From Scenedesmus sp. ARA3 (taxonomy: Eukaryota; Chlorophyta; Chlorophyceae; Sphaeropleales; Scenedesmaceae), in NCBI GenBank assembly GCA_004335835.1, contig RWJK01001719.1, forward strand, positions 124,001 through 188,000: DNA of 64,000 nucleotides, in the 5' to 3' direction. Each line of letters begins with the position of its first letter. Position 1 is the stretch's first letter. The notes under the pieces were generated by a model. That model did not search any database. It saw nothing but the letters and a program-made list of their open reading frames with translations, and was not told the origin of the DNA. Both the position numbers and the translations under genes were made by a program. This document shows, piece after piece, positions 1-64,000 of this stretch.

Positions 1-3000
1 TAGACGTCCGGTGGCTGCCTTGAGTATATCTTTATCGTATATAACCGATGTATGCTGTACATCAAGATCGCATGTTCTTCTGTACCACCACGGGTGCAGT
101 CCATTCGCAAAACGCGGCCGGTACACGCCCAGCTGCTGATCTGGAGTCGGGAACTGACTTTGTTTTGTCGGATGGCTACATACATGATGTGGAAGCAGCC
201 TGCACGGCGACGATGCGCTGCTGGAGCTGCCACCACATGTGCCCAGCAACCAAGCAACCCTGGGCCTGACTCAGGGCCTGCGATTGAACTGCACGAGCAA
301 TTCCGCTGAGGGCATCTTGGACTCATATGGAAACACGCAACGCGCTGTCATACCTTGGTGGTGTGAGCTGGCCACAGGTGAGCACCATGGGCTTCAGGGC
401 AGAAACATTCCTGCTGCTGCTGTAGCCTACAGCTGCGGCAGCTACCAGCGATACAGAGAACAGCACTTGAAGTGCCAACAAACCAATGATCATATTGCAG
501 CTGTGGCACTCAATGTCCTTGTCTGATCGCCCCACCATGCAGTGGTAACGGCCTGTTGCCGGCAGTGCCGCTGTGGTGGCTGAACGCAGGCAGCAGCAGC
601 AGCAGCAGTTACTACAGCAGCAACAGCCAAAAAAGCAACATGCAGCTTGCAGCCTGTACAGTCGCTGGCCGCATGCTGTGCTCTCAAACGCCTGGCAGGT
701 GCCCTGCTGGTCTGCAGCAAACAGCAGCGGGACAGGTGGCTGTTCTAGCTGCCATGGCCTAGCTGTGACTGTGCTGCTGCTCCTTGCCTGCAGATGGTGA
801 TGATGCCGCTGCTTTAGCGGTGACCAGGGATGCCTTCACTTGTTGCGAGCAAATCACTTCATCAACTTCGGTGTGTTGCTGGGTAGGTATCACAATCAGC
901 ATTTAACAGTGTGCTATCTACTGTGTCAGCTGTGCATGCATGTGCTACGAAATGCTAAGCAACATGTGGCACAGCCATGGCTGAGTACACCTGACACGTC
1001 CCTGCTGCCCTTGTCAGTCGGACACTGCAGCAACACGCCTTGCCGCCACGTTTCACCAACATGTTGCTGCCACTGCTGCCACATATTCTGGCTTTGTTGC
1101 AGGTTGCTGCAGGTTCCATTGTTGGTTGGCAATTGAGGAAGTGCAGCAACGGTGCGGCAGCTCCGGCAAAGGAGGTGGCTTTCAGAGATCATGACAGCGC
1201 AGGGCCCAAGCCATCCGGCAAGAAGACCAGAACAACGGCGATGCAGCAGCAGCGTGGAAAGTGTATGCATGGGAGGCGACAAGTCAAAGACAGACTAGGC
1301 ACAACAGGCGGATTGTGTAATGTCATGGCAGCCTGTGCTGCATAATTAGTACTCATATTGATGTTTGCGCACTCTTCCCGTTGTATGTTGCTGTCATGCA
1401 GCAATTCCGGTTCAGTGCCGGTGGTGGCTGTGCCGCCAGCATACATGTTGCTTGGCATACTGCACCAGTGTAACACATTCACCAACCATGAATTGTGCGC
1501 AGATGCAAGCTGTGACACACAGTACTGCCAGAAATGGCCAGGGGCCACAGCAGCGGTATACGTCCGATCTGTTTCCGGTATGCAATACCGTGGGGTCTGC
1601 CCCGGTATACAACACCGGACTCCATACCGCACGGTATGCAACCGGTATGCGCATACCGGCTGCATACCCCCCGGTATGCAATACCCCTATCATTCTTCAT
1701 ACTATACCGGGTGATACCGTGGGACCTGTACCGGTATGAATAGCCGGTATCAATACCGGCGCCAGAAATTGAGACGTAGTGCTGATGTGTTGTGTACACG
1801 TGCTTTGCTTCGGCAGCTTTCAGTGATGAAACAGCACTGCTCTGAGCATTGCCTGAGCCACTTGGGCAGTGACGGTCAGACGCATCCAGCTGCCGGCCTG
1901 GGGCCCCTCACTGGTGAACGCAGTAACAGTAACAGTCTCTGATACAGAGCAAATGGCATGAAGCATCACTGCTTGCTGCTGCAGTCCACATAGTTTCCAC
2001 ACAACGCCATTTGCTTGCCGTGGGCAAGCAACACCGACCACCGCGCCAACCAATTGCACAATGTGTCAACGCTTTGTTAGATGAGGTTGCAAGTAACACC
2101 AGGTGCCAATTGGCATGCATGCCCTTGGTCTCATCAGAAAATGATGCCTGATGTGGCATTTGCAATGACCCGTACAGGTCAAACCTGTTATACCGCCAGC
2201 AAGATACAGCATACCGATGTCTGGAAACTGCGCGCACCGCGCAACGTGCAGCGGCTATGCCTTTCTGTGCCTCACTGAACCTCCCCCGGCCGCTGCCGCT
2301 GCTGCTGGCTGCCCATCTGCCTGCTTGCTGGCTGCTGCTGCCGTCTCATCCGGAGGCACGAGCCGGCATACCCCCTGCAAGACAAACACATGCAGCACTG
2401 AGTGCAAGCAGTGTCACACTCGAGGGACATCAGCAGCATTGAGAGGCTGCTGCTAAGCTGTTGATGAGCGGCAGCCCAGTGCGTGGTGGTGGTTGAGATA
2501 TGATACATGGGGCAAAGCCCATGCAGCTGACCGCATGTTGGGTAGTTGGCCTGTGTGCCTGCCTTCTGCTGGTGGACTTGCAGGCGCTCAATGTGCATCT
2601 AGGCAACCGGAAAGCACATGCTTGACTGCAGGCTAGGCATTGCATCCTGCAAACCCACTGCTGGGTGGTGCAAATAAACTGGCAACTGCGTGTGCTCCGT
2701 CCACCTGCTTTGCCTTGTTGCACACCACCTGTGCCACATGAGCAGCTCTGGAGCATGCTGCTGTTCACAGCTGTTCAGCCAGCAACATGCTTTGCAGATC
2801 AGGAGCTATCTGCAGGCAGCAGCCAACTCACCCCTTCGCATACGTAGCTGCCGTCTGTGCTGCTGCCTCCCTCTGCTGTTGCTGCTCCAGCTGCTGCGCC
2901 CCCTGTTGCTGGCTGTTTGGAACTGCGACAGAGGAAGAGGTGCAGCATAGGCGCGTGAAGCCAGCCCACAAGATTCAAACGACACATGCGCACTGTGAAG

Positions 3001-3850
3001 TGTTGCTGTCCAGCAGCATGCGGCAGTGTGGCATGTGAAGACAGCATGCCTTGCAGGATGTTCGCATCAGCATGCACGCCAATTACCACAACACACGCCA
3101 TGGCTGCTGCTGCTGCTGCTGCCATGGCAGCCCAAGTCACAGCCAGTGCGATAGCAGCACTCCAGCCGCAGCATCTGCAACCCCCTTGTGCATACCCCTG
3201 CTGATCATGCAGTTATTGTAGTTGACATGAACTAGGTCCATCTCTGCCCCCACACCTGCTGAAGACTTGCCGCCACCACGCAAGTGTCACCCACTCCCTT
3301 TTGAACCATTTGAGCCAGCCATAGCGATGTGCTATGCCCAACAAGAACGGCAGCAGCAGGTTCAAGGGGATGCACACAGGGCCGATGCAAATCTGCAGAG
3401 CATGGGGAGAGCGCAGAGGGGGCTGTCAATCAAACAGCCACTTCCCTGGCAGTTGCTGCGTGTATGAGGTTGTGCCTGCAACTGCAGCTACAGCTGCAGC
3501 CTTCCAGTAATCACTCACCACCGGCATGGCTCCTGCTTTACTATGACACCAGGCTTGGTCTGCAGCAGCAGAGATGGCACAGCAAAGTTTTGCCTGCAGC
3601 TGTTCTGCCTACTGTTTCCAAGTCTAGGGGCTTCCTGTCGCGTTCTGGAAGAAACTGTATCCAGGCAGAAGTCCGTAAATTGCAAGACGATGAAGAGCGG
3701 GGCCCTTGTGGAGTCCCTTGAAACTGTTGTGCTGTTCAGGTTTCTGCTGTCACTGCTTACGTGCCGTGGGCGGCCTTGATTTCGAACGCCTGTGCCAGTC
3801 TAGGAAACTGTAGCAGTTATGCACAACGTTTTCTGTCACTATTAGCAAGA
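1..3850. other. No supported gene
   Basis: Open frames here are short, overlap on both strands and show no family resemblance I can recognise. The stretch contains short CAG/CTG runs (for example 593-609) and the ATACCG/CGGTAT cluster listed separately. The promoter and 5' leader of the gene starting at 3851 must lie at the right end. Exons of an unknown gene cannot be excluded. Confidence 0.5.
1553..1763. repeat. Cluster of CGGTAT/ATACCG motifs in both orientations
   Basis: In about 210 bases I count eight CGGTAT and six ATACCG hexamers, many extended to CCGGTATGC or GCATACCGG, so that neighbouring copies form small palindromes such as CCGGTATGCAATACCG. Spacing is irregular, roughly 8-30 bases. 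No gene is supported around it. It could be a protein-binding array or a degraded satellite; the sequence does not decide. Confidence 0.75.
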
Positions 3851-4165
3851 ATGACGAGGCCCTCTCTATTTGGCGTCACATTCCTGCAGGTGGGAGCACG
3901 TGGAGTTTACTGCGCGTGTGCTCTGCATGCCGCAGCAAGCTGCAACCTACTCTCAATGTCCGCTTTGCATTAATGGCGGCGGCACGCTCAGCTGCACAGC
4001 TGCGCAGGAACAGCAGCAGCAGCAGGCAGGATGAAAGCCCTAGTTGGTCTGCTGCCTGTTTCTCCTGGCAAGCCTGCACCAGCTGCTGCCTTGCTAAAGC
4101 CAGCAACAGCCTTTGCTGTAAGTCTAAGCCTGGCCGAGTTTCTTGAGCTTTCACAACCAGTGGTG

Positions 4166-4226
<61 letters not shown>

Positions 4227-5184
4227 TCTTCTTGCGCTGCTGCTGTGTCCGCCATGCACCATCATCCATGCATGCACAGGTAGCATGCAGTTTTGTGGTC
4301 ATCTTCGTCACCACCAGCAGTCTGTTGGGACCTGCTGACCGCTGCTACTTGTCCAACAAGCCGCATGAGTTGGGGGCCTGCTATTTTGCAGTAACGGCTG
4401 GAGCAGTCAGCATCGGCACAGCAGTGCTTGCAGGATGCCTCTCGGTGAGTGCAGATGCGAGCACATTGCACATGAGTTGCATTGTAGCATCCTGGAGGCT
4501 GCACATTACTGCCAAGGTGCCACACCAGAGTTCTGCTACCTGAGTATGTAGTGGAAGTGGTTTATCACAGGGTGCCAGCTCCCCAGTACTACATGATGGT
4601 GCCATCATGGAAGCATGAGAGCTTGCAAAAGCAGGTGTGCACCTCATCGTGCATACCATTCCAACATGAAGCGTTTTTCTCCTTTCTTCTCTTCACGGCC
4701 CTGTTTGTCTGCTGTGTTCATGCAGTGCCTCTCCTGCGACTGCTGTGGGCTGGGGCCTGTCTGCAGCATCCTGCTGGCAGCCTTCAACTGCATCTGGTGG
4801 CTGGCCGCTGCTGCTGTGCTGACAGCAGCCACAGCAGTAGCAGATGCAGCAGGCATGCAGGCAGCGGGGCCCCGGCACGCCCTCATCGCAGCAGCATGGA
4901 CAGCAGCAGTGCTGGAGCTGGTGCACTCGATTCTGGCCTGCGTTGCTGTCGGCAACAACGTGTGCAACATCCTGTTATGTGTGCCAGCAGTGCAGGCAGA
5001 CGAGGAGTGCTGCGCAGGGTGTGAGGAGTGCTGCGGCGGCAGCTGCAGCTGCTGCTGCAGGCCCCACAGGAGGCGCCACTCCTTGCCGCATCACCAGCAA
5101 CCGCTGTTGCCAGGCACAGCTGTAGCAGCAGCAGCTACTGCTGCTGTGCTGAGCAAGCGTGCATGGTGGGGAGTGCTGCAACCT

Positions 5185-5218
<34 letters not shown>

Positions 5219-5894
5219 GGCCGGCAGGGGCCTGGCCGCATGCAGCAGCAGTTGCAGGACAGCCCCCAGGGGCAGCAGGATACATGGTGAGTGCAATTGC
5301 AACAAGTTGGACCTGTGTTGTAGCAAGCATAACAGCAGCAAGTACTGCAGGCCGCCTTCAGACGCCTTTTGTTGATTGCACCGATCCAGGCCCGCCAAGC
5401 TGCCATGCTTATCATCTGCACTGTGCAGCCTAGAATGTGCAGGCACAGTACAATGGCCGGTGCTCAGCGTCAAGGCTTGAAAGCCTGCCTCTCATCACGT
5501 GGGCCGCATAACACAACCTAAGCCGATGTAACTAAGCCACTATAGGGGCGGTATCAGAGGTTACCTGCCCTACCACATACTTTTGCGGCATATTCATTGT
5601 ACTGCAATGTCGGCGCGTGCCTGCCCCGCCCGCGCTGCCATGGCTGCGTGCCCGCAGCCGCCGCCGCCCACTGCAGGCCAGCCGTTTGTGTACATGGCAC
5701 CCAGCCAGCAGCCAGGGCTGACAGCTGGCGGCAGCGCAGTAGGCGTGCCTGTGGCAGCAGCAGCAGCAGCTCCAGGTCTGCCAGTCGGCAGCCACCAGGT
5801 GCAGGGCGGTGCAGGGCCCTATGCAGCTGCAGCCCCATCAGCGCCTGCACTGGCAGCTGGCCCCTATGCGCCGCCAGTCGTGCTGCAGCCTGGA

Positions 5895-5935
<41 letters not shown>

Positions 5936-5969
5936 CATGGATGCATATCCAAAGATAGCAAAGCAGTGA
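3851..5969 (+). CDS. MARVEL/CASP-like four-transmembrane protein, 4 exons
   Basis: Coding exons 3851-3889, 4280-4444, 4726-5286 and 5658-5969 join in phase 0 to 358 codons. The start ATG opens a 13-residue exon (MTRPSLFGVTFLQ) that joins naturally to the first helix. Hydrophobic segments lie at about residues 5-29, 45-68, 80-103 and 120-143, the four-helix layout of MARVEL/CASP-like proteins, which are plasma-membrane or vesicle proteins. After the last helix come a Cys-rich stretch (residues about 155-175), a poly-Gln run and a Pro/Ala/Gln-rich cytosolic tail. The first intron (390 bases) holds a long CTG run at 4170-4222. A TGTAA motif at 6233-6237 may be the poly(A) signal. The family call rests on topology and spacing, not on a catalytic motif; other tetraspan families are possible. 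The splice model itself is stronger. Confidence 0.72.
4170..4222 (+). repeat. CTG trinucleotide run inside intron 1 of the MARVEL-like gene
   Basis: Nearly pure (CTG)n tract about 53 bases long. Read as coding it would give poly-Leu, but the splice model places it inside an intron, 57 bases before the 3' splice site at 4279. Confidence 0.85.
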
Positions 5970-7311
5970 GCTGCGCGACATACTTGATGCAGCACAGGTG
6001 CCTAGCTCAGGCTTGATTGCAGTCAACGTACTGCTGGGGTGCAGCTGCTGCTTTGCATAGGCTGAATCTGTTTTGCACAGGATGCTGCTGCGGCTGGCTG
6101 CCATGAAAGGCCTGTTGTGCCGGGCACGCCGTGCGGCGCACATGCATATGTTAAGCTGCCAACAAAGGCATGTGGCATTGGTTGCATTGTCAACATCACT
6201 AAGCCGTTGGTGGCGCTGTTGTCTATTACGTCTGTAACCGCATTGAATGCCACTGTTTGAATGCTAGCAGACTATGCTGGCTGGCAGTGCCTGCTGTTCA
6301 AGATAGTCATCCTGCGCAGTCTACTTTGATGGCTACGGTTTGCTGCAGGGCTGCACGTGTTCCCTCAACATGTGGAAGTAAGACACTGCAACTTGTTACA
6401 GCAGGCTGTTCGGTTCAGATAAACAAAACCACATTGCGCTGCTTGACAGAATCATCATTACTGATGCAGCTGGCATACAGCAAGCCCAACAGAACCACCA
6501 CAGTGCGTGGAAGTCAAACTGTAATCATAGTGCGTACACACACATGGCACATGTTGCTGCGCCCTGCGTGCGTGAAAGCAGATTCGTACACGCTGCCGTG
6601 AACACTGCCTGCATTGATCTGCGACGATGACGCAGGCCAAAGAGGAAGGAGCGCGCACACCCCTGGAAAAATGTTATATGATGGTACAGCGTGCCGGCCT
6701 GCCAAAGTATGGCCTGCCCACACACGCACAGTAGCGGAATGCCTGCTGACAACCCAACCCAACCACACCTGCTGCACTGGAATGCCCTTGCAGCTGCGGT
6801 CAGCCCCCAAACTACACCATCAGCGCAGCCTCCCGCCACTGCCTGGCGCAGCGCAACAGCACAGCAGCTGCAGTTCCACCAGTCACGCAGAGCCCTGCAG
6901 GAACGCTTTCCTGCAAGGCCCTCGCGCTGGCAGCTGAGGTACGTGCACCTCACTGCAGCAGCAGCGCTGGACGCGCTGCGCATCAGGCCTCACATCTCGC
7001 CAGCTGCTGCGCCACTGAACCCCTCACAGGTGGCTCACGACGCCGCCACACAATGCGAACTGTTGCTGTTGGTACTGGTGCTAACTGCCCCACCACACGC
7101 TGCTGTTCACCAGCAGGTGTAGCAGCACACTTGACAGCACCGCCTGCACCCCACCCTGGCCTGCTAGCCCAGCAACCCAATCACCTGCTCGGCTGTTAGC
7201 CTGAACAACTGCAGAGTTCACTGCTGCTGCTGACAAACGCCGCCGCTAATGCTGCTGCTGCTTGTCTGCGCGCAGTGTGCCTGCTGCAGCTGCCCTTGCT
7301 GCTGAGGCTAC
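5970..7311. other. Intergenic, convergent gene ends; no supported gene
   Basis: This lies between the stop of the MARVEL-like gene and the stop of eIF1 on the other strand, so it should hold both 3' UTRs. An open frame at 6691-7122 (+) encodes a basic, Ala/Pro/Gln-rich peptide with a plausible splice donor (GTACGTG at about 6939) but no recognisable family; I do not call it a gene. Confidence 0.5.
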
Positions 7312-8075
7312 TTAGAAGCCGTGAATCTTGATCAGATCCTTCTTGACGAGGCCCTCCTGCGTCAGGAACTGCAGCACATTCTTGCGCTGGTCGCCCTGCA
7401 GCTGGATGACCTGCATGGACACACGACCAGTGGCAGCAGCACGTCAAACTATCAGATATATTTAAGTAAGACACAGATCGAAGAGATCACACACAAGGCA
7501 CTGAGGACGAAGGCGGGCACAGAAGAAACAGGCTGTTGCTTAGAAAACGCTGTGCATGGACCTGTCTGCGCACCTGGCCAAGCTCAGGGTCATCCACCAC
7601 GGTACCGTTGCAGCAAAACTCTGCAGGGGCAGCCACAGACGGAGCGGAAGGGTGAGCATCAGGCCGCAGCAAGAACGCAGCGGCAAAAGACAGCTGCTTG
7701 CGGACCGCCGCACCTTTCTTGAGGGCCTTCAGCACCTTCTTGTAGTCATAAGACTTCTTGAGGCCCTGCAAAAGCAAGCAAAGGGGTAAGGCATGAAGCA
7801 GCGAACCTGGTTCCAGCCAAGAAGCAAGCTCCGCCTACTGACCTGCACGGTCGTCAGGCTCTTTTTTCCGTTTCGCTGCTGTACCCTGATGTGAACATAG
7901 TCCACACCAGCTGTGGTCTCTTCCTGGTTCGCAGCGTCCGCGAAAGCGTCTGCAGCAGCAAGCTTACAGTCAGCAAACACGATCGAGGCCATGCCCGGCG
8001 CGCTCCACTTGCTTAAGCAGCTTAGTATTGCTCACCAAACCCGCCGGGGATGCCTGCCTCGAGAATATCGGTCAT
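7312..8075 (-). CDS. Translation initiation factor eIF1 (SUI1), 5 exons
   Basis: Coding exons on the minus strand: 8075-8036, 7949-7843, 7765-7714, 7620-7574 and 7410-7312, totalling 345 bases, 114 residues, the usual eIF1 length. eIF1 binds the 40S subunit near the P site and enforces start-codon selection. Family signatures are plain: YVHIRVQQRNGKKSLTTVQ in exon 2, GLKKSYDYKKVLKALKK in exon 3, EFCCNGTVVDDPELGQ in exon 4 and VIQLQGDQRKNVLQF with the terminal KIHGF in exon 5. The start was chosen because the 40-base first exon (MTDILEAGIPGGF) splices in phase to give the family's FDAFADA stretch. A second in-frame ATG at 7992 would instead fall in intron 1. The gene is compact with introns of 76-163 bases, and I saw no exon-end copies here, unlike its neighbour NAP1. 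Confidence 0.96.
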
Positions 8076-9546
8076 GAAAAAGGCTCTTGACTGGTCTGCT
8101 CTCAAAGAGGCAAGCTTGCGCTGATGAATAGTTTAAAGAGCTATAGAGTGGCAGCTACTATCAACAACTGGTGCAGTAGTCAGCGGTTGGGCTGGCTATG
8201 AGCACAGGGCGAACAGTGCAAAATGACTGTTGTGACACACTGCACCCTCAACCCCACCCCACCTCCTCCCAACTGCCTGCCTCATCTCCCGGTGTACCCT
8301 GTGCCTCTGCGGTGCCTGTGTCCGTCTAATCTTCACGATAAGCGATTATGTACGCATGTCCATCACAGCTCACACTACTGCGCAAAGACAGTGCATTGGA
8401 GGTGCCAGCAACGTGCTGTCGCTGACAGAGTCATGATCATATCCCCATGCATGGGGCAATGGTGTCGCTGTGCATGGATCAGCTAGACAGCAACAGGTGT
8501 GCCACATACCGTCTTTTGTTGATTGGTGATTAAGTGCGCCGTTTGACACCCCCGCTGATGCTGAGGAAGGGACTTCAAGAGGAGTCCTGCCTGTTCTGCA
8601 TGCGGCTCTCACTACAGTAGCTACGTGGTTGTACTGCGCATGCGCACATGTGAACTGCCTTATTTCTATATAAGCAGGCAACGCTTGCTAAAGCCTGCAC
8701 TTGTACAACGTTTGCCAGCCGTCAGGTAATTTCCTTTTTCACAGTCCCAGCTGCAGGCCTGCTGTTGTGTGCATCAACAAGCCCTACACAGGAATGGCAG
8801 CTGCAATACCTATACAATCACTGGCAGGCACAGCTAGCTTGCAGCCAGCGCGGGCTGTGCTGCATGCAAGCAATTGAATGCAGCCGATGTGCACCAACAA
8901 TCACATGTCTGGTGTTACACCTTATCAGCAAAATTGCAAACATGACACATGCCCGCGCAATGGCAACAGCGCGCTGCGACTGCCGATCCATGTTACAACG
9001 CAGCTAACGCAGCCTGGCAGTCACCATGCGAAGCACAACCCTTGACAGGCGCGGCAGCCAAACACAATGCAGCCAAGTGCACATGCATGCGGTCCTGACA
9101 AGACATGGACACTTGCTGCTGGCTGAGCTGCTGCCCTGTCTTCTCCTCACATCTGCCCCGCCGCTGATGATGCGATTCACGGCACATACCTGAGCGCACC
9201 AAGCAGCCATGGCCACAGTAGAGCATGGCTGCTATCCACTGTGATCCCAGCATGTTATTGAGTGACTCACATGGCTGAGCATTACTGCAAGAAGATGCAC
9301 ACCGAGGCCTGAAGACCTACCAACTGCATACAGCCAGGAGCGATTCCTACAGCGTGTACGGCAACCGCAAATAATACAGCACATACGTGTGCCTGGCAGC
9401 AGCTGCTGCATGCACAAAACCAACCAGCCCCAGTACACTGTGCACCGTAGTGATGCCAGTTGAGGTGAACTAAGGCTGCGCTGTTCAGAAGCCGCGCCTG
9501 CTGCTGCGGCTGCAATCGCCAGCACCGCAATCCATTCAGCAGAGCT
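8076..9546. other. Intergenic between eIF1 promoter and NAP1 3' end
   Basis: No supported gene. The left end should carry the eIF1 promoter (minus strand). The right end should carry the NAP1 3' UTR. A TATA-like TATATAAG on the plus strand at 8666-8673 has no convincing open frame after it. Confidence 0.5.
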
Positions 9547-10023
9547 CTACTGCTGCTTGCACTCCTGTGGCTGCTCGCCAGCTGCGCCGCCTGCACCTGC
9601 TGCTGCCTTGGGGCCGCGGCCGCCTGCAGGCACACAGTCCAAACCAAGCACATTCAATGTTTGTAGCACAACCAATTCTGCTGCCACGTCAGTGCAGCGG
9701 TGTAGACTAAACATGGCAGGTTGTGCCATGCCGGAAGTGCTGTGCCCAGACTGCCCTTGCTGACTTTTGGCTGTATCCAGTGTGTCAGAGACCTTCATGC
9801 CATCAGCGCGCACACGCACAACTGCCACACAGTCCAGCTCAGCCCCTCCCAGCCTCAGTAGCATGCCGCAACAATGCAAGGCACACCGCTACAATGACCG
9901 CACTCTCTGCATTGCCCTGTTGTCAGGCTGCGCTGTGCGCTGCGCGCTGTGCCGCTGCCCACTCACCGCGTGCCCTTGGGGGTGCCTCATCATCGTCATC
10001 GTCATCCTCGTCCTCATCCTGCA

Positions 10024-10072
<49 letters not shown>

Positions 10073-11056
10073 CACAATTCATTATGGTACCAAGCAGCAC
10101 ATCCAAATTTGGCAGTGCTGCCACAGCAAAGCACGCTGCCCGTTGTTGCTTTCAGCTGCTAGCGCATTGTGCATTCATACGCGGGCGGTGTGCACGCACG
10201 AGACGCAGTGCTGTCCTTCCATGCACGCCCGCCTGGCCTCACCTCATCATCGTCATCACCGAACATGCCGATGCCCTCATCCTCCAGCGCCTCACCAGTG
10301 AACCTGGCAGCAGCAGCAGCAGCAAAGGTTCAGCGGGTGATTTATAAACGTACCGCAGTTGACCTGAGCTGATCTGCTACCACGTAGCAGACACCACCAG
10401 ATCACGATCTTTCATCCCAAGATTCAGATTATGACCCCCCTGCCACAGGCTGCATACAGCTCCACACCAAGGTGCTTGCAGCGCCAACAACACCCTGCGC
10501 CACTGCTACCTAGCATCAGCCGTCCGGCCAGCCTCACCAGGCCACTGCGTGCGGTATGAGCTTGGTCTTGATGGTGTCTCCCGCGTCGTAGTCTGCCTCG
10601 ATCTCCTCGTGCAGCTGCTCCATCTCCTCGCCATCCATGTCGGCGTCGTCATCAGGCACCTGGCAGCACGCACAGCAGGCAGACAAGGCAGGCGGGCAGG
10701 CAGCGGTCAGTTCTCCACGCTATCTATGCCGGCATGGGGGACTGGCGCAAAGCAAGCAGGCATTACTGCCGCTGCGGTCATGAGTGAACATACGCTGCAA
10801 TAGATTGGCCTAAACACAGCCGGACACGGTACCAACAAATGCATCTCTCGCCTGGATCCTGGCGCACAACACCTGACACTCGGGTGCTGTGCCTGACACT
10901 GACAGCAACTGGAGATCACAATCCACTGTCCTGTGCCCACCACCCTCACCTGTGGTGGGCTGAAGAAGTTGAAGAAGCTGTCCACGGGTTCCAGCTTGGT
11001 CTGCGGCTTGGCATCAGGCCGTGCGCCCTTCTTCGGCTTCTTCTTCATCACCTGGA

Positions 11057-11089
<33 letters not shown>

Positions 11090-11411
11090 TTTGCAAAGGG
11101 AATGCAGCTGTAAGTTGGCAGCATGGCAACTGCAGCCAGTCTCTTCTGCACAGTCCACAAGCGTGCTGCTCATCGCCGTGCTTCTTGCATCCATCCTGTT
11201 CCTCAAACACCCTGTTGTTCAAACAAACGCATGCCCATACATATACATGCATGTCAACACACATCCGATGTGCAATTCAACACATGCTGCAACCCAGCAG
11301 GCCGCACCTTCACGGTGATGTTCTTTCCTGGCTTCCAGTCGATCTCCGTGCCCTCGCTGCGCTCCAGCACCGGCTCGTCATCGTCCAGCATGTGGTAGCT
11401 CTTGGTCAGCA

Positions 11412-11453
<42 letters not shown>

Positions 11454-13178
11454 GATAGTCAGACACCCGCCAGTGCTGGCCCGGGCACGCTCCTGGTTGC
11501 GCTGCTCAGCAGTGCTGGTTGCATGGCACGAGTGCACCTCCACGTTGCGCATACACTTGCCTGTGAAGCCTCATGTCTCCGCACACGTCTGCACACTATC
11601 AGCAGCGCACATGCACCTCGCACCACCAACACGGTGAAGTAGGGCCTTTCCTTGAAGGTGAAGGCCATATACATCTAATCAGCCACCACCCTGATCAGCC
11701 TGCCCGCAAGCAGTCAGCCAGCCAGCCGCCGCACTGTGCAATAGCTGGGGTGCTAACCGTGTTTTGTGGTGTTTTGTGGTGAAGTAGGGGTCATCCTTGA
11801 AGGTGAAGGCCAACGTCATGTCAGCCCTTCTCGACATCTCATCGGAGCCCATAGCCCAGCCAATGCCCCCAAACAGCCAGCCGGCCAAACAAAACTCACC
11901 GTGTTGGTGAAGTAGGGGTTCTCCTTGAAGGTGAAGGTCAGCATGAAGCCAGTCGTCTCCACCTCAGTCGCCTCGCCACCATCCTCGGCAGGCTGCTTGC
12001 TGGTGCCGCTCACACTCTCGCACGTGATGTCTGCACAGCACGGGAACATTGTTGTGAGCATGGCGTCACAGGCGGGAATGGGCAACCAGAGCGGTGTGTC
12101 CATGCAACAGCAGCAGAGAACCATCACGGGCAAGCGGGTGGCTGCTGGTGCTGCCAGCAGCTGGTTGTGTGAGTGTTGATGTGGCAATTTAGCTGCTGAC
12201 GCTGACCTCTTGCAAGCAGCCTTTGCTGATCTAGTGCGCATGCAGCACCCAATACACAAGTATGCTAATATCGCAGCATGTCTACGGCCTGGGCGACACA
12301 TAAGCGTCATGAACAGTCCTATGCTCAAGCTATGGCTTCCGCGGTTGCTGCTAGTGCTGCACGTGACACAATCATTCTGCCCTGCCCTGCCGTGCACTGT
12401 GCTGCAGCACACTGCACCGTGCCGCACCTGTGAGGTAGGTGAGTGCGTCTGCGTCCTTCTCGTTCTGCACCAGCTCAGCACGCGCCAGCACGGTGGCCCA
12501 GAACCCTGGAATGCCCTTCTCTGCAGCGGCAGCAGCAGCAGCAAGCAACAGCAGGAAAGTGTAAGACTTCTTGCCAGCCATTAAGCCGCAAACCTTTGGG
12601 CACGATCCCAAGTGAGGATGCATCACAGCCATGTGCACAGCCCAAAGGTGGAGGGACGCTCGAGAGCTACTCGCAGGAAAAGCCAAAGGGACCACGCGTG
12701 CTGCTGCCGTCGCCAGACATACTTGAATTGCAACCCAGTGCAATGCTCCTTGATGTGTGCTGCTGCCGCATCCTCCTGCCTGTGGCATCTAGCTGCAATC
12801 CTGTTTGCAGTGCTGCATGCATTGCAGCATGCGGAATGCAGTCCAGCGTGCATTGCCGCCTCACCTGGCTTGCCTGCTGCTGCTGTCTCGCCCTCAGGCA
12901 GCGCCACCTCCTTCTCGCCCTTCACGATGGCGGCACGGTCCGCATACAGCGGGGCTGCAAAAGATCAGGCAGACGGCAGGCAGGCAGCAGCATGTATGAA
13001 TGTGGTAGCGATGCCAGCGTGAGCATGTGTCTGATTGCCTGCATGTCACGCACATCTGGCACGCCTCTCCTGCACTATAATATGGAGCCCAGGTTACCTG
13101 TTCTCGGCCTGCTGCAGTGCTTGCTTTGCTACATTGCTGCTGTTCACTGCTGCTGCTGCAGTTCACTGTTGCTGCCGC

Positions 13179-13226
<48 letters not shown>

Positions 13227-14252
13227 CAATATCTGTGGCCCTCACCGTACAGCTTGGCGTACTTCTCCTCCAGCGCGGCGCGCTCCTTCCTGAAGGCCTT
13301 CTCCAGCTCATCGTGCTGGCCCTGCAGCGTCTGCAGCAGCAAGCACCAGCAAGCAGAAGCAAGAGAAAACAAATCATATCAGCAGCTGGTCCTGCATTGC
13401 CAAAGGCCTTTTCCAGCTCTCGTGCTGGCCCAGCGTCTGCGGGACAATCAGCAAAAGATAACAACACTTGCTATTGATCAACATGGCAAGTGCAGCAGCA
13501 CAGGAGGGGCGCAGTGGCAAAGATGTGGGGCGTGGTGTCGCAGGCAACCGAATGCAGCACACACAGGTTGGTGGCTGCTGCAATGCTGGGCAACACAAGC
13601 CTGCTGCCGCATGCGCTGCTGCCTGCTGCACGGTGATGATGCCAGGTGCTTGCAAGTGACAATTCAAAATCAAAGCAACAAGGCTGGACCTGCTGCTGAT
13701 GCTGCTGAAGGCGCTGCACTGTACCTGCAGCTCGGTCACGCGTGCCCTCAGGTGAGGGGTGAGGCTGGAAATGAAGTCCTCAGGGTCCATCGTCATCATG
13801 GCCATCTGCTCCTGCAAGTGTCGAGTGAACGTAACAGAAGTGCAGCAGACAGCGGCAGCTTAGGCTGCAGCAGCAGGCGGGAAACAGGTGAGGCATTGCT
13901 GCCCTGTGTAGCGAGAACAATGCTGCTGTTGCTGCTTGCTTGCGGGTGTACTGCAGTGTGGCTGTGCCCGATCGCTGCAAGAACCGACGGCAACGGCTGT
14001 TAAGCTGCGTAAGCGCGTCGGCCACGCCAGGCACACTGCTGAATGAAAGCTGGTGAGTTGGGCAGGTAGCTTGGCGGTTCCTTGGCTTTCGACATGCTGA
14101 TCAGCATACGCACGCATACGTCCTGTCTTATAGATTTGCAAGGAAATCAAAGATGCTTTCAGCAAGCTAAGATCGGCAGCGAACTGAGAACATAGCAGCA
14201 CATGGAATCATGCTGCTGGGGCTTCGTGCTGTACCTGCAGGGACTCGGCCAT
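9547..14252 (-). CDS. Nucleosome assembly protein 1 (NAP1), 12 exons
   Basis: Minus-strand exons: 14252-14235, 13811-13725, 13330-13246, 12954-12865, 12520-12428, 12030-11900, 11412-11308, 11051-10950, 10659-10538, 10303-10243, 10018-9967 and 9623-9547, giving 340 residues in one frame. NAP1 is a histone H2A-H2B chaperone shuttling between cytosol and nucleus. Diagnostic stretches are the helix [20 protein letters not shown], then [53 protein letters not shown] and [17 protein letters not shown]. These are followed by the acidic tail (exons 10-11) and a C-terminal CKQQ, a CaaX-type prenylation box as in plant NAP1. The first coding exon is only 18 bases (MAESLQ). Decayed copies of parts of exon 6 (11779-11820, 11631-11675) and exon 3 (13400-13440) lie in introns. 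Several introns carry transcript-strand CTG runs at the 3' splice site. Confidence 0.96.
11631..11675 (-). repeat. Decayed copy of NAP1 exon 6 segment (distal)
   Basis: Minus strand reads [14 protein letters not shown], matching the [11 protein letters not shown] core of exon 6 (12030-11900), but an in-frame stop lies just upstream and the downstream sequence does not continue as exon. It resembles the other intronic copy at 11779-11820 more than the true exon (shared AAGGCCA block), so it probably derives from it. Confidence 0.85.
11779..11820 (-). repeat. Decayed copy of NAP1 exon 6 segment (proximal)
   Basis: Minus strand reads [14 protein letters not shown], again the exon 6 core, followed by a small internal duplication of a GTGTTTTGTG-like unit and a weak GTTAGC donor. 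Splicing it in would not preserve phase with exon 7. Confidence 0.85.
13400..13440 (-). repeat. Decayed copy of NAP1 exon 3 start
   Basis: This matches the 5' part of exon 3 (13330-13292) including its CAG|ACGCTG acceptor, but with small deletions that shift the frame. It lies in the intron immediately upstream of the true exon. Confidence 0.85.
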
Positions 14253-16069
14253 GGCGCTCTTAGCTGGGCTGAAGAGGTTAAAGGCACACAGATAGCACGA
14301 TCGTGGTGCGCCGGATCGAGCGTGCGCGCTGGCAAGAGAGTACGCGCTGCCTGCTGGCTGCTGCTGTGCAAGTGCTGGCCCACGCAGCTCAAGGTTCGTG
14401 CGCTTCAAGCAGAAGATAACCGACATATATGTGACGTCCAGGGGTTTGGGACGAGCCGGACGTGATAACATGTCACCTCTGCTGAGCCCTGGTCCCTGCC
14501 AACAGCAGTCGGGCACGCTCTGCCATCTATGCGCCCACTCGCACCCAGTACTGCTATGCTAAGGTGCCCATTGCAATTCTCTGGTTTGGATGGCCCGTTT
14601 TGATGTTCTTGCGCTCTGAGCCTGCTGTGCAGGCAAGGATGTGGAGTGCAACTGCAACAGCAGTTTGCACCAGACAGTTTTCAAGCTGATCACGGAGCAA
14701 CCAGCCACGAGTGAAACATGCGAACAGGTTGCACGTGCATGGTGTTGAAAGGGTGCCCTCGGCTGCTGTGAAGAAGCGTAGCCAAATCTGAGCCTGCAGC
14801 AGCAGCAGCTGCTGCATGGCAGTGATGAAGTTGCTCAGCTGGAAAGGAAAAGCATGCTGATGCTTCGATTGCCGAGATGAGCGCTCTTTCTCGTCATGCA
14901 TGTGTGCCGGCGCATGCAGTGGGTGCCAGCACTGGGCTGTGATTACAACACATCTGAGCTTGGCAGCACGTGTTGCTGCTGGGGGCTGAGCTGTGCTGCT
15001 ATCATGCAGCGTCAGCGATGAGGCCACGCTACACTTGATATGAGCCCTTGGTTTTCCTTTCTTCCAGTGTTCTGCCACAGTCGATTGACCTCAGGTGCCT
15101 GGATGTGTGCAGATTGCCAGGGGTGTGTCCGTGGTATGATTATGTCAAACGGATCTCTGCTATGGCTTTAGATGTCTAGTTTGGTGCTGAGAGGAATCTC
15201 TGCGAGTAACACATTTTCAATTTCGTTTTTGTCACCAGGGGGAGCAAGATCTTACTCGCCACATGTTAGTTGCTTGAGTTGGGGGCGGCCCCGAGGGACG
15301 GCCATGTGGCTGTCCTGATGGTGTGTGCCTCTACGCATGTGCCTGATGCGTGAATGAAGCTGAAGTTTAAGGCAAGTATTGTGCATGGTGACGTTGTGGC
15401 GTGGCAGATGTGTAGCTTATTCTCCTGCAGGAGATCCTCCAGCTGTACAGCTGGAGCACTGTTCACTGAGTCAGCAGTGCTGCATGCCCTCACTCGTACG
15501 AAACAGCTGCACGAAGACTGGGACTACTGTCCTCATCCTTTCACTCTGGTGGGAGTGGGGCCGATGGCCAGCGGACCCGGGAGCCTCCCGGCCGGGAGGC
15601 CTGGCAATGCGATTACACGGTTACGTTTTGATTAAAGGCTGATCGACCTGAGACAAGTGCACAAACGCACTGAACTCAAAAACTATTTGGTATTCAAAAG
15701 CTGTTGCTTGCTGGACGGCCAGAGGATTACACGCTCGGTGGCATGCTGACGTGTCGTTGACTCGGTCAACTTGACTGGATCCGGAACAGTAGGGTTTTCT
15801 TGTAGCAACGCCCTGCCGGGCAGTGCCCCCGCAGCCGCATGAGGCGTCGTTCCTTGCATCCAGCTCAACATGTACTGCCGTGCACTGTACTCCAGGGTTG
15901 GGGAGCTGATTATCGATAGCGACTGTGAGCAGGTGCTTGAGATCACTGCTCTCATCTTGCACACTCTTTACATATGCAACCACAGCCAGCCAGTGATCAA
16001 GAGGCACACGATAGCTTCACCAAGGGGAGCTGGAGCAACAGCAGCAGCAGCAGCTCTAGTATCTGCGCC
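14253..16069. other. Divergent intergenic region (NAP1 and MYND-A promoters)
   Basis: The NAP1 start codon (minus) and the first MYND gene (plus) face away from each other here. An open frame at 14554-15078 (-) has no recognisable family. A perfect 18-base palindrome, GCCTCCCGGCCGGGAGGC, lies at 15583-15600. In-frame ATG codons upstream of 16070 could extend MYND-A to 15974. Confidence 0.5.
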
Positions 16070-17103
16070 ATGGAATTGAACTTAAATACAGCAAGCCAGT
16101 TGGTGCAGCTGCTGCAAAAGCTCATCAAAGCTCCAGACCTGGCTTATGTAACAGCCTTCGAGTTCCAAGTTGGTGCCCTGCAGAATGTCTTCAGGAGCGT
16201 AACAGGCCAACCTGCAAGCATTGACACACGAGCACTCATGCAGGTACGTGTTGACCTTGTGTTGCGCAAGCAATGCTATCTAGATACACCCCGCACACTG
16301 ACAGCAGCTCACATGCCCTGCATGGTGTGCTGTAGTACACTCGGTACAGCATGCTGCTGCAGGATGCTGCAGCCTCGTGCATAGCAGCAGTACAAGCATT
16401 TCTCATGTTACAAGTTACAAGTCCTACGCTTCGGAGGCAGGCAAGCCTGCTTGAGCCTATGCTCTTCCGTGCTTAAATTAGAGAAGGACAAGGACAGGCC
16501 CGGGCCTGACAGCTCTATCGTAAGAACATTTCTCCTGGTGCACGTGCTGTGGTGTGCAGGAGCTTGTGCACCAGCACAGCATCTTCAAGCTGCTGGCACA
16601 GGCCAGCAGCAGGGCGCTGCAGCTGCTGCTGAAAGCAACCAGCAAGAAAAAGAGCAAAGCCGTGCTGCTGTGGAGCTTCACACATGTGCAGTTGCTGCTG
16701 AAAGCTGTAGTTGAAGCCTGGAAAGCTGTAGTTGATGCCTGGAGATGCTACATGGCTGGTCTTTCGCCAGCAGCATTGGCAGCAGAAAAGCAGCTTGTCC
16801 TGCAGCAGCTGCAAGAATCAGGTGCGGAGCAGACTCAACAGCAGCATCGCTTGCAGGGTCGGCTGATCACAGTCTCGTCTTGTCGTTATGCCTGGCGTTG
16901 CCATTTGCTGTGCGGGCTGACGCAGCAGGGCTGTGCACAACCATAGCCACATTTGAGCGCAATCTGTCCCTTTCACTTCATGTGTCTTGCCTCTCCGGTG
17001 TTCTGCACCACTCGCAGGCTTCCTGCAGACATCCTTAGCAGCATGTACGCGTGACACGGCGTGGTTAGAGCAGCAGCTGCTGCAGCAGCGACAGCAGCCT
17101 GCT

Positions 17104-17138
<35 letters not shown>

Positions 17139-19258
17139 AGGGAGGAAGCAGGCAGCCAAGAAGCAGCGGCAGCCACCGGGCAACCTTACTGCAGCCCAGG
17201 CAGATGCAGCGGCGTGTGTCCGCATCAAGGCATACCTCAGCTTGCTCCCAGAGCTGGCGGATTGCTGTGGTTATGACTTGCTGGCTGGCCCGCTGGCCAC
17301 CCAAATGGAGCTGTGGGTGCGGCTCATGTGGACAGTGCTACGCTGCGAGGAGGCAAGCAGAAGCAGCACCAGCAGCAGCAGCCCCAGCACCACACGCCCC
17401 ACTGCGCAACAATATGCCAATGATGCGCTGGCAGGGGCATTTACTTCAGCGCTGGACTTGCTGAAAAACATCGCTGGGCAGGTGCAGCACAACTGTCAGC
17501 TCAACAGCGAGTTTCCGCAGATGGCAGACCCTGCAGCCAGCGATGCCCTGTACCACCTGCTGCTGCTGAACTTGGCTCTGCATACCAGGGAACTGCACGA
17601 GGGTGTAGCGGAGCAGACCACCAGGCAGGAGAGGCTGCCGCAGCAGCACCACGCGCAGCTGCTGCAGGAGCTGGGTGTTGGGTGGCTGCAGATCAGTGCT
17701 GAGCAGCACCGCAGGCAGCTGATGGAGGAGCTGCAAATGGTCAAAGTTGTGATAGGGCAGAGTGATAGGCGCAAGCGCACTGCGGAAGGCAGCAGCAGCA
17801 GCGGCGCCGGCGCCGGCGGCGGCGGCAGCAGCAGCTGCAGGGCAGTGGAGGCGGCGGCGATGCTGACGCTGCTGCAGGCTACGCTGCTGCGCGCAGCTGA
17901 ACACGACGTTGCATCAGTTGAAGACATGGCTGGCATCATAGCACACTTGCTAGCAGCATGCAATGGTTCAGCTCGTGAGGCAGCAGCAGCTGTGCTGCTG
18001 CAGCCAGTCCTGACACAGCTGCTGCCAGCAAGCCTGGCGGCTGCCGCAGCTGCCGCCCAAACAGCAGATGGCGCCAGCAATGCTGCGGCGCAGCAGTTGC
18101 CGGCGTCTGCAGGGCAGACGGGCGGTGTTGACGCGGCAGCAGTCAGCCCTGGTGCATCACAGCATGCAGCATGCCTCCACACTGTGATAGGAGCTCTGTG
18201 TATGCTGCTTGTATCAGGTGTGCGCCAGCAGCACTGTACTCAACAGGCAGCTGGCCTTGGCCTGAGTGCCTTGCATGGTGCTGCAATGCAAGCAGTGGCT
18301 CTTGTCTGTTCAGCTGGTGTGTGCTGTGCTTGAGATCTGGCGTGCTTGCAAAACGGCAGGGACTCAGTGCAGCGGCTGTTGAATGCGCTTGTGCAGCCAT
18401 GCATACAGCGCAGCTACACGCGCCAACTATGCAAGTGCTGCTGGCAGCTTGCATTGCTGGCCTTTCACTGCTTCTGTGTGTTGCAGTGCCTGACAGGCGC
18501 CCTGTGGGCTGTGTTGGGTTCGCTTTGCAGGCAGTGCTGCAGCTCAGCTGCAGGAAGCATACGCCAGCCACCCGCAGCAGGTGTGCTGCAGCTTGGAGGC
18601 AGCGCTGCGCTTCACGCTGCAGGCACAGCACGCTGGCACGGTGCGGAATGGCCCCGACAGGATAGACACGCTTGTCGAAGCAGCAGCAGCAGCAGCAGCA
18701 GCAGCGTAGGGCCAGCTGTGAGCGGCGCTGCAGCCAAGCAGATGTTCTCGCTGCTGGTGACGTGCTTGAAAGCTGTTGAGCAGCGGCTTAACAGCAGCAG
18801 CAGCAGTGAAGGCGGCAACTCTGAAATCGACATCAAGAAAAGCATGACAGACCTGGGCAGCACCCTGCGCATCCACACGCTATGCTTCACTGTGTTCAGC
18901 ACCAGCAAATACACTGACGGCCAGCTGCAGCTGCTGCTGCAAGGCCGGTGCCTGTCACTGCTGGCCAAAATCGCTGTAGTAATGCAGCGCCAGGCTGCAA
19001 CACTGCAAACAGCAGGGCAGAAGGTCATTTTAGAAAGAGAAACAGAAGAGGCAGCAAAGCGTGCAGCATGCGCCAGCAAGCTTTTGAAAACCATGCCTGA
19101 ACCTCTGCAAGTTATGGTTGATGCATGCACTGCCAGCTTGGCTGCTGCAGGCTTGCAGCTGCCAGGTGATGCAGCAGCTGCGGCAAAGGCGCTAGCAAAG
19201 CTCCAGCAGCAGGGAAAGGCACTGCAGCAGCAGCTGCAGTCATACCTATGCCTGCCAC

Positions 19259-19289
<31 letters not shown>

Positions 19290-19713
19290 CAGCAATGTAG
19301 TGAAGCCCAATGCCGGCACGGATGGCTGCTCTGGCGGCAGCAAGCAGCAACTGAAGCAGCAGGCAGACCAGGAGCAGGAGCAAGATTGCAAGGGGCAGCA
19401 GCAGCAGCAGCAGCAGCTGCAGCAGCAGCATGGTTTTCATGGCCAGCAGGCTGAGCAGCTGGCCCAGGCGCTGCAGCAGTATGGGCATGACATCTGCCTG
19501 CAGCTGCCTGTGCCCTACTGGTGCTGCAACCCCGCCTGCAGCAACGTGGCGGAGTGCAGCGAGCTTGAGCTGGTGTCCCGCAAGGGCAGCAGGTGCTCCG
19601 GCTGCGCCACTGCGCGCTTCTGCAGCAAGTCCTGCCAGCAGCAGTGCTGGAAAGGGCAGCATGCGCCAGTGTGCAAGCGCATCGCTGCAGCGCGCAAGGG
19701 CCAGCAACGGTAG
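16070..19713 (+). CDS. MYND zinc-finger protein, tandem copy A (frame break in exon 4)
   Basis: Exons 16070-16243, 16560-16821, 17018-18217 and 18531-19713 follow the same four-exon plan as copy B. The N-terminus holds SQLVQLLQKLIKAPDLA and ELVHQHSIFKLLAQAS. The middle is a helical, Ala/Gln/Ser-rich region. The C-terminus is a MYND finger in the green-algal style: CCNPACSN, CSGCATARFCSKSC, then CWKGQHAPVC. MYND fingers bind proline-rich partners; the cellular role of these large algal proteins is unknown. In exon 4 the frame that matches copy B (AQLQEAYASHPQQV) meets TAG at 18707-18709 just after a (CAG)n run, and the finger is in another frame. The exon is one base out, so this is a frameshift, an error in the repeat, or an unrecognised small intron. 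Alternative upstream ATG at 15974. Confidence 0.8.
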
Positions 19714-21045
19714 TAGAGGACATCAGTGGCAGCAGGCATGCTGCATAGCACATGCTATACTTGCTGGGCACTGTTGCTGGGCTCTATTTGTCTGCGCAGA
19801 CTCAGCGGAGGCTCCTGTGTACAATCGTGGGGGCCCAGGTGGCATTTGTAGCCAGTGCGCTGGTGGCGTTGCAACTGCACCTGGAACTTCATGGATTCAA
19901 TCATCGCCAATGATCAAGATAAAGGCCGCGGCGTTGCTGACAAGTTGCAAGCATCATGTGCAACATACAGGCCTAAATGCCGCATCGTGCTCCTGCAATG
20001 TGTGTTATAATCACCTGCAACTCTTTATACAGCAGTGAATTCGTTCTTATACAGCAACAGCTGGTTTCAGTGTACGTCCAATGTTTCACTAGGTCAGCTC
20101 ACGCACGACGTTAATCACGCCCTCCATCACGGTGCTCTGATGGCTAGGCTCAGGGATCCCAGCCCTGAGGCAGCCCTGCCTGATGTAACATGCCAAACGC
20201 CTCAGGTTATCAGACACAAGGTAGGCTGACAGCCAGCAAGGAGCAATGATCACACCCCAAGTTCCTAAGCACTGCGGCTGGGTTAAATCACAGCGCATTG
20301 TAGATAACAAGGCCATCGCGTACACAAGGTTTTGACTAGCCACTGGTCTTTATACCGGTGACGGCGGCAATGCTCCGAAGAGCTAGATCTAGGGGCGCCT
20401 CGAGACTCTTGCTTAATCAATCATTGCCCTGCAAACAGGGATCAAGCTCGCATGCCATCAAAATCTTGCTTTCATTTTGTGTGTTCTCTTTTGAGTCAGA
20501 AGTAAGCTTCAGCCCATCGCTGTTGTACATCTCGACACAAATGTAAAAGCGTCATAACCCTTCGGTGTAACGTTCATGCTCAACACATCACATCATGAAC
20601 ATTTACATACGTTGATCTGATGTATTTGAACGGCTGTATAGCTCGGCGCCATGCCAACATGACACTGCCGGTAACATCTTGTCATTTGAACAGTAGGGTA
20701 TGCATCGTGCTACCTCTGCAGCTGTAAGACAGCGTTGTAGTCCACAGCCAGTACAGCACCTGCTTGTCTGTACAGTATCTAAGAAGTCTGCTGGTTATGC
20801 ATCAGTACGTTATGCTGGCTCACTAAAGTCTTAGCACAGCCAGCCACAGCTTTGACAAGGCACAGCAGCGTTCCTGCAAGGCGAGCGGCAACAGCAGCAG
20901 TGCCAGCAGCAGAACGAGGGGCAGGCACAGCAGCAGCACCGCCACCACCACCAGCAGCAGCAGCAGCAGAAGAAGCAACGGTAGCACGGCTACCACCACC
21001 ACCACCAGCAGCAGCAACAGCAGGAGCGGTGCACACATCAGCACC
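19714..21045. other. Spacer between tandem MYND genes
   Basis: No supported gene. It should hold the 3' UTR of copy A and the promoter of copy B. A CAG/CCA-rich stretch at 20890-21035 precedes the copy-B ATG and resembles the poly-Ser/Ala leader before copy A, but it is not in frame with copy B. Confidence 0.5.
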
Positions 21046-22815
21046 ATGGCAATGATTGCAGACCATGTCCTACAGCTACTGCAGAAGCTTATCACAGCTC
21101 CAGATCTGGCATTTCTGAAAGATGCCTTGCCGGAAATAAGAGTGCTGCAGACGTTCCTGAGAGAAGGAAGGGTGCCACCTGTCAACAGCACCATGCAAGA
21201 AGTTATGCAGGTAGGTTGCTGCACCATAGCTGGTGCCTTCACGTACTCCCTACACATTGACAGCAACTCATGAGCCGTGCTGCGTACGCGTTGCAGCACA
21301 CCCATTGAAGTGTACTGCTGACAAAATAAAGCGGTTGTTTGACAACCAGCAGCATGTGGAAGTAATACTATGCACCTGCACTGGCTTGCAGGAGCTTGTG
21401 CACCAGCACAGCATTTTCAAGCTGCTGGCACAGGCAAGCGACAGGGCGCTGCAGCTGCTGTCGAGAGCAACCAGCAAGGAAAGGACCAAACCCGCGCTGC
21501 TCAAGAGCTTCGTGCAGCTGCAGATGCTGATGCCTATTAGTATCATAGCCTGGAACAGCTGCACGGCTGACTTGGCACCAACAGCAGCAGCGGCAGCAGC
21601 AGGAGCACGAGCAGGAGCAGCGGCAGGGAAGCAGCTTGTGCTGCAGCAGCTGGAGGAAACAGGTAAGCAGCAGACTCCACAGCAGCAATGCTTGCTTTGT
21701 TGGCTGACTGCACTGAGCCTTGCTGTACTTGATGTGGTCAGCGCTGTTGAGCAACAGCAGCTTCAGCTCAATGTGCGCAGTGTCAAGTATTGTACTGTCC
21801 TAGCTGAGGCAGCTATGCGTGCTGGAAGCACCATACTCCCCGTTTGAACAGCACCTGTCATGTCAATCACCCTGTGCTCTTGCACTTCGCTGTGACCTGC
21901 ACTGTTTGCAGACATGTTACAGACATCCTTAGCAGCATGTAGTCGTGACACGGCCTGGCTGGAGCAGCAGCTGCTGCAGCAGCACACCAGGCAGCAGCGA
22001 CAGCAGGAACAGCAGCAGCAGCCAAGGGGAAAGAAGCAGGCAGCCAAGAAGCAGCAGCAGGCGCCAGGCAGCCTCACTGCAGCGCAGACAGATCCAGCGG
22101 CATGTGTAAGGATCAACACGTACCTCAACACGTTCCCAGGTCTAGCTGAAAGCTGCGGTAACCATGATGAGCTGCTGACTGGCCCGCTGGCCCCCCACAT
22201 GGAGCTGTGTGTGCGGCTTGCTTGGGCAGTGCTGCGCTGCGAGGAGGCCCACAGCAGCAGCAGCAGCAGTAGCAGCAGCAGGAGCAATAGTAGCAGCAGC
22301 AGCAGCACACGCAGCTGTGCAGAGGAGAATGCCAAGGTCACGTTTCAAGGTGCGACTATGGCAGCCCTGAACGTGGTGGAAAGCCTGGCAAAGCAGCAGG
22401 TACGCACCTTCTCACTGCAGCATGCCAAGGAGTTCCCGCAGCTGTCAGACGCTGCAACCAGCGATGCGCTGTTCCGCCTGCTGCTGCTGAACTTGGCAAT
22501 GCACACCAAGGCACTGCAGGACAAGGCAGCAGCGCAGAGCAGCAGCCAGCAGCTGCTGCCGGAGCCGCACCACAGGCTGCTGCTGCAGGATCTGGGCGTT
22601 GAGTGGCTGGAGCGCAGTACTGTGTGGACGCGCACGACAATGTCTGTGCAGGACATCAGCGCTGCAGCTGTGGCGCTGCGTCACCATATGAACGCGGTGG
22701 CAGCAGCACGTGAAGTGGGTGCTGGCAGCAGCAAACCTAACAACACCAGCAGCAGCAGCAGCAGCAGCAGCACGCTGGTGCCGTTACACTCATCCTCGTG
22801 CTCGGCTGCTGGGAC

Positions 22816-22851
<36 letters not shown>

Positions 22852-24878
22852 CAATGTAGAGGTGGCAGCCATGCTGACGCTGCTGCAGGCTTCGCTGCTG
22901 GTGGGAGCTAGCTGTGGCTCTGAGTGGACCCAAGGCATGGCATACCTCCTAAATACCTTCCTTGCAACACTCAGCGGTTCAGCTCGTGAGGCAGCAGCAG
23001 CTGTGCTGCTGCAGCCAGTGCTCACACAGCTGCTGCCAGCAAGCATCACAGCGACAAAAGCTGCGGCGCAAGCAGCAGCCGGCATCAGCAATGATGCGTC
23101 ACAGCAGCTGCCGGTGCCTACAGGGCAGGCGGGCGTTGATGCGGCAGCAGCAGCCGCTGGTGCATCACAGCAGGCGCCAGCTGAGCATGCACCAATCCTC
23201 TACCATGCAACACGAGCTCTGCATGCACTGCTAGGCACAGGTGGGCATCAACGTAATATCTGTCGCCCAAACAGACATTGTTGGGGCCTGCATTGCTGCG
23301 CTGATGCGTGCTAGCGCGCGTGCATTTGCTATCGCTTCGCCCATCGCCACCGTGCAGAGGCTCGGATGTGCTATGCCTGCAGCGTGTCATGCTGGTGTTT
23401 CAACAATAACCCGTGGCACGGCTGCTATGATTCCCATGCGCACATGCTTGCAGCATGGCTTCCTGCATTGCCTGCCATGTAGACCTACTGTTGTGATGCG
23501 TCTTCTTCATCAAGTGCGTGACAAATACTGCGGGGCAATCATGATATTCTGCTTTGCAGGCGCTGCTGCAGCACATCTGCAACAAGCATACAGCAGCCAC
23601 CCGCAGCAGGTGTGCCGCAGCTTGGAGGCAGCGCTGCGCTGCACGCTGCAGGCGCAGCACTTTGTACAGGGCATTGCTGACATGGCAACCATGCTCCTTG
23701 CAGCAGTATGCACCTGCATTAGCACCAAGCCTGACAGCAGCAGCAGCAGCAGCAGCGGCGGCAGTGTAGGGCCAGCTGTGAGCGGCCCTGTGGCCAAGCA
23801 GCTGTTTTCACTGCTAGCAACGTGCTTAAAGGCTGCTGACCAACGGCTCAACAGCAGCAGCAGCAGCAGCAGTGACGGCGGTGGTTGCACTTCTGACAGT
23901 GACGTCAAGGCAAACCCAATGGCTTTGGCTCATTGTCTGGACAGCCAGCAGCTGTGCCTTGCTGTGCTCAAAACCTGCAAAGCCATTGAGCAGCCGCTGC
24001 AGCTGCTGCTGCAGGCCCGCTGCCTGTCACAGTTCGCCAATATTGCAACTGTTGTGCAGCGTTGCATGGCAGCAATGCAGACTGCAGCAGCTGAGCAGCA
24101 GGGCTGCAGCGGAGAGGTAGCAGGGACTGTTGCAGCAGTAGCCAGCAAGCAACTGGTAACCTTAGCTGCAGTCCTGCAGCTTACTGTTGATGCGTGCAAT
24201 GCCAGCTTGGCTGCTGCAGACCTCCAGCTGCCGGGTGACGCAGCAGCTGCTGCAGAGGTACTTGCGCAGCTTCAGCAGCAGGGCGAGGCACTGCAGCAGC
24301 AGCTGCAATTGTACCAAGTCCCGCCAAAGCAGCAGGCGCAGCAGCAGCAAGGAAGCAGTGCACTGGAGCCAAATGTCAGCAGCGGTGGCGGCTCTGGCAG
24401 CGGCGAGCAGCAACTTCAACAGCAGATAATTCAGGAGCAGGACCAACAGCAAGGGCAGCACAAGCAGCAGCAGCAGCAGCAGAGCGAAGCACAGCCACCC
24501 GGATGCAGCAGCAGCACAAAGGATATATGCCGGGCCAGCAGCACGCAGGATTGTCAGCAGGAGCAGGCAGAGGAACAACAGCAGAATAGCATGGAGCAGC
24601 AGCAGCCCTTTCAAGGCCAGCAGGCTGAGCAGCTGGCCCAGGCGCTGCAGCAGTATGGCGATGCCATCTGCCTGCAGCTGCCTGTGCCCTACTGGTGCTG
24701 TAACCCCACATGCAGCAATCTGCAGGGGTGGAGTGAGCTTGAGCTGGTGTCTGGCAAGGGCAGCAGGTGCTCTGGCTGCGCCACTGCGCGCTTCTGCAGC
24801 AAGTCCTGCCAGCAGCAGTGCTGGAAAGGGCAGCATGCGCCGGTGTGCAAGCGCATCGCGGCAGCACGCAAGGGCTAG
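21046..24878 (+). CDS. MYND zinc-finger protein, tandem copy B (intact)
   Basis: Exons 21046-21210, 21392-21662, 21912-23240 and 23560-24878 sum to 3084 bases, 1027 residues, with phases 0, 1 and 1 at the three introns, identical to copy A. Exon 1 encodes VLQLLQKLITAPDLAFLKDA. Exon 2 holds ELVHQHSIFKLLAQAS. Exon 3 is a long helical region with SLAACSRDTAWLEQQLLQQ followed by Ser/Gln runs. Exon 4 carries HLQQAYSSHPQQVCRSLEAA and ends in the MYND finger (CCNPTCSN, CSGCATARFCSKSC, CWKGQHAPVC). The offset between the two start codons is 4976 bases. Introns have diverged far more than exons. A block near the exon 3 end (22976-23044) is almost identical to 17966-18034 in copy A. The first residues were chosen by the ATG closest to the shared N-terminal helix. 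Confidence 0.88.
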
Positions 24879-27289
24879 TGCAAGGAGTAGAGCACAACAG
24901 CGGCAGCAGGCATGCTGCACAGCAAGCAATGTGATGGGTTTTCTGCTAGCCCAGCGTTTGCTGTGACAACGTGTGGAGTGCAGGCGCGTATGCTGACAGC
25001 AAGATGACATATGGAAGCACACAAGCAGGATAGCAAGCAACTCAACTGGGACAGCCAAACCAACACACCAGCATGTGTGTCAGCTTGGGCCGCTGGTTCA
25101 GGCTGCGGCAGCACCTCAGCGGCTGATGCGCTTGGGTGTGTTCCAGCAATATGTACTATGTTTGTCACAGTATGAGGTGCACGTGTGTTTCACAGTATGA
25201 GGTGCATGCGTGTTCGTACAGGTTTTCCTAACAGTGTCCAGTTACTGTATGCATTCATGCAGTACATGGCTGGCGTGGCTGTGAGCAGCAGCCAGGGTGT
25301 GGTGACATTTGTTGCCAATCACCCGTGCAACGTTGCTTGCCAGGTGTCAAGGCTCTTTGCACGCTGTCCCTTGCTACGGGCCGTGTGTAGCTACGACTAG
25401 CAGCAACAGTGTCTTGGCTTTGACAAGCAGTGCCGGCAAAGTGCTTTTGCTGTTGTAGATGGCTGCGCAAGTTTTCACAGATAACATGCTGGAAATTATG
25501 ACGGCTGCGTGCATGCTCTCTGCACTGCTTTGTTCCAGACTGGCCACATTTGCAAGCAAGACAACGCGGCGTCAGCGGCAGCTGGCCACTGTGCTGACAA
25601 ATAGCATGCATGCTGCCAGCAGTATGTGCAGCTGAACGGGCTTCAGTGACGCCGGCGACACACATCATCATCATCATGTTACGCATCAAGCCGGCGACAC
25701 ACGGAAAAGTAAGGCAGTCCCAGCCCGTCAGTCAGCGTACGGTGGTAGGCCACCTGTTTGAGCAGTGTCATTACGTGGGTGCGCTCAGCCCCATTGACAG
25801 CAGCCGCTCGCACTGGGGATGTCAGCACGGTGTGCGTAGTCTCATGCACACTTTGCATGAACTGCGCAGTTCCTTGAAGCAGGGCGCTGCAGCTGCAGCG
25901 GTACGACAGGCGATGGGCCATAGCAGCACATCATTTGATATCATCATGATATTCATGATGAATGATGCTACACCTAGTCATGCCGGGCATACGACGAATG
26001 ATATCGCAGCCTTGGCGGTCAACGGGCAACCACCTTATGCACCAACGTTCAACTCCACCATGCTGACGGCGTGCGGCATCAGCAGCACTCATTGGCAGGC
26101 AGGCACAGCACCTGCCATGCCCAACACAAGTCAGTCGAGTGCGCTACTGCTGCATTGCCATTAGTTGCAGTGCCTCCAATAAACACCATCAGCACTGGCA
26201 TTGACCCAGTCAGTGCATGTCGCAGCACACTCAACATCGGCACCGGCCGCGGCTGCTGGCGCTACCAGCTGCTCGCACTACTGGCTGCGTTGCCACTGGA
26301 CGCTGAACAGTAGTGCCAGCAGCCGCAGCCGGTGCCGATGTTGAGTGTGCTGCGACATGCACTGACTGAGCAGTGCTGCACCTGCCAGGGTCTCAGCAAA
26401 TTGACCCGCATACAGCAGAAAGGGCTCGACTGACTACCACTACATGCAGCTGCAAGCTGCAGCCGTCATAAATTTGATGGGTACCAACCAGAACAAGAAA
26501 CCTCAATTCACTGTGGAAAACACACATGCAGCAGTATAATTTGCTCGGTAATCTGCCAGCAGTCCACTGTGCTTGCTGATAACTTCTTGCGCAATGCAAC
26601 ACACAGCGTCAAACACGCAACAGCATTGCATTTTCATGCATCGTGGATCGCCCACCACAATGTCTGTTGTGTGGGTGGTCACAGCAGGCAACCTTGTGCA
26701 CTCTGTCAATGTATTTTGCCGGCTGTTCACTGCTGTCCAAGCTAGGCACAGCAGCACCACATCATGATGGCGCAACAATCAGAAATCAAACGGATCACAC
26801 CAAGAGAGATCACAGACAGATCAAATGCATGCGCAGCAGAATCCTACAGCAGTACTGTGCAACTCAAATACAAGGTCTGCTGGCACTGTCGACACCTAGG
26901 TGTCAGGCCTGACTGCAACAGCAGCCCCCAAGCAGCTGCTTCAGCACGACTAGCGCTTTGCTGGCGCCCAAATTGAGAGACGCAGGCTGCATGGTCATCT
27001 TTGAGCAAGTGATCTTGCACACCTGGCATGCACATGCCATGCAACATGGGTTTGTTAGCCTAGATATCGTCTCCAATGAATGCTGCACAAATGTGCACCA
27101 GAAGGGATGTGAAGCATGCAGGCTGGAATTAACTTGACAATGCACAACTTACAACCCAAACAAGCAGACATACTGCACAAGGCACATCAACACATGACCC
27201 ATACTCACTAAAAACTGAAAACTCCATCCACGCAGTCGTGTCTCGCCAAACCAGCAGCAGACACTACTGTCTGCCACAACAATGTGGCT
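24879..27289. other. Convergent intergenic region with a long inverted repeat
   Basis: No supported protein gene. It contains the inverted repeat at 26207-26368, a short tandem duplication TCACAGTATGAGGTGCA at about 25165-25205, and a GCCGGCGACACAC motif repeated at 25651 and 25690. The 3' UTRs of MYND-B and of the ABCG gene should lie at its ends. Confidence 0.55.
26207..26368. repeat. Near-perfect inverted repeat, 54-nt arms; candidate hairpin RNA locus
   Basis: Arm 26207-26260 and arm 26315-26368 are reverse complements over 54 bases with one mismatch (C opposite A at arm position 41). They are separated by 54 bases whose ends can also pair (GCACTACTG with CAGTAGTGC). The fold is of the size and perfection seen in Chlamydomonas small-RNA precursors. 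It could equally be a young foldback element. No terminal duplication or coding capacity was seen. Confidence 0.9.
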
Positions 27290-27626
27290 TCATTCCTGCG
27301 CCTTGCGGGACACCTTCCATCGCACCAGCAGCAGCACCAGCAGCCGGCAGACCAGCCCCAGCCCAAACAGCACCGCAAACGCCGTCCATTTCTGAGGCCC
27401 ACATTCCTGCGCCAGCAGCTGCGGCCTGCTCTGGAACTGCCAGAGCTGCGTCAGCGCAGCAACAGCAGCAGCAGCAGACTGCTCGCCGCTGCTGCTGCCG
27501 GCCGCAGTGCTGTTGCGGTACGCGGCGGCTGCGGCGGCTGCCATTGCGTCCGCGCGCTGAGCGCTGCGCATGGCGGCCCAGTCGAGCACGTTGGAGTCTT
27601 CAGCAGCTGATGAGTTGCTGTTGTCT

Positions 27627-27709
<83 letters not shown>

Positions 27710-29765
27710 GAGCAGGCTGCATGCGCCCGAAGCCAGCAGCACAAGGTGAGCAGCAGGCAGCTGGCAGTGATACCGCACACCTGCAGTCAAAAACTGAGCA
27801 ACGCTGCCACCAACAGCCCACTGCTCCTGCCGCCCCGTCTCCTGCAGTCAGAATCGCAGCCAGCGCGCACGTTCTGGCCTCACTCCTGCAGGTAAGGTGC
27901 ATCCACCAGCCCATCATCCCTCTGCCCTAAGACCCCTGCAGGCCGCCGCTCACCTCCTGCAGTCAGAATAGCAGCCAGCGCGCGTGCTCTGTCATCCGCG
28001 CCGCCTTCAGATGAGCCAGACTGCAGTGCCACCAGCAGGCGCGGGTCAAGGCCGCAGTAGCCCAGCTGAGCAAGGAAGGCTGCTGTGGCTGGTGCGGCCT
28101 CGGAACTGGCCGGCACCAGCCAGCTGATGTACAGCGCCTGCAACGCCCACCTGCGTCAAATGACACGTTACATAACACAGCGGCAAGGGGCGTCAGTGGG
28201 CACAAGCGGGCACCAGCCAGCTGATGTACAGCACCTGCAGCGCCCACCTGCACAAAATGACACGTTACATAACACAGCGGCAAGGGGCGTTAGCGGGCAC
28301 CAGCCAGCTGATGTACAGCGCCTGCAATGCCCACCTTCAGGGGCAGTGGTGCATGCAGTAGGCAGGAACATTCAAGATGCATGTCAAGTTGCCAGCTGAT
28401 GTACAGCGCCTGTAGCGCCCACATAGGGTGGTCAGCGAGCAAAATAGGGGTGGAGCAGATGCACTGTCAGATGCATTGTGTGCATGCCAGGGTCGACACC
28501 CTCGCCATGCAGTGTCAACACGCACAGCACGGCTGCGTCGATAACACAGCCTGCACATTGAGGCAGCAAAAGCCACAAAGCTTTACTTGATTCGCACTGC
28601 AGCAGCCCCCACCTGGTGTAGCTGATGTAGTTGAGCCAGGCCAGGGGGTTGGCCAGTGGCAGCTGCCACATCTTTGGTGCCACGCCGTTGGCCACGCCAC
28701 CCAGCAGCAGCGCCACGGCAAGGCCCGCCACCAGCGACTGCTTGGGCGCAATAGCCAGCGACACCTGACGGCAGCAGCAGCAGCAGCAGCAGCAGCAGCG
28801 GCGGCGGCAGCAGCAGCATGCATTGTCCAGGTTGGATCTGCCAGCAGCACCACCACAGCAAGGCCAGCCACCAGCAACTGCTTCGGCGCGATGGCCAGCG
28901 ACACCTGGCGGCAGCAGCAGTGGCATCATGCAGCATGCAGGTGACAAGTTGCGTCTGCCAGTGGCATTGCTTGGATGGTAGGTGTCTGCCGAACCGTCCT
29001 GCAGCTGCAAGCATGCACATGCACATGCTACTTGCAGGCAAATGCAGACTTGCCAGGCAGCCCAGGTCACTCCTGCAACTGCCCACAACCACACAGGCAG
29101 CACCAGTACTATCAGGCCTCCCCGCGCACTGCCGACCCTCACAACGTAGCCGCAACCAACTCACCAGGTAGCCCAGGCTGCTGGTGTACCAGCCCACCAG
29201 CGCCAGGCTGCTGTAGTACGTGGCCACATGCACTGCTGACACCAAACCCTGAAACCCTACACCCCACCCCCTAGACCCCCATACCGTTGCACCCTAGGCC
29301 TCATCCCACTCACCAGGTAGCCCAGGCCGCTCATGTACCAGCCCTCCAGCGTCAGGCTGCTGTAGTGAGTAGCGGCAGATGTCGCTGCACCCTGCTCAAC
29401 CTCCAGAACCCTAAAACCCTAAAACCCCAGCTGCTGCGCCTCACCAAGTATCCCAAACCGCTCGTGTACCATCCCACCAGCGCCAGGCTGCTGTAGTGAG
29501 TGGCCAAATGCACTGACGACACGTGGCCCGGAAACTTAAAACCCTACACCCAAAAACCCTAAGCCAAACTTCACTCACCAGGTAGCCCAAGCCGCTGGTG
29601 TACCAGCCGACCAGCGCCAGGCTGCTGTAGTAGGTGGCCGCACTCACGCTGGGCAGTGTGAGCACGTACAGCCACGCAAACATGAGCGCAGGCGCCAGCA
29701 GCAGCCCCAGCAGGTCAAACAGCTGGTGGCCCAGCACCCAGGCAGTGACGCTCACGCCGCCCTGC

Positions 29766-29856
<91 letters not shown>

Positions 29857-29992
29857 TTAGCAGCAGCAGCATTAGCAGGGAGCAGCGTTAGCAGCAGCAG
29901 CGCTAGCAGCAGCAGCAGCAGCAGTGTTAGCAGCCCCAGCAGGTCGAACAGCTGGTGGCCTAGCACCCAAGCAGTGACGCTCACGCGGCCCT

Positions 29993-30039
<47 letters not shown>

Positions 30040-30718
30040 GTTAGCAGCCCCAGCAGGTCAAACAGCTGGTGGCCCAGCACCCAGGCAGTGACGCTCACGC
30101 CACCCTGCGGCAGCGGCAGGAGCAGCAGCAGCAGCAGCGGTGTTAGCAGCCCCAGCAGGTCAAACAGCCGGTGGCCCTGCACCCAAGCCGTTAGGCTCAC
30201 GCCGCCCTGCAGCAGCAGCAGCAGCAACAGCAGCAGGTATAAGTAGCCCGGCTTGGAGTGTCACCAAGCCTGCCCAGGTGCCCTGGGGCTGCAACTGGCT
30301 CCCCTGCTGCAGGAAGAGTCGACGCTCAGAACTGTAACTGTTTTTGCCAGCACACAGCCTAAGCAACATAACCCTACCATGTGAATACAGCATGCCGTAA
30401 CTGCTGTTGCCAGCACAAGCGCACAACACCATAAATCTACCACATGATTACTGCATATCACCGCCCACCTGGCTCTCCTGCTGCAGGAACAGGTGGCGCT
30501 CAAGGCCACAGCCGTTGCCACCAGCACACAGACAATACAACATAATTCCACCGCGTGACTACTGCATGCATCACCGCCCACCTGGCTCTCCTGCTGCAGG
30601 AAGAGGTGTCGCTCGCTGCCGTAGCTGTTGGTGCTGCGCGCCAGCGCCATGCAGCCGTACGCCAGCTGCGTGATGAGCAGCCACAGCAGAGACTCCCCGG
30701 GGCTGGCCAGGTGGCCCT

Positions 30719-30751
<33 letters not shown>

Positions 30752-31795
30752 GCAGCAGCAGCAGCGTATGAGCAGCAGCAGTGGCAGCGCTGTCTGCCAC
30801 ATGCTACTGCCAGCTACCTGTGTGCTGCGGCCGTATCCATGCACATGCATATGCACATGCACATGTCCATGTACATGCTTGCTGCCAGGCACATGTGTGC
30901 TGTGTGGTCCCTCTGCGGCCCTGCCCCTCTCACCTGCGCAGCGCCCAGCGCCAGCCCCAGCAGAGCCATCAGCAGCAGGTCAGTCATCTCCACCACCACC
31001 ACCATCAGCAGCATCAGAATTCATGCCCTGTGTACTAAACCCTCCCTCACCTGCGCAGCGCCCAATGCCAGGCCCAGCAGTGCCGTCAGCAGCAGGTCAG
31101 TCATGAGGTTCTGCCGCGATGACACCCACTTGCGCCCGCAGCGCACCACCACCACCCACAGCTGCTCGCGCACACCCGGCAGCTGCCGCGCAGATGCCAG
31201 CGCAGCAGCAGCTGCAGCACTGCTGCTGCTAGCGCCTGTCACTTGCCGGTTAGTACTGCCTGCCCCAGGCAGCTGCTTGGGTCCTGCGCTGAGCTTGGCA
31301 TCTGCATCTGTACTTGCATTTAGTGCTGTTGATGGTGATAAGGATTTGCGCATGTAATTGAGCTCCTCTGTGGGTGTGGCCACACGATGCAGCGCTTTGA
31401 CAGGCTGACTGTTTTGCTTCCAACCCTGCTGCTGCTGCTGCTGCTGCTGCCGTATCTGCTGGTCTTGCTGCCGCTGGTCTTGCTGAGACACAGCAGCCAT
31501 ACCCTGCTGCTCATCTTGCTGCTGCTGCTGCTCCATCTGCTGCTGCAAATGCTGCAGCAGGATGATGTCACCCAGGTCGCGCAGCGTGCGGGCCTCCCCA
31601 AGGCCTGACGGCTGAACCCTGCTGGCCTGTGGCTGCAGAGGGTGTAGCTGGTGCACGCTGGGGTTTAGCTGGTGTACGCTGGGGTTGAGCTGCGGCTTGC
31701 TGGGCGAATGTACACTGGGATTTATGCACACATCACCCTCGTGTGCTGCTGCAGAGAGCACCATAGACAGCACCCCACCCAGCGCCGACTGCCGC

Positions 31796-31826
<31 letters not shown>

Positions 31827-32462
31827 TCCCAAAGCTCGCATCCTCTCCCCACTGCTGCTGCTGCTGCTGCTCGTGGTTGGTTGCTGCAGCTGGCGATCCG
31901 GGTTGTGAGCTCGGGCTAATGCTACCTGCCCTGCTGGCGCTAGCCAATGCCTCACCACCACCAGGCACTGCCCCCCTGGCTGCATTCAGTGCTACTGCTT
32001 GCTCCACAAAGCGCCGCAGCACTGGGTTGATTGGCCCTGCAGATCCAACCCTGGCTGTCATTGATTGTGCCCTGCCAGGCATTGATTGCGGCCCATTTGT
32101 GGTTTGCTGGGAGCCCTGGCCCTGCTGCACGTGGTTTAGTGCTGCCTGCCAGCGGCCGCGAGTGTGGTTTTGCCGGGGCGACGGCAGCTGCCGCTGCTGC
32201 TGCTGCTGCTGCTGCTGCTGAGGGACGCTGATGTTCAGCAGCTGCTGCCGCATCCACTGCTGCTGCCGCTGCTGCTGCATGATGGACCCAACACCGTACA
32301 AGCTGCTGCGGCCAGCAGCAGCAGCAGCTGCAGGTGGGTGCAGCGCAGAGTCGGGACTTGTTGCAGCAGCAGCACTCCTGGCATCGCTGCCAGCGGCAGC
32401 ACTTGGCGCTCTGAAGGGACTAGCAGCAGCAGCGGCAGCAAACGGAGTCGAAACTGGCGATC

Positions 32463-32494
<32 letters not shown>

Positions 32495-33862
32495 GTGAGG
32501 CTGCAGGGTGATGCTGCAACTGGGGGCAGCACGTCATCAGAATTTGACATCGTTGAACTTTGCTGCAAGTATGTTGCAAACACAGACTGATCGCCGGCCA
32601 TGTCACCATCTGGTGCTGCCACTCCCCACTCATCAACGCCGCCTGCCTCAGCACCCGCTGGTGCTGCTGCTGCTGCTGCTGCTGCTGCAGCAGCAGGCCA
32701 TTGTCCATCCTGCAATCGCTGCTGCTGTGCTTCTGGGCTGCCCATCGTCATCCCTGCCGGAGACAGCGGTGGCGATCCCGCCGGGCTCCCCTGGCTTTGT
32801 CCAAGGTTCGTGATCTGGCTGATCTGGCTGATCTGAGGGCTGCAGCTGCCGTGATCTGGATCAGGCGTTGCCGCCGGCAGGCTGATGCCTGCTGCCATGG
32901 CTGCTGCTGTGTGCATGTGGCGCTTGAGCACCTGCATGAACTGCACCTGGCTGATGCACACGCCCGGGGCCATGCCAAAGTCCTCACACAGGCCCTGGAT
33001 GAACGCCTCGTACTGGCCCTGCACAGGTGAAGACGTCAATGTGGGAGGTTTGGATACGTTGACGACAGATGCTGCATACATGAACAGACAAGAAAAGAAT
33101 GACGCACACATGCAACTTATGTTTGCTGGCATGGTGATCTCTTAGAGACATACAGCACTCCACATCTATTTCAGCCGGCCCCTCAAGCCAGCCTCAGCCC
33201 AGAAGCCCAGGAGGCCTTGCAAGCGGCACACCCTGAAATGCATGGTGCATGTATACTTTGAGATATCACACATGAAACAGTACCATATACGTGCTAAGCC
33301 ACAAGGAAACTGACAAAACATAGCGTTTCAGTGACTCGATGTCACACCTTTGTGAGCCAGTCCCTGAGGCCAGCCTCAGCCCAGAAGCCCAGGAAGCCCT
33401 CATACGTCAGCACGCTGTCATCACCACCCTCCTCAACATCATCACTGCCCATGGACTGCCCAACACCCGCCAGGCCGCCCCTCACAGCGCCGCTGCTGCT
33501 GCTGAGGCGGCGCCGGCGCTGCAGTTTTACCGCTGCTGCTGCCGCATTGGCTTTGCTGTCCACCAGCAGGGAGAACTTGGAGCGCAGTGCCTGCAGATCG
33601 CGTGGCCTCCAGGGCCAGTCTATGGGTGTGGCTGGTGGCTGTGCTGCAATGAGGGCCTGCAGCAGCAGCTCCTGCTGCTCCGGCGGCTGCTGCTGCTGCT
33701 GGCTCACCCTGCGGCAGTTACGGAGATTGGTTATTGTTACAAATCTTTTAGTAACAGGTTGGCGCACGTCGACATCAGACCGGCTTACGCAGACATGCTG
33801 CCTGCACTGCAATCAACACCAGGCCATGCACAACAAGCCATGCGCATGTTGTGTTGCTTAAT

Positions 33863-33898
<36 letters not shown>

Positions 33899-35986
33899 CT
33901 GTGGCCTCACCAGATGTCGCCGCAGCGCTTCCAGAGCGCAGCCAGCTCCGAGGGGATGAAGTCGGCATCACCAGGCCGCGACACCACGCCTGCGGCAGCA
34001 GCAGCAAACACACGGAATACACATCACCCTTATGTCTCTTGTGTGCAGCCACAGGTGCTGCCCTAAAAGTCCATATCTCACCTGCTGTTGGATGATATTG
34101 AGTCGTCTCACTTGCCGTTGGGTGACATCACATTCTCTCACCCGCTGGCACACCGCATCCTCTCATCCATTCTCTCACCTGCCGTGACATCCAGCAGGAA
34201 GTCTGCCGCATTTTCATTGGGCTGTAGGAAGAAGCCCAGGAAGGCCATGTAGGGCAGCGCCAGATGCTGCCACATAACACAGCATTCCTCTCACCTGCCG
34301 TAATCCAAACAACCATTCTCTCACCTGCCGAAACATCCAGCAAGAATTCTGCCACAAGCTCTCCATGTGGCGAGAAGAAGCCCTGGAAGGCTAAACAAGG
34401 CAGTGCCGGGTTCTGCTACACAAAACCACATTCTGTCACCTGCCATTATGTATAATAACATTCTCTCACCTGCCGTGACATCCAACAGAAAGTCTGCCGC
34501 ATTCTCTCCGGGTGGAGGGAAGAAGCCCAGGAAGGCCATGTAGGGCAGCGCCAGGTGCTGCGGGCCGGCATACGCCACGTGCCCGCCGCCGCTCAGCAGC
34601 AGGCAGCTGTCAAACATATTGAAGATGGAGCACCTGGCAGCAGCAGCAGCAGCAGCAGCAGAAGCAGCAGCAGAAGCAGGTTGAAGCATGCTGCATTGCT
34701 CGGACATCCATGCTGCTACCTCTGTTTGCTGGCAGGGCCAGGCGTGCTTGCCAGCCACCGATGCAGGCAGGAAGACAAACGGCACTTACAAGCCAGCAGT
34801 GACTCGCACCCAACGCGTTCTGCAGCAGCCGCAGCCGCCGCAGCAGCAGCACCTGGCTACACAACGCCCCTCGCACCTGGGCTGGTGCATCACCGCGATC
34901 ACGTTCATGCCGCGCGCCGCACTTTGTTTTAGCGCGCCCACCACATCAGCCGCCACGGCAGCATCTAACCCAGATGTAGGCTCGTCCAGCCACAGCAGGC
35001 AGGGCCGCGCCACCAGCTCCACGCCAATCGCGGCGCGGCGGCGCTGCCCGCCGCTGACAAAGCGCTGGCTGGCGCAGCCCACCACCTGCATGGGAACAAG
35101 TGCAAGCAAAAGCAAGCAGAGGCACATGTGTGAGGTGGGTGTTTGGCTCGCTCCGCTGATCGGAATCAGCCCACCGCCTGCGGTGTGAGGTGGGTGGGTG
35201 GAGCAACATGTATGTGGGCTCATCCAGCCACAGCAGGCAGGGCCGCGCCACCAGCTGCACACCAATTGCGGCGCGGCGGCGCTGCCCGCCGCTCACAAAG
35301 CGCTGGCTGGCGCAGCCCACCACCTGCGGTGTGTGCATGGTGTGCACATGCAGCGTGGCGGCGGTGATGGTGGTGGTGGGGCAGATGCGCGTGTGTCGCT
35401 TGCCGTGACAATCGCTGTTGTGGTGTGTGACAGTGCTGTGTGAAGCCGGTTGTGGTGAGGTGTGGTGGCCAAAGTCTGGTCATGCAACACAGCACAGAGA
35501 TGCAACCAGACAGGGCGACTCCAGCGACAGTGATGACTGTACAGTAATCAAGGCAGGCAGGGGGCAGCAGCGAGCAGGTTGAATGCGTGCAGGAACCACA
35601 CCGGACGCTGCTTTTGAACAAGTGCAGAGGCAGTGAGTGCAGCATGCAAGGGAGGAAGCCAGTGCAGCTGCCAGCAGCAGCAGCTGCTGCAACCACTCAC
35701 CTGGTGCTGCACGTTGCTCAGTGCCATCAGCGTAAGCACCTCATCCACTGCTGCCTGCACCTCACGGGAGCGCGCACGCAGGTGCACTCGCTTGCCCCCG
35801 GATGCACTCCTGCTGCTGACGCTGCTGCTGCTGCTGATGCCCTGAGCACCAGCCATGCCTGCGCTGCTGCTGCGGCAGCTGCACAGCTGCAGCAGGTTGC
35901 GGCAGCTGCTGCAGCTGCCTTGTGAGCGGCTGCTGTGGGGGAGCCTCAGGCGGGCAGCAATCTGCAGGTTCTCAAGCACCTGCAAT

Positions 35987-36031
<45 letters not shown>

Positions 36032-37278
36032 GCAGCAGCAGCAGCAGGAATGCATTTGTCTCTTGACACCACCCCAACCAGCATCTGTGCCAGCCAGGTC
36101 AAATGCCTGTGCAGGAACCCAACTGAACCCTGCCTTTCAATCATTGAAGAGAGCTGCAGCTGTTGGTCTGTTACATGACACATGGCAAAGATGCTCACAT
36201 TGTTGGCACTGTACTGCTGCTGTGCGGCAGGTGAGAGGCAAGGCACATGGCTGACTGTTACAGATGCCGTTGCATAACACACAGCCAGCATCCAGCACAG
36301 CTGTCCTCACACTGAGGGCTTTCCCAATTACAAGATCACAAAGATGTCTAGTTGCAATATATATGGACGTATCAATGGAACAAACACAACAGCATTGCCT
36401 CACCGTGAGGCTCTCATGCAGCAGGTCAAACTGGGGCACAAAGCCGGTGATGTGCGCCACCTCACACGCAGGCAGCAGCCCACTGCAACCGCCACCCCCA
36501 GCAGCAGCAGCAGCAGCAGCTGCAGCAGCAGCCCCAGGCCCAACAGCAGCAACAGCAGCAGCCCCAGGCCCAGCAGCAGCAGCAGCAGCAGCCCCAGGCC
36601 CAGCACTGCCTGACAGTGCAGCTGTAGCATCAGCAGTGCTGCTGCTGCTGCTGCTGCTGCTGACGAGCACGCTGATGTCACCCCAGACCCTGCTGCTGGG
36701 CAGTCTGCCTGACAGCGCCTTGCACAGCGAGGTCTTGCCGCTGCGGGACAGCAGGCGGCAGCAGCAACAGAAGCATGCATCGAGAGCAAGGTTTGTGGGC
36801 ATGGGCTTGCAGCAGCAGCAGCAGCAGCAAAGGTTCATTGCACAGCGAGGTCTTGCCGCTGCGGGGCAGCAGCACAACAGTAGCACGCTACGTTCACAGG
36901 ACTGTCCGGCACAGATGCGCAGTCTTGCAGCAGCAGCAGCAGCAGCATGCAGTTGCCTGCCCCCTGTTGGCAGGTGGCCGGCTTGTTGCCGGCAGTCCTT
37001 GTTACATCAACTTGCAGCAGGCAGCATACACAAACAGCGAACTGCCACAGGGGAAAACACAGACATCACATGCACTAGCAATGCTGCTAAAATGTGGGCT
37101 GCAGCGCGTAGATGCACGATACGCCTGTCAGCAGAGGCGATGAAAGGTCTACGGTTGATTTTGACATCAGAATATTGCATACAGCCAGGCGCATGCTGTC
37201 TGGGATCAGCAGCCCACTCACCAGCCGCTGGGACCCATGACTGCATGCAGCTGCGAGTGCACAAAGCGCCCGCTGACA

Positions 37279-37310
<32 letters not shown>

Positions 37311-37916
37311 AAAGACAGCAGTGCATATGCAATTGGCACGGGGTTTCCATGACAGAAGGCCACCGCTACAGCTGCGTCATGCTTGTGCCGGATGATGCAC
37401 TTTCCACAGTGTTGTTATGGATTCTGCTGTTGAGCTGCACGCAGGTGATGCGAATGGTACGACGTTGAGGCGTACATGAGCAACAGCATACTGCCCAGCC
37501 ACGTATGTGACAGGTGCATATTAATTTTGCCAAACACATCGTGCACCGCTTAGCACAATTGCCTGACAAAAACAAAAGAGCTGACAGCAGCTGCTCATGC
37601 ACTCCGTCATCCTCACCTGGCACGATGAAGGTGGCACCTGCAGCAGCAGCAGCATCCAGGTCGGGACCGCTGCCAGCAGCAGCTGCGTCCTCCTGTTGCT
37701 GCTGCTGCTGCTGCTGCTGCTGACCTTGCCCGTCCGCTGCTGCTGCAGCTGCTGCTTCACGACGCCAACACAGCCCTGCCAGCTGAGCCCCTAAACCTCT
37801 CTTCAGAGGCCTATCAGACACCAATACGTTGCGGAACACCAAAGTGAGCTGAGGACTGATGGAGAGTGCTGAATTGGATCCACCACCAGCAGCAGCAGCA
37901 GCATGCTGTGTTGGGC

Positions 37917-37957
<41 letters not shown>

Positions 37958-38078
37958 GAGTCAGGCGTGCTGGCTGCCCATGCACTGTCTGGCCGGGATG
38001 CGAGACCCTTTTCAACATCCACATCTTCAAAGTGTACTGCTCGCCTGCTTGCCGGGCTAGTGATGAGGCGCTGCTGCT

Positions 38079-38109
<31 letters not shown>

Positions 38110-41100
38110 CTGCTCAGGGGCATCCACCCAGCGTGCTGTGCACAGCTTGTCCAGCTGCCTCGGATTTGAAAACTCAAATGTGCTGTGCAGTGCCGCTACT
38201 TCACCTGCCTGCTGCTGCTGCAGCACGATCTGCTGCTGCTGGTGATGGTGGTTCTCTGCCTCTGCTCTGCTCTCATCCACACTACACCTTGCAGCATTTC
38301 TGGCGCTTTCAAATGACAACTTGCAATTCATCTGCTGCTGCGGCCGTATTGGTAACAGGTGGGCAAGGGAGGCCTGCAACCCTACGCTAGACCCTGCTGT
38401 TGCCAAATATGCTGCTTCTGGTGGCAGCAGCTGCCCGTGCTGCTGCTGCTGCTGCTGCTGCATTGGCTGCTGCATTGGCTGCTGCTCGAATGCTGATTGC
38501 CAATCTTCAGACGTATGTGCTGTACTGCTGCTGCTGCTGCTGCTGCTACTGTGGCCAGCTTCCAGGCCTTCCCCCAAGGGTCTGCCAGAGGCAGTTTCTG
38601 CTGCTGCTGCTGCTGCTGCTGCTGGCTGCCGCGTTGCTGACATGACCCGGGTGAGTGTGCGGTTTATGCTTCTGCTGAGTGCTGCGGAGAACTTGGGTAT
38701 GCGGCGGTGCGGCTTGGCTGCTGCTGGGGGCGGCGCGATGCGGCGCAGCACGTAGTGCTCCTGCGTGTTGATCAGCTGTGAGCAGCAGCAGCAGCAGCAG
38801 CAGCAGCAATACAGGGTTTCAAGCCCGACGGATGTCCTGTGTACTACTGCTGCCAGGTTGTGGCGGTTGCCTTCTGCAGGTTTGTAGACTGGCTGCCAGC
38901 TGAGGTGCCAGCGTGCAAGGCTTTTGAGGACCCCTATGGCTCGGTTTTTTGCAAAGATGCAACTTGCGGTCTACATAGCTGTGGAGGTTCTCCCTCCCCC
39001 TCTCTCATGTGTTGCTTGTGTTGAGTATTCATCCAACAAACATAACACGTGGTACGGCATTCGCCAGCTTAAACCTACCTGAAACCCAACCGCCCCCATG
39101 AGCTGCATCACTTCCTCCTCCAATGAACTCGCACGGATGTTCCTCCGCCCAGCCACACGCACATACTCCAGGAGCCCCAGCAGCAGCACCAGCAGCAGCA
39201 GCATCATGAGCACGCCCCACCAGGACGGCTTGGGGGCAGCAGCACCGGGGCCTGCACAGCTGGCCAGAGGGGGGCACGGCTGCGGCTCCCTGCTGTGAGG
39301 CTGCAGGAGGGAATGTGAGAAACGGGAGCGTGGTGTTGGGTGTGTAAGCACCACGGGCAGCAGCAGCAGCAGCAGAGATTGAGAAACACCCCGGCCTGAT
39401 GCAAATCGTTGCAGCGTCCGCGGCGTGTCAGTGTGGTTCAGCACAACATCTGACATACAAACACTTTGACTGGACATACACCAACAGTTCTCAACCCAAA
39501 CGAAGTGCACAGCTGGCCAGGGGAGGGCAGGGCTGCCGCGCCCTGCTGTGAGGCTGCGGGTGGGGTTGGGGGGGATGGGTGGGGTGGGTGGAGCAGGGTG
39601 TGTGTGGCACCGGCGGCAGCAGCAGCAGAGAAGAGTAAGAAACACCAATGCCTGATGCAAAGTGCCGTAGCAACAGGCGGCGTCAGCGGCAGCTGAGCGT
39701 GTCCCATCACAACGCCTGAAACGAACCACCTCATGACACACTTCAGCAAACACGTATGAGGTTAAATGCATGCTGTGTATATACAATAAAACAATAGGTT
39801 AAATTCTTGACTCCTACTCACCGGGCAGAAGAAGCCGGGCGGGCAGGGCGCCCGCGCCGCCTCATGGCTGCAGTAGTAGCCTGCTGGGCAGCCCTGCAGC
39901 GGGCTGCTGGCATTGGCTGGGCAGGTGTTGCCCGCCAGCGGCTGCTGCCAGCTGACCAGCATCTCCAGCAGGGGGGCAGGCTCGGGGCGCACCGCCTTGA
40001 AGGGGTTCCAGGCCAGCAGGCGCTGCGGGGTGGGCGGGGACACAGGTTTTTAAGTGTGTCAGCTTGAAGTTTGAACACAGCACGCTTGAACACAGAACAT
40101 TACAACCTGTCAGGATTTACTTGGCTTTTAAGAAAAAGTTGAAGAACAGATTTGCAACTGGCTCGGAGTCCACCGCCTTGATGGGGTTCCAGGCCACCAA
40201 GCGCTGCGGCTGGGCAGGGAAGGTATGCAACTTATTTGGATGTGCACCATCATCAACATTCGGCTGAGCTGTTGGCTGTTGTGGGAGAGGCAGCGCAGGC
40301 AACCTGCTGCTGCTCTAGTTTAGTCACTGCTCAACTCCAGCCCCGCTCTCACCGTGATGTTGCAGGGCTGCCCTTTCAGCGAGCAGGCGGGCAGCAGCTG
40401 CCAGCAGCACACATTATTGCTTGAGGGTGCGTAGCCATGCATTTCCTGTATATAATTGCATTTCCTGTGTATAATTACCCTATTGCAATGAGTGCAATAA
40501 TCCTGTATATAGTCGCCCTTCATGCATTTCCTGAAATTTGTCTTTTTGCATCACTCACCGTGATGTTGCAGGGCTGCCCCTTGAGCGAGCCAGGCGGGCA
40601 GTAGCTGCCAGCCACACAAGGCTGCGCTATGCTGGCATTAGGGCAGAAGCTGCCAGCAGGGCACGCCTTAAAGCCCCTGCAGCCGCTGCTGCTGCTGCTG
40701 CTGCTGCTGGCGCTGGCAGGGTCTAGCTGGCAGGTGGCGATGCTGAGAGGTGTCTCTTCCTGCGTGCCTGCAGGGCAGAATTCGCCTGCAGGGGCGGGTA
40801 GGAACAAAGACAGATGCGACCGCAAAGATGAGCCAGGGCACAGAGCACGGTGACGAATGATGATGTTGCTGTGACACATTGCAGAAGGAGGGTGCTGGGG
40901 TCCGGCGAGGGGCAGGGATTGTTTAGTTGGTGCTGGTGGGAGCCACTTAGCAGACAACAGCGAAGCTTGACTGAGGTTTTCCGGGGTTGGTTGATAAGAC
41001 TACACCCAAAGGCCAGAGAGGCACCAAGGCATCTCACCTAGCTGGCAAGGCATGCAGACGCCTACGGTTGGCAGCCCAGCCGCACGCATAGCCAACCCCT

Positions 41101-41408
41101 GCTGCTGCTGCCGTGCTGCTGCTGCCGCGCCCTTCCAGCTGGGGCACTGGCAGCCAGCAGCCTGCACTGCAGCAGCAGCTGAGGGGCTGCACCTATAGCC
41201 TGCAGGGCAAATGCCAACCCTGCTGCTGCTGCTGTCTGCTGGATAGTCTGTATGCACTGTGCAGGGGCAGCCAGGTGCTGACAGGTGCTCTAAGGGGGCG
41301 GGGCACTTGCTGCTTGCAGGAAACTGGCCTGCAGGAAAGCGGCCAGCAGCAGCTGCTTGTGCACTGCTGTTACTAGTGCTGTTGATGCTGCCAGCACGGC
41401 TTGTCCTC

Positions 41409-41446
<38 letters not shown>

Positions 41447-41673
41447 AGCTGACATAGCGCCAGCAGCTGCTGGTGCTGGTTTGGGAGCTGCTGTTGCTGC
41501 TGTTGCGGGTGACACAGCTCTTCTGGGTGCTGCTGCAGCTGCAGCTGTTGCCGCTGGCCTTGGTGTGTTGGCTGCTGGCTGGTTTGCTCCGACCGTGCTC
41601 AGAGTGGACCTGGGGTCAGCCCCTGCTGCTGCTGGCTGTGGTGCTGTTGCTGCTGCTGCTGCTGTCCGGGCAC

Positions 41674-41732
<59 letters not shown>

Positions 41733-41782
41733 NNNNNNNNNNNNNNNNNNNNNNNNNNNNNNNNNNNNNNNNNNNNNNNNNN

Positions 41783-41839
<57 letters not shown>

Positions 41840-42063
41840 AGTGACCTGCCAAGCCCCAGGCCTCCATGTAATGCTTGGCACTCGCAAGCCCGCAGAAGCA
41901 GCAGTGTGCTACACAGTAGCAGCAGCAGCTTTGCTGAGCAATGACACCTGCCACGGCTGTTGCTTCTGCTTGGCCTGCTGCAGCTGCACCTGCCAACAGG
42001 CGGAGACGTCATGTTGATGACTAATTGCAGGACCCTGTTGGCAGTGCTGGCTAGGGAAGTCAT
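27290..42063 (-). CDS. Giant ABCG-type half-transporter with Cys-rich N-terminus, about 18 exons
   Basis: Minus-strand exons: 42063-41038 (contains the N gap), 40785-40559, 40022-39822, 39300-39079, 38775-37617, 37279-37222, 36740-36404, 35979-35701, 35085-34877, 34633-34470, 33989-33911, 33708-33348, 33018-31051, 30716-30582, 29761-29579, 28764-28613, 28150-27954 and 27624-27290. All phases agree; 2413 residues plus the gap. Domain order: hydrophobic signal-like segment; Cys-rich modules (CPAGSFCPNAS, CPAGYYCSHEAARAPCPPG); one helix (residues [17 protein letters not shown]); ATPase with Walker A GPSGCGKTSL, Q-loop FVPQFDLL, signature VSGGQRRRAAIG and Walker B CLLWLDEPTSGLD; then a C-terminal membrane domain ending in a helix before VRWKVSRKAQE. 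The layout fits the plant ABCG24/28-type family, which export lipidic or other hydrophobic substrates; the substrate here is unknown. Gln/Ser/Ala inserts make it roughly twice the family length. The first exon is the least certain. Confidence 0.92.
27627..27708. repeat. CAG run at the last ABCG 3' splice site
   Basis: About 82 bases of CAG on the plus strand, read as CTG in the transcript, ending in the CTGCAG acceptor used by the last exon at 27624. Confidence 0.85.
27840..27905 (-). repeat. Copy of the 3' end of the ABCG exon 28150-27954
   Basis: The TCCTGCAGTCAGAATAGCAGCCAGCGCGC block at the exon's 3' end (27955 onward) reappears about 110 bases downstream in the intron at 27842 with few changes, including CCTCACTCCTGCAG-like context. 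Confidence 0.75.
28105..28425 (-). repeat. Four tandem copies of an ABCG intron/exon junction
   Basis: The segment spanning the acceptor and start of exon 28150-27954 (plus-strand CACCAGCCAGCTGATGTACA onward) recurs at about 28206, 28298 and 28388. The first two copies share about 85 bases including the intronic ACACGTTACATAACACAGCG. Later copies are shorter. Each retains a CAG|G-like junction on the minus strand. Confidence 0.9.
28850..28912 (-). repeat. Copy of the start of ABCG exon 28764-28613
   Basis: Minus strand repeats VSLAIAPKQ.LVAGLAV, then diverges into intron. It keeps a usable-looking acceptor (CGCCAG|GTGTCGCTG). Confidence 0.88.
29159..29633 (-). repeat. Exon 3' end of ABCG exon 29761-29579 repeated three more times downstream
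   Basis: The block encoding YSSLALVGWYTSGLGYL plus the CTG|GTGAG donor occurs at the true site (29573-29633) and again at about 29439, 29308 and 29159. Spacing is 130-150 bases. CCCTAAAA-type telomere-like motifs lie between copies. Confidence 0.92.
29407..29428. repeat. Short interstitial telomere-like motif
   Basis: AACCCTAAAACCCTAAAACCCC is two units of CCCTAAAA (TTTTAGGG on the other strand), the Chlamydomonas-type telomere unit. Related CCCTAAA/CCCTACA fragments lie at 29258-29275 and 29540-29563. It is intronic and far too short to be a chromosome end. Confidence 0.7.
29768..29854. repeat. Long pure CAG run in ABCG intron
   Basis: About 29 uninterrupted CAG units on the plus strand, so CTG in the transcript, directly upstream of the acceptor of the exon starting at 29761. 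Confidence 0.92.
29930..30213 (-). repeat. Three upstream copies of the start of ABCG exon 29761-29579
   Basis: Blocks at about 29934-29999, 30046-30116 and 30146-30213 repeat the segment encoding GVSVTAWVLGHQLFDLLGLL with the adjacent CAG acceptor and CTG run. Substitutions differ between copies, so they arose at different times or by repeated events. Confidence 0.92.
30270..30510 (-). repeat. Copies of the 3' end of ABCG exon 30716-30582
   Basis: The segment encoding SERHLFLQQESQ with its GTGGGCGG donor is echoed at about 30467-30510 (ATCLFLQQESQ-like) and 30270-30330 (ERRLFLQQGSQ). Confidence 0.8.
30930..30990 (-). repeat. Copy of the 3' end of ABCG exon 33018-31051
   Basis: It repeats the DLLLTALLGLALGAAQ coding block and donor of the true exon end (31051-31110) about 110 bases downstream in the intron. 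Confidence 0.88.
33175..33225 (-). repeat. Copy of the 3' end of ABCG exon 33708-33348
   Basis: Plus-strand CCAGCCTCAGCCCAGAAGCC and flanks at the exon end (about 33370-33400) reappear at about 33188-33215 with few changes. Confidence 0.82.
34085..34405 (-). repeat. Array of decayed donor-region copies of ABCG exon 34633-34470
   Basis: Segments encoding GENAADFLLDVTAG with a GTGAGAGAAT donor recur at about 34185-34262 and 34328-34400. TTCTCTCACCTGCCG-like donor remnants occur further at about 34131, 34172 and 34294. The true exon end is 34470. Confidence 0.88.
35205..35330 (-). repeat. Partial copy of the ABCG signature/Walker B exon
   Basis: It repeats the first 120 bases of exon 35085-34877 (VVGCASQRFVSGGQRRRAAIG through LLWLDEPT) with its own CAG|GTGGTG acceptor, then runs into intron sequence after LDEPTYM. 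It lies about 240 bases upstream of the true exon. Confidence 0.92.
35988..36048. repeat. CAG run before an ABCG exon
   Basis: CTG in the transcript, ending just ahead of the GCATTGCAG acceptor of exon 35979-35701. Confidence 0.85.
36826..36872 (-). repeat. Copy of the Walker A exon start of the ABCG gene
   Basis: Repeats CAG|CGGCAAGACCTCGCTGTGCA from the true exon start at 36740, about 115 bases upstream, then diverges. Confidence 0.88.
39500..39600 (-). repeat. Copy of the start of ABCG exon 39300-39079
   Basis: CAGCTGGCCAGGGGAGGGCA and CCTGCTGTGAGGCTGCGGG at 39510-39560 match the exon start and acceptor at 39255-39310. Confidence 0.8.
40155..40215 (-). repeat. Copy of the start of ABCG exon 40022-39822
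   Basis: Minus strand encodes RLVAWNPIKAV after a CAG acceptor, echoing RLLAWNPFKAV of the true exon about 180 bases downstream. Confidence 0.88.
40348..40410 (-). repeat. Copy of the 3' end of ABCG exon 40785-40559
   Basis: Repeats the SLKGQPCNIT coding block plus a GTGAGAG donor of the true exon end (40559-40615). Confidence 0.88.
41674..41839. repeat. CTG tract interrupted by the assembly gap (N at 41733-41782)
   Basis: CTG runs at 41674-41732 and 41783-41839 flank exactly 50 N. On the minus strand both sides read CAG and encode Gln in the ABCG first exon. The 50-N filler is not a multiple of three, so frames read through it are artificial. Confidence 0.95.
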
Positions 42064-42596
42064 GATTTGCCCATCATACGGTTAGGAGGCAGGGCAGGGA
42101 CACCCTTGGCATGCAGGGATCAGCCATCGCGCTGTACAGTGTATTGTTAGCATAGAGCTGTTAAATTCAACATACGAGATATGTATGAACAGTTCAGCAG
42201 ACAGAGTAAGGTGACTAAAGTGATGGTGTGTAAACCATAGCCGGACACCGCAACACTGCTTGAAGCCCAATGACGGGCTGATACAACCATCAAGCGTTCG
42301 TGAAGCTCGCACTGTCATTGCCCACAGTAGGGAACGTCCGCTTTCGAAAAAGTTGTGTCACTCAAGCCCTGGGACGTGACAGGGGCGATCAAGACCCTTG
42401 AGCATTTGGCATGCAAACATACATACGTTGATCATTCTCTCTTTGTATCCTGCTCCTTAGTACTGCTGTAGCTGCGCTGCTATTATCCCGACAGGCACGT
42501 CGTAAACTGCCCTTGAGGGCGTGGCAAAGCTGAGCCTGAAGGCGTTGATCAGGCCAGAAACAAACATCGTAACACGTATCGTCCTGCACTTCGGCC
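42064..42596. promoter_or_regulatory. Divergent promoter region between ABCG and P4H
   Basis: The two start codons (42063 minus, 42597 plus) are 533 bases apart and face away, so both promoters must share this stretch unless untranslated exons lie elsewhere. No clear TATA box or repeated element was identified. Confidence 0.5.
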
Positions 42597-43903
42597 ATGG
42601 CATGCTGGCGAAGTGGCTGCAGCTGCAGCTTGCTGCTTGGACTCTTTGTGCTGTTCGTTCAACAGCAGCATGCCTCAGCTGACATGATGGCTTACGGGAC
42701 TAAACAGGCGAGTAATCGCTTGCAAATCTCAGCCAGCGGCATGCTCGGATCGCCAGCACTTCGTCGCAGAGCAGCAACAGCAGCAGCACCTGCAGCAGTC
42801 CTGCAGCTGTTTTCTTACTGCTAGCCCAGCCACCTGCTGATGCCTGCCTCGGAACGCTGCGACACAACGTCTCTGCACTACCAGCTAAACTCCTTCTTGC
42901 TGCTGCCCTGTGTTTGATGTGTCTGCGCTGTCTTGCTGGGTCTTGTCTTGCTGTGCTGCAGCCGGAGTGGCGGGGCGAGGTGGTGCCCGTTGCATGGAGC
43001 CCGCGCGCCTTTCACATCAAAAAGCTGCTCACTGATGAGGAATGCGAGCACATCAAGCACATCGTGAGTGCAGCAGTGCACTGCCTCGCACACAAATGAT
43101 AGTGCACAGACGCACACACACAGACACACACAGCAGTGCCCTGTGCAGGCCAGCACGGCACCATGTGAGTGCAGGCTGCCTCTGACACACACCAAAGATA
43201 GTGACGCACGCACACACAGCAATCAACCTGCTATTGACGAGCAGTGCCTTGTGCATCATGGGAGGGCAATGGCACGCATGTCTGCTGCTCCAGCAGAGAC
43301 ACATTCAGTAACCCCTGTGCAGGGCATTTCCTCACTCAATGGCAGCGCATCGTGCGCGCAGCAGTGCACTGCCTGTCACACATGTGATACTGGCACATTA
43401 CAGGCATCAACCAACAGCAGTACGCTGCGCTGCGCAGCACCTCAAACCATAACATCAGCAGAGATCGACTCTGCTGAGGAGTCCTGGTACCACTTTTGAA
43501 GATTGGTCATTTCCCTGACTCAGCAGCATTCAAGCAGGAGAGCTGAACACCAAGGGCGTCCCCAGCTGGCTTGTGGCTGCACGCCAAGCATCTCCTCTGC
43601 AAGGGGCAGCAGCCACACGCCAGTGATCAGCATACACCCAGTGATCAGCATACCCCCAGTGATCAGCATACACCCAGTGATCAGCATACACCCAGGCGCA
43701 TCGACTCGCTGAAAACAGCACACTAGACCAAGGCAGGCACTACAGCCTGCACTTGGCCAGTCACCGGGGCTTCACCTGCCGAGTTCACGCATGTACTGTT
43801 ACTCTGTGTGTGTGTTTGTTGTCTGTGCAGGCACGCGACAAGCTGACATCCAGCGACGTGGTCAACACGCAGACCGGCAAGAGCGAGAAGAGCGATGTGA
43901 GGC

Positions 43904-43937
<34 letters not shown>

Positions 43938-44010
43938 CAGCAGTAGCAGCAGTGACAGCATCAACAGCAAGACCCGCAGTGACAGCAACACCATTGGCAG
44001 CGCCCCTGGC

Positions 44011-44049
<39 letters not shown>

Positions 44050-44306
44050 GATAACAGCAGGAGCAGCATTGACGGCAACACCAGCAGCGCCATATGCAGC
44101 AGAAGCGACAGGAGCAGCCGCGGCAGTGCCAACGGCAGCCTTGCACGCAGCCCCAAACATGCAGCAATCATGCATAGTAATGCCAGCAGCATTTGCCGTA
44201 AATCGAGCACAACAGCAGCAAACATTACAAGGAACACGCAGCTGCAGCTGCTAGCATAGTACTTGCATCCATCCCACTGCCCCCTATGCTGCTGCTGCTG
44301 CTGCTT

Positions 44307-44344
<38 letters not shown>

Positions 44345-44497
44345 TCAGGTGCGCACCAGCACGGGCACCTTTTTTGACAAGGACTTTGACGAGGTGGTGA
44401 CAGCAGTGGAGGAGCGCGTGGCCATGGTCACCATGCTGCCCAAGGCCAACCAGGAGGGGCTGCAGGTGCGTGGTGGTGTTGCAGATGCTGCTGCACT

Positions 44498-44543
<46 letters not shown>

Positions 44544-45511
44544 GGCGGCTGGGTTGTGTTGACTTTTGTTTGATCTGCTGCATTGTCTGTGGCCATGGTG
44601 ACCATGCTGCCCAAAGCCAACCAGGAGGGGCTGCAGGTGCGGGCGGCTGTGCTCGCTGATCTTGGCTGCTGCTGCGCCTCAGTTGTCCTCAATTTTGGCC
44701 GTGCTGCTGTTGCATTTCTCGAGGCAATTTAGAGCTTGTGGTGTTTGTTGACTGCAATGCCTCTTCTGCTACTGCTGCAGGTGCTCAAGTATGTGGATGG
44801 CCAGAAGTACGAGCCACACCACGGTGAGCCAGGCAGCAGCAGCAGCAGCCGGTATGCTGTGTCCAACAGCCTGAACAATGCACCACGATGAGCATTCAAG
44901 AAGGCTGATCATCCTTGCACTGCCTGCTGCTGCTGCTGCTGCTGCTGCTGCCGCCAGACTACTTCCATGACGACTACAACAAGCGCCCCGAGAATGGCGG
45001 GCAGCGCGTGGTCACTGTGCTCATGTACCTCGCCACGCCAGAGGAAGGTGCGGCACGCGCTATGTGCATAATTTATGACTGCAGTGCACACAGACCAGCA
45101 CCTGTAGGGCTGTCGCCACTGTGCTCATGTACCTGGCCACGCCCGAGGAAGGTGCGGCAGCTCATTGGTGTCACTCCCGCGGTTTTCATACTTACTGACA
45201 TGTGGGGAAAAATGTGGCACTGCACTGAATTAGGTGGCATGCTCATCTACCTGGCCACGCCCGAGGAAGGTGCCGGCGCTGCTGCGATGTGATGTAAAGC
45301 CACCCAGACAAGCACAAGCAGGCTCAGCGGCCGCTGTGCAACCCACAGTTTGCGCTGCTTCTGTGCTTTATGATTGTGTGGCCCTGTGCACGTCATAAGC
45401 GCCTAGGTAGTCATACACAGACTGGCTTGCATCATGCGTGTGAGTAGGCAGCACATCACACAATGCTGCTGTCAGCCCCAGCCCAGCTGCAATATGACAT
45501 TGCCGGCTGAC

Positions 45512-45557
<46 letters not shown>

Positions 45558-45971
45558 CGGCGAGACGGTGTTCCCCAACGTGGACGAATCGCTGCGCGTG
45601 AGCGGTGAGGGCTGGAGCGAGTGTGCGCGGCAGGGCCTGGCCCACAAGCCCGTGAAGGGTGACGCACTCATGTTCTACAGGTGGGGCTGCTGAGCTGTGC
45701 TTAGGGATTGAACTGTTGATTTAGAGATTCACCTGTTTCTAGAGAACAAGAGGGACGCGGTGCTGTGTTTCAGGTGGGATCAGCCTGTTGGTGTAGGCAT
45801 GGCAGAGCTTGCGAGTATGTGCTGTGTGAGAGCCACCCAGGTTGACACCGTGGGTGTGTGTCCATCATTCTCTCATCTCTTCTCTGCTTCTGTGGGCTCA
45901 TCCTTCTTGCTGATGTTGCTGTCCTGGCTGCATCTGTGTCTGCGACTGCGTCTGCTGCTGCTGCTGCTGCG

Positions 45972-46045
<74 letters not shown>

Positions 46046-47044
46046 AGCCTGACGCCTGATGGCAAGGAGGACATCCACTCACTGCACGGCAGCTGCCCGA
46101 CAACCAAGGTGAGGCAGCCAGCAGCAACCGCAGCAGCAGCGTGCCACGACAGCAACACTGCGCCCAGAGCATGCGATCGCTTTGTTGCCGTTGCTGTAAC
46201 GTGTGGCGTCAGCTGTCAGCGCAGTTGCCTCTGGTGGTGCAGCCTCCAGGCGGCTTCAGTAAGAGCGTTGCTGTGCATCTGCTGAGCTGTGCTGTGCATG
46301 CTGTGCTGTGCATGCTGTGCTGTGCTGTGCTGTATATCGGCCGAGCTGTGCTTTGCATGCTGTGCCATCCGGTACTGTGCCCTCCCCTGCAGGGTGCAAA
46401 ATGGAGCGCCATGCTGTGGCTCTACCATCTCACCTGCTGCGCCTGCTTCCACTGAGCTGTGCTGTATGCGTGCTGTGCTGTGCTGCCCGGTGCTGCGCTC
46501 TCCCTTGTAGGGTAGGATTCGAGCGCCACACTGTGCATCATGGATGATTCACTACGACTTTGCCGTGTATATCACTTCTTGTTCACACTTCTGATCAAGC
46601 TGTGCTGTGCTGTCTGCGGCTGCCCCTCCTCACTTTACCCCTGCAGGGTCAGAAGTGGAGCGCCACGCTGTGGATTCACATCAATGCATATGGCCAGGAT
46701 GCTGCGTCTCTCTGCTGCTCAATCTGTGCTATCCTGTGCGTAATGTGCTGTCTGCTGCTGCTGCCCCGTCGCCATAGGGTGAGAAGTGGAGCGCCACGCT
46801 GTGGATCCACGTGGACGCCTTTGGCCAGGATGCGTCGTACCAGCTCAACAAGTGGAAGGGGTGCGCGGACCGCCACGAGAACTGCCCCTACTGGGCAGGC
46901 ATCGGCGAGTGTGACAAGAATCCCGGCTACATGCACAGTGCCTGCAAGCTGTCCTGCAAGCGCTGCGACCCGGAGAAAGATAAGGAGAAGGAGGCGGGGG
47001 TGAAGGGGGCAGCAGCGGCTGGGCAGGCTGCGGCGGCGGCGTGA
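42597..47044 (+). CDS. Prolyl 4-hydroxylase with C-terminal ShKT domain, 9 exons
   Basis: Exons 42597-42707, 42962-43063, 43831-43896, 44349-44465, 44781-44823, 44958-45047, 45557-45680, 46048-46108 and 46778-47044 sum to 981 bases, 326 residues. The enzyme hydroxylates peptidyl-proline using Fe(II), 2-oxoglutarate and O2, in algae on cell-wall Hyp-rich glycoproteins in the ER/Golgi. A signal peptide is evident (SLLLGLFVLFVQQQHASA). Iron ligands are His145 and Asp147 (PHHDYFHDDYN) and His231 (SLHGSCP). The 2-oxoglutarate lysine is Lys241 (GEKWSATLWIHV). The six-Cys ShKT domain spans about residues 267-301 and is common on plant and algal P4Hs as a fold, not a toxin. The first donor appears to be GC (CAG|GCGAGT at 42708), chosen because it preserves phase and no GT fits. 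Several exon ends have intronic copies. Confidence 0.94.
43619..43696. repeat. 17-base tandem repeat in P4H intron 2
   Basis: CCAGTGATCAGCATACA-type unit repeated four to five times head to tail with single-base changes, containing TGATCA. There are no spacers, so it is not CRISPR-like. Confidence 0.92.
44591..44645 (+). repeat. Copy of the 3' end of P4H exon 4
   Basis: GTGGCCATGGTGACCATGCT through GGGGCTGCAGGTGCGGG repeats 44418-44470, including the donor, with two or three changes. The true junction is at 44465. Confidence 0.93.
45108..45290 (+). repeat. Two copies of the 3' end of P4H exon 6
   Basis: The block encoding LMYLATPEE and the GAAG|GTGC donor (true end 45047) recurs at about 45116-45165 and 45240-45280, the second after a short divergent spacer. 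Confidence 0.92.
45952..46047 (+). repeat. Long CTG run ending in the P4H exon 8 acceptor
   Basis: About 32 CTG-type units end directly in TGCAG|CCTGACG. It acts as the 3' splice site context. Confidence 0.9.
46388..46712 (+). repeat. Three upstream copies of the P4H exon 9 acceptor and start
   Basis: At about 46388-46425, 46505-46540 and 46642-46712 the acceptor plus the start of exon 9 (true start 46778) is repeated. The last copy is long and open: AG|GGTCAGAAGTGG encodes GQKWSATLWIHINAYGQDAA before diverging. The earlier two are shorter and more degraded. Confidence 0.92.
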
Positions 47045-48714
47045 GCAGCAGCAGCAGCTGTCCTGCAAGCGCTGCGGCAGCAGCTGGCCAGGCTGCTTTG
47101 GCGAGTGGGGCAAGAATCCCGGGTACATGCACGGCGCCTGCAAGCTGTCCTGCAAGCGCTGCGACCCGGACAAAGACAAGCCCGCTTGGAGCGCCGGGAG
47201 ACCCAGGGCGGGGGGTCTTCTGGCGGAGCTTTGCTTGAAGGTGCGCAGCTTTGCTATTTTAATGCTAGACTGTCCATCTTTACAAGGAGAAAGGAAGCGG
47301 GAGCAAGGGCAGCAGCAGTGGCTGGTCAGGATGCGGCGGCGGCGTGCGCAGGAGCTTGTCAATGTGTGTTATCCTGTGGTGTGGCACGGACAGCGGCTAT
47401 ATTTGGGATCTCCATTTGTGCGGAAAGTGGCAGCGGCTGGCCGGTAGGCTTCAGCAGGAGCTGCTGCTTTGTTGGATGCTTGTGGCTGTGTTTCAAGGGC
47501 ATGGCACAGCAGGTGAACGCAGCTGGGAATGATACAAGGCAGGTGCAGCTAGACGGAACTCATGAGGCAGGCAGGTGTGCAGTGGTTGGTCAGCAGGGCC
47601 TGCAGCCAAAAGGTGGCTGGTGTGCTACGGGTTGTGAGGGTCGTGCGTGTAAAGCACTGGCACGCTACTGTCGTTGCTGTGCAGCTCTGATTAGGCGGCC
47701 AAACAGGGCGGTGCCAGGCTGCGCAGTGTATGCCGTGATGGGGGGTTGCCGGGCCCTGATACAGACACCCTGCGGGAGGTGTAGCTGCGTCTGTTTGAGT
47801 GCAACCATCTGCATCCATCATGAAGCACGTTGCATGGCGTTGATGCTATGGCTTGATGAGTAACATGATGATGATGATGAAGCACATTGCATGTTGTCAT
47901 GTATAAAGCTGTGGGTGCTGCCTGGGGAGCAGGGTTACAGCATTAGTTGGGAACTTTGGCAGTTCAGTACCTGCTTTTTTCATGCTAGACTGTCCATCTT
48001 TACATAGGGGTGCATACATGCGCATGTGGGGCGTTGCTGTGTGCAGGTACAGTATTATTCCAGTAGACCGTCTCCCCAGTTTGCAAGGGCCACAGGGCGG
48101 TCTAAGACGGTAAACGGTATACAGGGCAGCGTCCTCAATGAGGTAGACGGTCGTTTGCACAGCCAAAAGGGCGGTTTAAGCAGGAAAACGGTCTATCGGC
48201 AGACGGTCTATCGGATAAACACTGTAGGTGCTGTGCCTTGCCATGAGCACAGTACCCCCGTTGCCGAATCAAATTGCTTGTGTAGAAAGTTAAGTGTGCA
48301 TTTTACCTACGCTTTCAAGTCCGCCGCGCCTTATGATTGCCAGGGGATCAGGTGTCGGTTGGCATACGGATGTTTGCCAACAGGCTCACTGCTAGGAAGT
48401 CTCGCGGGATTGAGAGCAGCTACGCACTGCTGGCAAGTGTAACGTCGTACAATATGCAAGCATTGTTTAGCATTTACCGCCCTCGCTCGTAAAAGCCACA
48501 ACCGATACCCAGAGGATGATCGGGTGGGGTGACACACGCCCCACTCAGAGTTGACTGTACAAGCAGTTGAGTGATGAAGCTCGCACAGCGTACGTAGCGC
48601 ACCGACCTTCAACTATCATACCCCAGCAGTCATCACAGCAGCGCTTGATCTCATCGATCCAGCCTGTCTACGCTGTGCAGTGTGCTGTTGTAGCTCGCCC
48701 TTCCGTCCTTCGCC
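47045..48714. other. Region after P4H: ShKT fragment copies and short repeats
   Basis: At 47060-47180 two fragments of the ShKT coding sequence recur after the stop codon (KLSCKRC, and CKNPGYMHGACKLSCKRCDP in a frame lacking the first cysteines). ATGCTAGACTGTCCATCTTTACA occurs at both 47262-47285 and 47982-48004. CGGTCTA/CGGTTTA motifs cluster at 48058-48216. No separate gene is supported. The right end holds the promoter of the EF-hand gene. Confidence 0.6.
48058..48216. repeat. Cluster of CGGTCTA-like motifs
   Basis: Motifs AGACGGTCTATCGG, ACGGTCTATCGG, GGCGGTCTAAGACGGT, GGCGGTTTAAG and GTAGACGGTCG recur within 160 bases, partly as direct repeats (AGACGGTCTATCGG at its right end). Confidence 0.65.
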
Positions 48715-50947
48715 ATGCTGTGCTCCGCGTTCAACCGCGTGGCTGCAAAGCCACTGAACAACGCTGCTCGTCAGCATGTGGCCGTTGCTCCCTCCGCAAG
48801 GGGCTCACGCGTGCTGGTCCGTGCCAACCCCGATCCCGTGAAGACAGCTCAGGATCTCATCGCTCAGGGAGCAGCTGCTCTCAAGACCATCGATGCAGAC
48901 AAGGTGAATTGATTTACGCAGTTGCTGCGGCGGTTCAGCGCGTGTTTGCGAGTGTCACCAGGCTGGTGTGTCGCCCGCTGTTCATCCCGGTGCTTATGCA
49001 TGCATCAGCATCGCAACCACCGCAAGCGTCGAGCGAGCACAACGTTACAATGCACACTAACCCTCCATCTTGGCCAATGAGGCGGTTGACGAGCTAAACC
49101 ACGCCAAAGCATACAGGCATGCAACCATGCACTCCCACTGCCTCTGCTGCTCACCCCACCTGCTGTTGCATTGCTGCTGCTGCTGCTGCTGCTGCAGGTG
49201 AAGGCTGCTGCCGCGCAGGCTCAGGCGCAGGTTGGCGGAGCAGTCAACATGTCAGCTGCTGCGGTCAAGCAGGTGGTGGACACTGCATTGGGCACATGGA
49301 GCACATACGACAAGTGAGCCGCTGCCCAGTATGTTTTTCAGTTTGGAAGTTGAATCGACTGGCTATCACAGCTTGCAACACAGTTTTGTTTACTTGATTG
49401 CTGAAATTCTGTTACACGTGAGCGCAAATAACTAGTGAGCCGCTGCCCAGTGTGCCGAGTTTGACCAAGTCTGCGTGTAAATGCGCTGTTGCTGGGCCCC
49501 TTGCTTTCCACTGCGATGTAGTGTTGCAAGCCACCAGGTGCGCTCTGCAACTTACTGCAGCTGCCGCCTGCTTCGGCTCAGTGCTGCCATAAACTACTGC
49601 TGTTTTGCTGCAACCTGTGCGCTGGCCATGTGCTGAGCTATTCAGTGCATTTCTTTGCAACATTCCGCAATCGTGTGTTGCTGCCGTGCTGCGCTGCAGG
49701 GATGGTGATGGCAAGATCACCATCGCAGAGGCAGTGGCGCTGCTCAACAGCAAGGAGGTGCGCAGCACAGCAACGGCGCAGCACATGTAAATGGTAGACA
49801 GGTGGCATCTGCAGTGAAGCATGCCAAAATGCTGCTGCTCCACTGTTGAGCTTGCAGGCAACCCAGCCAGCTCGTCAGCCGATCCCATGCATGCTTGTCA
49901 TCATCAAATCAAGCCATAGCAATAACACCACCGTCAGCTGATTGTGTGCTGTGACATCTCCCTGCAAGCACTTTATAAAATGTGCGGCGTCGGATGTTCC
50001 GTGCTGTGCTGTGCAGGTCGCCTCCGCAGTCAAGCAGGCCACCGGCATGGATCGATACGGCTCCTGGATGTCAAAGAACCAAGTTGATGCATAGGTACGC
50101 ACTTTCAAGCAAAGCATATTTTGTTGTGCTGCCGTGCAGGTTGCCTCCGCAGTCAAGCAGGCCACCGGCATGGACCACACAATGCGCACTGAGGACGAGA
50201 TCAAGAAGTGGTTTGCGCGTGCCGACTTTGACCACTCCGGCACGCTCAGCAAGCGCGAGTTTGGTGTGATGTATGTGGGCCTGCTCGCTGACAAAGCCAA
50301 GCTGGGCGCGGGCGGCCTGGCACAGGCGCTGTGCGCAATGCTGGACTCAGGTGCGCTTGCAGCATGTACGTGCTTGACTGCTGGTGTTCCTGCATGTGCA
50401 GCTGTTTCAGTGCTGTGGAGATACGCCTGTGCTTCAAGCTGCACGATGTGGCTGTGTGTGTTTGTGGGTGATGGAACGGCACGTGATCAGTCTGCAGCAG
50501 AGCAAGTGCTATGGCTGAGGATGTGCCACTGCTGCCGCTGCTGCTGCCTCTGCTGCTGCTGCTGCTGGTGCTGCTGCTGCTGCTGCAGATGGTGACGGCA
50601 AGATTGGCACCAGTGAGCTTAAGGGCCTGCTTGCTGCCAGTGGCCTGACAGTGCTCAGCAACGTGGCCGCCATGATTCCAGAGGTGAGCCTGGCCATCAG
50701 ATGATGATGATGATGATGCCTTGTACTAGTTGCAACAGCCAAGTTGCCAGCCGATTGCAGAAAGATATCAAGCCAACCTGGCTGCACGTGCTGTGTGCTG
50801 AGTTGTGAGAGCAAGGTTGCCAAAGCAGTTATGGGATTGTGATTGCGCTCCAAGCATGCGTGATGCTCTCAAAGGGTGCACTGGTGAGACTGCCGATAAT
50901 GTGCTGATTCATCCCCATGCATGTGTGTGGTGAGCTGACAGCTCTGC

Positions 50948-50996
<49 letters not shown>

Positions 50997-51043
50997 AGGG
51001 CAAGGATGTTGACTACAGGGCCCTGCTGGGCAAGGTGAAGTAA
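48715..51043 (+). CDS. EF-hand calcium-binding protein, predicted plastid-targeted, 6 exons
   Basis: Exons 48715-48903, 49198-49313, 49700-49757, 50140-50350, 50589-50683 and 50999-51043 sum to 714 bases, 237 residues. Three canonical 12-residue calcium loops are visible: DKDGDGKITIAE at residues 101-112, DFDHSGTLSKRE at 150-161 and DSDGDGKIGTSE at 190-201. A fourth, at the C-terminus (PEGKDVDYRALL), is degenerate. Introns cut loops 1 and 3 and lie just before helix boundaries. The N-terminus (MLCSAFNRVAAKP through VLVRA) is Arg/Ala/Ser-rich without acids and has a V-R-A cleavage-like site, as in algal chloroplast transit peptides; targeting is inference. No catalytic domain is present, so a calcium sensor or buffer is likely. 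TGTAA motifs at 51060 and 51123 are candidate poly(A) signals. Three introns end in CTG runs. Copies of exon 4 start and exon 2 end lie in introns. Confidence 0.92.
50017..50094 (+). repeat. Upstream copy of EF-hand exon 4 start with an in-frame stop
   Basis: An intact CAG acceptor is followed by VASAVKQATGMD as in exon 4 (50140 on), then a divergent 13-residue tail and TAG at 50092-50094, with GTACGC immediately after. If spliced in, it would end the protein before the second EF-hand. Confidence 0.88.
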
Positions 51044-52552
51044 ATGCGCAACAGCCTGTTGTAACTGCGCAACAGCCACTGAGTGGCAGTGCTGTGCCGA
51101 CCACTCCGAGGCTCAGCTGGCCTGTAATGGGTGGACACCAAAGATCACAAGCTGAGGGGTTTGACCTGTTGCTGTCAAAGCACATATGGGGAGTGTGACC
51201 CGGAAAAATAAATAAGGAGGTGCTGCTGGTGCAGCTGGCATGAGTTTGCATGCATTTGGGACTGCAGCAATTTTGTTAGCTGCCACAAGCACAAAACCAT
51301 TGTGCTGAGTCAGCAGCGGTTTGGGTGGCGTGCTCAGGGGTTGTTGCATGACCTTGAGCTCTTCGCTATGTTGGAGAAAAAAGGCAGACAGGCCAACCGA
51401 GAGGCGCAAGATGTGGTGCATTCGGAATTGCACGACAGTGTGAATTAAGGCCAGTAACAGTGACATGATGCATCTGAGTGCTGCATGTGGTTGCAAGCAG
51501 AACTGCACAGCTCAAGCGCCAGCTTGTGAATTTTTGGCAACAAACGAGGAAGCTATATCACGTGCATTTTTAAGAGCGGTACTAATGTCTGTCACCGTGC
51601 AGCAATGAACCTTAAACCGAAAGATGGTGGTGGTGATGGAAGTGCGTTTTGCACGTGGGCATTGCAGCAACTGGATCTTCCTGCCGCTAGGGTTTGCTGA
51701 GGAACGTTGTGTGAAGTTCACAAAGCTGTCCACTGCAGCGCCTGCTGGCGAGTTGTGTGCTGCAGCATCAATTGACGTGGATGAAGCTGATGCTGTCGGT
51801 CATCGACTGTGTTCATGTCGCATGACGTGGAAGGCGGCGGCAGCGCACCGTGAATGTGTAACACCAAGCGCTTGCTGGCATGTAGCAGGTGGTGCATGTA
51901 GCAGGTGGTGCCGACCAAATAGCAGGAGGGCGATTGGGTGCGACGTCACCCCTGTCGAAAGTTCTTTATACTGTCAACAGCGCTGTCGCTAGTTCAGTCT
52001 CTCACCAAATACTAATCGCTGCTGGGAGCTGCTCTGCTCCTCAGGCCCGCACTCGTTTCAAAAATTTGTTACAAAGAAACAAGATCACAGTACTGTGCAC
52101 AGGGCACGTGCCCGCACTCAATAGCAGCAGGCTGGCGTCGGCGGCGCGTGCAGCACAGGCCATCGATGGCCTGTCGATATCATACGGCACGCTGTGAGGT
52201 AGAACCGCAGCTGACTGGCTGCAGCATTAACCGGCGGCACAGAGATGTATGCAGCGCCTCGACACCGCCACTACTGCAGTAGCACAGCGGCCGTGGCGAC
52301 AGCCGCCCTACTGCAGATGATCCATGATGACTCAGACAGTCCTGTAATACCACAGAGACACTTAGCCGTGGATCCGTGCTTCGCAGACAGCCATGCCCAG
52401 CTGCAAGCAGCCGGCTGTAAGCAGCTGCAACGAGGTTCGAGCCCCGCGCAGCTCACTCCTCGCCCAGGTGCTGCGCAAACAGCTACGCCCAGCCATGCCA
52501 TGCCCAGCTGCTAGCAGCTGTACTTGGCTTCACGCCGCGCGCGCGCCGCAGC
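51044..52552. other. Convergent intergenic region; no supported gene
   Basis: 3' ends of the EF-hand gene and of beta'-COP. Short open frames show no family resemblance. No repeat beyond short motifs was noted. Confidence 0.55.
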
Positions 52553-55500
52553 TCACTCCTCTTCGCCCAGGCCCCAATCATCATCATCCAGGTCGATGCC
52601 GCCAGCAGCAGCACCACCCGCCAGCCCGCCACCCCCGCCCAGCCCATCATCGTCAAAGTTGAAGTCGTCATCGCCGCCAAACGCAGCCGCCAGAGTACCA
52701 GCCGCCGCAGCCGCAGGCGCTGCTGCTGCTGCTGCTGCAGGCGCCGGCACAAAGGGTGCGGCTGGCGGCAGCTGCGGCATGCCAAACGCCTGCTGCTGCT
52801 GCTGCTGCTGCTGCGGGGGAGGCGGCCCAGCCGCCGGCAGCACCGGTCGAGGCGGCGCTGCTGCTGCTGCAGCAGCCATGGGCGATGACATGCCGCCACC
52901 TCCCGAGCTAGCAGAGCTGATGCGCGGCTGCGGCGGCTCGTGCAGCTGCTGCTGCTGCTGCGCCGGCTGCTGCTGCTGTGGCGAGAAGTGCGGGATGTGT
53001 GTTGGTACAGGCTCTGGTGCTGGCGGGGGCACCTCAGCATCGTCCGGCTCATAAATGCCATCGAGCTCATCCTCTGTTGCTATTATTGCATTTGGCACTG
53101 TTGTTGTTTCTGCTGCTGGCGGCACTGCTGCTGCCGTGTGTGCCGCGCCGCCGTTTGCTTCGGCCTGCTGCAGCCACGGCAGGAGCGGGAAGCAGCGGCA
53201 GAATCGCATGCTTGTTTAGTGTCCACGCACAGCAAGGCACTGCTGGAGTCAAGAATAACTCAGTTGATGATGAAAGCATGACAATGCACGATATGGACGT
53301 CAGACACAAAGAATGCACAGCTTTCAGCACAAGGTGGCATTGCTTGGATTGCTCAACCAGTCCGGAGCAGCAGCAGCTACTGGCAGGGACGCGGCGCCAA
53401 TGCCCAGCCCAGCCAGCTGCTGAAACACATCGTATACAATGAAGCAGTGTTATAAGAACACTCAAATGCTCACCCAGTCTGGTGCAGCTGCCGGCAGGGA
53501 TGAGCCGTCGATGCCCAGCGCAGCCAGCTGCCGAGCCAGGTCATCAGCCAGCAGCCCAGCAGCCGCCAGCGAGGCAAAGGCGCGGCCAGGATGGCGCGCG
53601 GCAGCCGCCTGAGCGGCAGCAGCAGCAGCCTCCATCTCCACAGCTTCCTGCGAGGCACACGCACGCATGAACTCAGCAAGGGGATATGCAAGCAGACAGC
53701 CGAACAAGGTTAACGGCAACTTGTGGGGCAACTGGGGTGCCAAAGTCGCCGCTGGGTCGCAGCTTCAGATGACGACGTCTGCCAGGGGATGTGCAGGCAG
53801 GTGGCAGGACACGGCGGTTTGTGGGGCACACATAGCCACATGCAGGTCTCCCCACTAGGCACAGCAGCGGGTGATGTAGCCAGCCACGGGATGTGAGGCA
53901 CGCTCTGAAGACACAACTGCAGCACCTACTTCAAAACACATCATGTAAAGTACAGTATAAGCACGAGCCAAGGCGCACCTGCAGCCCCGGGAAGAGGTTG
54001 GGGTAGTCCTCTGGGTCAGCCAGTGCGTCAGCAGCCTTGGGGTTGACGCTGGCCAGGTCCTTCTTCCACTCCTGAGGGGCAGCAGCAGCAGCAGCAGCAG
54101 CAGCGGCAGCAGCAGCGGCAGAAGGTGACGCGTGCGCCCGCAGGGCCATAGCAGCTTGCCGCTGGGTTGCAGTGATGAGCCCGGGTTGGCCAGCCGCTAC
54201 TATGAGGCTGCAGCCGGGGCGGGAGTGAATGAATGCTGTTTCAAACTGAAGCTGCGACTCCCTGCCGCAGCTTGTTGCTTCTCAGCCCTCACTTCACGCA
54301 TTTGAGAGGATGAAACATAAATCGCGCATTGTTTACACTGCCCTCCTGCATGTACTTTGTTGATGTGCCATGCGTGCATCTGCTGTGTGCTGCGAGTGCT
54401 GCCGGTCACCTTGACTGGCCCGCTCATGGCGCTGGGCATGTAGGCGCGCGCCAGCATGGCAGCCTCGGGCAGCCGCCCCGCCTCGCTCAGCAGCGCCACG
54501 CAGCGGTCCACCTGCACAGAGGACAAGACAGCAAACACAACCTCAGATTTATACCCAGGCATGCTGGTGGCCCAGCAGAGGCATGCTGGTGGCCCAGCAG
54601 AGGTGGTGGCGTATATAACAAAGTCGAGTTATGTGCGCAGCTTGCAACAAACAAGCACATCGTTGCTTGCAGGACAAGTATGGGAGCCCGGCATGCTGCA
54701 GGAGTCCAAAGCAGATTATCCCGACTTCATGTTGGCTATCAAATCGGCTGCCGCATGTGGTGCCGCACCTGCCCCAGTAGGAAGAGGCACAGGAAGGCCA
54801 CGTTGTGCTTGCCGGCAGCCATGGACGCCTCCAGCAGCTTGGACAGCCCGGGGCGGTCGCCCTGGCGCAGCGGCAGCAGCAGCAGCAGCAGCAACACAGG
54901 CAGCAGCGATGCAAGAAAGCAGCAGCGGCATAGAACCACATCCACGTGGCGGGTATACTTTGGTGTAGCTGGTGTCAGGGCTACATACCAACATGCACGG
55001 CACAGACAGAACAATTCACGAAGCCCGAGGATGATGCAGCAGCAGCAGGTGCTGGCTGTCCTGGCACCTGTAGTCCTGATACGTGGCTGCGCTGCGCACT
55101 ATGCAGAGAGGCTGCGGTTCTCTTGCGCCCCGCACCTTGGCTGCCGCCAGCAGCAGCAGCCCACTCATGTCCTTGGCCTTCTCCAGGCAGTCGTGAGCCA
55201 GGCCCAGCTGCCCGCGGCTCAGCGCCAGCTCGCCTGCAGCGTTGGTGATTGTTGGGGGTTGAAATCACGATCATTGGTCATGAACAGGCACAGCAGGCAG
55301 TGCAGCATGCTTGTAACACCGGCAAGTGCGATGATTGTTGTTGGTTGTGTAACGGATCGATCACGCTTTGTTGTTGTCAGATGCGAGCACACATCAGCAG
55401 TACTAAAGGCAGAAGAGGGAAGCAGCAGCAAAGCAGTCTGTAACCAACAACCGCCGTACGGTTCGACTGTATAAAATGGCTGTGAAACTAGAGCTGCACC

Positions 55501-58500
55501 CCCTGTGCCGCTCACCTAGCTGGCGCCACTTTGCGGGCGTGTCCAGGCTGTTGGCGATATCTGCTGCAGTCTCCAGGTCACCCAGCTGGATGGCCAGATC
55601 AAACCTGCGAGGCGTGCATGGTGGCAGCAGCAGAAAGGTGAAGCGGTGGCCACGGCGGCCTCAACCGTCAACCACCAGAACACGTGATGCAGCTGCAGCA
55701 TCTCCCGCAACTGCCAGCACGCGTGGAGCTATAGCATCTGGCACACAACACACAACCAGCCCACCATCTGTGATCAGCCCAGCCCACCATCTGCATCCAC
55801 CCCGCCCACCGCCCACGATCACCCAGCCCACCTACAATCGTGACCAGTGGGCACCTCCATCGCTGCGCACTGGCCTGCGCCCCCCCCCCCTTCACACCAG
55901 CCCACCACCTGCAGTCACCCGGCCCACCTGTAGTCGTGGTCAGTGGCCAGCTCCAGCGCCTCCTGCACCAGGCCGCGGCCCCCCGCCACCCAGCCCACCA
56001 CCTGCAGTCACTACAGCACACCACCTGCAGCCAGCCAGCCCACCTGTAGTCATGATCCGTGGCCAGCTCCAGCGCCTCCTGCACCAGCCCCCTGCCCTCC
56101 AGGAAGCGCGCCAGCCCGTTGCGCTGCTCTGATGGGATGCCCGGCAGCAGGCCCAGCGCGTCACCCAGCTGGTCACGCATGACCAGCGTCTTGAACTCAA
56201 TCAGGCTCAGCAGCAGCGTGTAGCTCACGATGTTGAACTCCCTGCAGGCATAAACATAAACAAAGCAGGGGTGATGTGTGAAGCGTGGGTGGCGGAGATC
56301 GCCAGCACCCAAGAGCCTGTTGATGCCAAAGTAATCGCTATCGTTGCTGTGTTGAACCGAAGGAGAGGTGTCAGACGTAGCACGTGCGCACACCTGGCTG
56401 TGCGACAACCAACAGGAGACGAGCAATGACATCAAAGCAGCAACATGTCGCTTGCACGGAGCCGGCCGCGTTACCTATCAATGAGGTGGGCGCGAGACTG
56501 CGCGGCCATGTATCCCAGAAAGTACATAGACACAGAACATACGAGCAGAATGCGGCAACCGATTTCCACCATGCTTGAGAGGACACCACATCAAAGCAGC
56601 TGCCTTAACTTGATATGGCCGGCGCACCTGTCAATCAAGTACACGCGCGACTGCGCCGCCAGGTATCCCAGCAGGTACATGGGCTTGTCCAGGTGGAACA
56701 GCGTGGTCACCTCGCCACCCACGCAGTAGTTGAGCCGCCACGCCGCGTTGTTGTAGATAAAGCAGTCGCCCACCCACAGCCCAGTCCTGCGGTTGTACGA
56801 GGGAGGGCCAGCAGCAGCAGGCAATCACAGGAGGGTGAGTGTGTTGCTATTGTTGTTGTTATGAAGCAAGTGCCCACAGACAGCCCGGTCCTGCAACCGC
56901 AAGTAGGAGGACGAGCAGCAGAAGGCAATCAACTGCCCTGCCAGCCTGTCCCTTTCACTCAACAAATCTTCTCCGGCGCCTGCGCCACCAGCTCAAAGGC
57001 GTCCTCCAGCCCATACTCGTCCAGCTCAGCACCATCTGCCCAGCACGACTACCCCAAGACCCTGTTGTTCCTGTGAACTAAAGCGCACCTGATCTTCTCC
57101 GGCACCTCCGCCACCAGCTCGAACGCGTCTTCGAGGCCGTCCTCGTCCAGCTCAGCGCCAGAGCCAAACGCAGCCTCCACAGCGCCACGGTTGTACTGCA
57201 GGAGGGGGAGCAAGCAGGCACAGCAGGGCAGCACGCAACGTCAGGCACATGACCACATCGACTAAAGCATTGTCAGTGCCGCATAAGCTGTCATGCAGCA
57301 CAGGGCAGCAGCAGCAGCAGAGCCGCACACAACGCAGGCACACAACGTCAGGCACATGACTGCAACCGTCACTCAACTAGTGGTGCAAAATATAGAAGCT
57401 CGACCCCCCACAATGGCCACCACCACATCACATCTTGCAACAGTCCCACCATTACTGATACATGTTGTTCACAAGTGCAGAAGCTGAAAAGCAGGCACAC
57501 GCACCTGCAGGATGTAGGAGCTGAACTCCCCGGCAATGGCCACCAGCTCGCCGTTGTCAACAAAACACAGTCAAACACCAACACAGCAACACCACACAAC
57601 AGCCAGCTTGCAAACACCGCACACCTGCAGGATGTAGAAGCTGGACTCCCCGGCAATGGCCACCAGCTCTCCGTTGTCGCTCCACAGCACCTCGCGCACC
57701 GCGCCCACGTCGATGCGCCGCACCAGGCGGCCCTCCTCCCAGTCGTAGAAGCACACAAAGTCGGTCCCGCGCACGCCTGGAGGAGGGAGCAGCAGCAGCG
57801 TGGTTGCAGTCAGCACCAGGGTGAAGGACATTTGCTGCCAGCCAAACAGTCGGACGCGGCAGCTGGCGCTGTTGTACACATGACAGGACTACAATAAAAC
57901 ACAACGATTGGCATATGAAAACCCAGTATATACACTTTTAGGCTGACGTGAACAACAGCTGCAGCCAACAATCCAGCACTGTAAGAGATGCTGCAGCTTA
58001 TACTCACCGACCAGTGCGCCGCCGTGGATGCCCTCCACCGCATACTCCACCTTCAGGGCGGCCTTCTCAGCAAAGTTCTTGTGGATCTTGATGCGGGCCC
58101 CGCCCTCGCGGATGGCGTAGTCGTTGCTGTCCGCGCTCCACACAAACTCCATGGCGCTGCAGGCAGGCGCGAGATGTGGTGCAACACCATGAGGGGTAGC
58201 GAAGATGCAGCAGCACAAGGTTGCATGGCAGCAGCAGGGGCAGCAGTGCCATCAGCAGAATAAGGACAGTAGTCTAAAGACAGCAGCAGCAGCAGCATCG
58301 CTTACATGCTGGCGACTTCCACGCATCTATAAATCAAGACCCTTACAGCATTTTTCACCGTACCTGCCGAAGCTCTTGTTGCGCCACGCCAGCGCAGTGT
58401 ACACCACATACTCGCCGTCACCGCACACCGTAACAAAGCGCCCGTTGGGGTTGTGCTTCAGGCTCTGCGGGGGACAGCGGCGGCGCGGCAGGGCCCAGCA

Positions 58501-61500
58501 CAGATAAGTTGCAGGCTGAATTAACATTGCAGAAGAATGTCTTGATCAACCACCACCTTGATTGTGGCTCTTCCACATCTCTGTCAACGCGTGCGTGTGT
58601 CAACGATCAGTCAGCCGCACCTGCGGGTAGAGGTCGCAGGCCCCCAGGTCCTTGACCGCCAGCGGCAGCCGCTCCCCGTCCACCAGCTGGTAGTCGGCCC
58701 CCAGGCTCTTCACGTTGACGGTCTGCACCTCGTTGTGGCGCGCCCAGATGATCTTGCCGCTGGCGTCCATGGACGCCACGGGCTCCTCGCGGCCTGCATG
58801 GCAAACAACAAGGCGGCAGACACGTCATCAGCATGCATGCATACAGAGCGTTGGGCCTACGGTTGGGTACTGATGAAGACTGAAACTGGTCAACGGGCAT
58901 CAAACAGCTACCCCAATCTTGACCTGTGGAACCCTTGATAGCTACCTCAACCTTGACTCTTAAACCCCGCTTGCCCCCCTCACCAATCTTGACCACCGCC
59001 ACGCCCTCGTCGAACCCGAAGGCCACGCTGTTGCTGCCCTTCATGGCGCCAATGGCCCAGATGCGCTCCATGCCGTAGTTGAGCGTGTTCTCCAGCCTAC
59101 AGCAGCAGGGGTGGCAGCAGCAGCAGTGATGCAGCAGTACAGCAGCAGTTGCAGCAGCTGTACACAACAACAACGCAGCACTGCCACAAGGCATCAGGTT
59201 GCAACCCCTGCACCTCAAGCACCCAATCAACGCATCTGTATGCTGCGGCGTGCCACACCTCAATGCAGCTGCCTGACTCAGCACAGGGATTGGCAGCATG
59301 CACAAAGCCCAGGTGCAAAGAAAGCCTGCATTTTAACTGTAGATAGCCCGGCGCGCACCTGTATGTGGTGGCGTGCCACATCTTGATGCAGCCGTCCTCG
59401 CTGGCTGACAGGATGATGGGCAGCTCGGGGTGGTAGGCCACAGCGCTGATGTTGTGCGCGTGGCCCTCCAGCGTCTGCACACACGCCTTGGTCTGGTAGT
59501 CCCACACCTGCGGGGTGGCGGCGAGGGCAGCCGGCAGCAGGCGGTTCGTTGTGACGTGATGGATGTAGGAGCAGGGATGAATGAGGAATGCAGCAGCGTC
59601 AGTGTGAGAAGCCGGGGCATGCACAGCTGCGTCCACGGTGCACCGGTGCAGAAGTGTGTTACGCCAAAGTAACCCCTGCCATGAACCATGATGCTGTGCA
59701 ACGCACGGTAAGCGTAAGGTGCAGGTGCTCAAGCAGCAATACATCAGTTCAGCAACACGCGCAGGGTCCTGCACCTCCCGTTGGACAGTACAGCCCAGCG
59801 CAGCAGGTGCTGCCGCCCCTCACCTTGATCAGGCGGTCGTCAGCGCCGGAAATGAGGAAGGGCCGGTCGCCACCTGCGGCAGCAGCAGCAGCAGCGCGTC
59901 AAAAGAGCTTTCAACGGCACGCAGCTGCTGTCTGTACACACAGTCGACTGGCTATGTCCGTGCGCTGCAAACAGCATGCATATGCATGTCGGCCCCAAGT
60001 CGATCACACAGTGCGCTTATAAAGGCCAGCCCATCCTTCGCTGCTGGAATCCCATCCTCTCAGGGACAGGTGAACAGTCAACGCCTGGTGGCTGTCGGCC
60101 CAGCAGCTTTCCCGTTCCCCTAGAATACACGCACCCGTGAAGTAGTCCACGCAGTTGACGCCCTTCTCATGGCCCTCCAGTGTGAAGTTAGGCAGTGGCT
60201 GGCCCAGCGACCACACCTGCGGGTCAGCAGCAGCAGCAATGTGGTCAACAACGAAAGCAGCGTGAGGGGAAGGATAGATGCCTGTGCACCGTGGTGAAAT
60301 ACATGCAGCTGCCACAGTCCATCGTGCAGGAGTGCCCTGCCATCCCTGCTGCTTGACAGAGCATCACCAATGCAGGTTGCAGCAGTACAGCGGCAGTTGC
60401 TGCAGGGCATTGCACCATTCTGCTACACTGTGTGATTGTGATCGGCGGTGTTTGCTGCATGCAGAGCCGCACGGCTGCGGCTCACCTTGACGGTGCGGTC
60501 CAGCGATGCTGACGCAAAGGTGTTGCTGTCCTTGGGGTTGAACACCACCTGCGGCAGCAGCAGCACGAGCACACAGGTGTGCGTTGTTGTGAACCATAGC
60601 ATGCGCATACAGCCAGCTTCTTGCTATGCTTGGGCTTCAACACCGACTGCAGCAACACGAGGTGAAAAAAAATCATCTTAAGGACTCACCAACACAAGCC
60701 CTTAGCCACTGAGAAAACTACCACATGGACCCGGGCCCAACCGCACCTGCATCACGTAGTGGCTGTGCCCCTGGCTGCTGTGCTTCTATCAAAGACGTCA
60801 CCAACAGCAGCGCCGCACCTGCATCACGTAGTGGCTGTGCCCCTGGCTATCGCTGCAGTGCTTCTACAAAAGACGTCACTAACAGCAGCGCCGCACCTGC
60901 ATCACGTAGTGGCTGTGCCCCCTGGCTATCGCTGCTGTGCTTCTACAAAAGACGTCACCAACAGCAGCGCCGCACCTGCATCACGTAGTGGCTGTGCCCC
61001 TCAAAGACCTGGCAGCAGGCCCAGCCCTTGTCCCAGTCCCACAGCTTGATCAGCATGTCGTCACTGCTGGTGAGCACGTACGGCAGGTTGGGGTGCACCG
61101 CGATGCTCCTGCAGGCAGCAGTGAGGACAGCACACATGTCACTGCTTTGCGCTGGCCTGTGAGACAGCGTGTGTAACGTGTCTTGCTACAATGTGCGCAG
61201 TACTGTCCAGCTGCGGCTCTGCAGTGCACTGCTGGCACTGTCCGATGCTTGGCTGGCAACCGTTTCCTGCACACAGCTGCAGTGCCACAAAATAACTGCA
61301 CTAACCAGCGCTGCTGCAGCTGCTCCTATGGTAGTGCTATCTGCCAACTGTGTTCACATGTGCTGCTGCTGCTGCTGCCATCCTTGTAATGCTAGCGCGC
61401 CTCAACAGCAAAAGCTGGTACAGCACTGAGCGAGTTGCCCTGTAGGCCAAGCACCATCTTGGTGAGCCACCTGCTGCTACCTGTGCTGTGCTGCCTGCTG

Positions 61501-63199
61501 CTGCTGCTGCAGCAGCTGCACCTCCTCCTGCAGCAGCTGCTGCCTGCTGCTGCTGCTGCGCCAAGCCAGGCCTGCGCACCTGATGTAGTCTGTGTGCGCC
61601 TCAAAGGTCTTGATCTTGTCCATGGTGTTGTAGTTGTACACGCGCAGCTGCATGTCATCCGCGCCGCACACCACCCACTGCTTGCGCGCCACAAACTTGG
61701 CAGAGCGCACTGGCGGCAGCAAGACGCAGCAGCGCAGTGCAGGCAGGCGCGAGTGGAACAGCTGCTGTCAACAAATTATAGGATATTTTTCTAGATAGCA
61801 GACATGCGCAGCTCGTTGAGCACTGCTGCTGATGGAGCGACGCCCTCGCACGCTTGCAGGAACACGCATCGTCTCTGCCGCTGGCTGGCACGGCGTCATG
61901 CAGGGCGTCTCTAGTGTGCGTTCAGACAAGCACAGAGCACAGCAGGTAGAAAGTGTTGTGACAGCTGCCCGATGCTGCTGCCGGCAGCCGCAGCCATCAT
62001 AGCCATGCCTCACCTGGCAACTCAGTGACCTCAAACGACTTGACCAGCGTCTGCACGCAGCAAGCCATTGAGAACTACACTCCGTCAGCAAGCACACTAA
62101 GGCAGCAATCTGCCGAAGCCTGGCTGCAGTTGCTCGTTCTGTTGCTGTTTGCGCTGCTACCATCGTTGGTTTTCGTGCTGTGCATGCTGCTGCAGGCAGC
62201 GCTGCGGCCTGGCCTGCTCCATGCTCCACCTGCTGTCACCCCGCAGCTGCTGCCCCTGCTGACCTGCGCCCAGAAATGCCCTGCTGTGTACGAACTGCTG
62301 CAAGCAAGGGCACCACTGTGTGCACAAGCAGCTGCCGGCATGCAGCTGGTGGCAGCTGACTGCAGCAAGCCTTCAGTGCTTCAGCACGGAAGGGACCAGC
62401 CACCTGTGCCCCAAGCTGCGGCACTAGGGCAGCTCATCTGTCTGTGTTGTCAACAAGAGCGGAGACTACCAGCAGACTAAAAGATGGCAATTGATGCAGT
62501 CATTGGCGCAAACAACACAAGAGCTGCGCAGCACTCTATGCTTGCTGCAATCGAGTACTGCAAGCGGTTGCACAGGGAGACGTATGTCCGCTGCTGAAGC
62601 TGCGCTGCCTGTTGCTATGCTGCTTCTGCCGTACGCACCGAGTCATTGTAGTTCCAGATGTACACATTGCCATTGTACAAGTTGGCCAGCAGCCTGCACA
62701 TCAATAGACACGATTCGCAGTGAGCACAACGTGCAAACAGGTGTGCTGCTGTTTGCGTAAAAGAACGGAGCTGCTGTTCTGCTCTGTGTGCACTGCGTGC
62801 CTGCTGCTGAGCCTGCAAACGCTGCTACTGTGCTCACCAGGGCTCTGTGGGGTGTAGGTCTACGCCCTTGACGCGATCGGTCCTTTGGACCAGTTGTTTC
62901 TGCAGCAAACCGTAAGGCAGTAAGTCAGGACGTTGTGACGCTCTTCTGCACGACGCGGTATTGTTGAGGTGCAAAACAGACACAATTACGCTTGATCTCT
63001 ACATTGCAGGCTGCCCGGCTGCTGGTGTGCCCTGGTGCAGCAGTTTGGTGGAGGTTGGCTATCATCTGCTTCCTGTCTCTCACCTTGACATCCAGTCGGA
63101 GAGGCTGTGGTGTCCGGTAGAAAGCATATAGCAATTGTAAGTTTATGTGTTTTGAATGAGCGTAGCAGACGTGCACTGGCCAACTAGGGTGCTTACCAT
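52553..63199 (-). CDS. Coatomer subunit beta' (beta'-COP), 26 coding exons
   Basis: Minus-strand exons: 63199-63197, 63104-63084, 62899-62838, 62693-62639, 62050-62014, 61709-61580, 61108-60976, 60548-60486, 60216-60135, 59873-59824, 59507-59359, 59096-58984, 58793-58621, 58464-58364, 58156-58008, 57776-57625, 57195-57089, 56786-56628, 56241-56044, 55604-55516, 55233-55136, 54861-54769, 54511-54410, 54071-53979, 53647-53474 and 53167-52553; 3201 bases, 1066 residues. beta'-COP is part of the COPI coat for Golgi-to-ER and intra-Golgi vesicles. N-terminal WD40 repeats bind cargo KKxx tails ([60 protein letters not shown]). An alpha-solenoid follows ([32 protein letters not shown]). The tail is Gln/Pro/Ala-rich and ends [11 protein letters not shown]. 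The start ATG is the last three bases of exon 1 (ATG|GTAAGC). Many introns carry copies of neighbouring exon ends. Confidence 0.96.
53360..53425 (-). repeat. Copy of the 3' part of beta'-COP exon 53647-53474
   Basis: Minus strand encodes [15 protein letters not shown], echoing [15 protein letters not shown] of the true exon about 110 bases upstream. Confidence 0.8.
55770..55995 (-). repeat. Copies of the 3' end of beta'-COP exon 56241-56044
   Basis: The block encoding [15 protein letters not shown] with donor (true end 56044) recurs at about 55925-55990 with strong identity and, more degraded, at 55826-55880. CCCACC...GATCA-like donor remnants continue to about 55770. Confidence 0.9.
56463..56535 (-). 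repeat. Copy of the 3' end of beta'-COP exon 56786-56628
   Basis: ACCTATCAATGAGGTGGGCG through CATGTATCCCAGAAAGTACA parallels 56626-56690 of the true exon end ([16 protein letters not shown]), with about one change in six. Confidence 0.85.
56963..57045 (-). repeat. Copy of the 3' end of beta'-COP exon 57195-57089
   Basis: CTTCTCCGGCGCCTGCGCCA onward matches the true exon at 57093-57165 ([21 protein letters not shown]) at high identity and also keeps the reading frame for about 20 codons. Confidence 0.9.
57385..57570 (-). repeat. Two copies of the 3' end of beta'-COP exon 57776-57625
   Basis: The segment encoding [17 protein letters not shown] with its CAG|GTGYG donor (true end 57625) is repeated nearly intact at 57502-57562 and in degraded form at about 57385-57435. 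Confidence 0.92.
59195..59280 (-). repeat. Copy of the 3' end of beta'-COP exon 59507-59359
   Basis: The minus strand reads [13 protein letters not shown], echoing [13 protein letters not shown], followed by a GTGCAGG-like donor region. Confidence 0.78.
60742..60998 (-). repeat. Four-unit tandem repeat of the beta'-COP exon 7 donor junction
   Basis: Units of about 75-78 bases, each beginning CGCACCTGCATCACGTAGTG on the plus strand, start at about 60742, 60817, 60892 and 60972. Each carries the coding end GHSHYVMQ and the CAG|GTGCGG donor. Only the last belongs to the contiguous exon (61108-60976). The three intronic units are nearly identical to one another, so this is a young array. Confidence 0.95.
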
Positions 63200-64000
63200 C
63201 GTGTCTATTATGTGCTGCTACGCAGCATAGTGCAATCAATAGCCGGACGATCTGCGTTTTTAAGCAGCACAGACATCCTGCTAGCCTGCTGCAGCACACG
63301 TAACAGTCAGTGTACAGCAGGGCAGGACAGGGCCTTGCCTTGCACTCTGGTTTCTTGAGGCTGGCACATCCAGCCCATTCAGCTACACTGTATACGTGTT
63401 GGCGTTTCACAAAGATTTTACGATTGCAAACTCTTAAAATTGAGTTCTGCCAGAACATAACAGTGCTGCTTTGGTCAAGATCTGTGTACAGTGGGGCCGA
63501 TAATAGTATACAAGATGTCATTTATGTCGCGTTGAAGACCCTGAAATCCTGTGTCCAGTCTTCTTGGGATCGGGACACTTGAGCTCCGCTTGCTGGCCGG
63601 TCCAACGCACCATTCAGCATTACTTGCAGTCATGGAGTAGTCGTAGCTGCAGTATTGGCAGCATGAATGGCCTGCAGCTAGAACATGTGGCTACACCAAA
63701 GCAGTGCAGGCTTTCGGAGGCCCACCGTGTGGCCAGCCACTGTTGGAGGTGAGAATTGATTCATGGAATGGGTCGAACTGTACTGAGAGCATTACATATG
63801 CAGCTGCATCGCCGAATGAGCATGTGCCACTGCTGCTGCCATGCCACTGTTGCTGCTGCTGCCACCACCATGCTGCCATTCTCTTCCTGCCAGCCCTCCA
63901 TGCTGCATCTCATTGTGCAGTTTATTTGCCAACTTGAAGCATGTTTTTCATGCCTGACCCAAGATGCATGGTACTAGACTTTCAGTGCTCGCAGCTTGGA
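63200..64000. other. Region upstream of beta'-COP; no supported gene
   Basis: It must contain the 5' untranslated part of exon 1 and the promoter of beta'-COP (minus strand). No convincing open frame or repeat was seen before the window ends. Confidence 0.5.

What the first reader, a model, noticed from the sequence alone, without database searches (positions are those of the whole stretch)
9547..63199. Exon ends copied again and again into the adjacent introns of five unrelated genes
In NAP1, ABCG, P4H, the EF-hand gene and beta'-COP, introns contain decayed or fresh copies of the neighbouring exon's own end with its splice site: more than twenty events in about 45 kb. Copies of 3' exon ends (with donor) lie downstream of the exon; copies of 5' exon ends (with acceptor) lie upstream. 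Ages range from near-identical (60742-60998) to barely recognisable (59195-59280). eIF1, the MARVEL-like gene and the MYND genes lack them. This looks like an ongoing process that tandemly duplicates junction-spanning segments, grows introns and multiplies splice sites. I know of no standard feature name for it; tandem duplication carrying AGGT has been proposed as one route of intron gain.
Basis: partly seen in the sequence, partly recalled or inferred. Interest (0 to 1): 0.88.

Follow-up and report, generated by a model that had tools for sequence, protein, structure and literature searches.

The report
Exon ends tandemly duplicated into introns
In this green alga, short stretches of about 120 bases that straddle the border between an exon and an intron appear to have been duplicated side by side many times, leaving spare, decaying exon ends with splice sites inside the introns.

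Summary
The window (Tetradesmus obliquus or a near-identical alga) has 22 junction copies at a strict cut-off, in NAP1, ABCG, P4H/EF-hand and beta'-COP, and none in the eIF1 or MYND regions. In nine contigs (251 introns) there are 42 such events. Controls are near zero: 0 of 1,920 against other genes' introns, 0 of 384 inverted, 1 of 282 on the wrong side.

Best reading: direct tandem duplication with a fairly regular unit (25 of 42 spacings at 102-136 bp, some near 2x and 3x). Duplication plus purifying selection predicts the geometry, because only arrangements that leave the exon whole survive. Copies have no second splice site and no fixed phase, so they are non-coding; they often keep a donor (12 of 21) or acceptor (19 of 21).

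It is not shown to be intron gain: 39 of 42 copies sit away from the intron's far end. Junction loci (52 of 70) exceed uniform placement. Likeness mostly stops at the splice site, and third codon positions differ most; neither is explained. Events cluster by contig, and a haplotype assembly artefact is not excluded. A new variant of a known kind.

The parts
11633..11940 (-). NAP1: exon 3' end 11905-11940 with downstream copies 11777-11812 and 11633-11667
   Evidence: 88-92% identity
13293..13440 (-). NAP1: exon 5' end 13293-13334 with upstream copy 13403-13440
27839..27991 (-). ABCG: exon 3' end 27954-27991, downstream copy 27839-27876
28109..28422 (-). ABCG: 97-bp tandem array; 28214-28252 copied at 28301-28339 and 28391-28422
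28701..28940 (-). ABCG: exon 5' end 28701-28798 with upstream copy 28841-28940
29149..29651 (-). ABCG: ~134-bp units carrying an exon end
29700..30236 (-). ABCG: ~102-bp and 229-bp spaced repeats of an exon 5' end
30292..30630 (-). ABCG: 111-bp tandem units next to an exon
30929..31104 (-). ABCG: exon 3' end 31046-31104 and downstream copy 30929-30987, 117 bp apart (my gene model called both exons; not among the 42)
33161..33398 (-). ABCG: exon 3' end 33343-33398, downstream copy 33161-33216
34164..34561 (-). ABCG: 145-bp units x 2.7
34974..35327 (-). ABCG: exon 5' end 34974-35089 with upstream copy 35212-35327, 94.8% identical, flanks not alike
39979..40220 (-). ABCG: exon 5' end 39979-40040, upstream copy 40160-40220
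44418..44641 (+). P4H: exon 3' end 44418-44470, downstream copy 44589-44641
45013..45273 (+). P4H: exon 3' end 45013-45055, copies 45117-45159 and 45240-45273
46391..46833 (+). P4H: exon 5' end 46776-46833, upstream copies 46645-46702 and 46391-46425
46904..47180 (+). ShK exon 46904-46984 and intronic copy 47100-47180
50007..50174 (+). EF-hand: exon 5' end 50130-50174 with upstream copy 50007-50051; spacer holds a dispersed element at 50055-50115
53350..53534 (-). beta'-COP: exon 3' end 53467-53534, downstream copy 53350-53423
55753..56100 (-). beta'-COP: ~96-bp decayed units running into an exon
56473..56680 (-). beta'-COP: exon 3' end 56626-56680, downstream copy 56473-56527
56966..57160 (-). 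beta'-COP: exon 3' end 57092-57160, downstream copy 56966-57034
57384..57678 (-). beta'-COP: exon 3' end 57622-57678, downstream copies 57502-57558 (95%) and 57384-57422 (82%)
59231..59392 (-). beta'-COP: exon 3' end 59354-59392, downstream copy 59231-59269 (82%; below the cut-off of the 42)
60741..61001 (-). beta'-COP: exon 3' end 60976-61001 with three downstream 79-bp units, near-identical

Best explanation
Recurrent direct tandem duplication of segments of about 120 bp, in many but not all stretches of this genome. When a unit straddles a splice junction, the gene survives only if splicing keeps using the outermost site, so the second exon end with its donor (or acceptor) is left inside the intron and the intron grows by one unit. 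The copy then decays as non-coding DNA and can be duplicated again, giving arrays of up to five. Shown here: direct orientation, clustered spacing with multiples, junction geometry, lack of phase and of a second splice site, retained splice sites. Inferred: that units arose by in-place tandem duplication (break repair or replication slippage are candidate agents, neither tested) and that purifying selection made the geometry. Not explained: the length mode, and the lesser divergence of exon-derived halves.
For: Direct 124, inverted 0 within 600 bp. 14-mer autocorrelation peaks at 110-130 bp with multiples at 220-260, 360-380, 490, 610; the 110-130 peak is present in exon-intron, intron-intron and unannotated pairs, the last from what looks like one 124-bp array in C450. 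Fresh DNA peaks in the 100-109 and 130-139 bins with multiples. TRF finds arrays with periods 63-150 bp, plus 247-255, in five of nine contigs; arrays holding both exon and intron occur in four. 25 of 42 event spacings lie in 102-136 bp (spacings). 15 of 42 events show similarity running on into the intron, and three aligned arrays show whole units, judged by eye. Wrong side 1 of 282, exon-only loci 0 of 70. Spacing modulo 3 is 14/15/13, and the copy's other end shows a splice site no more often than control (7 of 21 and 2 of 21). Six copies checked carry motif variants (MYFLGY, SRAH, EYGLED, FSSYIL, WHAAAYR; DPYF, RPYF) found in 0 of the 120 best-listed homologues each. Three T. obliquus proteins lack the copies, judged by eye; the ABCG one shows no internal repeat.
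Against: 27 of 42 copies match only the exon part plus splice consensus (2 of the 27 uninformative because masked); in the 15 of these at >=90% identity neither flank is alike (p 0.39 and 0.48), where a same-age tandem unit should still align. Mean identity is 0.85 in the 40 exon bases before the junction but 0.58 at +8 to +38 (control 0.48). Exon-copy differences by codon position are 54/661, 26/660, 116/658: third positions exceed twice the second (p 5e-5; 0.015 in the larger set; tests), too many for a freely decaying copy. Junction loci (52 of 70) exceed uniform placement even at 4-fold weighting (p 2e-4). Against a single ruler: intron-intron and unannotated 14-mer pairs are also common at 10-59 bp, some BLAST junction loci have spacings of 63, 72 and 86 bp, and 7 of 42 events lie between 137 and 220 bp.
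Confidence: 0.6

Rival explanations
1. Assembly artefact: two divergent haplotypes or strains, alike in exons and unlike in introns, were concatenated at intron borders, so the 'copy' is the other haplotype's real exon end with its own intron.
For: Many copies have a good splice site of their own and a flanking intron that is not alike; codon-position pattern resembles two coding alleles; patchy by contig; the species has assemblies of 208 and about 109 Mb (PMC5552973) and a related Scenedesmus is called likely diploid (PMC7955037 passages); no event spacing lies below 87 bp, near a short-read length (recalled).
Against: Six copies checked carry motif variants absent from the 120 best-listed homologues, which working alleles would hardly have, though those homologues are mostly other species and one motif context is itself kept in only 32 of 120; 16 of 42 exon ends have two or more graded copies, up to five; similar units also outside predicted genes; beta'-COP has one locus in the assembly.
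Confidence: 0.17
2. A junction-tied process: exon ends are copied preferentially (for instance at breaks or RNA-DNA hybrids near splice sites), or copies are held by selection or re-templating as decoy splice sites.
For: 52 of 70 loci at junctions against 21% expected; similarity ends at the splice consensus in 27 of 42; splice sites retained in 12 of 21 and 19 of 21 copies; exon-derived halves stay more alike even between intronic copies, by eye in three arrays.
Against: Similar unit lengths in intron-only and unannotated DNA; slower loss of exon-derived copies alone, about 7-fold, would give the excess (p 0.13); no phase or second splice site.
Confidence: 0.15
3. Copies are alternative exons or exon ends that are, or were until recently, translated.
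For: Codon-position skew; some ABCG copies were taken as exons by my gene model.
Against: Spacing modulo 3 even, far splice site no commoner than control; T. obliquus proteins lack the segments.
Confidence: 0.05
4. Insertion of a mobile element at the junction with a long target duplication: the spacer is the insert.
For: One spacer (50055-50115) is a dispersed 74-bp element with inverted ends, found at two other loci.
Against: Searches with three other spacer stretches found only the locus itself, its own simple repeats apart (the tool warns that no match does not prove rarity); no repeat family among spacers in the sample; total spacing varies less than spacer or copy length (17 events).
Confidence: 0.03

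Closest known systems
[quoted passage not shown] abstract and introduction read)
   Same: A tandem duplication crossing an intron-exon boundary, with splice signals inherited by the copy.
   Different: There one duplication made a new intron; here dozens seem to lengthen existing introns and no new intron is shown.
Tandem duplication of proto-splice sites in Drosophila genes (PMC2891723; passages read)
   Same: Coding duplications with splice motifs leave duplicate exon sequence in an intron.
   Different: Those lie within coding exons and make novel intron positions.
Small tandem duplications from break repair (PMC8355091; passages read; it cites the rice patch-mediated model, which I did not read)
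   Same: Direct tandem duplications, there mostly under 100 bp.
   Different: Repair agents not tested here; a mode near 120 bp is not described in the passages read.
Introners (PMC9860276; passages read)
   Same: Mass change of introns, also in algae.
   Different: Introners are dispersed copies of one element; here each copy comes from its own neighbouring exon.
Minisatellites (recalled)
   Same: Tandem units of 60-150 bp, some near-identical.
   Different: Many loci hold two or three diverged units, with a similar length in unrelated sequences.

Membership tests
[quoted passage not shown]
   Copy reaches the far end (0-2 bp) in 3 of 42 events; 38 bp or more away in the other 39
[quoted passage not shown]
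   No related genome held; scans found no relative
Tandem duplication | Direct orientation, adjacent or regularly spaced units | tested here: met
   124 direct against 0 inverted; period and multiples
Tandem duplication | Both copies alike over the whole unit | tested here: inconclusive
   15 of 42 extend into intron, 27 do not, 2 of these masked
Introners | Dispersed family of near-identical intron sequences | tested here: not met
   No repeat family among spacers in the sample; one spacer element seen at three loci
Alternative or cassette exons | Both splice sites and kept reading phase | tested here: not met
   Far site 7 of 21 and 2 of 21, controls 0.26 and 0.12; spacing modulo 3 even
Break-repair tandem duplications | Dependence on end-joining or fill-in enzymes, breakpoint microhomology | not tested
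   No empty sites available

The most novel reading that the evidence does not exclude
Exon ends are copied into introns by a junction-tied process with a physical ruler near 119 bp, and the copies are then held exon-like, by selection as decoy splice sites or by repeated templating from a diverged allele; this would be a standing supply of spare splice sites and of intron growth.
Probability: 0.13. Interest if true: 0.85.

Novelty: new variant of a known kind. Interest (0 to 1): 0.58.

Why it matters
Tandem duplication is a standard proposed route to new introns and alternative splice sites, but proven cases are few. Here one genome shows dozens of junction-spanning duplications of graded age with a narrow unit-length mode, so the birth, decay and splicing cost of duplicate splice sites could be measured directly in a culturable alga. 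The length mode and the lesser divergence of exon-derived halves are open questions that strain comparison and long reads can settle.

Tried and rejected
Plain tandem duplication as a full account: the exon-limited class and codon skew do not fit. Exon-limited copying as a separate process: three aligned arrays show whole units with drifted intron parts, and spacing was less variable than copy length or spacer (17 events; correlation of length and spacer only -0.28). Local source of spacers within 3 kb: 9 of 26 spacers scored above their shuffles; one (C150) is another copy, the rest I did not follow. Mobile element: one spacer only. Second beta'-COP locus: none. First self-training of the gene finder drifted into CAG repeats and was replaced. 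Comparative DNA: genome contigs and viral contigs gave none. Dropped before counts: introns with an exon under 40 bp or shorter than 100 bp (59 of 251); masked low-complexity bases (6-41% by contig). Pairs are not independent. The gene models were trained and used on the same sample, except.

Full report
What the window is. It is G000:C1316:124001-188000 of an 87-Mb genome in 1,567 contigs. NAP1, beta'-COP and ABCG match Tetradesmus obliquus proteins at 99, 97 and 98% over 100, 95 and 60% of the query, so the source is that green alga or a near-identical strain. Pfam confirms NAP, SUI1 (eIF1), 2OG-Fe(II) oxygenase with ShK and EF-hands, ABC transporter and MYND. Exons come from a gene finder I trained on the sample. 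The beta'-COP exons read without the copies align to solved beta'-COP over 427 residues (715 bits) and agree by eye with the T. obliquus protein.

Check of the observation. After masking simple repeats, nine contigs (267 kb) hold 124 direct and 0 inverted pairs within 600 bp at bits >=40. In the window most pairs join an exon end to a piece of the adjoining intron. Junction by junction, 33 of 384 exon ends match their own intron at score >=44, against 0 of 1,920 for other genes' introns, 0 of 384 inverted, 1 of 282 on the wrong side and 10 of 417 for intron against intron. Forty-two events were listed among 251 introns, 22 of them in the window. Fresh 40 kb with the model frozen gave 4 in 41 introns, all in one stretch, control 0 of 167.

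Unit length. The 14-mer autocorrelation peaks at 110-130 bp with multiples at 220-260, 360-380, 490 and 610; the later multiples are mostly unannotated pairs, as expected from a 124-bp x 8.8 array in C450. Pairs at 10-59 bp are also common within introns and unannotated DNA, but absent between exon and intron. Of 42 event spacings 25 lie in 102-136 bp (mean 118.8, s.d. 9.8), one is 87, 7 lie in 137-220, 6 in 221-260 and 3 above 260. The BLAST locus list also has junction loci at 63, 72 and 86 bp. TRF arrays that hold both exon and intron occur in four contigs, periods 79-145 bp and one of 255.

Geometry and fate. 3' ends are copied downstream and 5' ends upstream. If a unit spanning a junction is doubled, the protein stays whole only when the outermost site is used, so this needs no special mechanism; exon-only loci are 0 of 70, against 5% of uniform placements. 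Copies keep a donor in 12 of 21 and an acceptor in 19 of 21 cases, against 32 and 77 of 1,050 random intron places. Their other end has no splice site beyond control, and spacing modulo 3 is 14/15/13. They are truncated and phase-free. Six copies checked (four in beta'-COP, two in NAP1) carry motif variants seen in 0 of the 120 best-listed homologues each; the exon forms are seen in 107 (MYLLGY), 110, 115 and 80 (NPYF) of 120, but the context of EYGLED in only 32.

What does not fit. In 27 of 42 events likeness stops at the splice consensus (two of these had masked flanks), and for the 15 of these at >=90% identity neither flank is alike. Over all 27 the intron side keeps a weak excess (p 0.012). 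Identity before the junction averages 0.85, after it 0.58 against 0.48 in controls. Three aligned arrays show whole units whose intron parts have drifted much further than their exon parts, even between two intronic copies (by eye). Exon-copy differences are 54/661, 26/660 and 116/658 at codon positions 1, 2 and 3; an earlier, larger set gave 79/821, 52/820 and 148/822; copy-copy pairs gave 54/504, 54/497 and 125/499 (pairs not independent). A freely decaying copy beside an exon whose third positions evolve no faster should give at most about twofold at position 3. Candidate reasons are constraint on copies, a diverged allele as source, or faster change in introns; none is shown.

Junction excess. 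Of 70 loci, 52 include a junction, 7 are intron-only and 11 outside predicted genes; uniform placement expects 0.186, 0.272 and 0.42. Weighting junctions 2-fold or 4-fold for slower loss does not remove the excess (p 3e-11, 2e-4); 7-fold does (p 0.13). So either births are biased to junctions or exon-derived copies last several times longer. My models can call copies exons, which inflates the class, and may miss genes, which swells the third.

Patchiness. Events and introns: C1316 23 and 92, C600 7 and 11, C900 5 and 10, C750 5 and 24, C150 2 and 28, and 0 events for the 86 introns of C300, C450, C10 and C1200. By BLAST loci C1200 has 2 junction loci and C450 3 others, while C300 and C10 have none. 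This suits hot spots, or an assembly effect in divergent regions. Published T. obliquus assemblies differ twofold in size (PMC5552973, whole text read).

Print. Ten searches of the open library showed, among the rows listed, no report of such a pattern in Scenedesmaceae. The nearest are the potato RdRp case and Drosophila tandem-duplication introns. Most subscription journals are not in that library.

Verdict. Real in this assembly, strong against controls, best read as recurrent ~120-bp tandem duplication sorted by selection at splice junctions, with two unexplained features and an assembly rival that long reads must settle.

Noticed in passing
window 50055-50115; L024 1452-1525; L025 1457-1530: A dispersed element of about 74 bp with inverted ends (CTCCTGG...CCAGGAG), seen at three loci; in the window and in L024 a duplicated exon-end-like stretch lies beside it.
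   Followed up: partly
C450 13778-14864 (L011): A 124-bp unit repeated 8.8 times, also fitted as 247 bp x 4.4, outside predicted genes.
   Followed up: no
C900 5156-5763 (L018): A 255-bp unit x 2.4 that seems to double a whole exon (helicase-like, recalled) together with intron DNA.
   Followed up: no
window 7311-13805: eIF1 (SUI1) and NAP1 fell into one of my gene models; they are probably two genes.
   Followed up: no
window, whole: Very abundant (CAG)n/(CTG)n runs.
   Followed up: no
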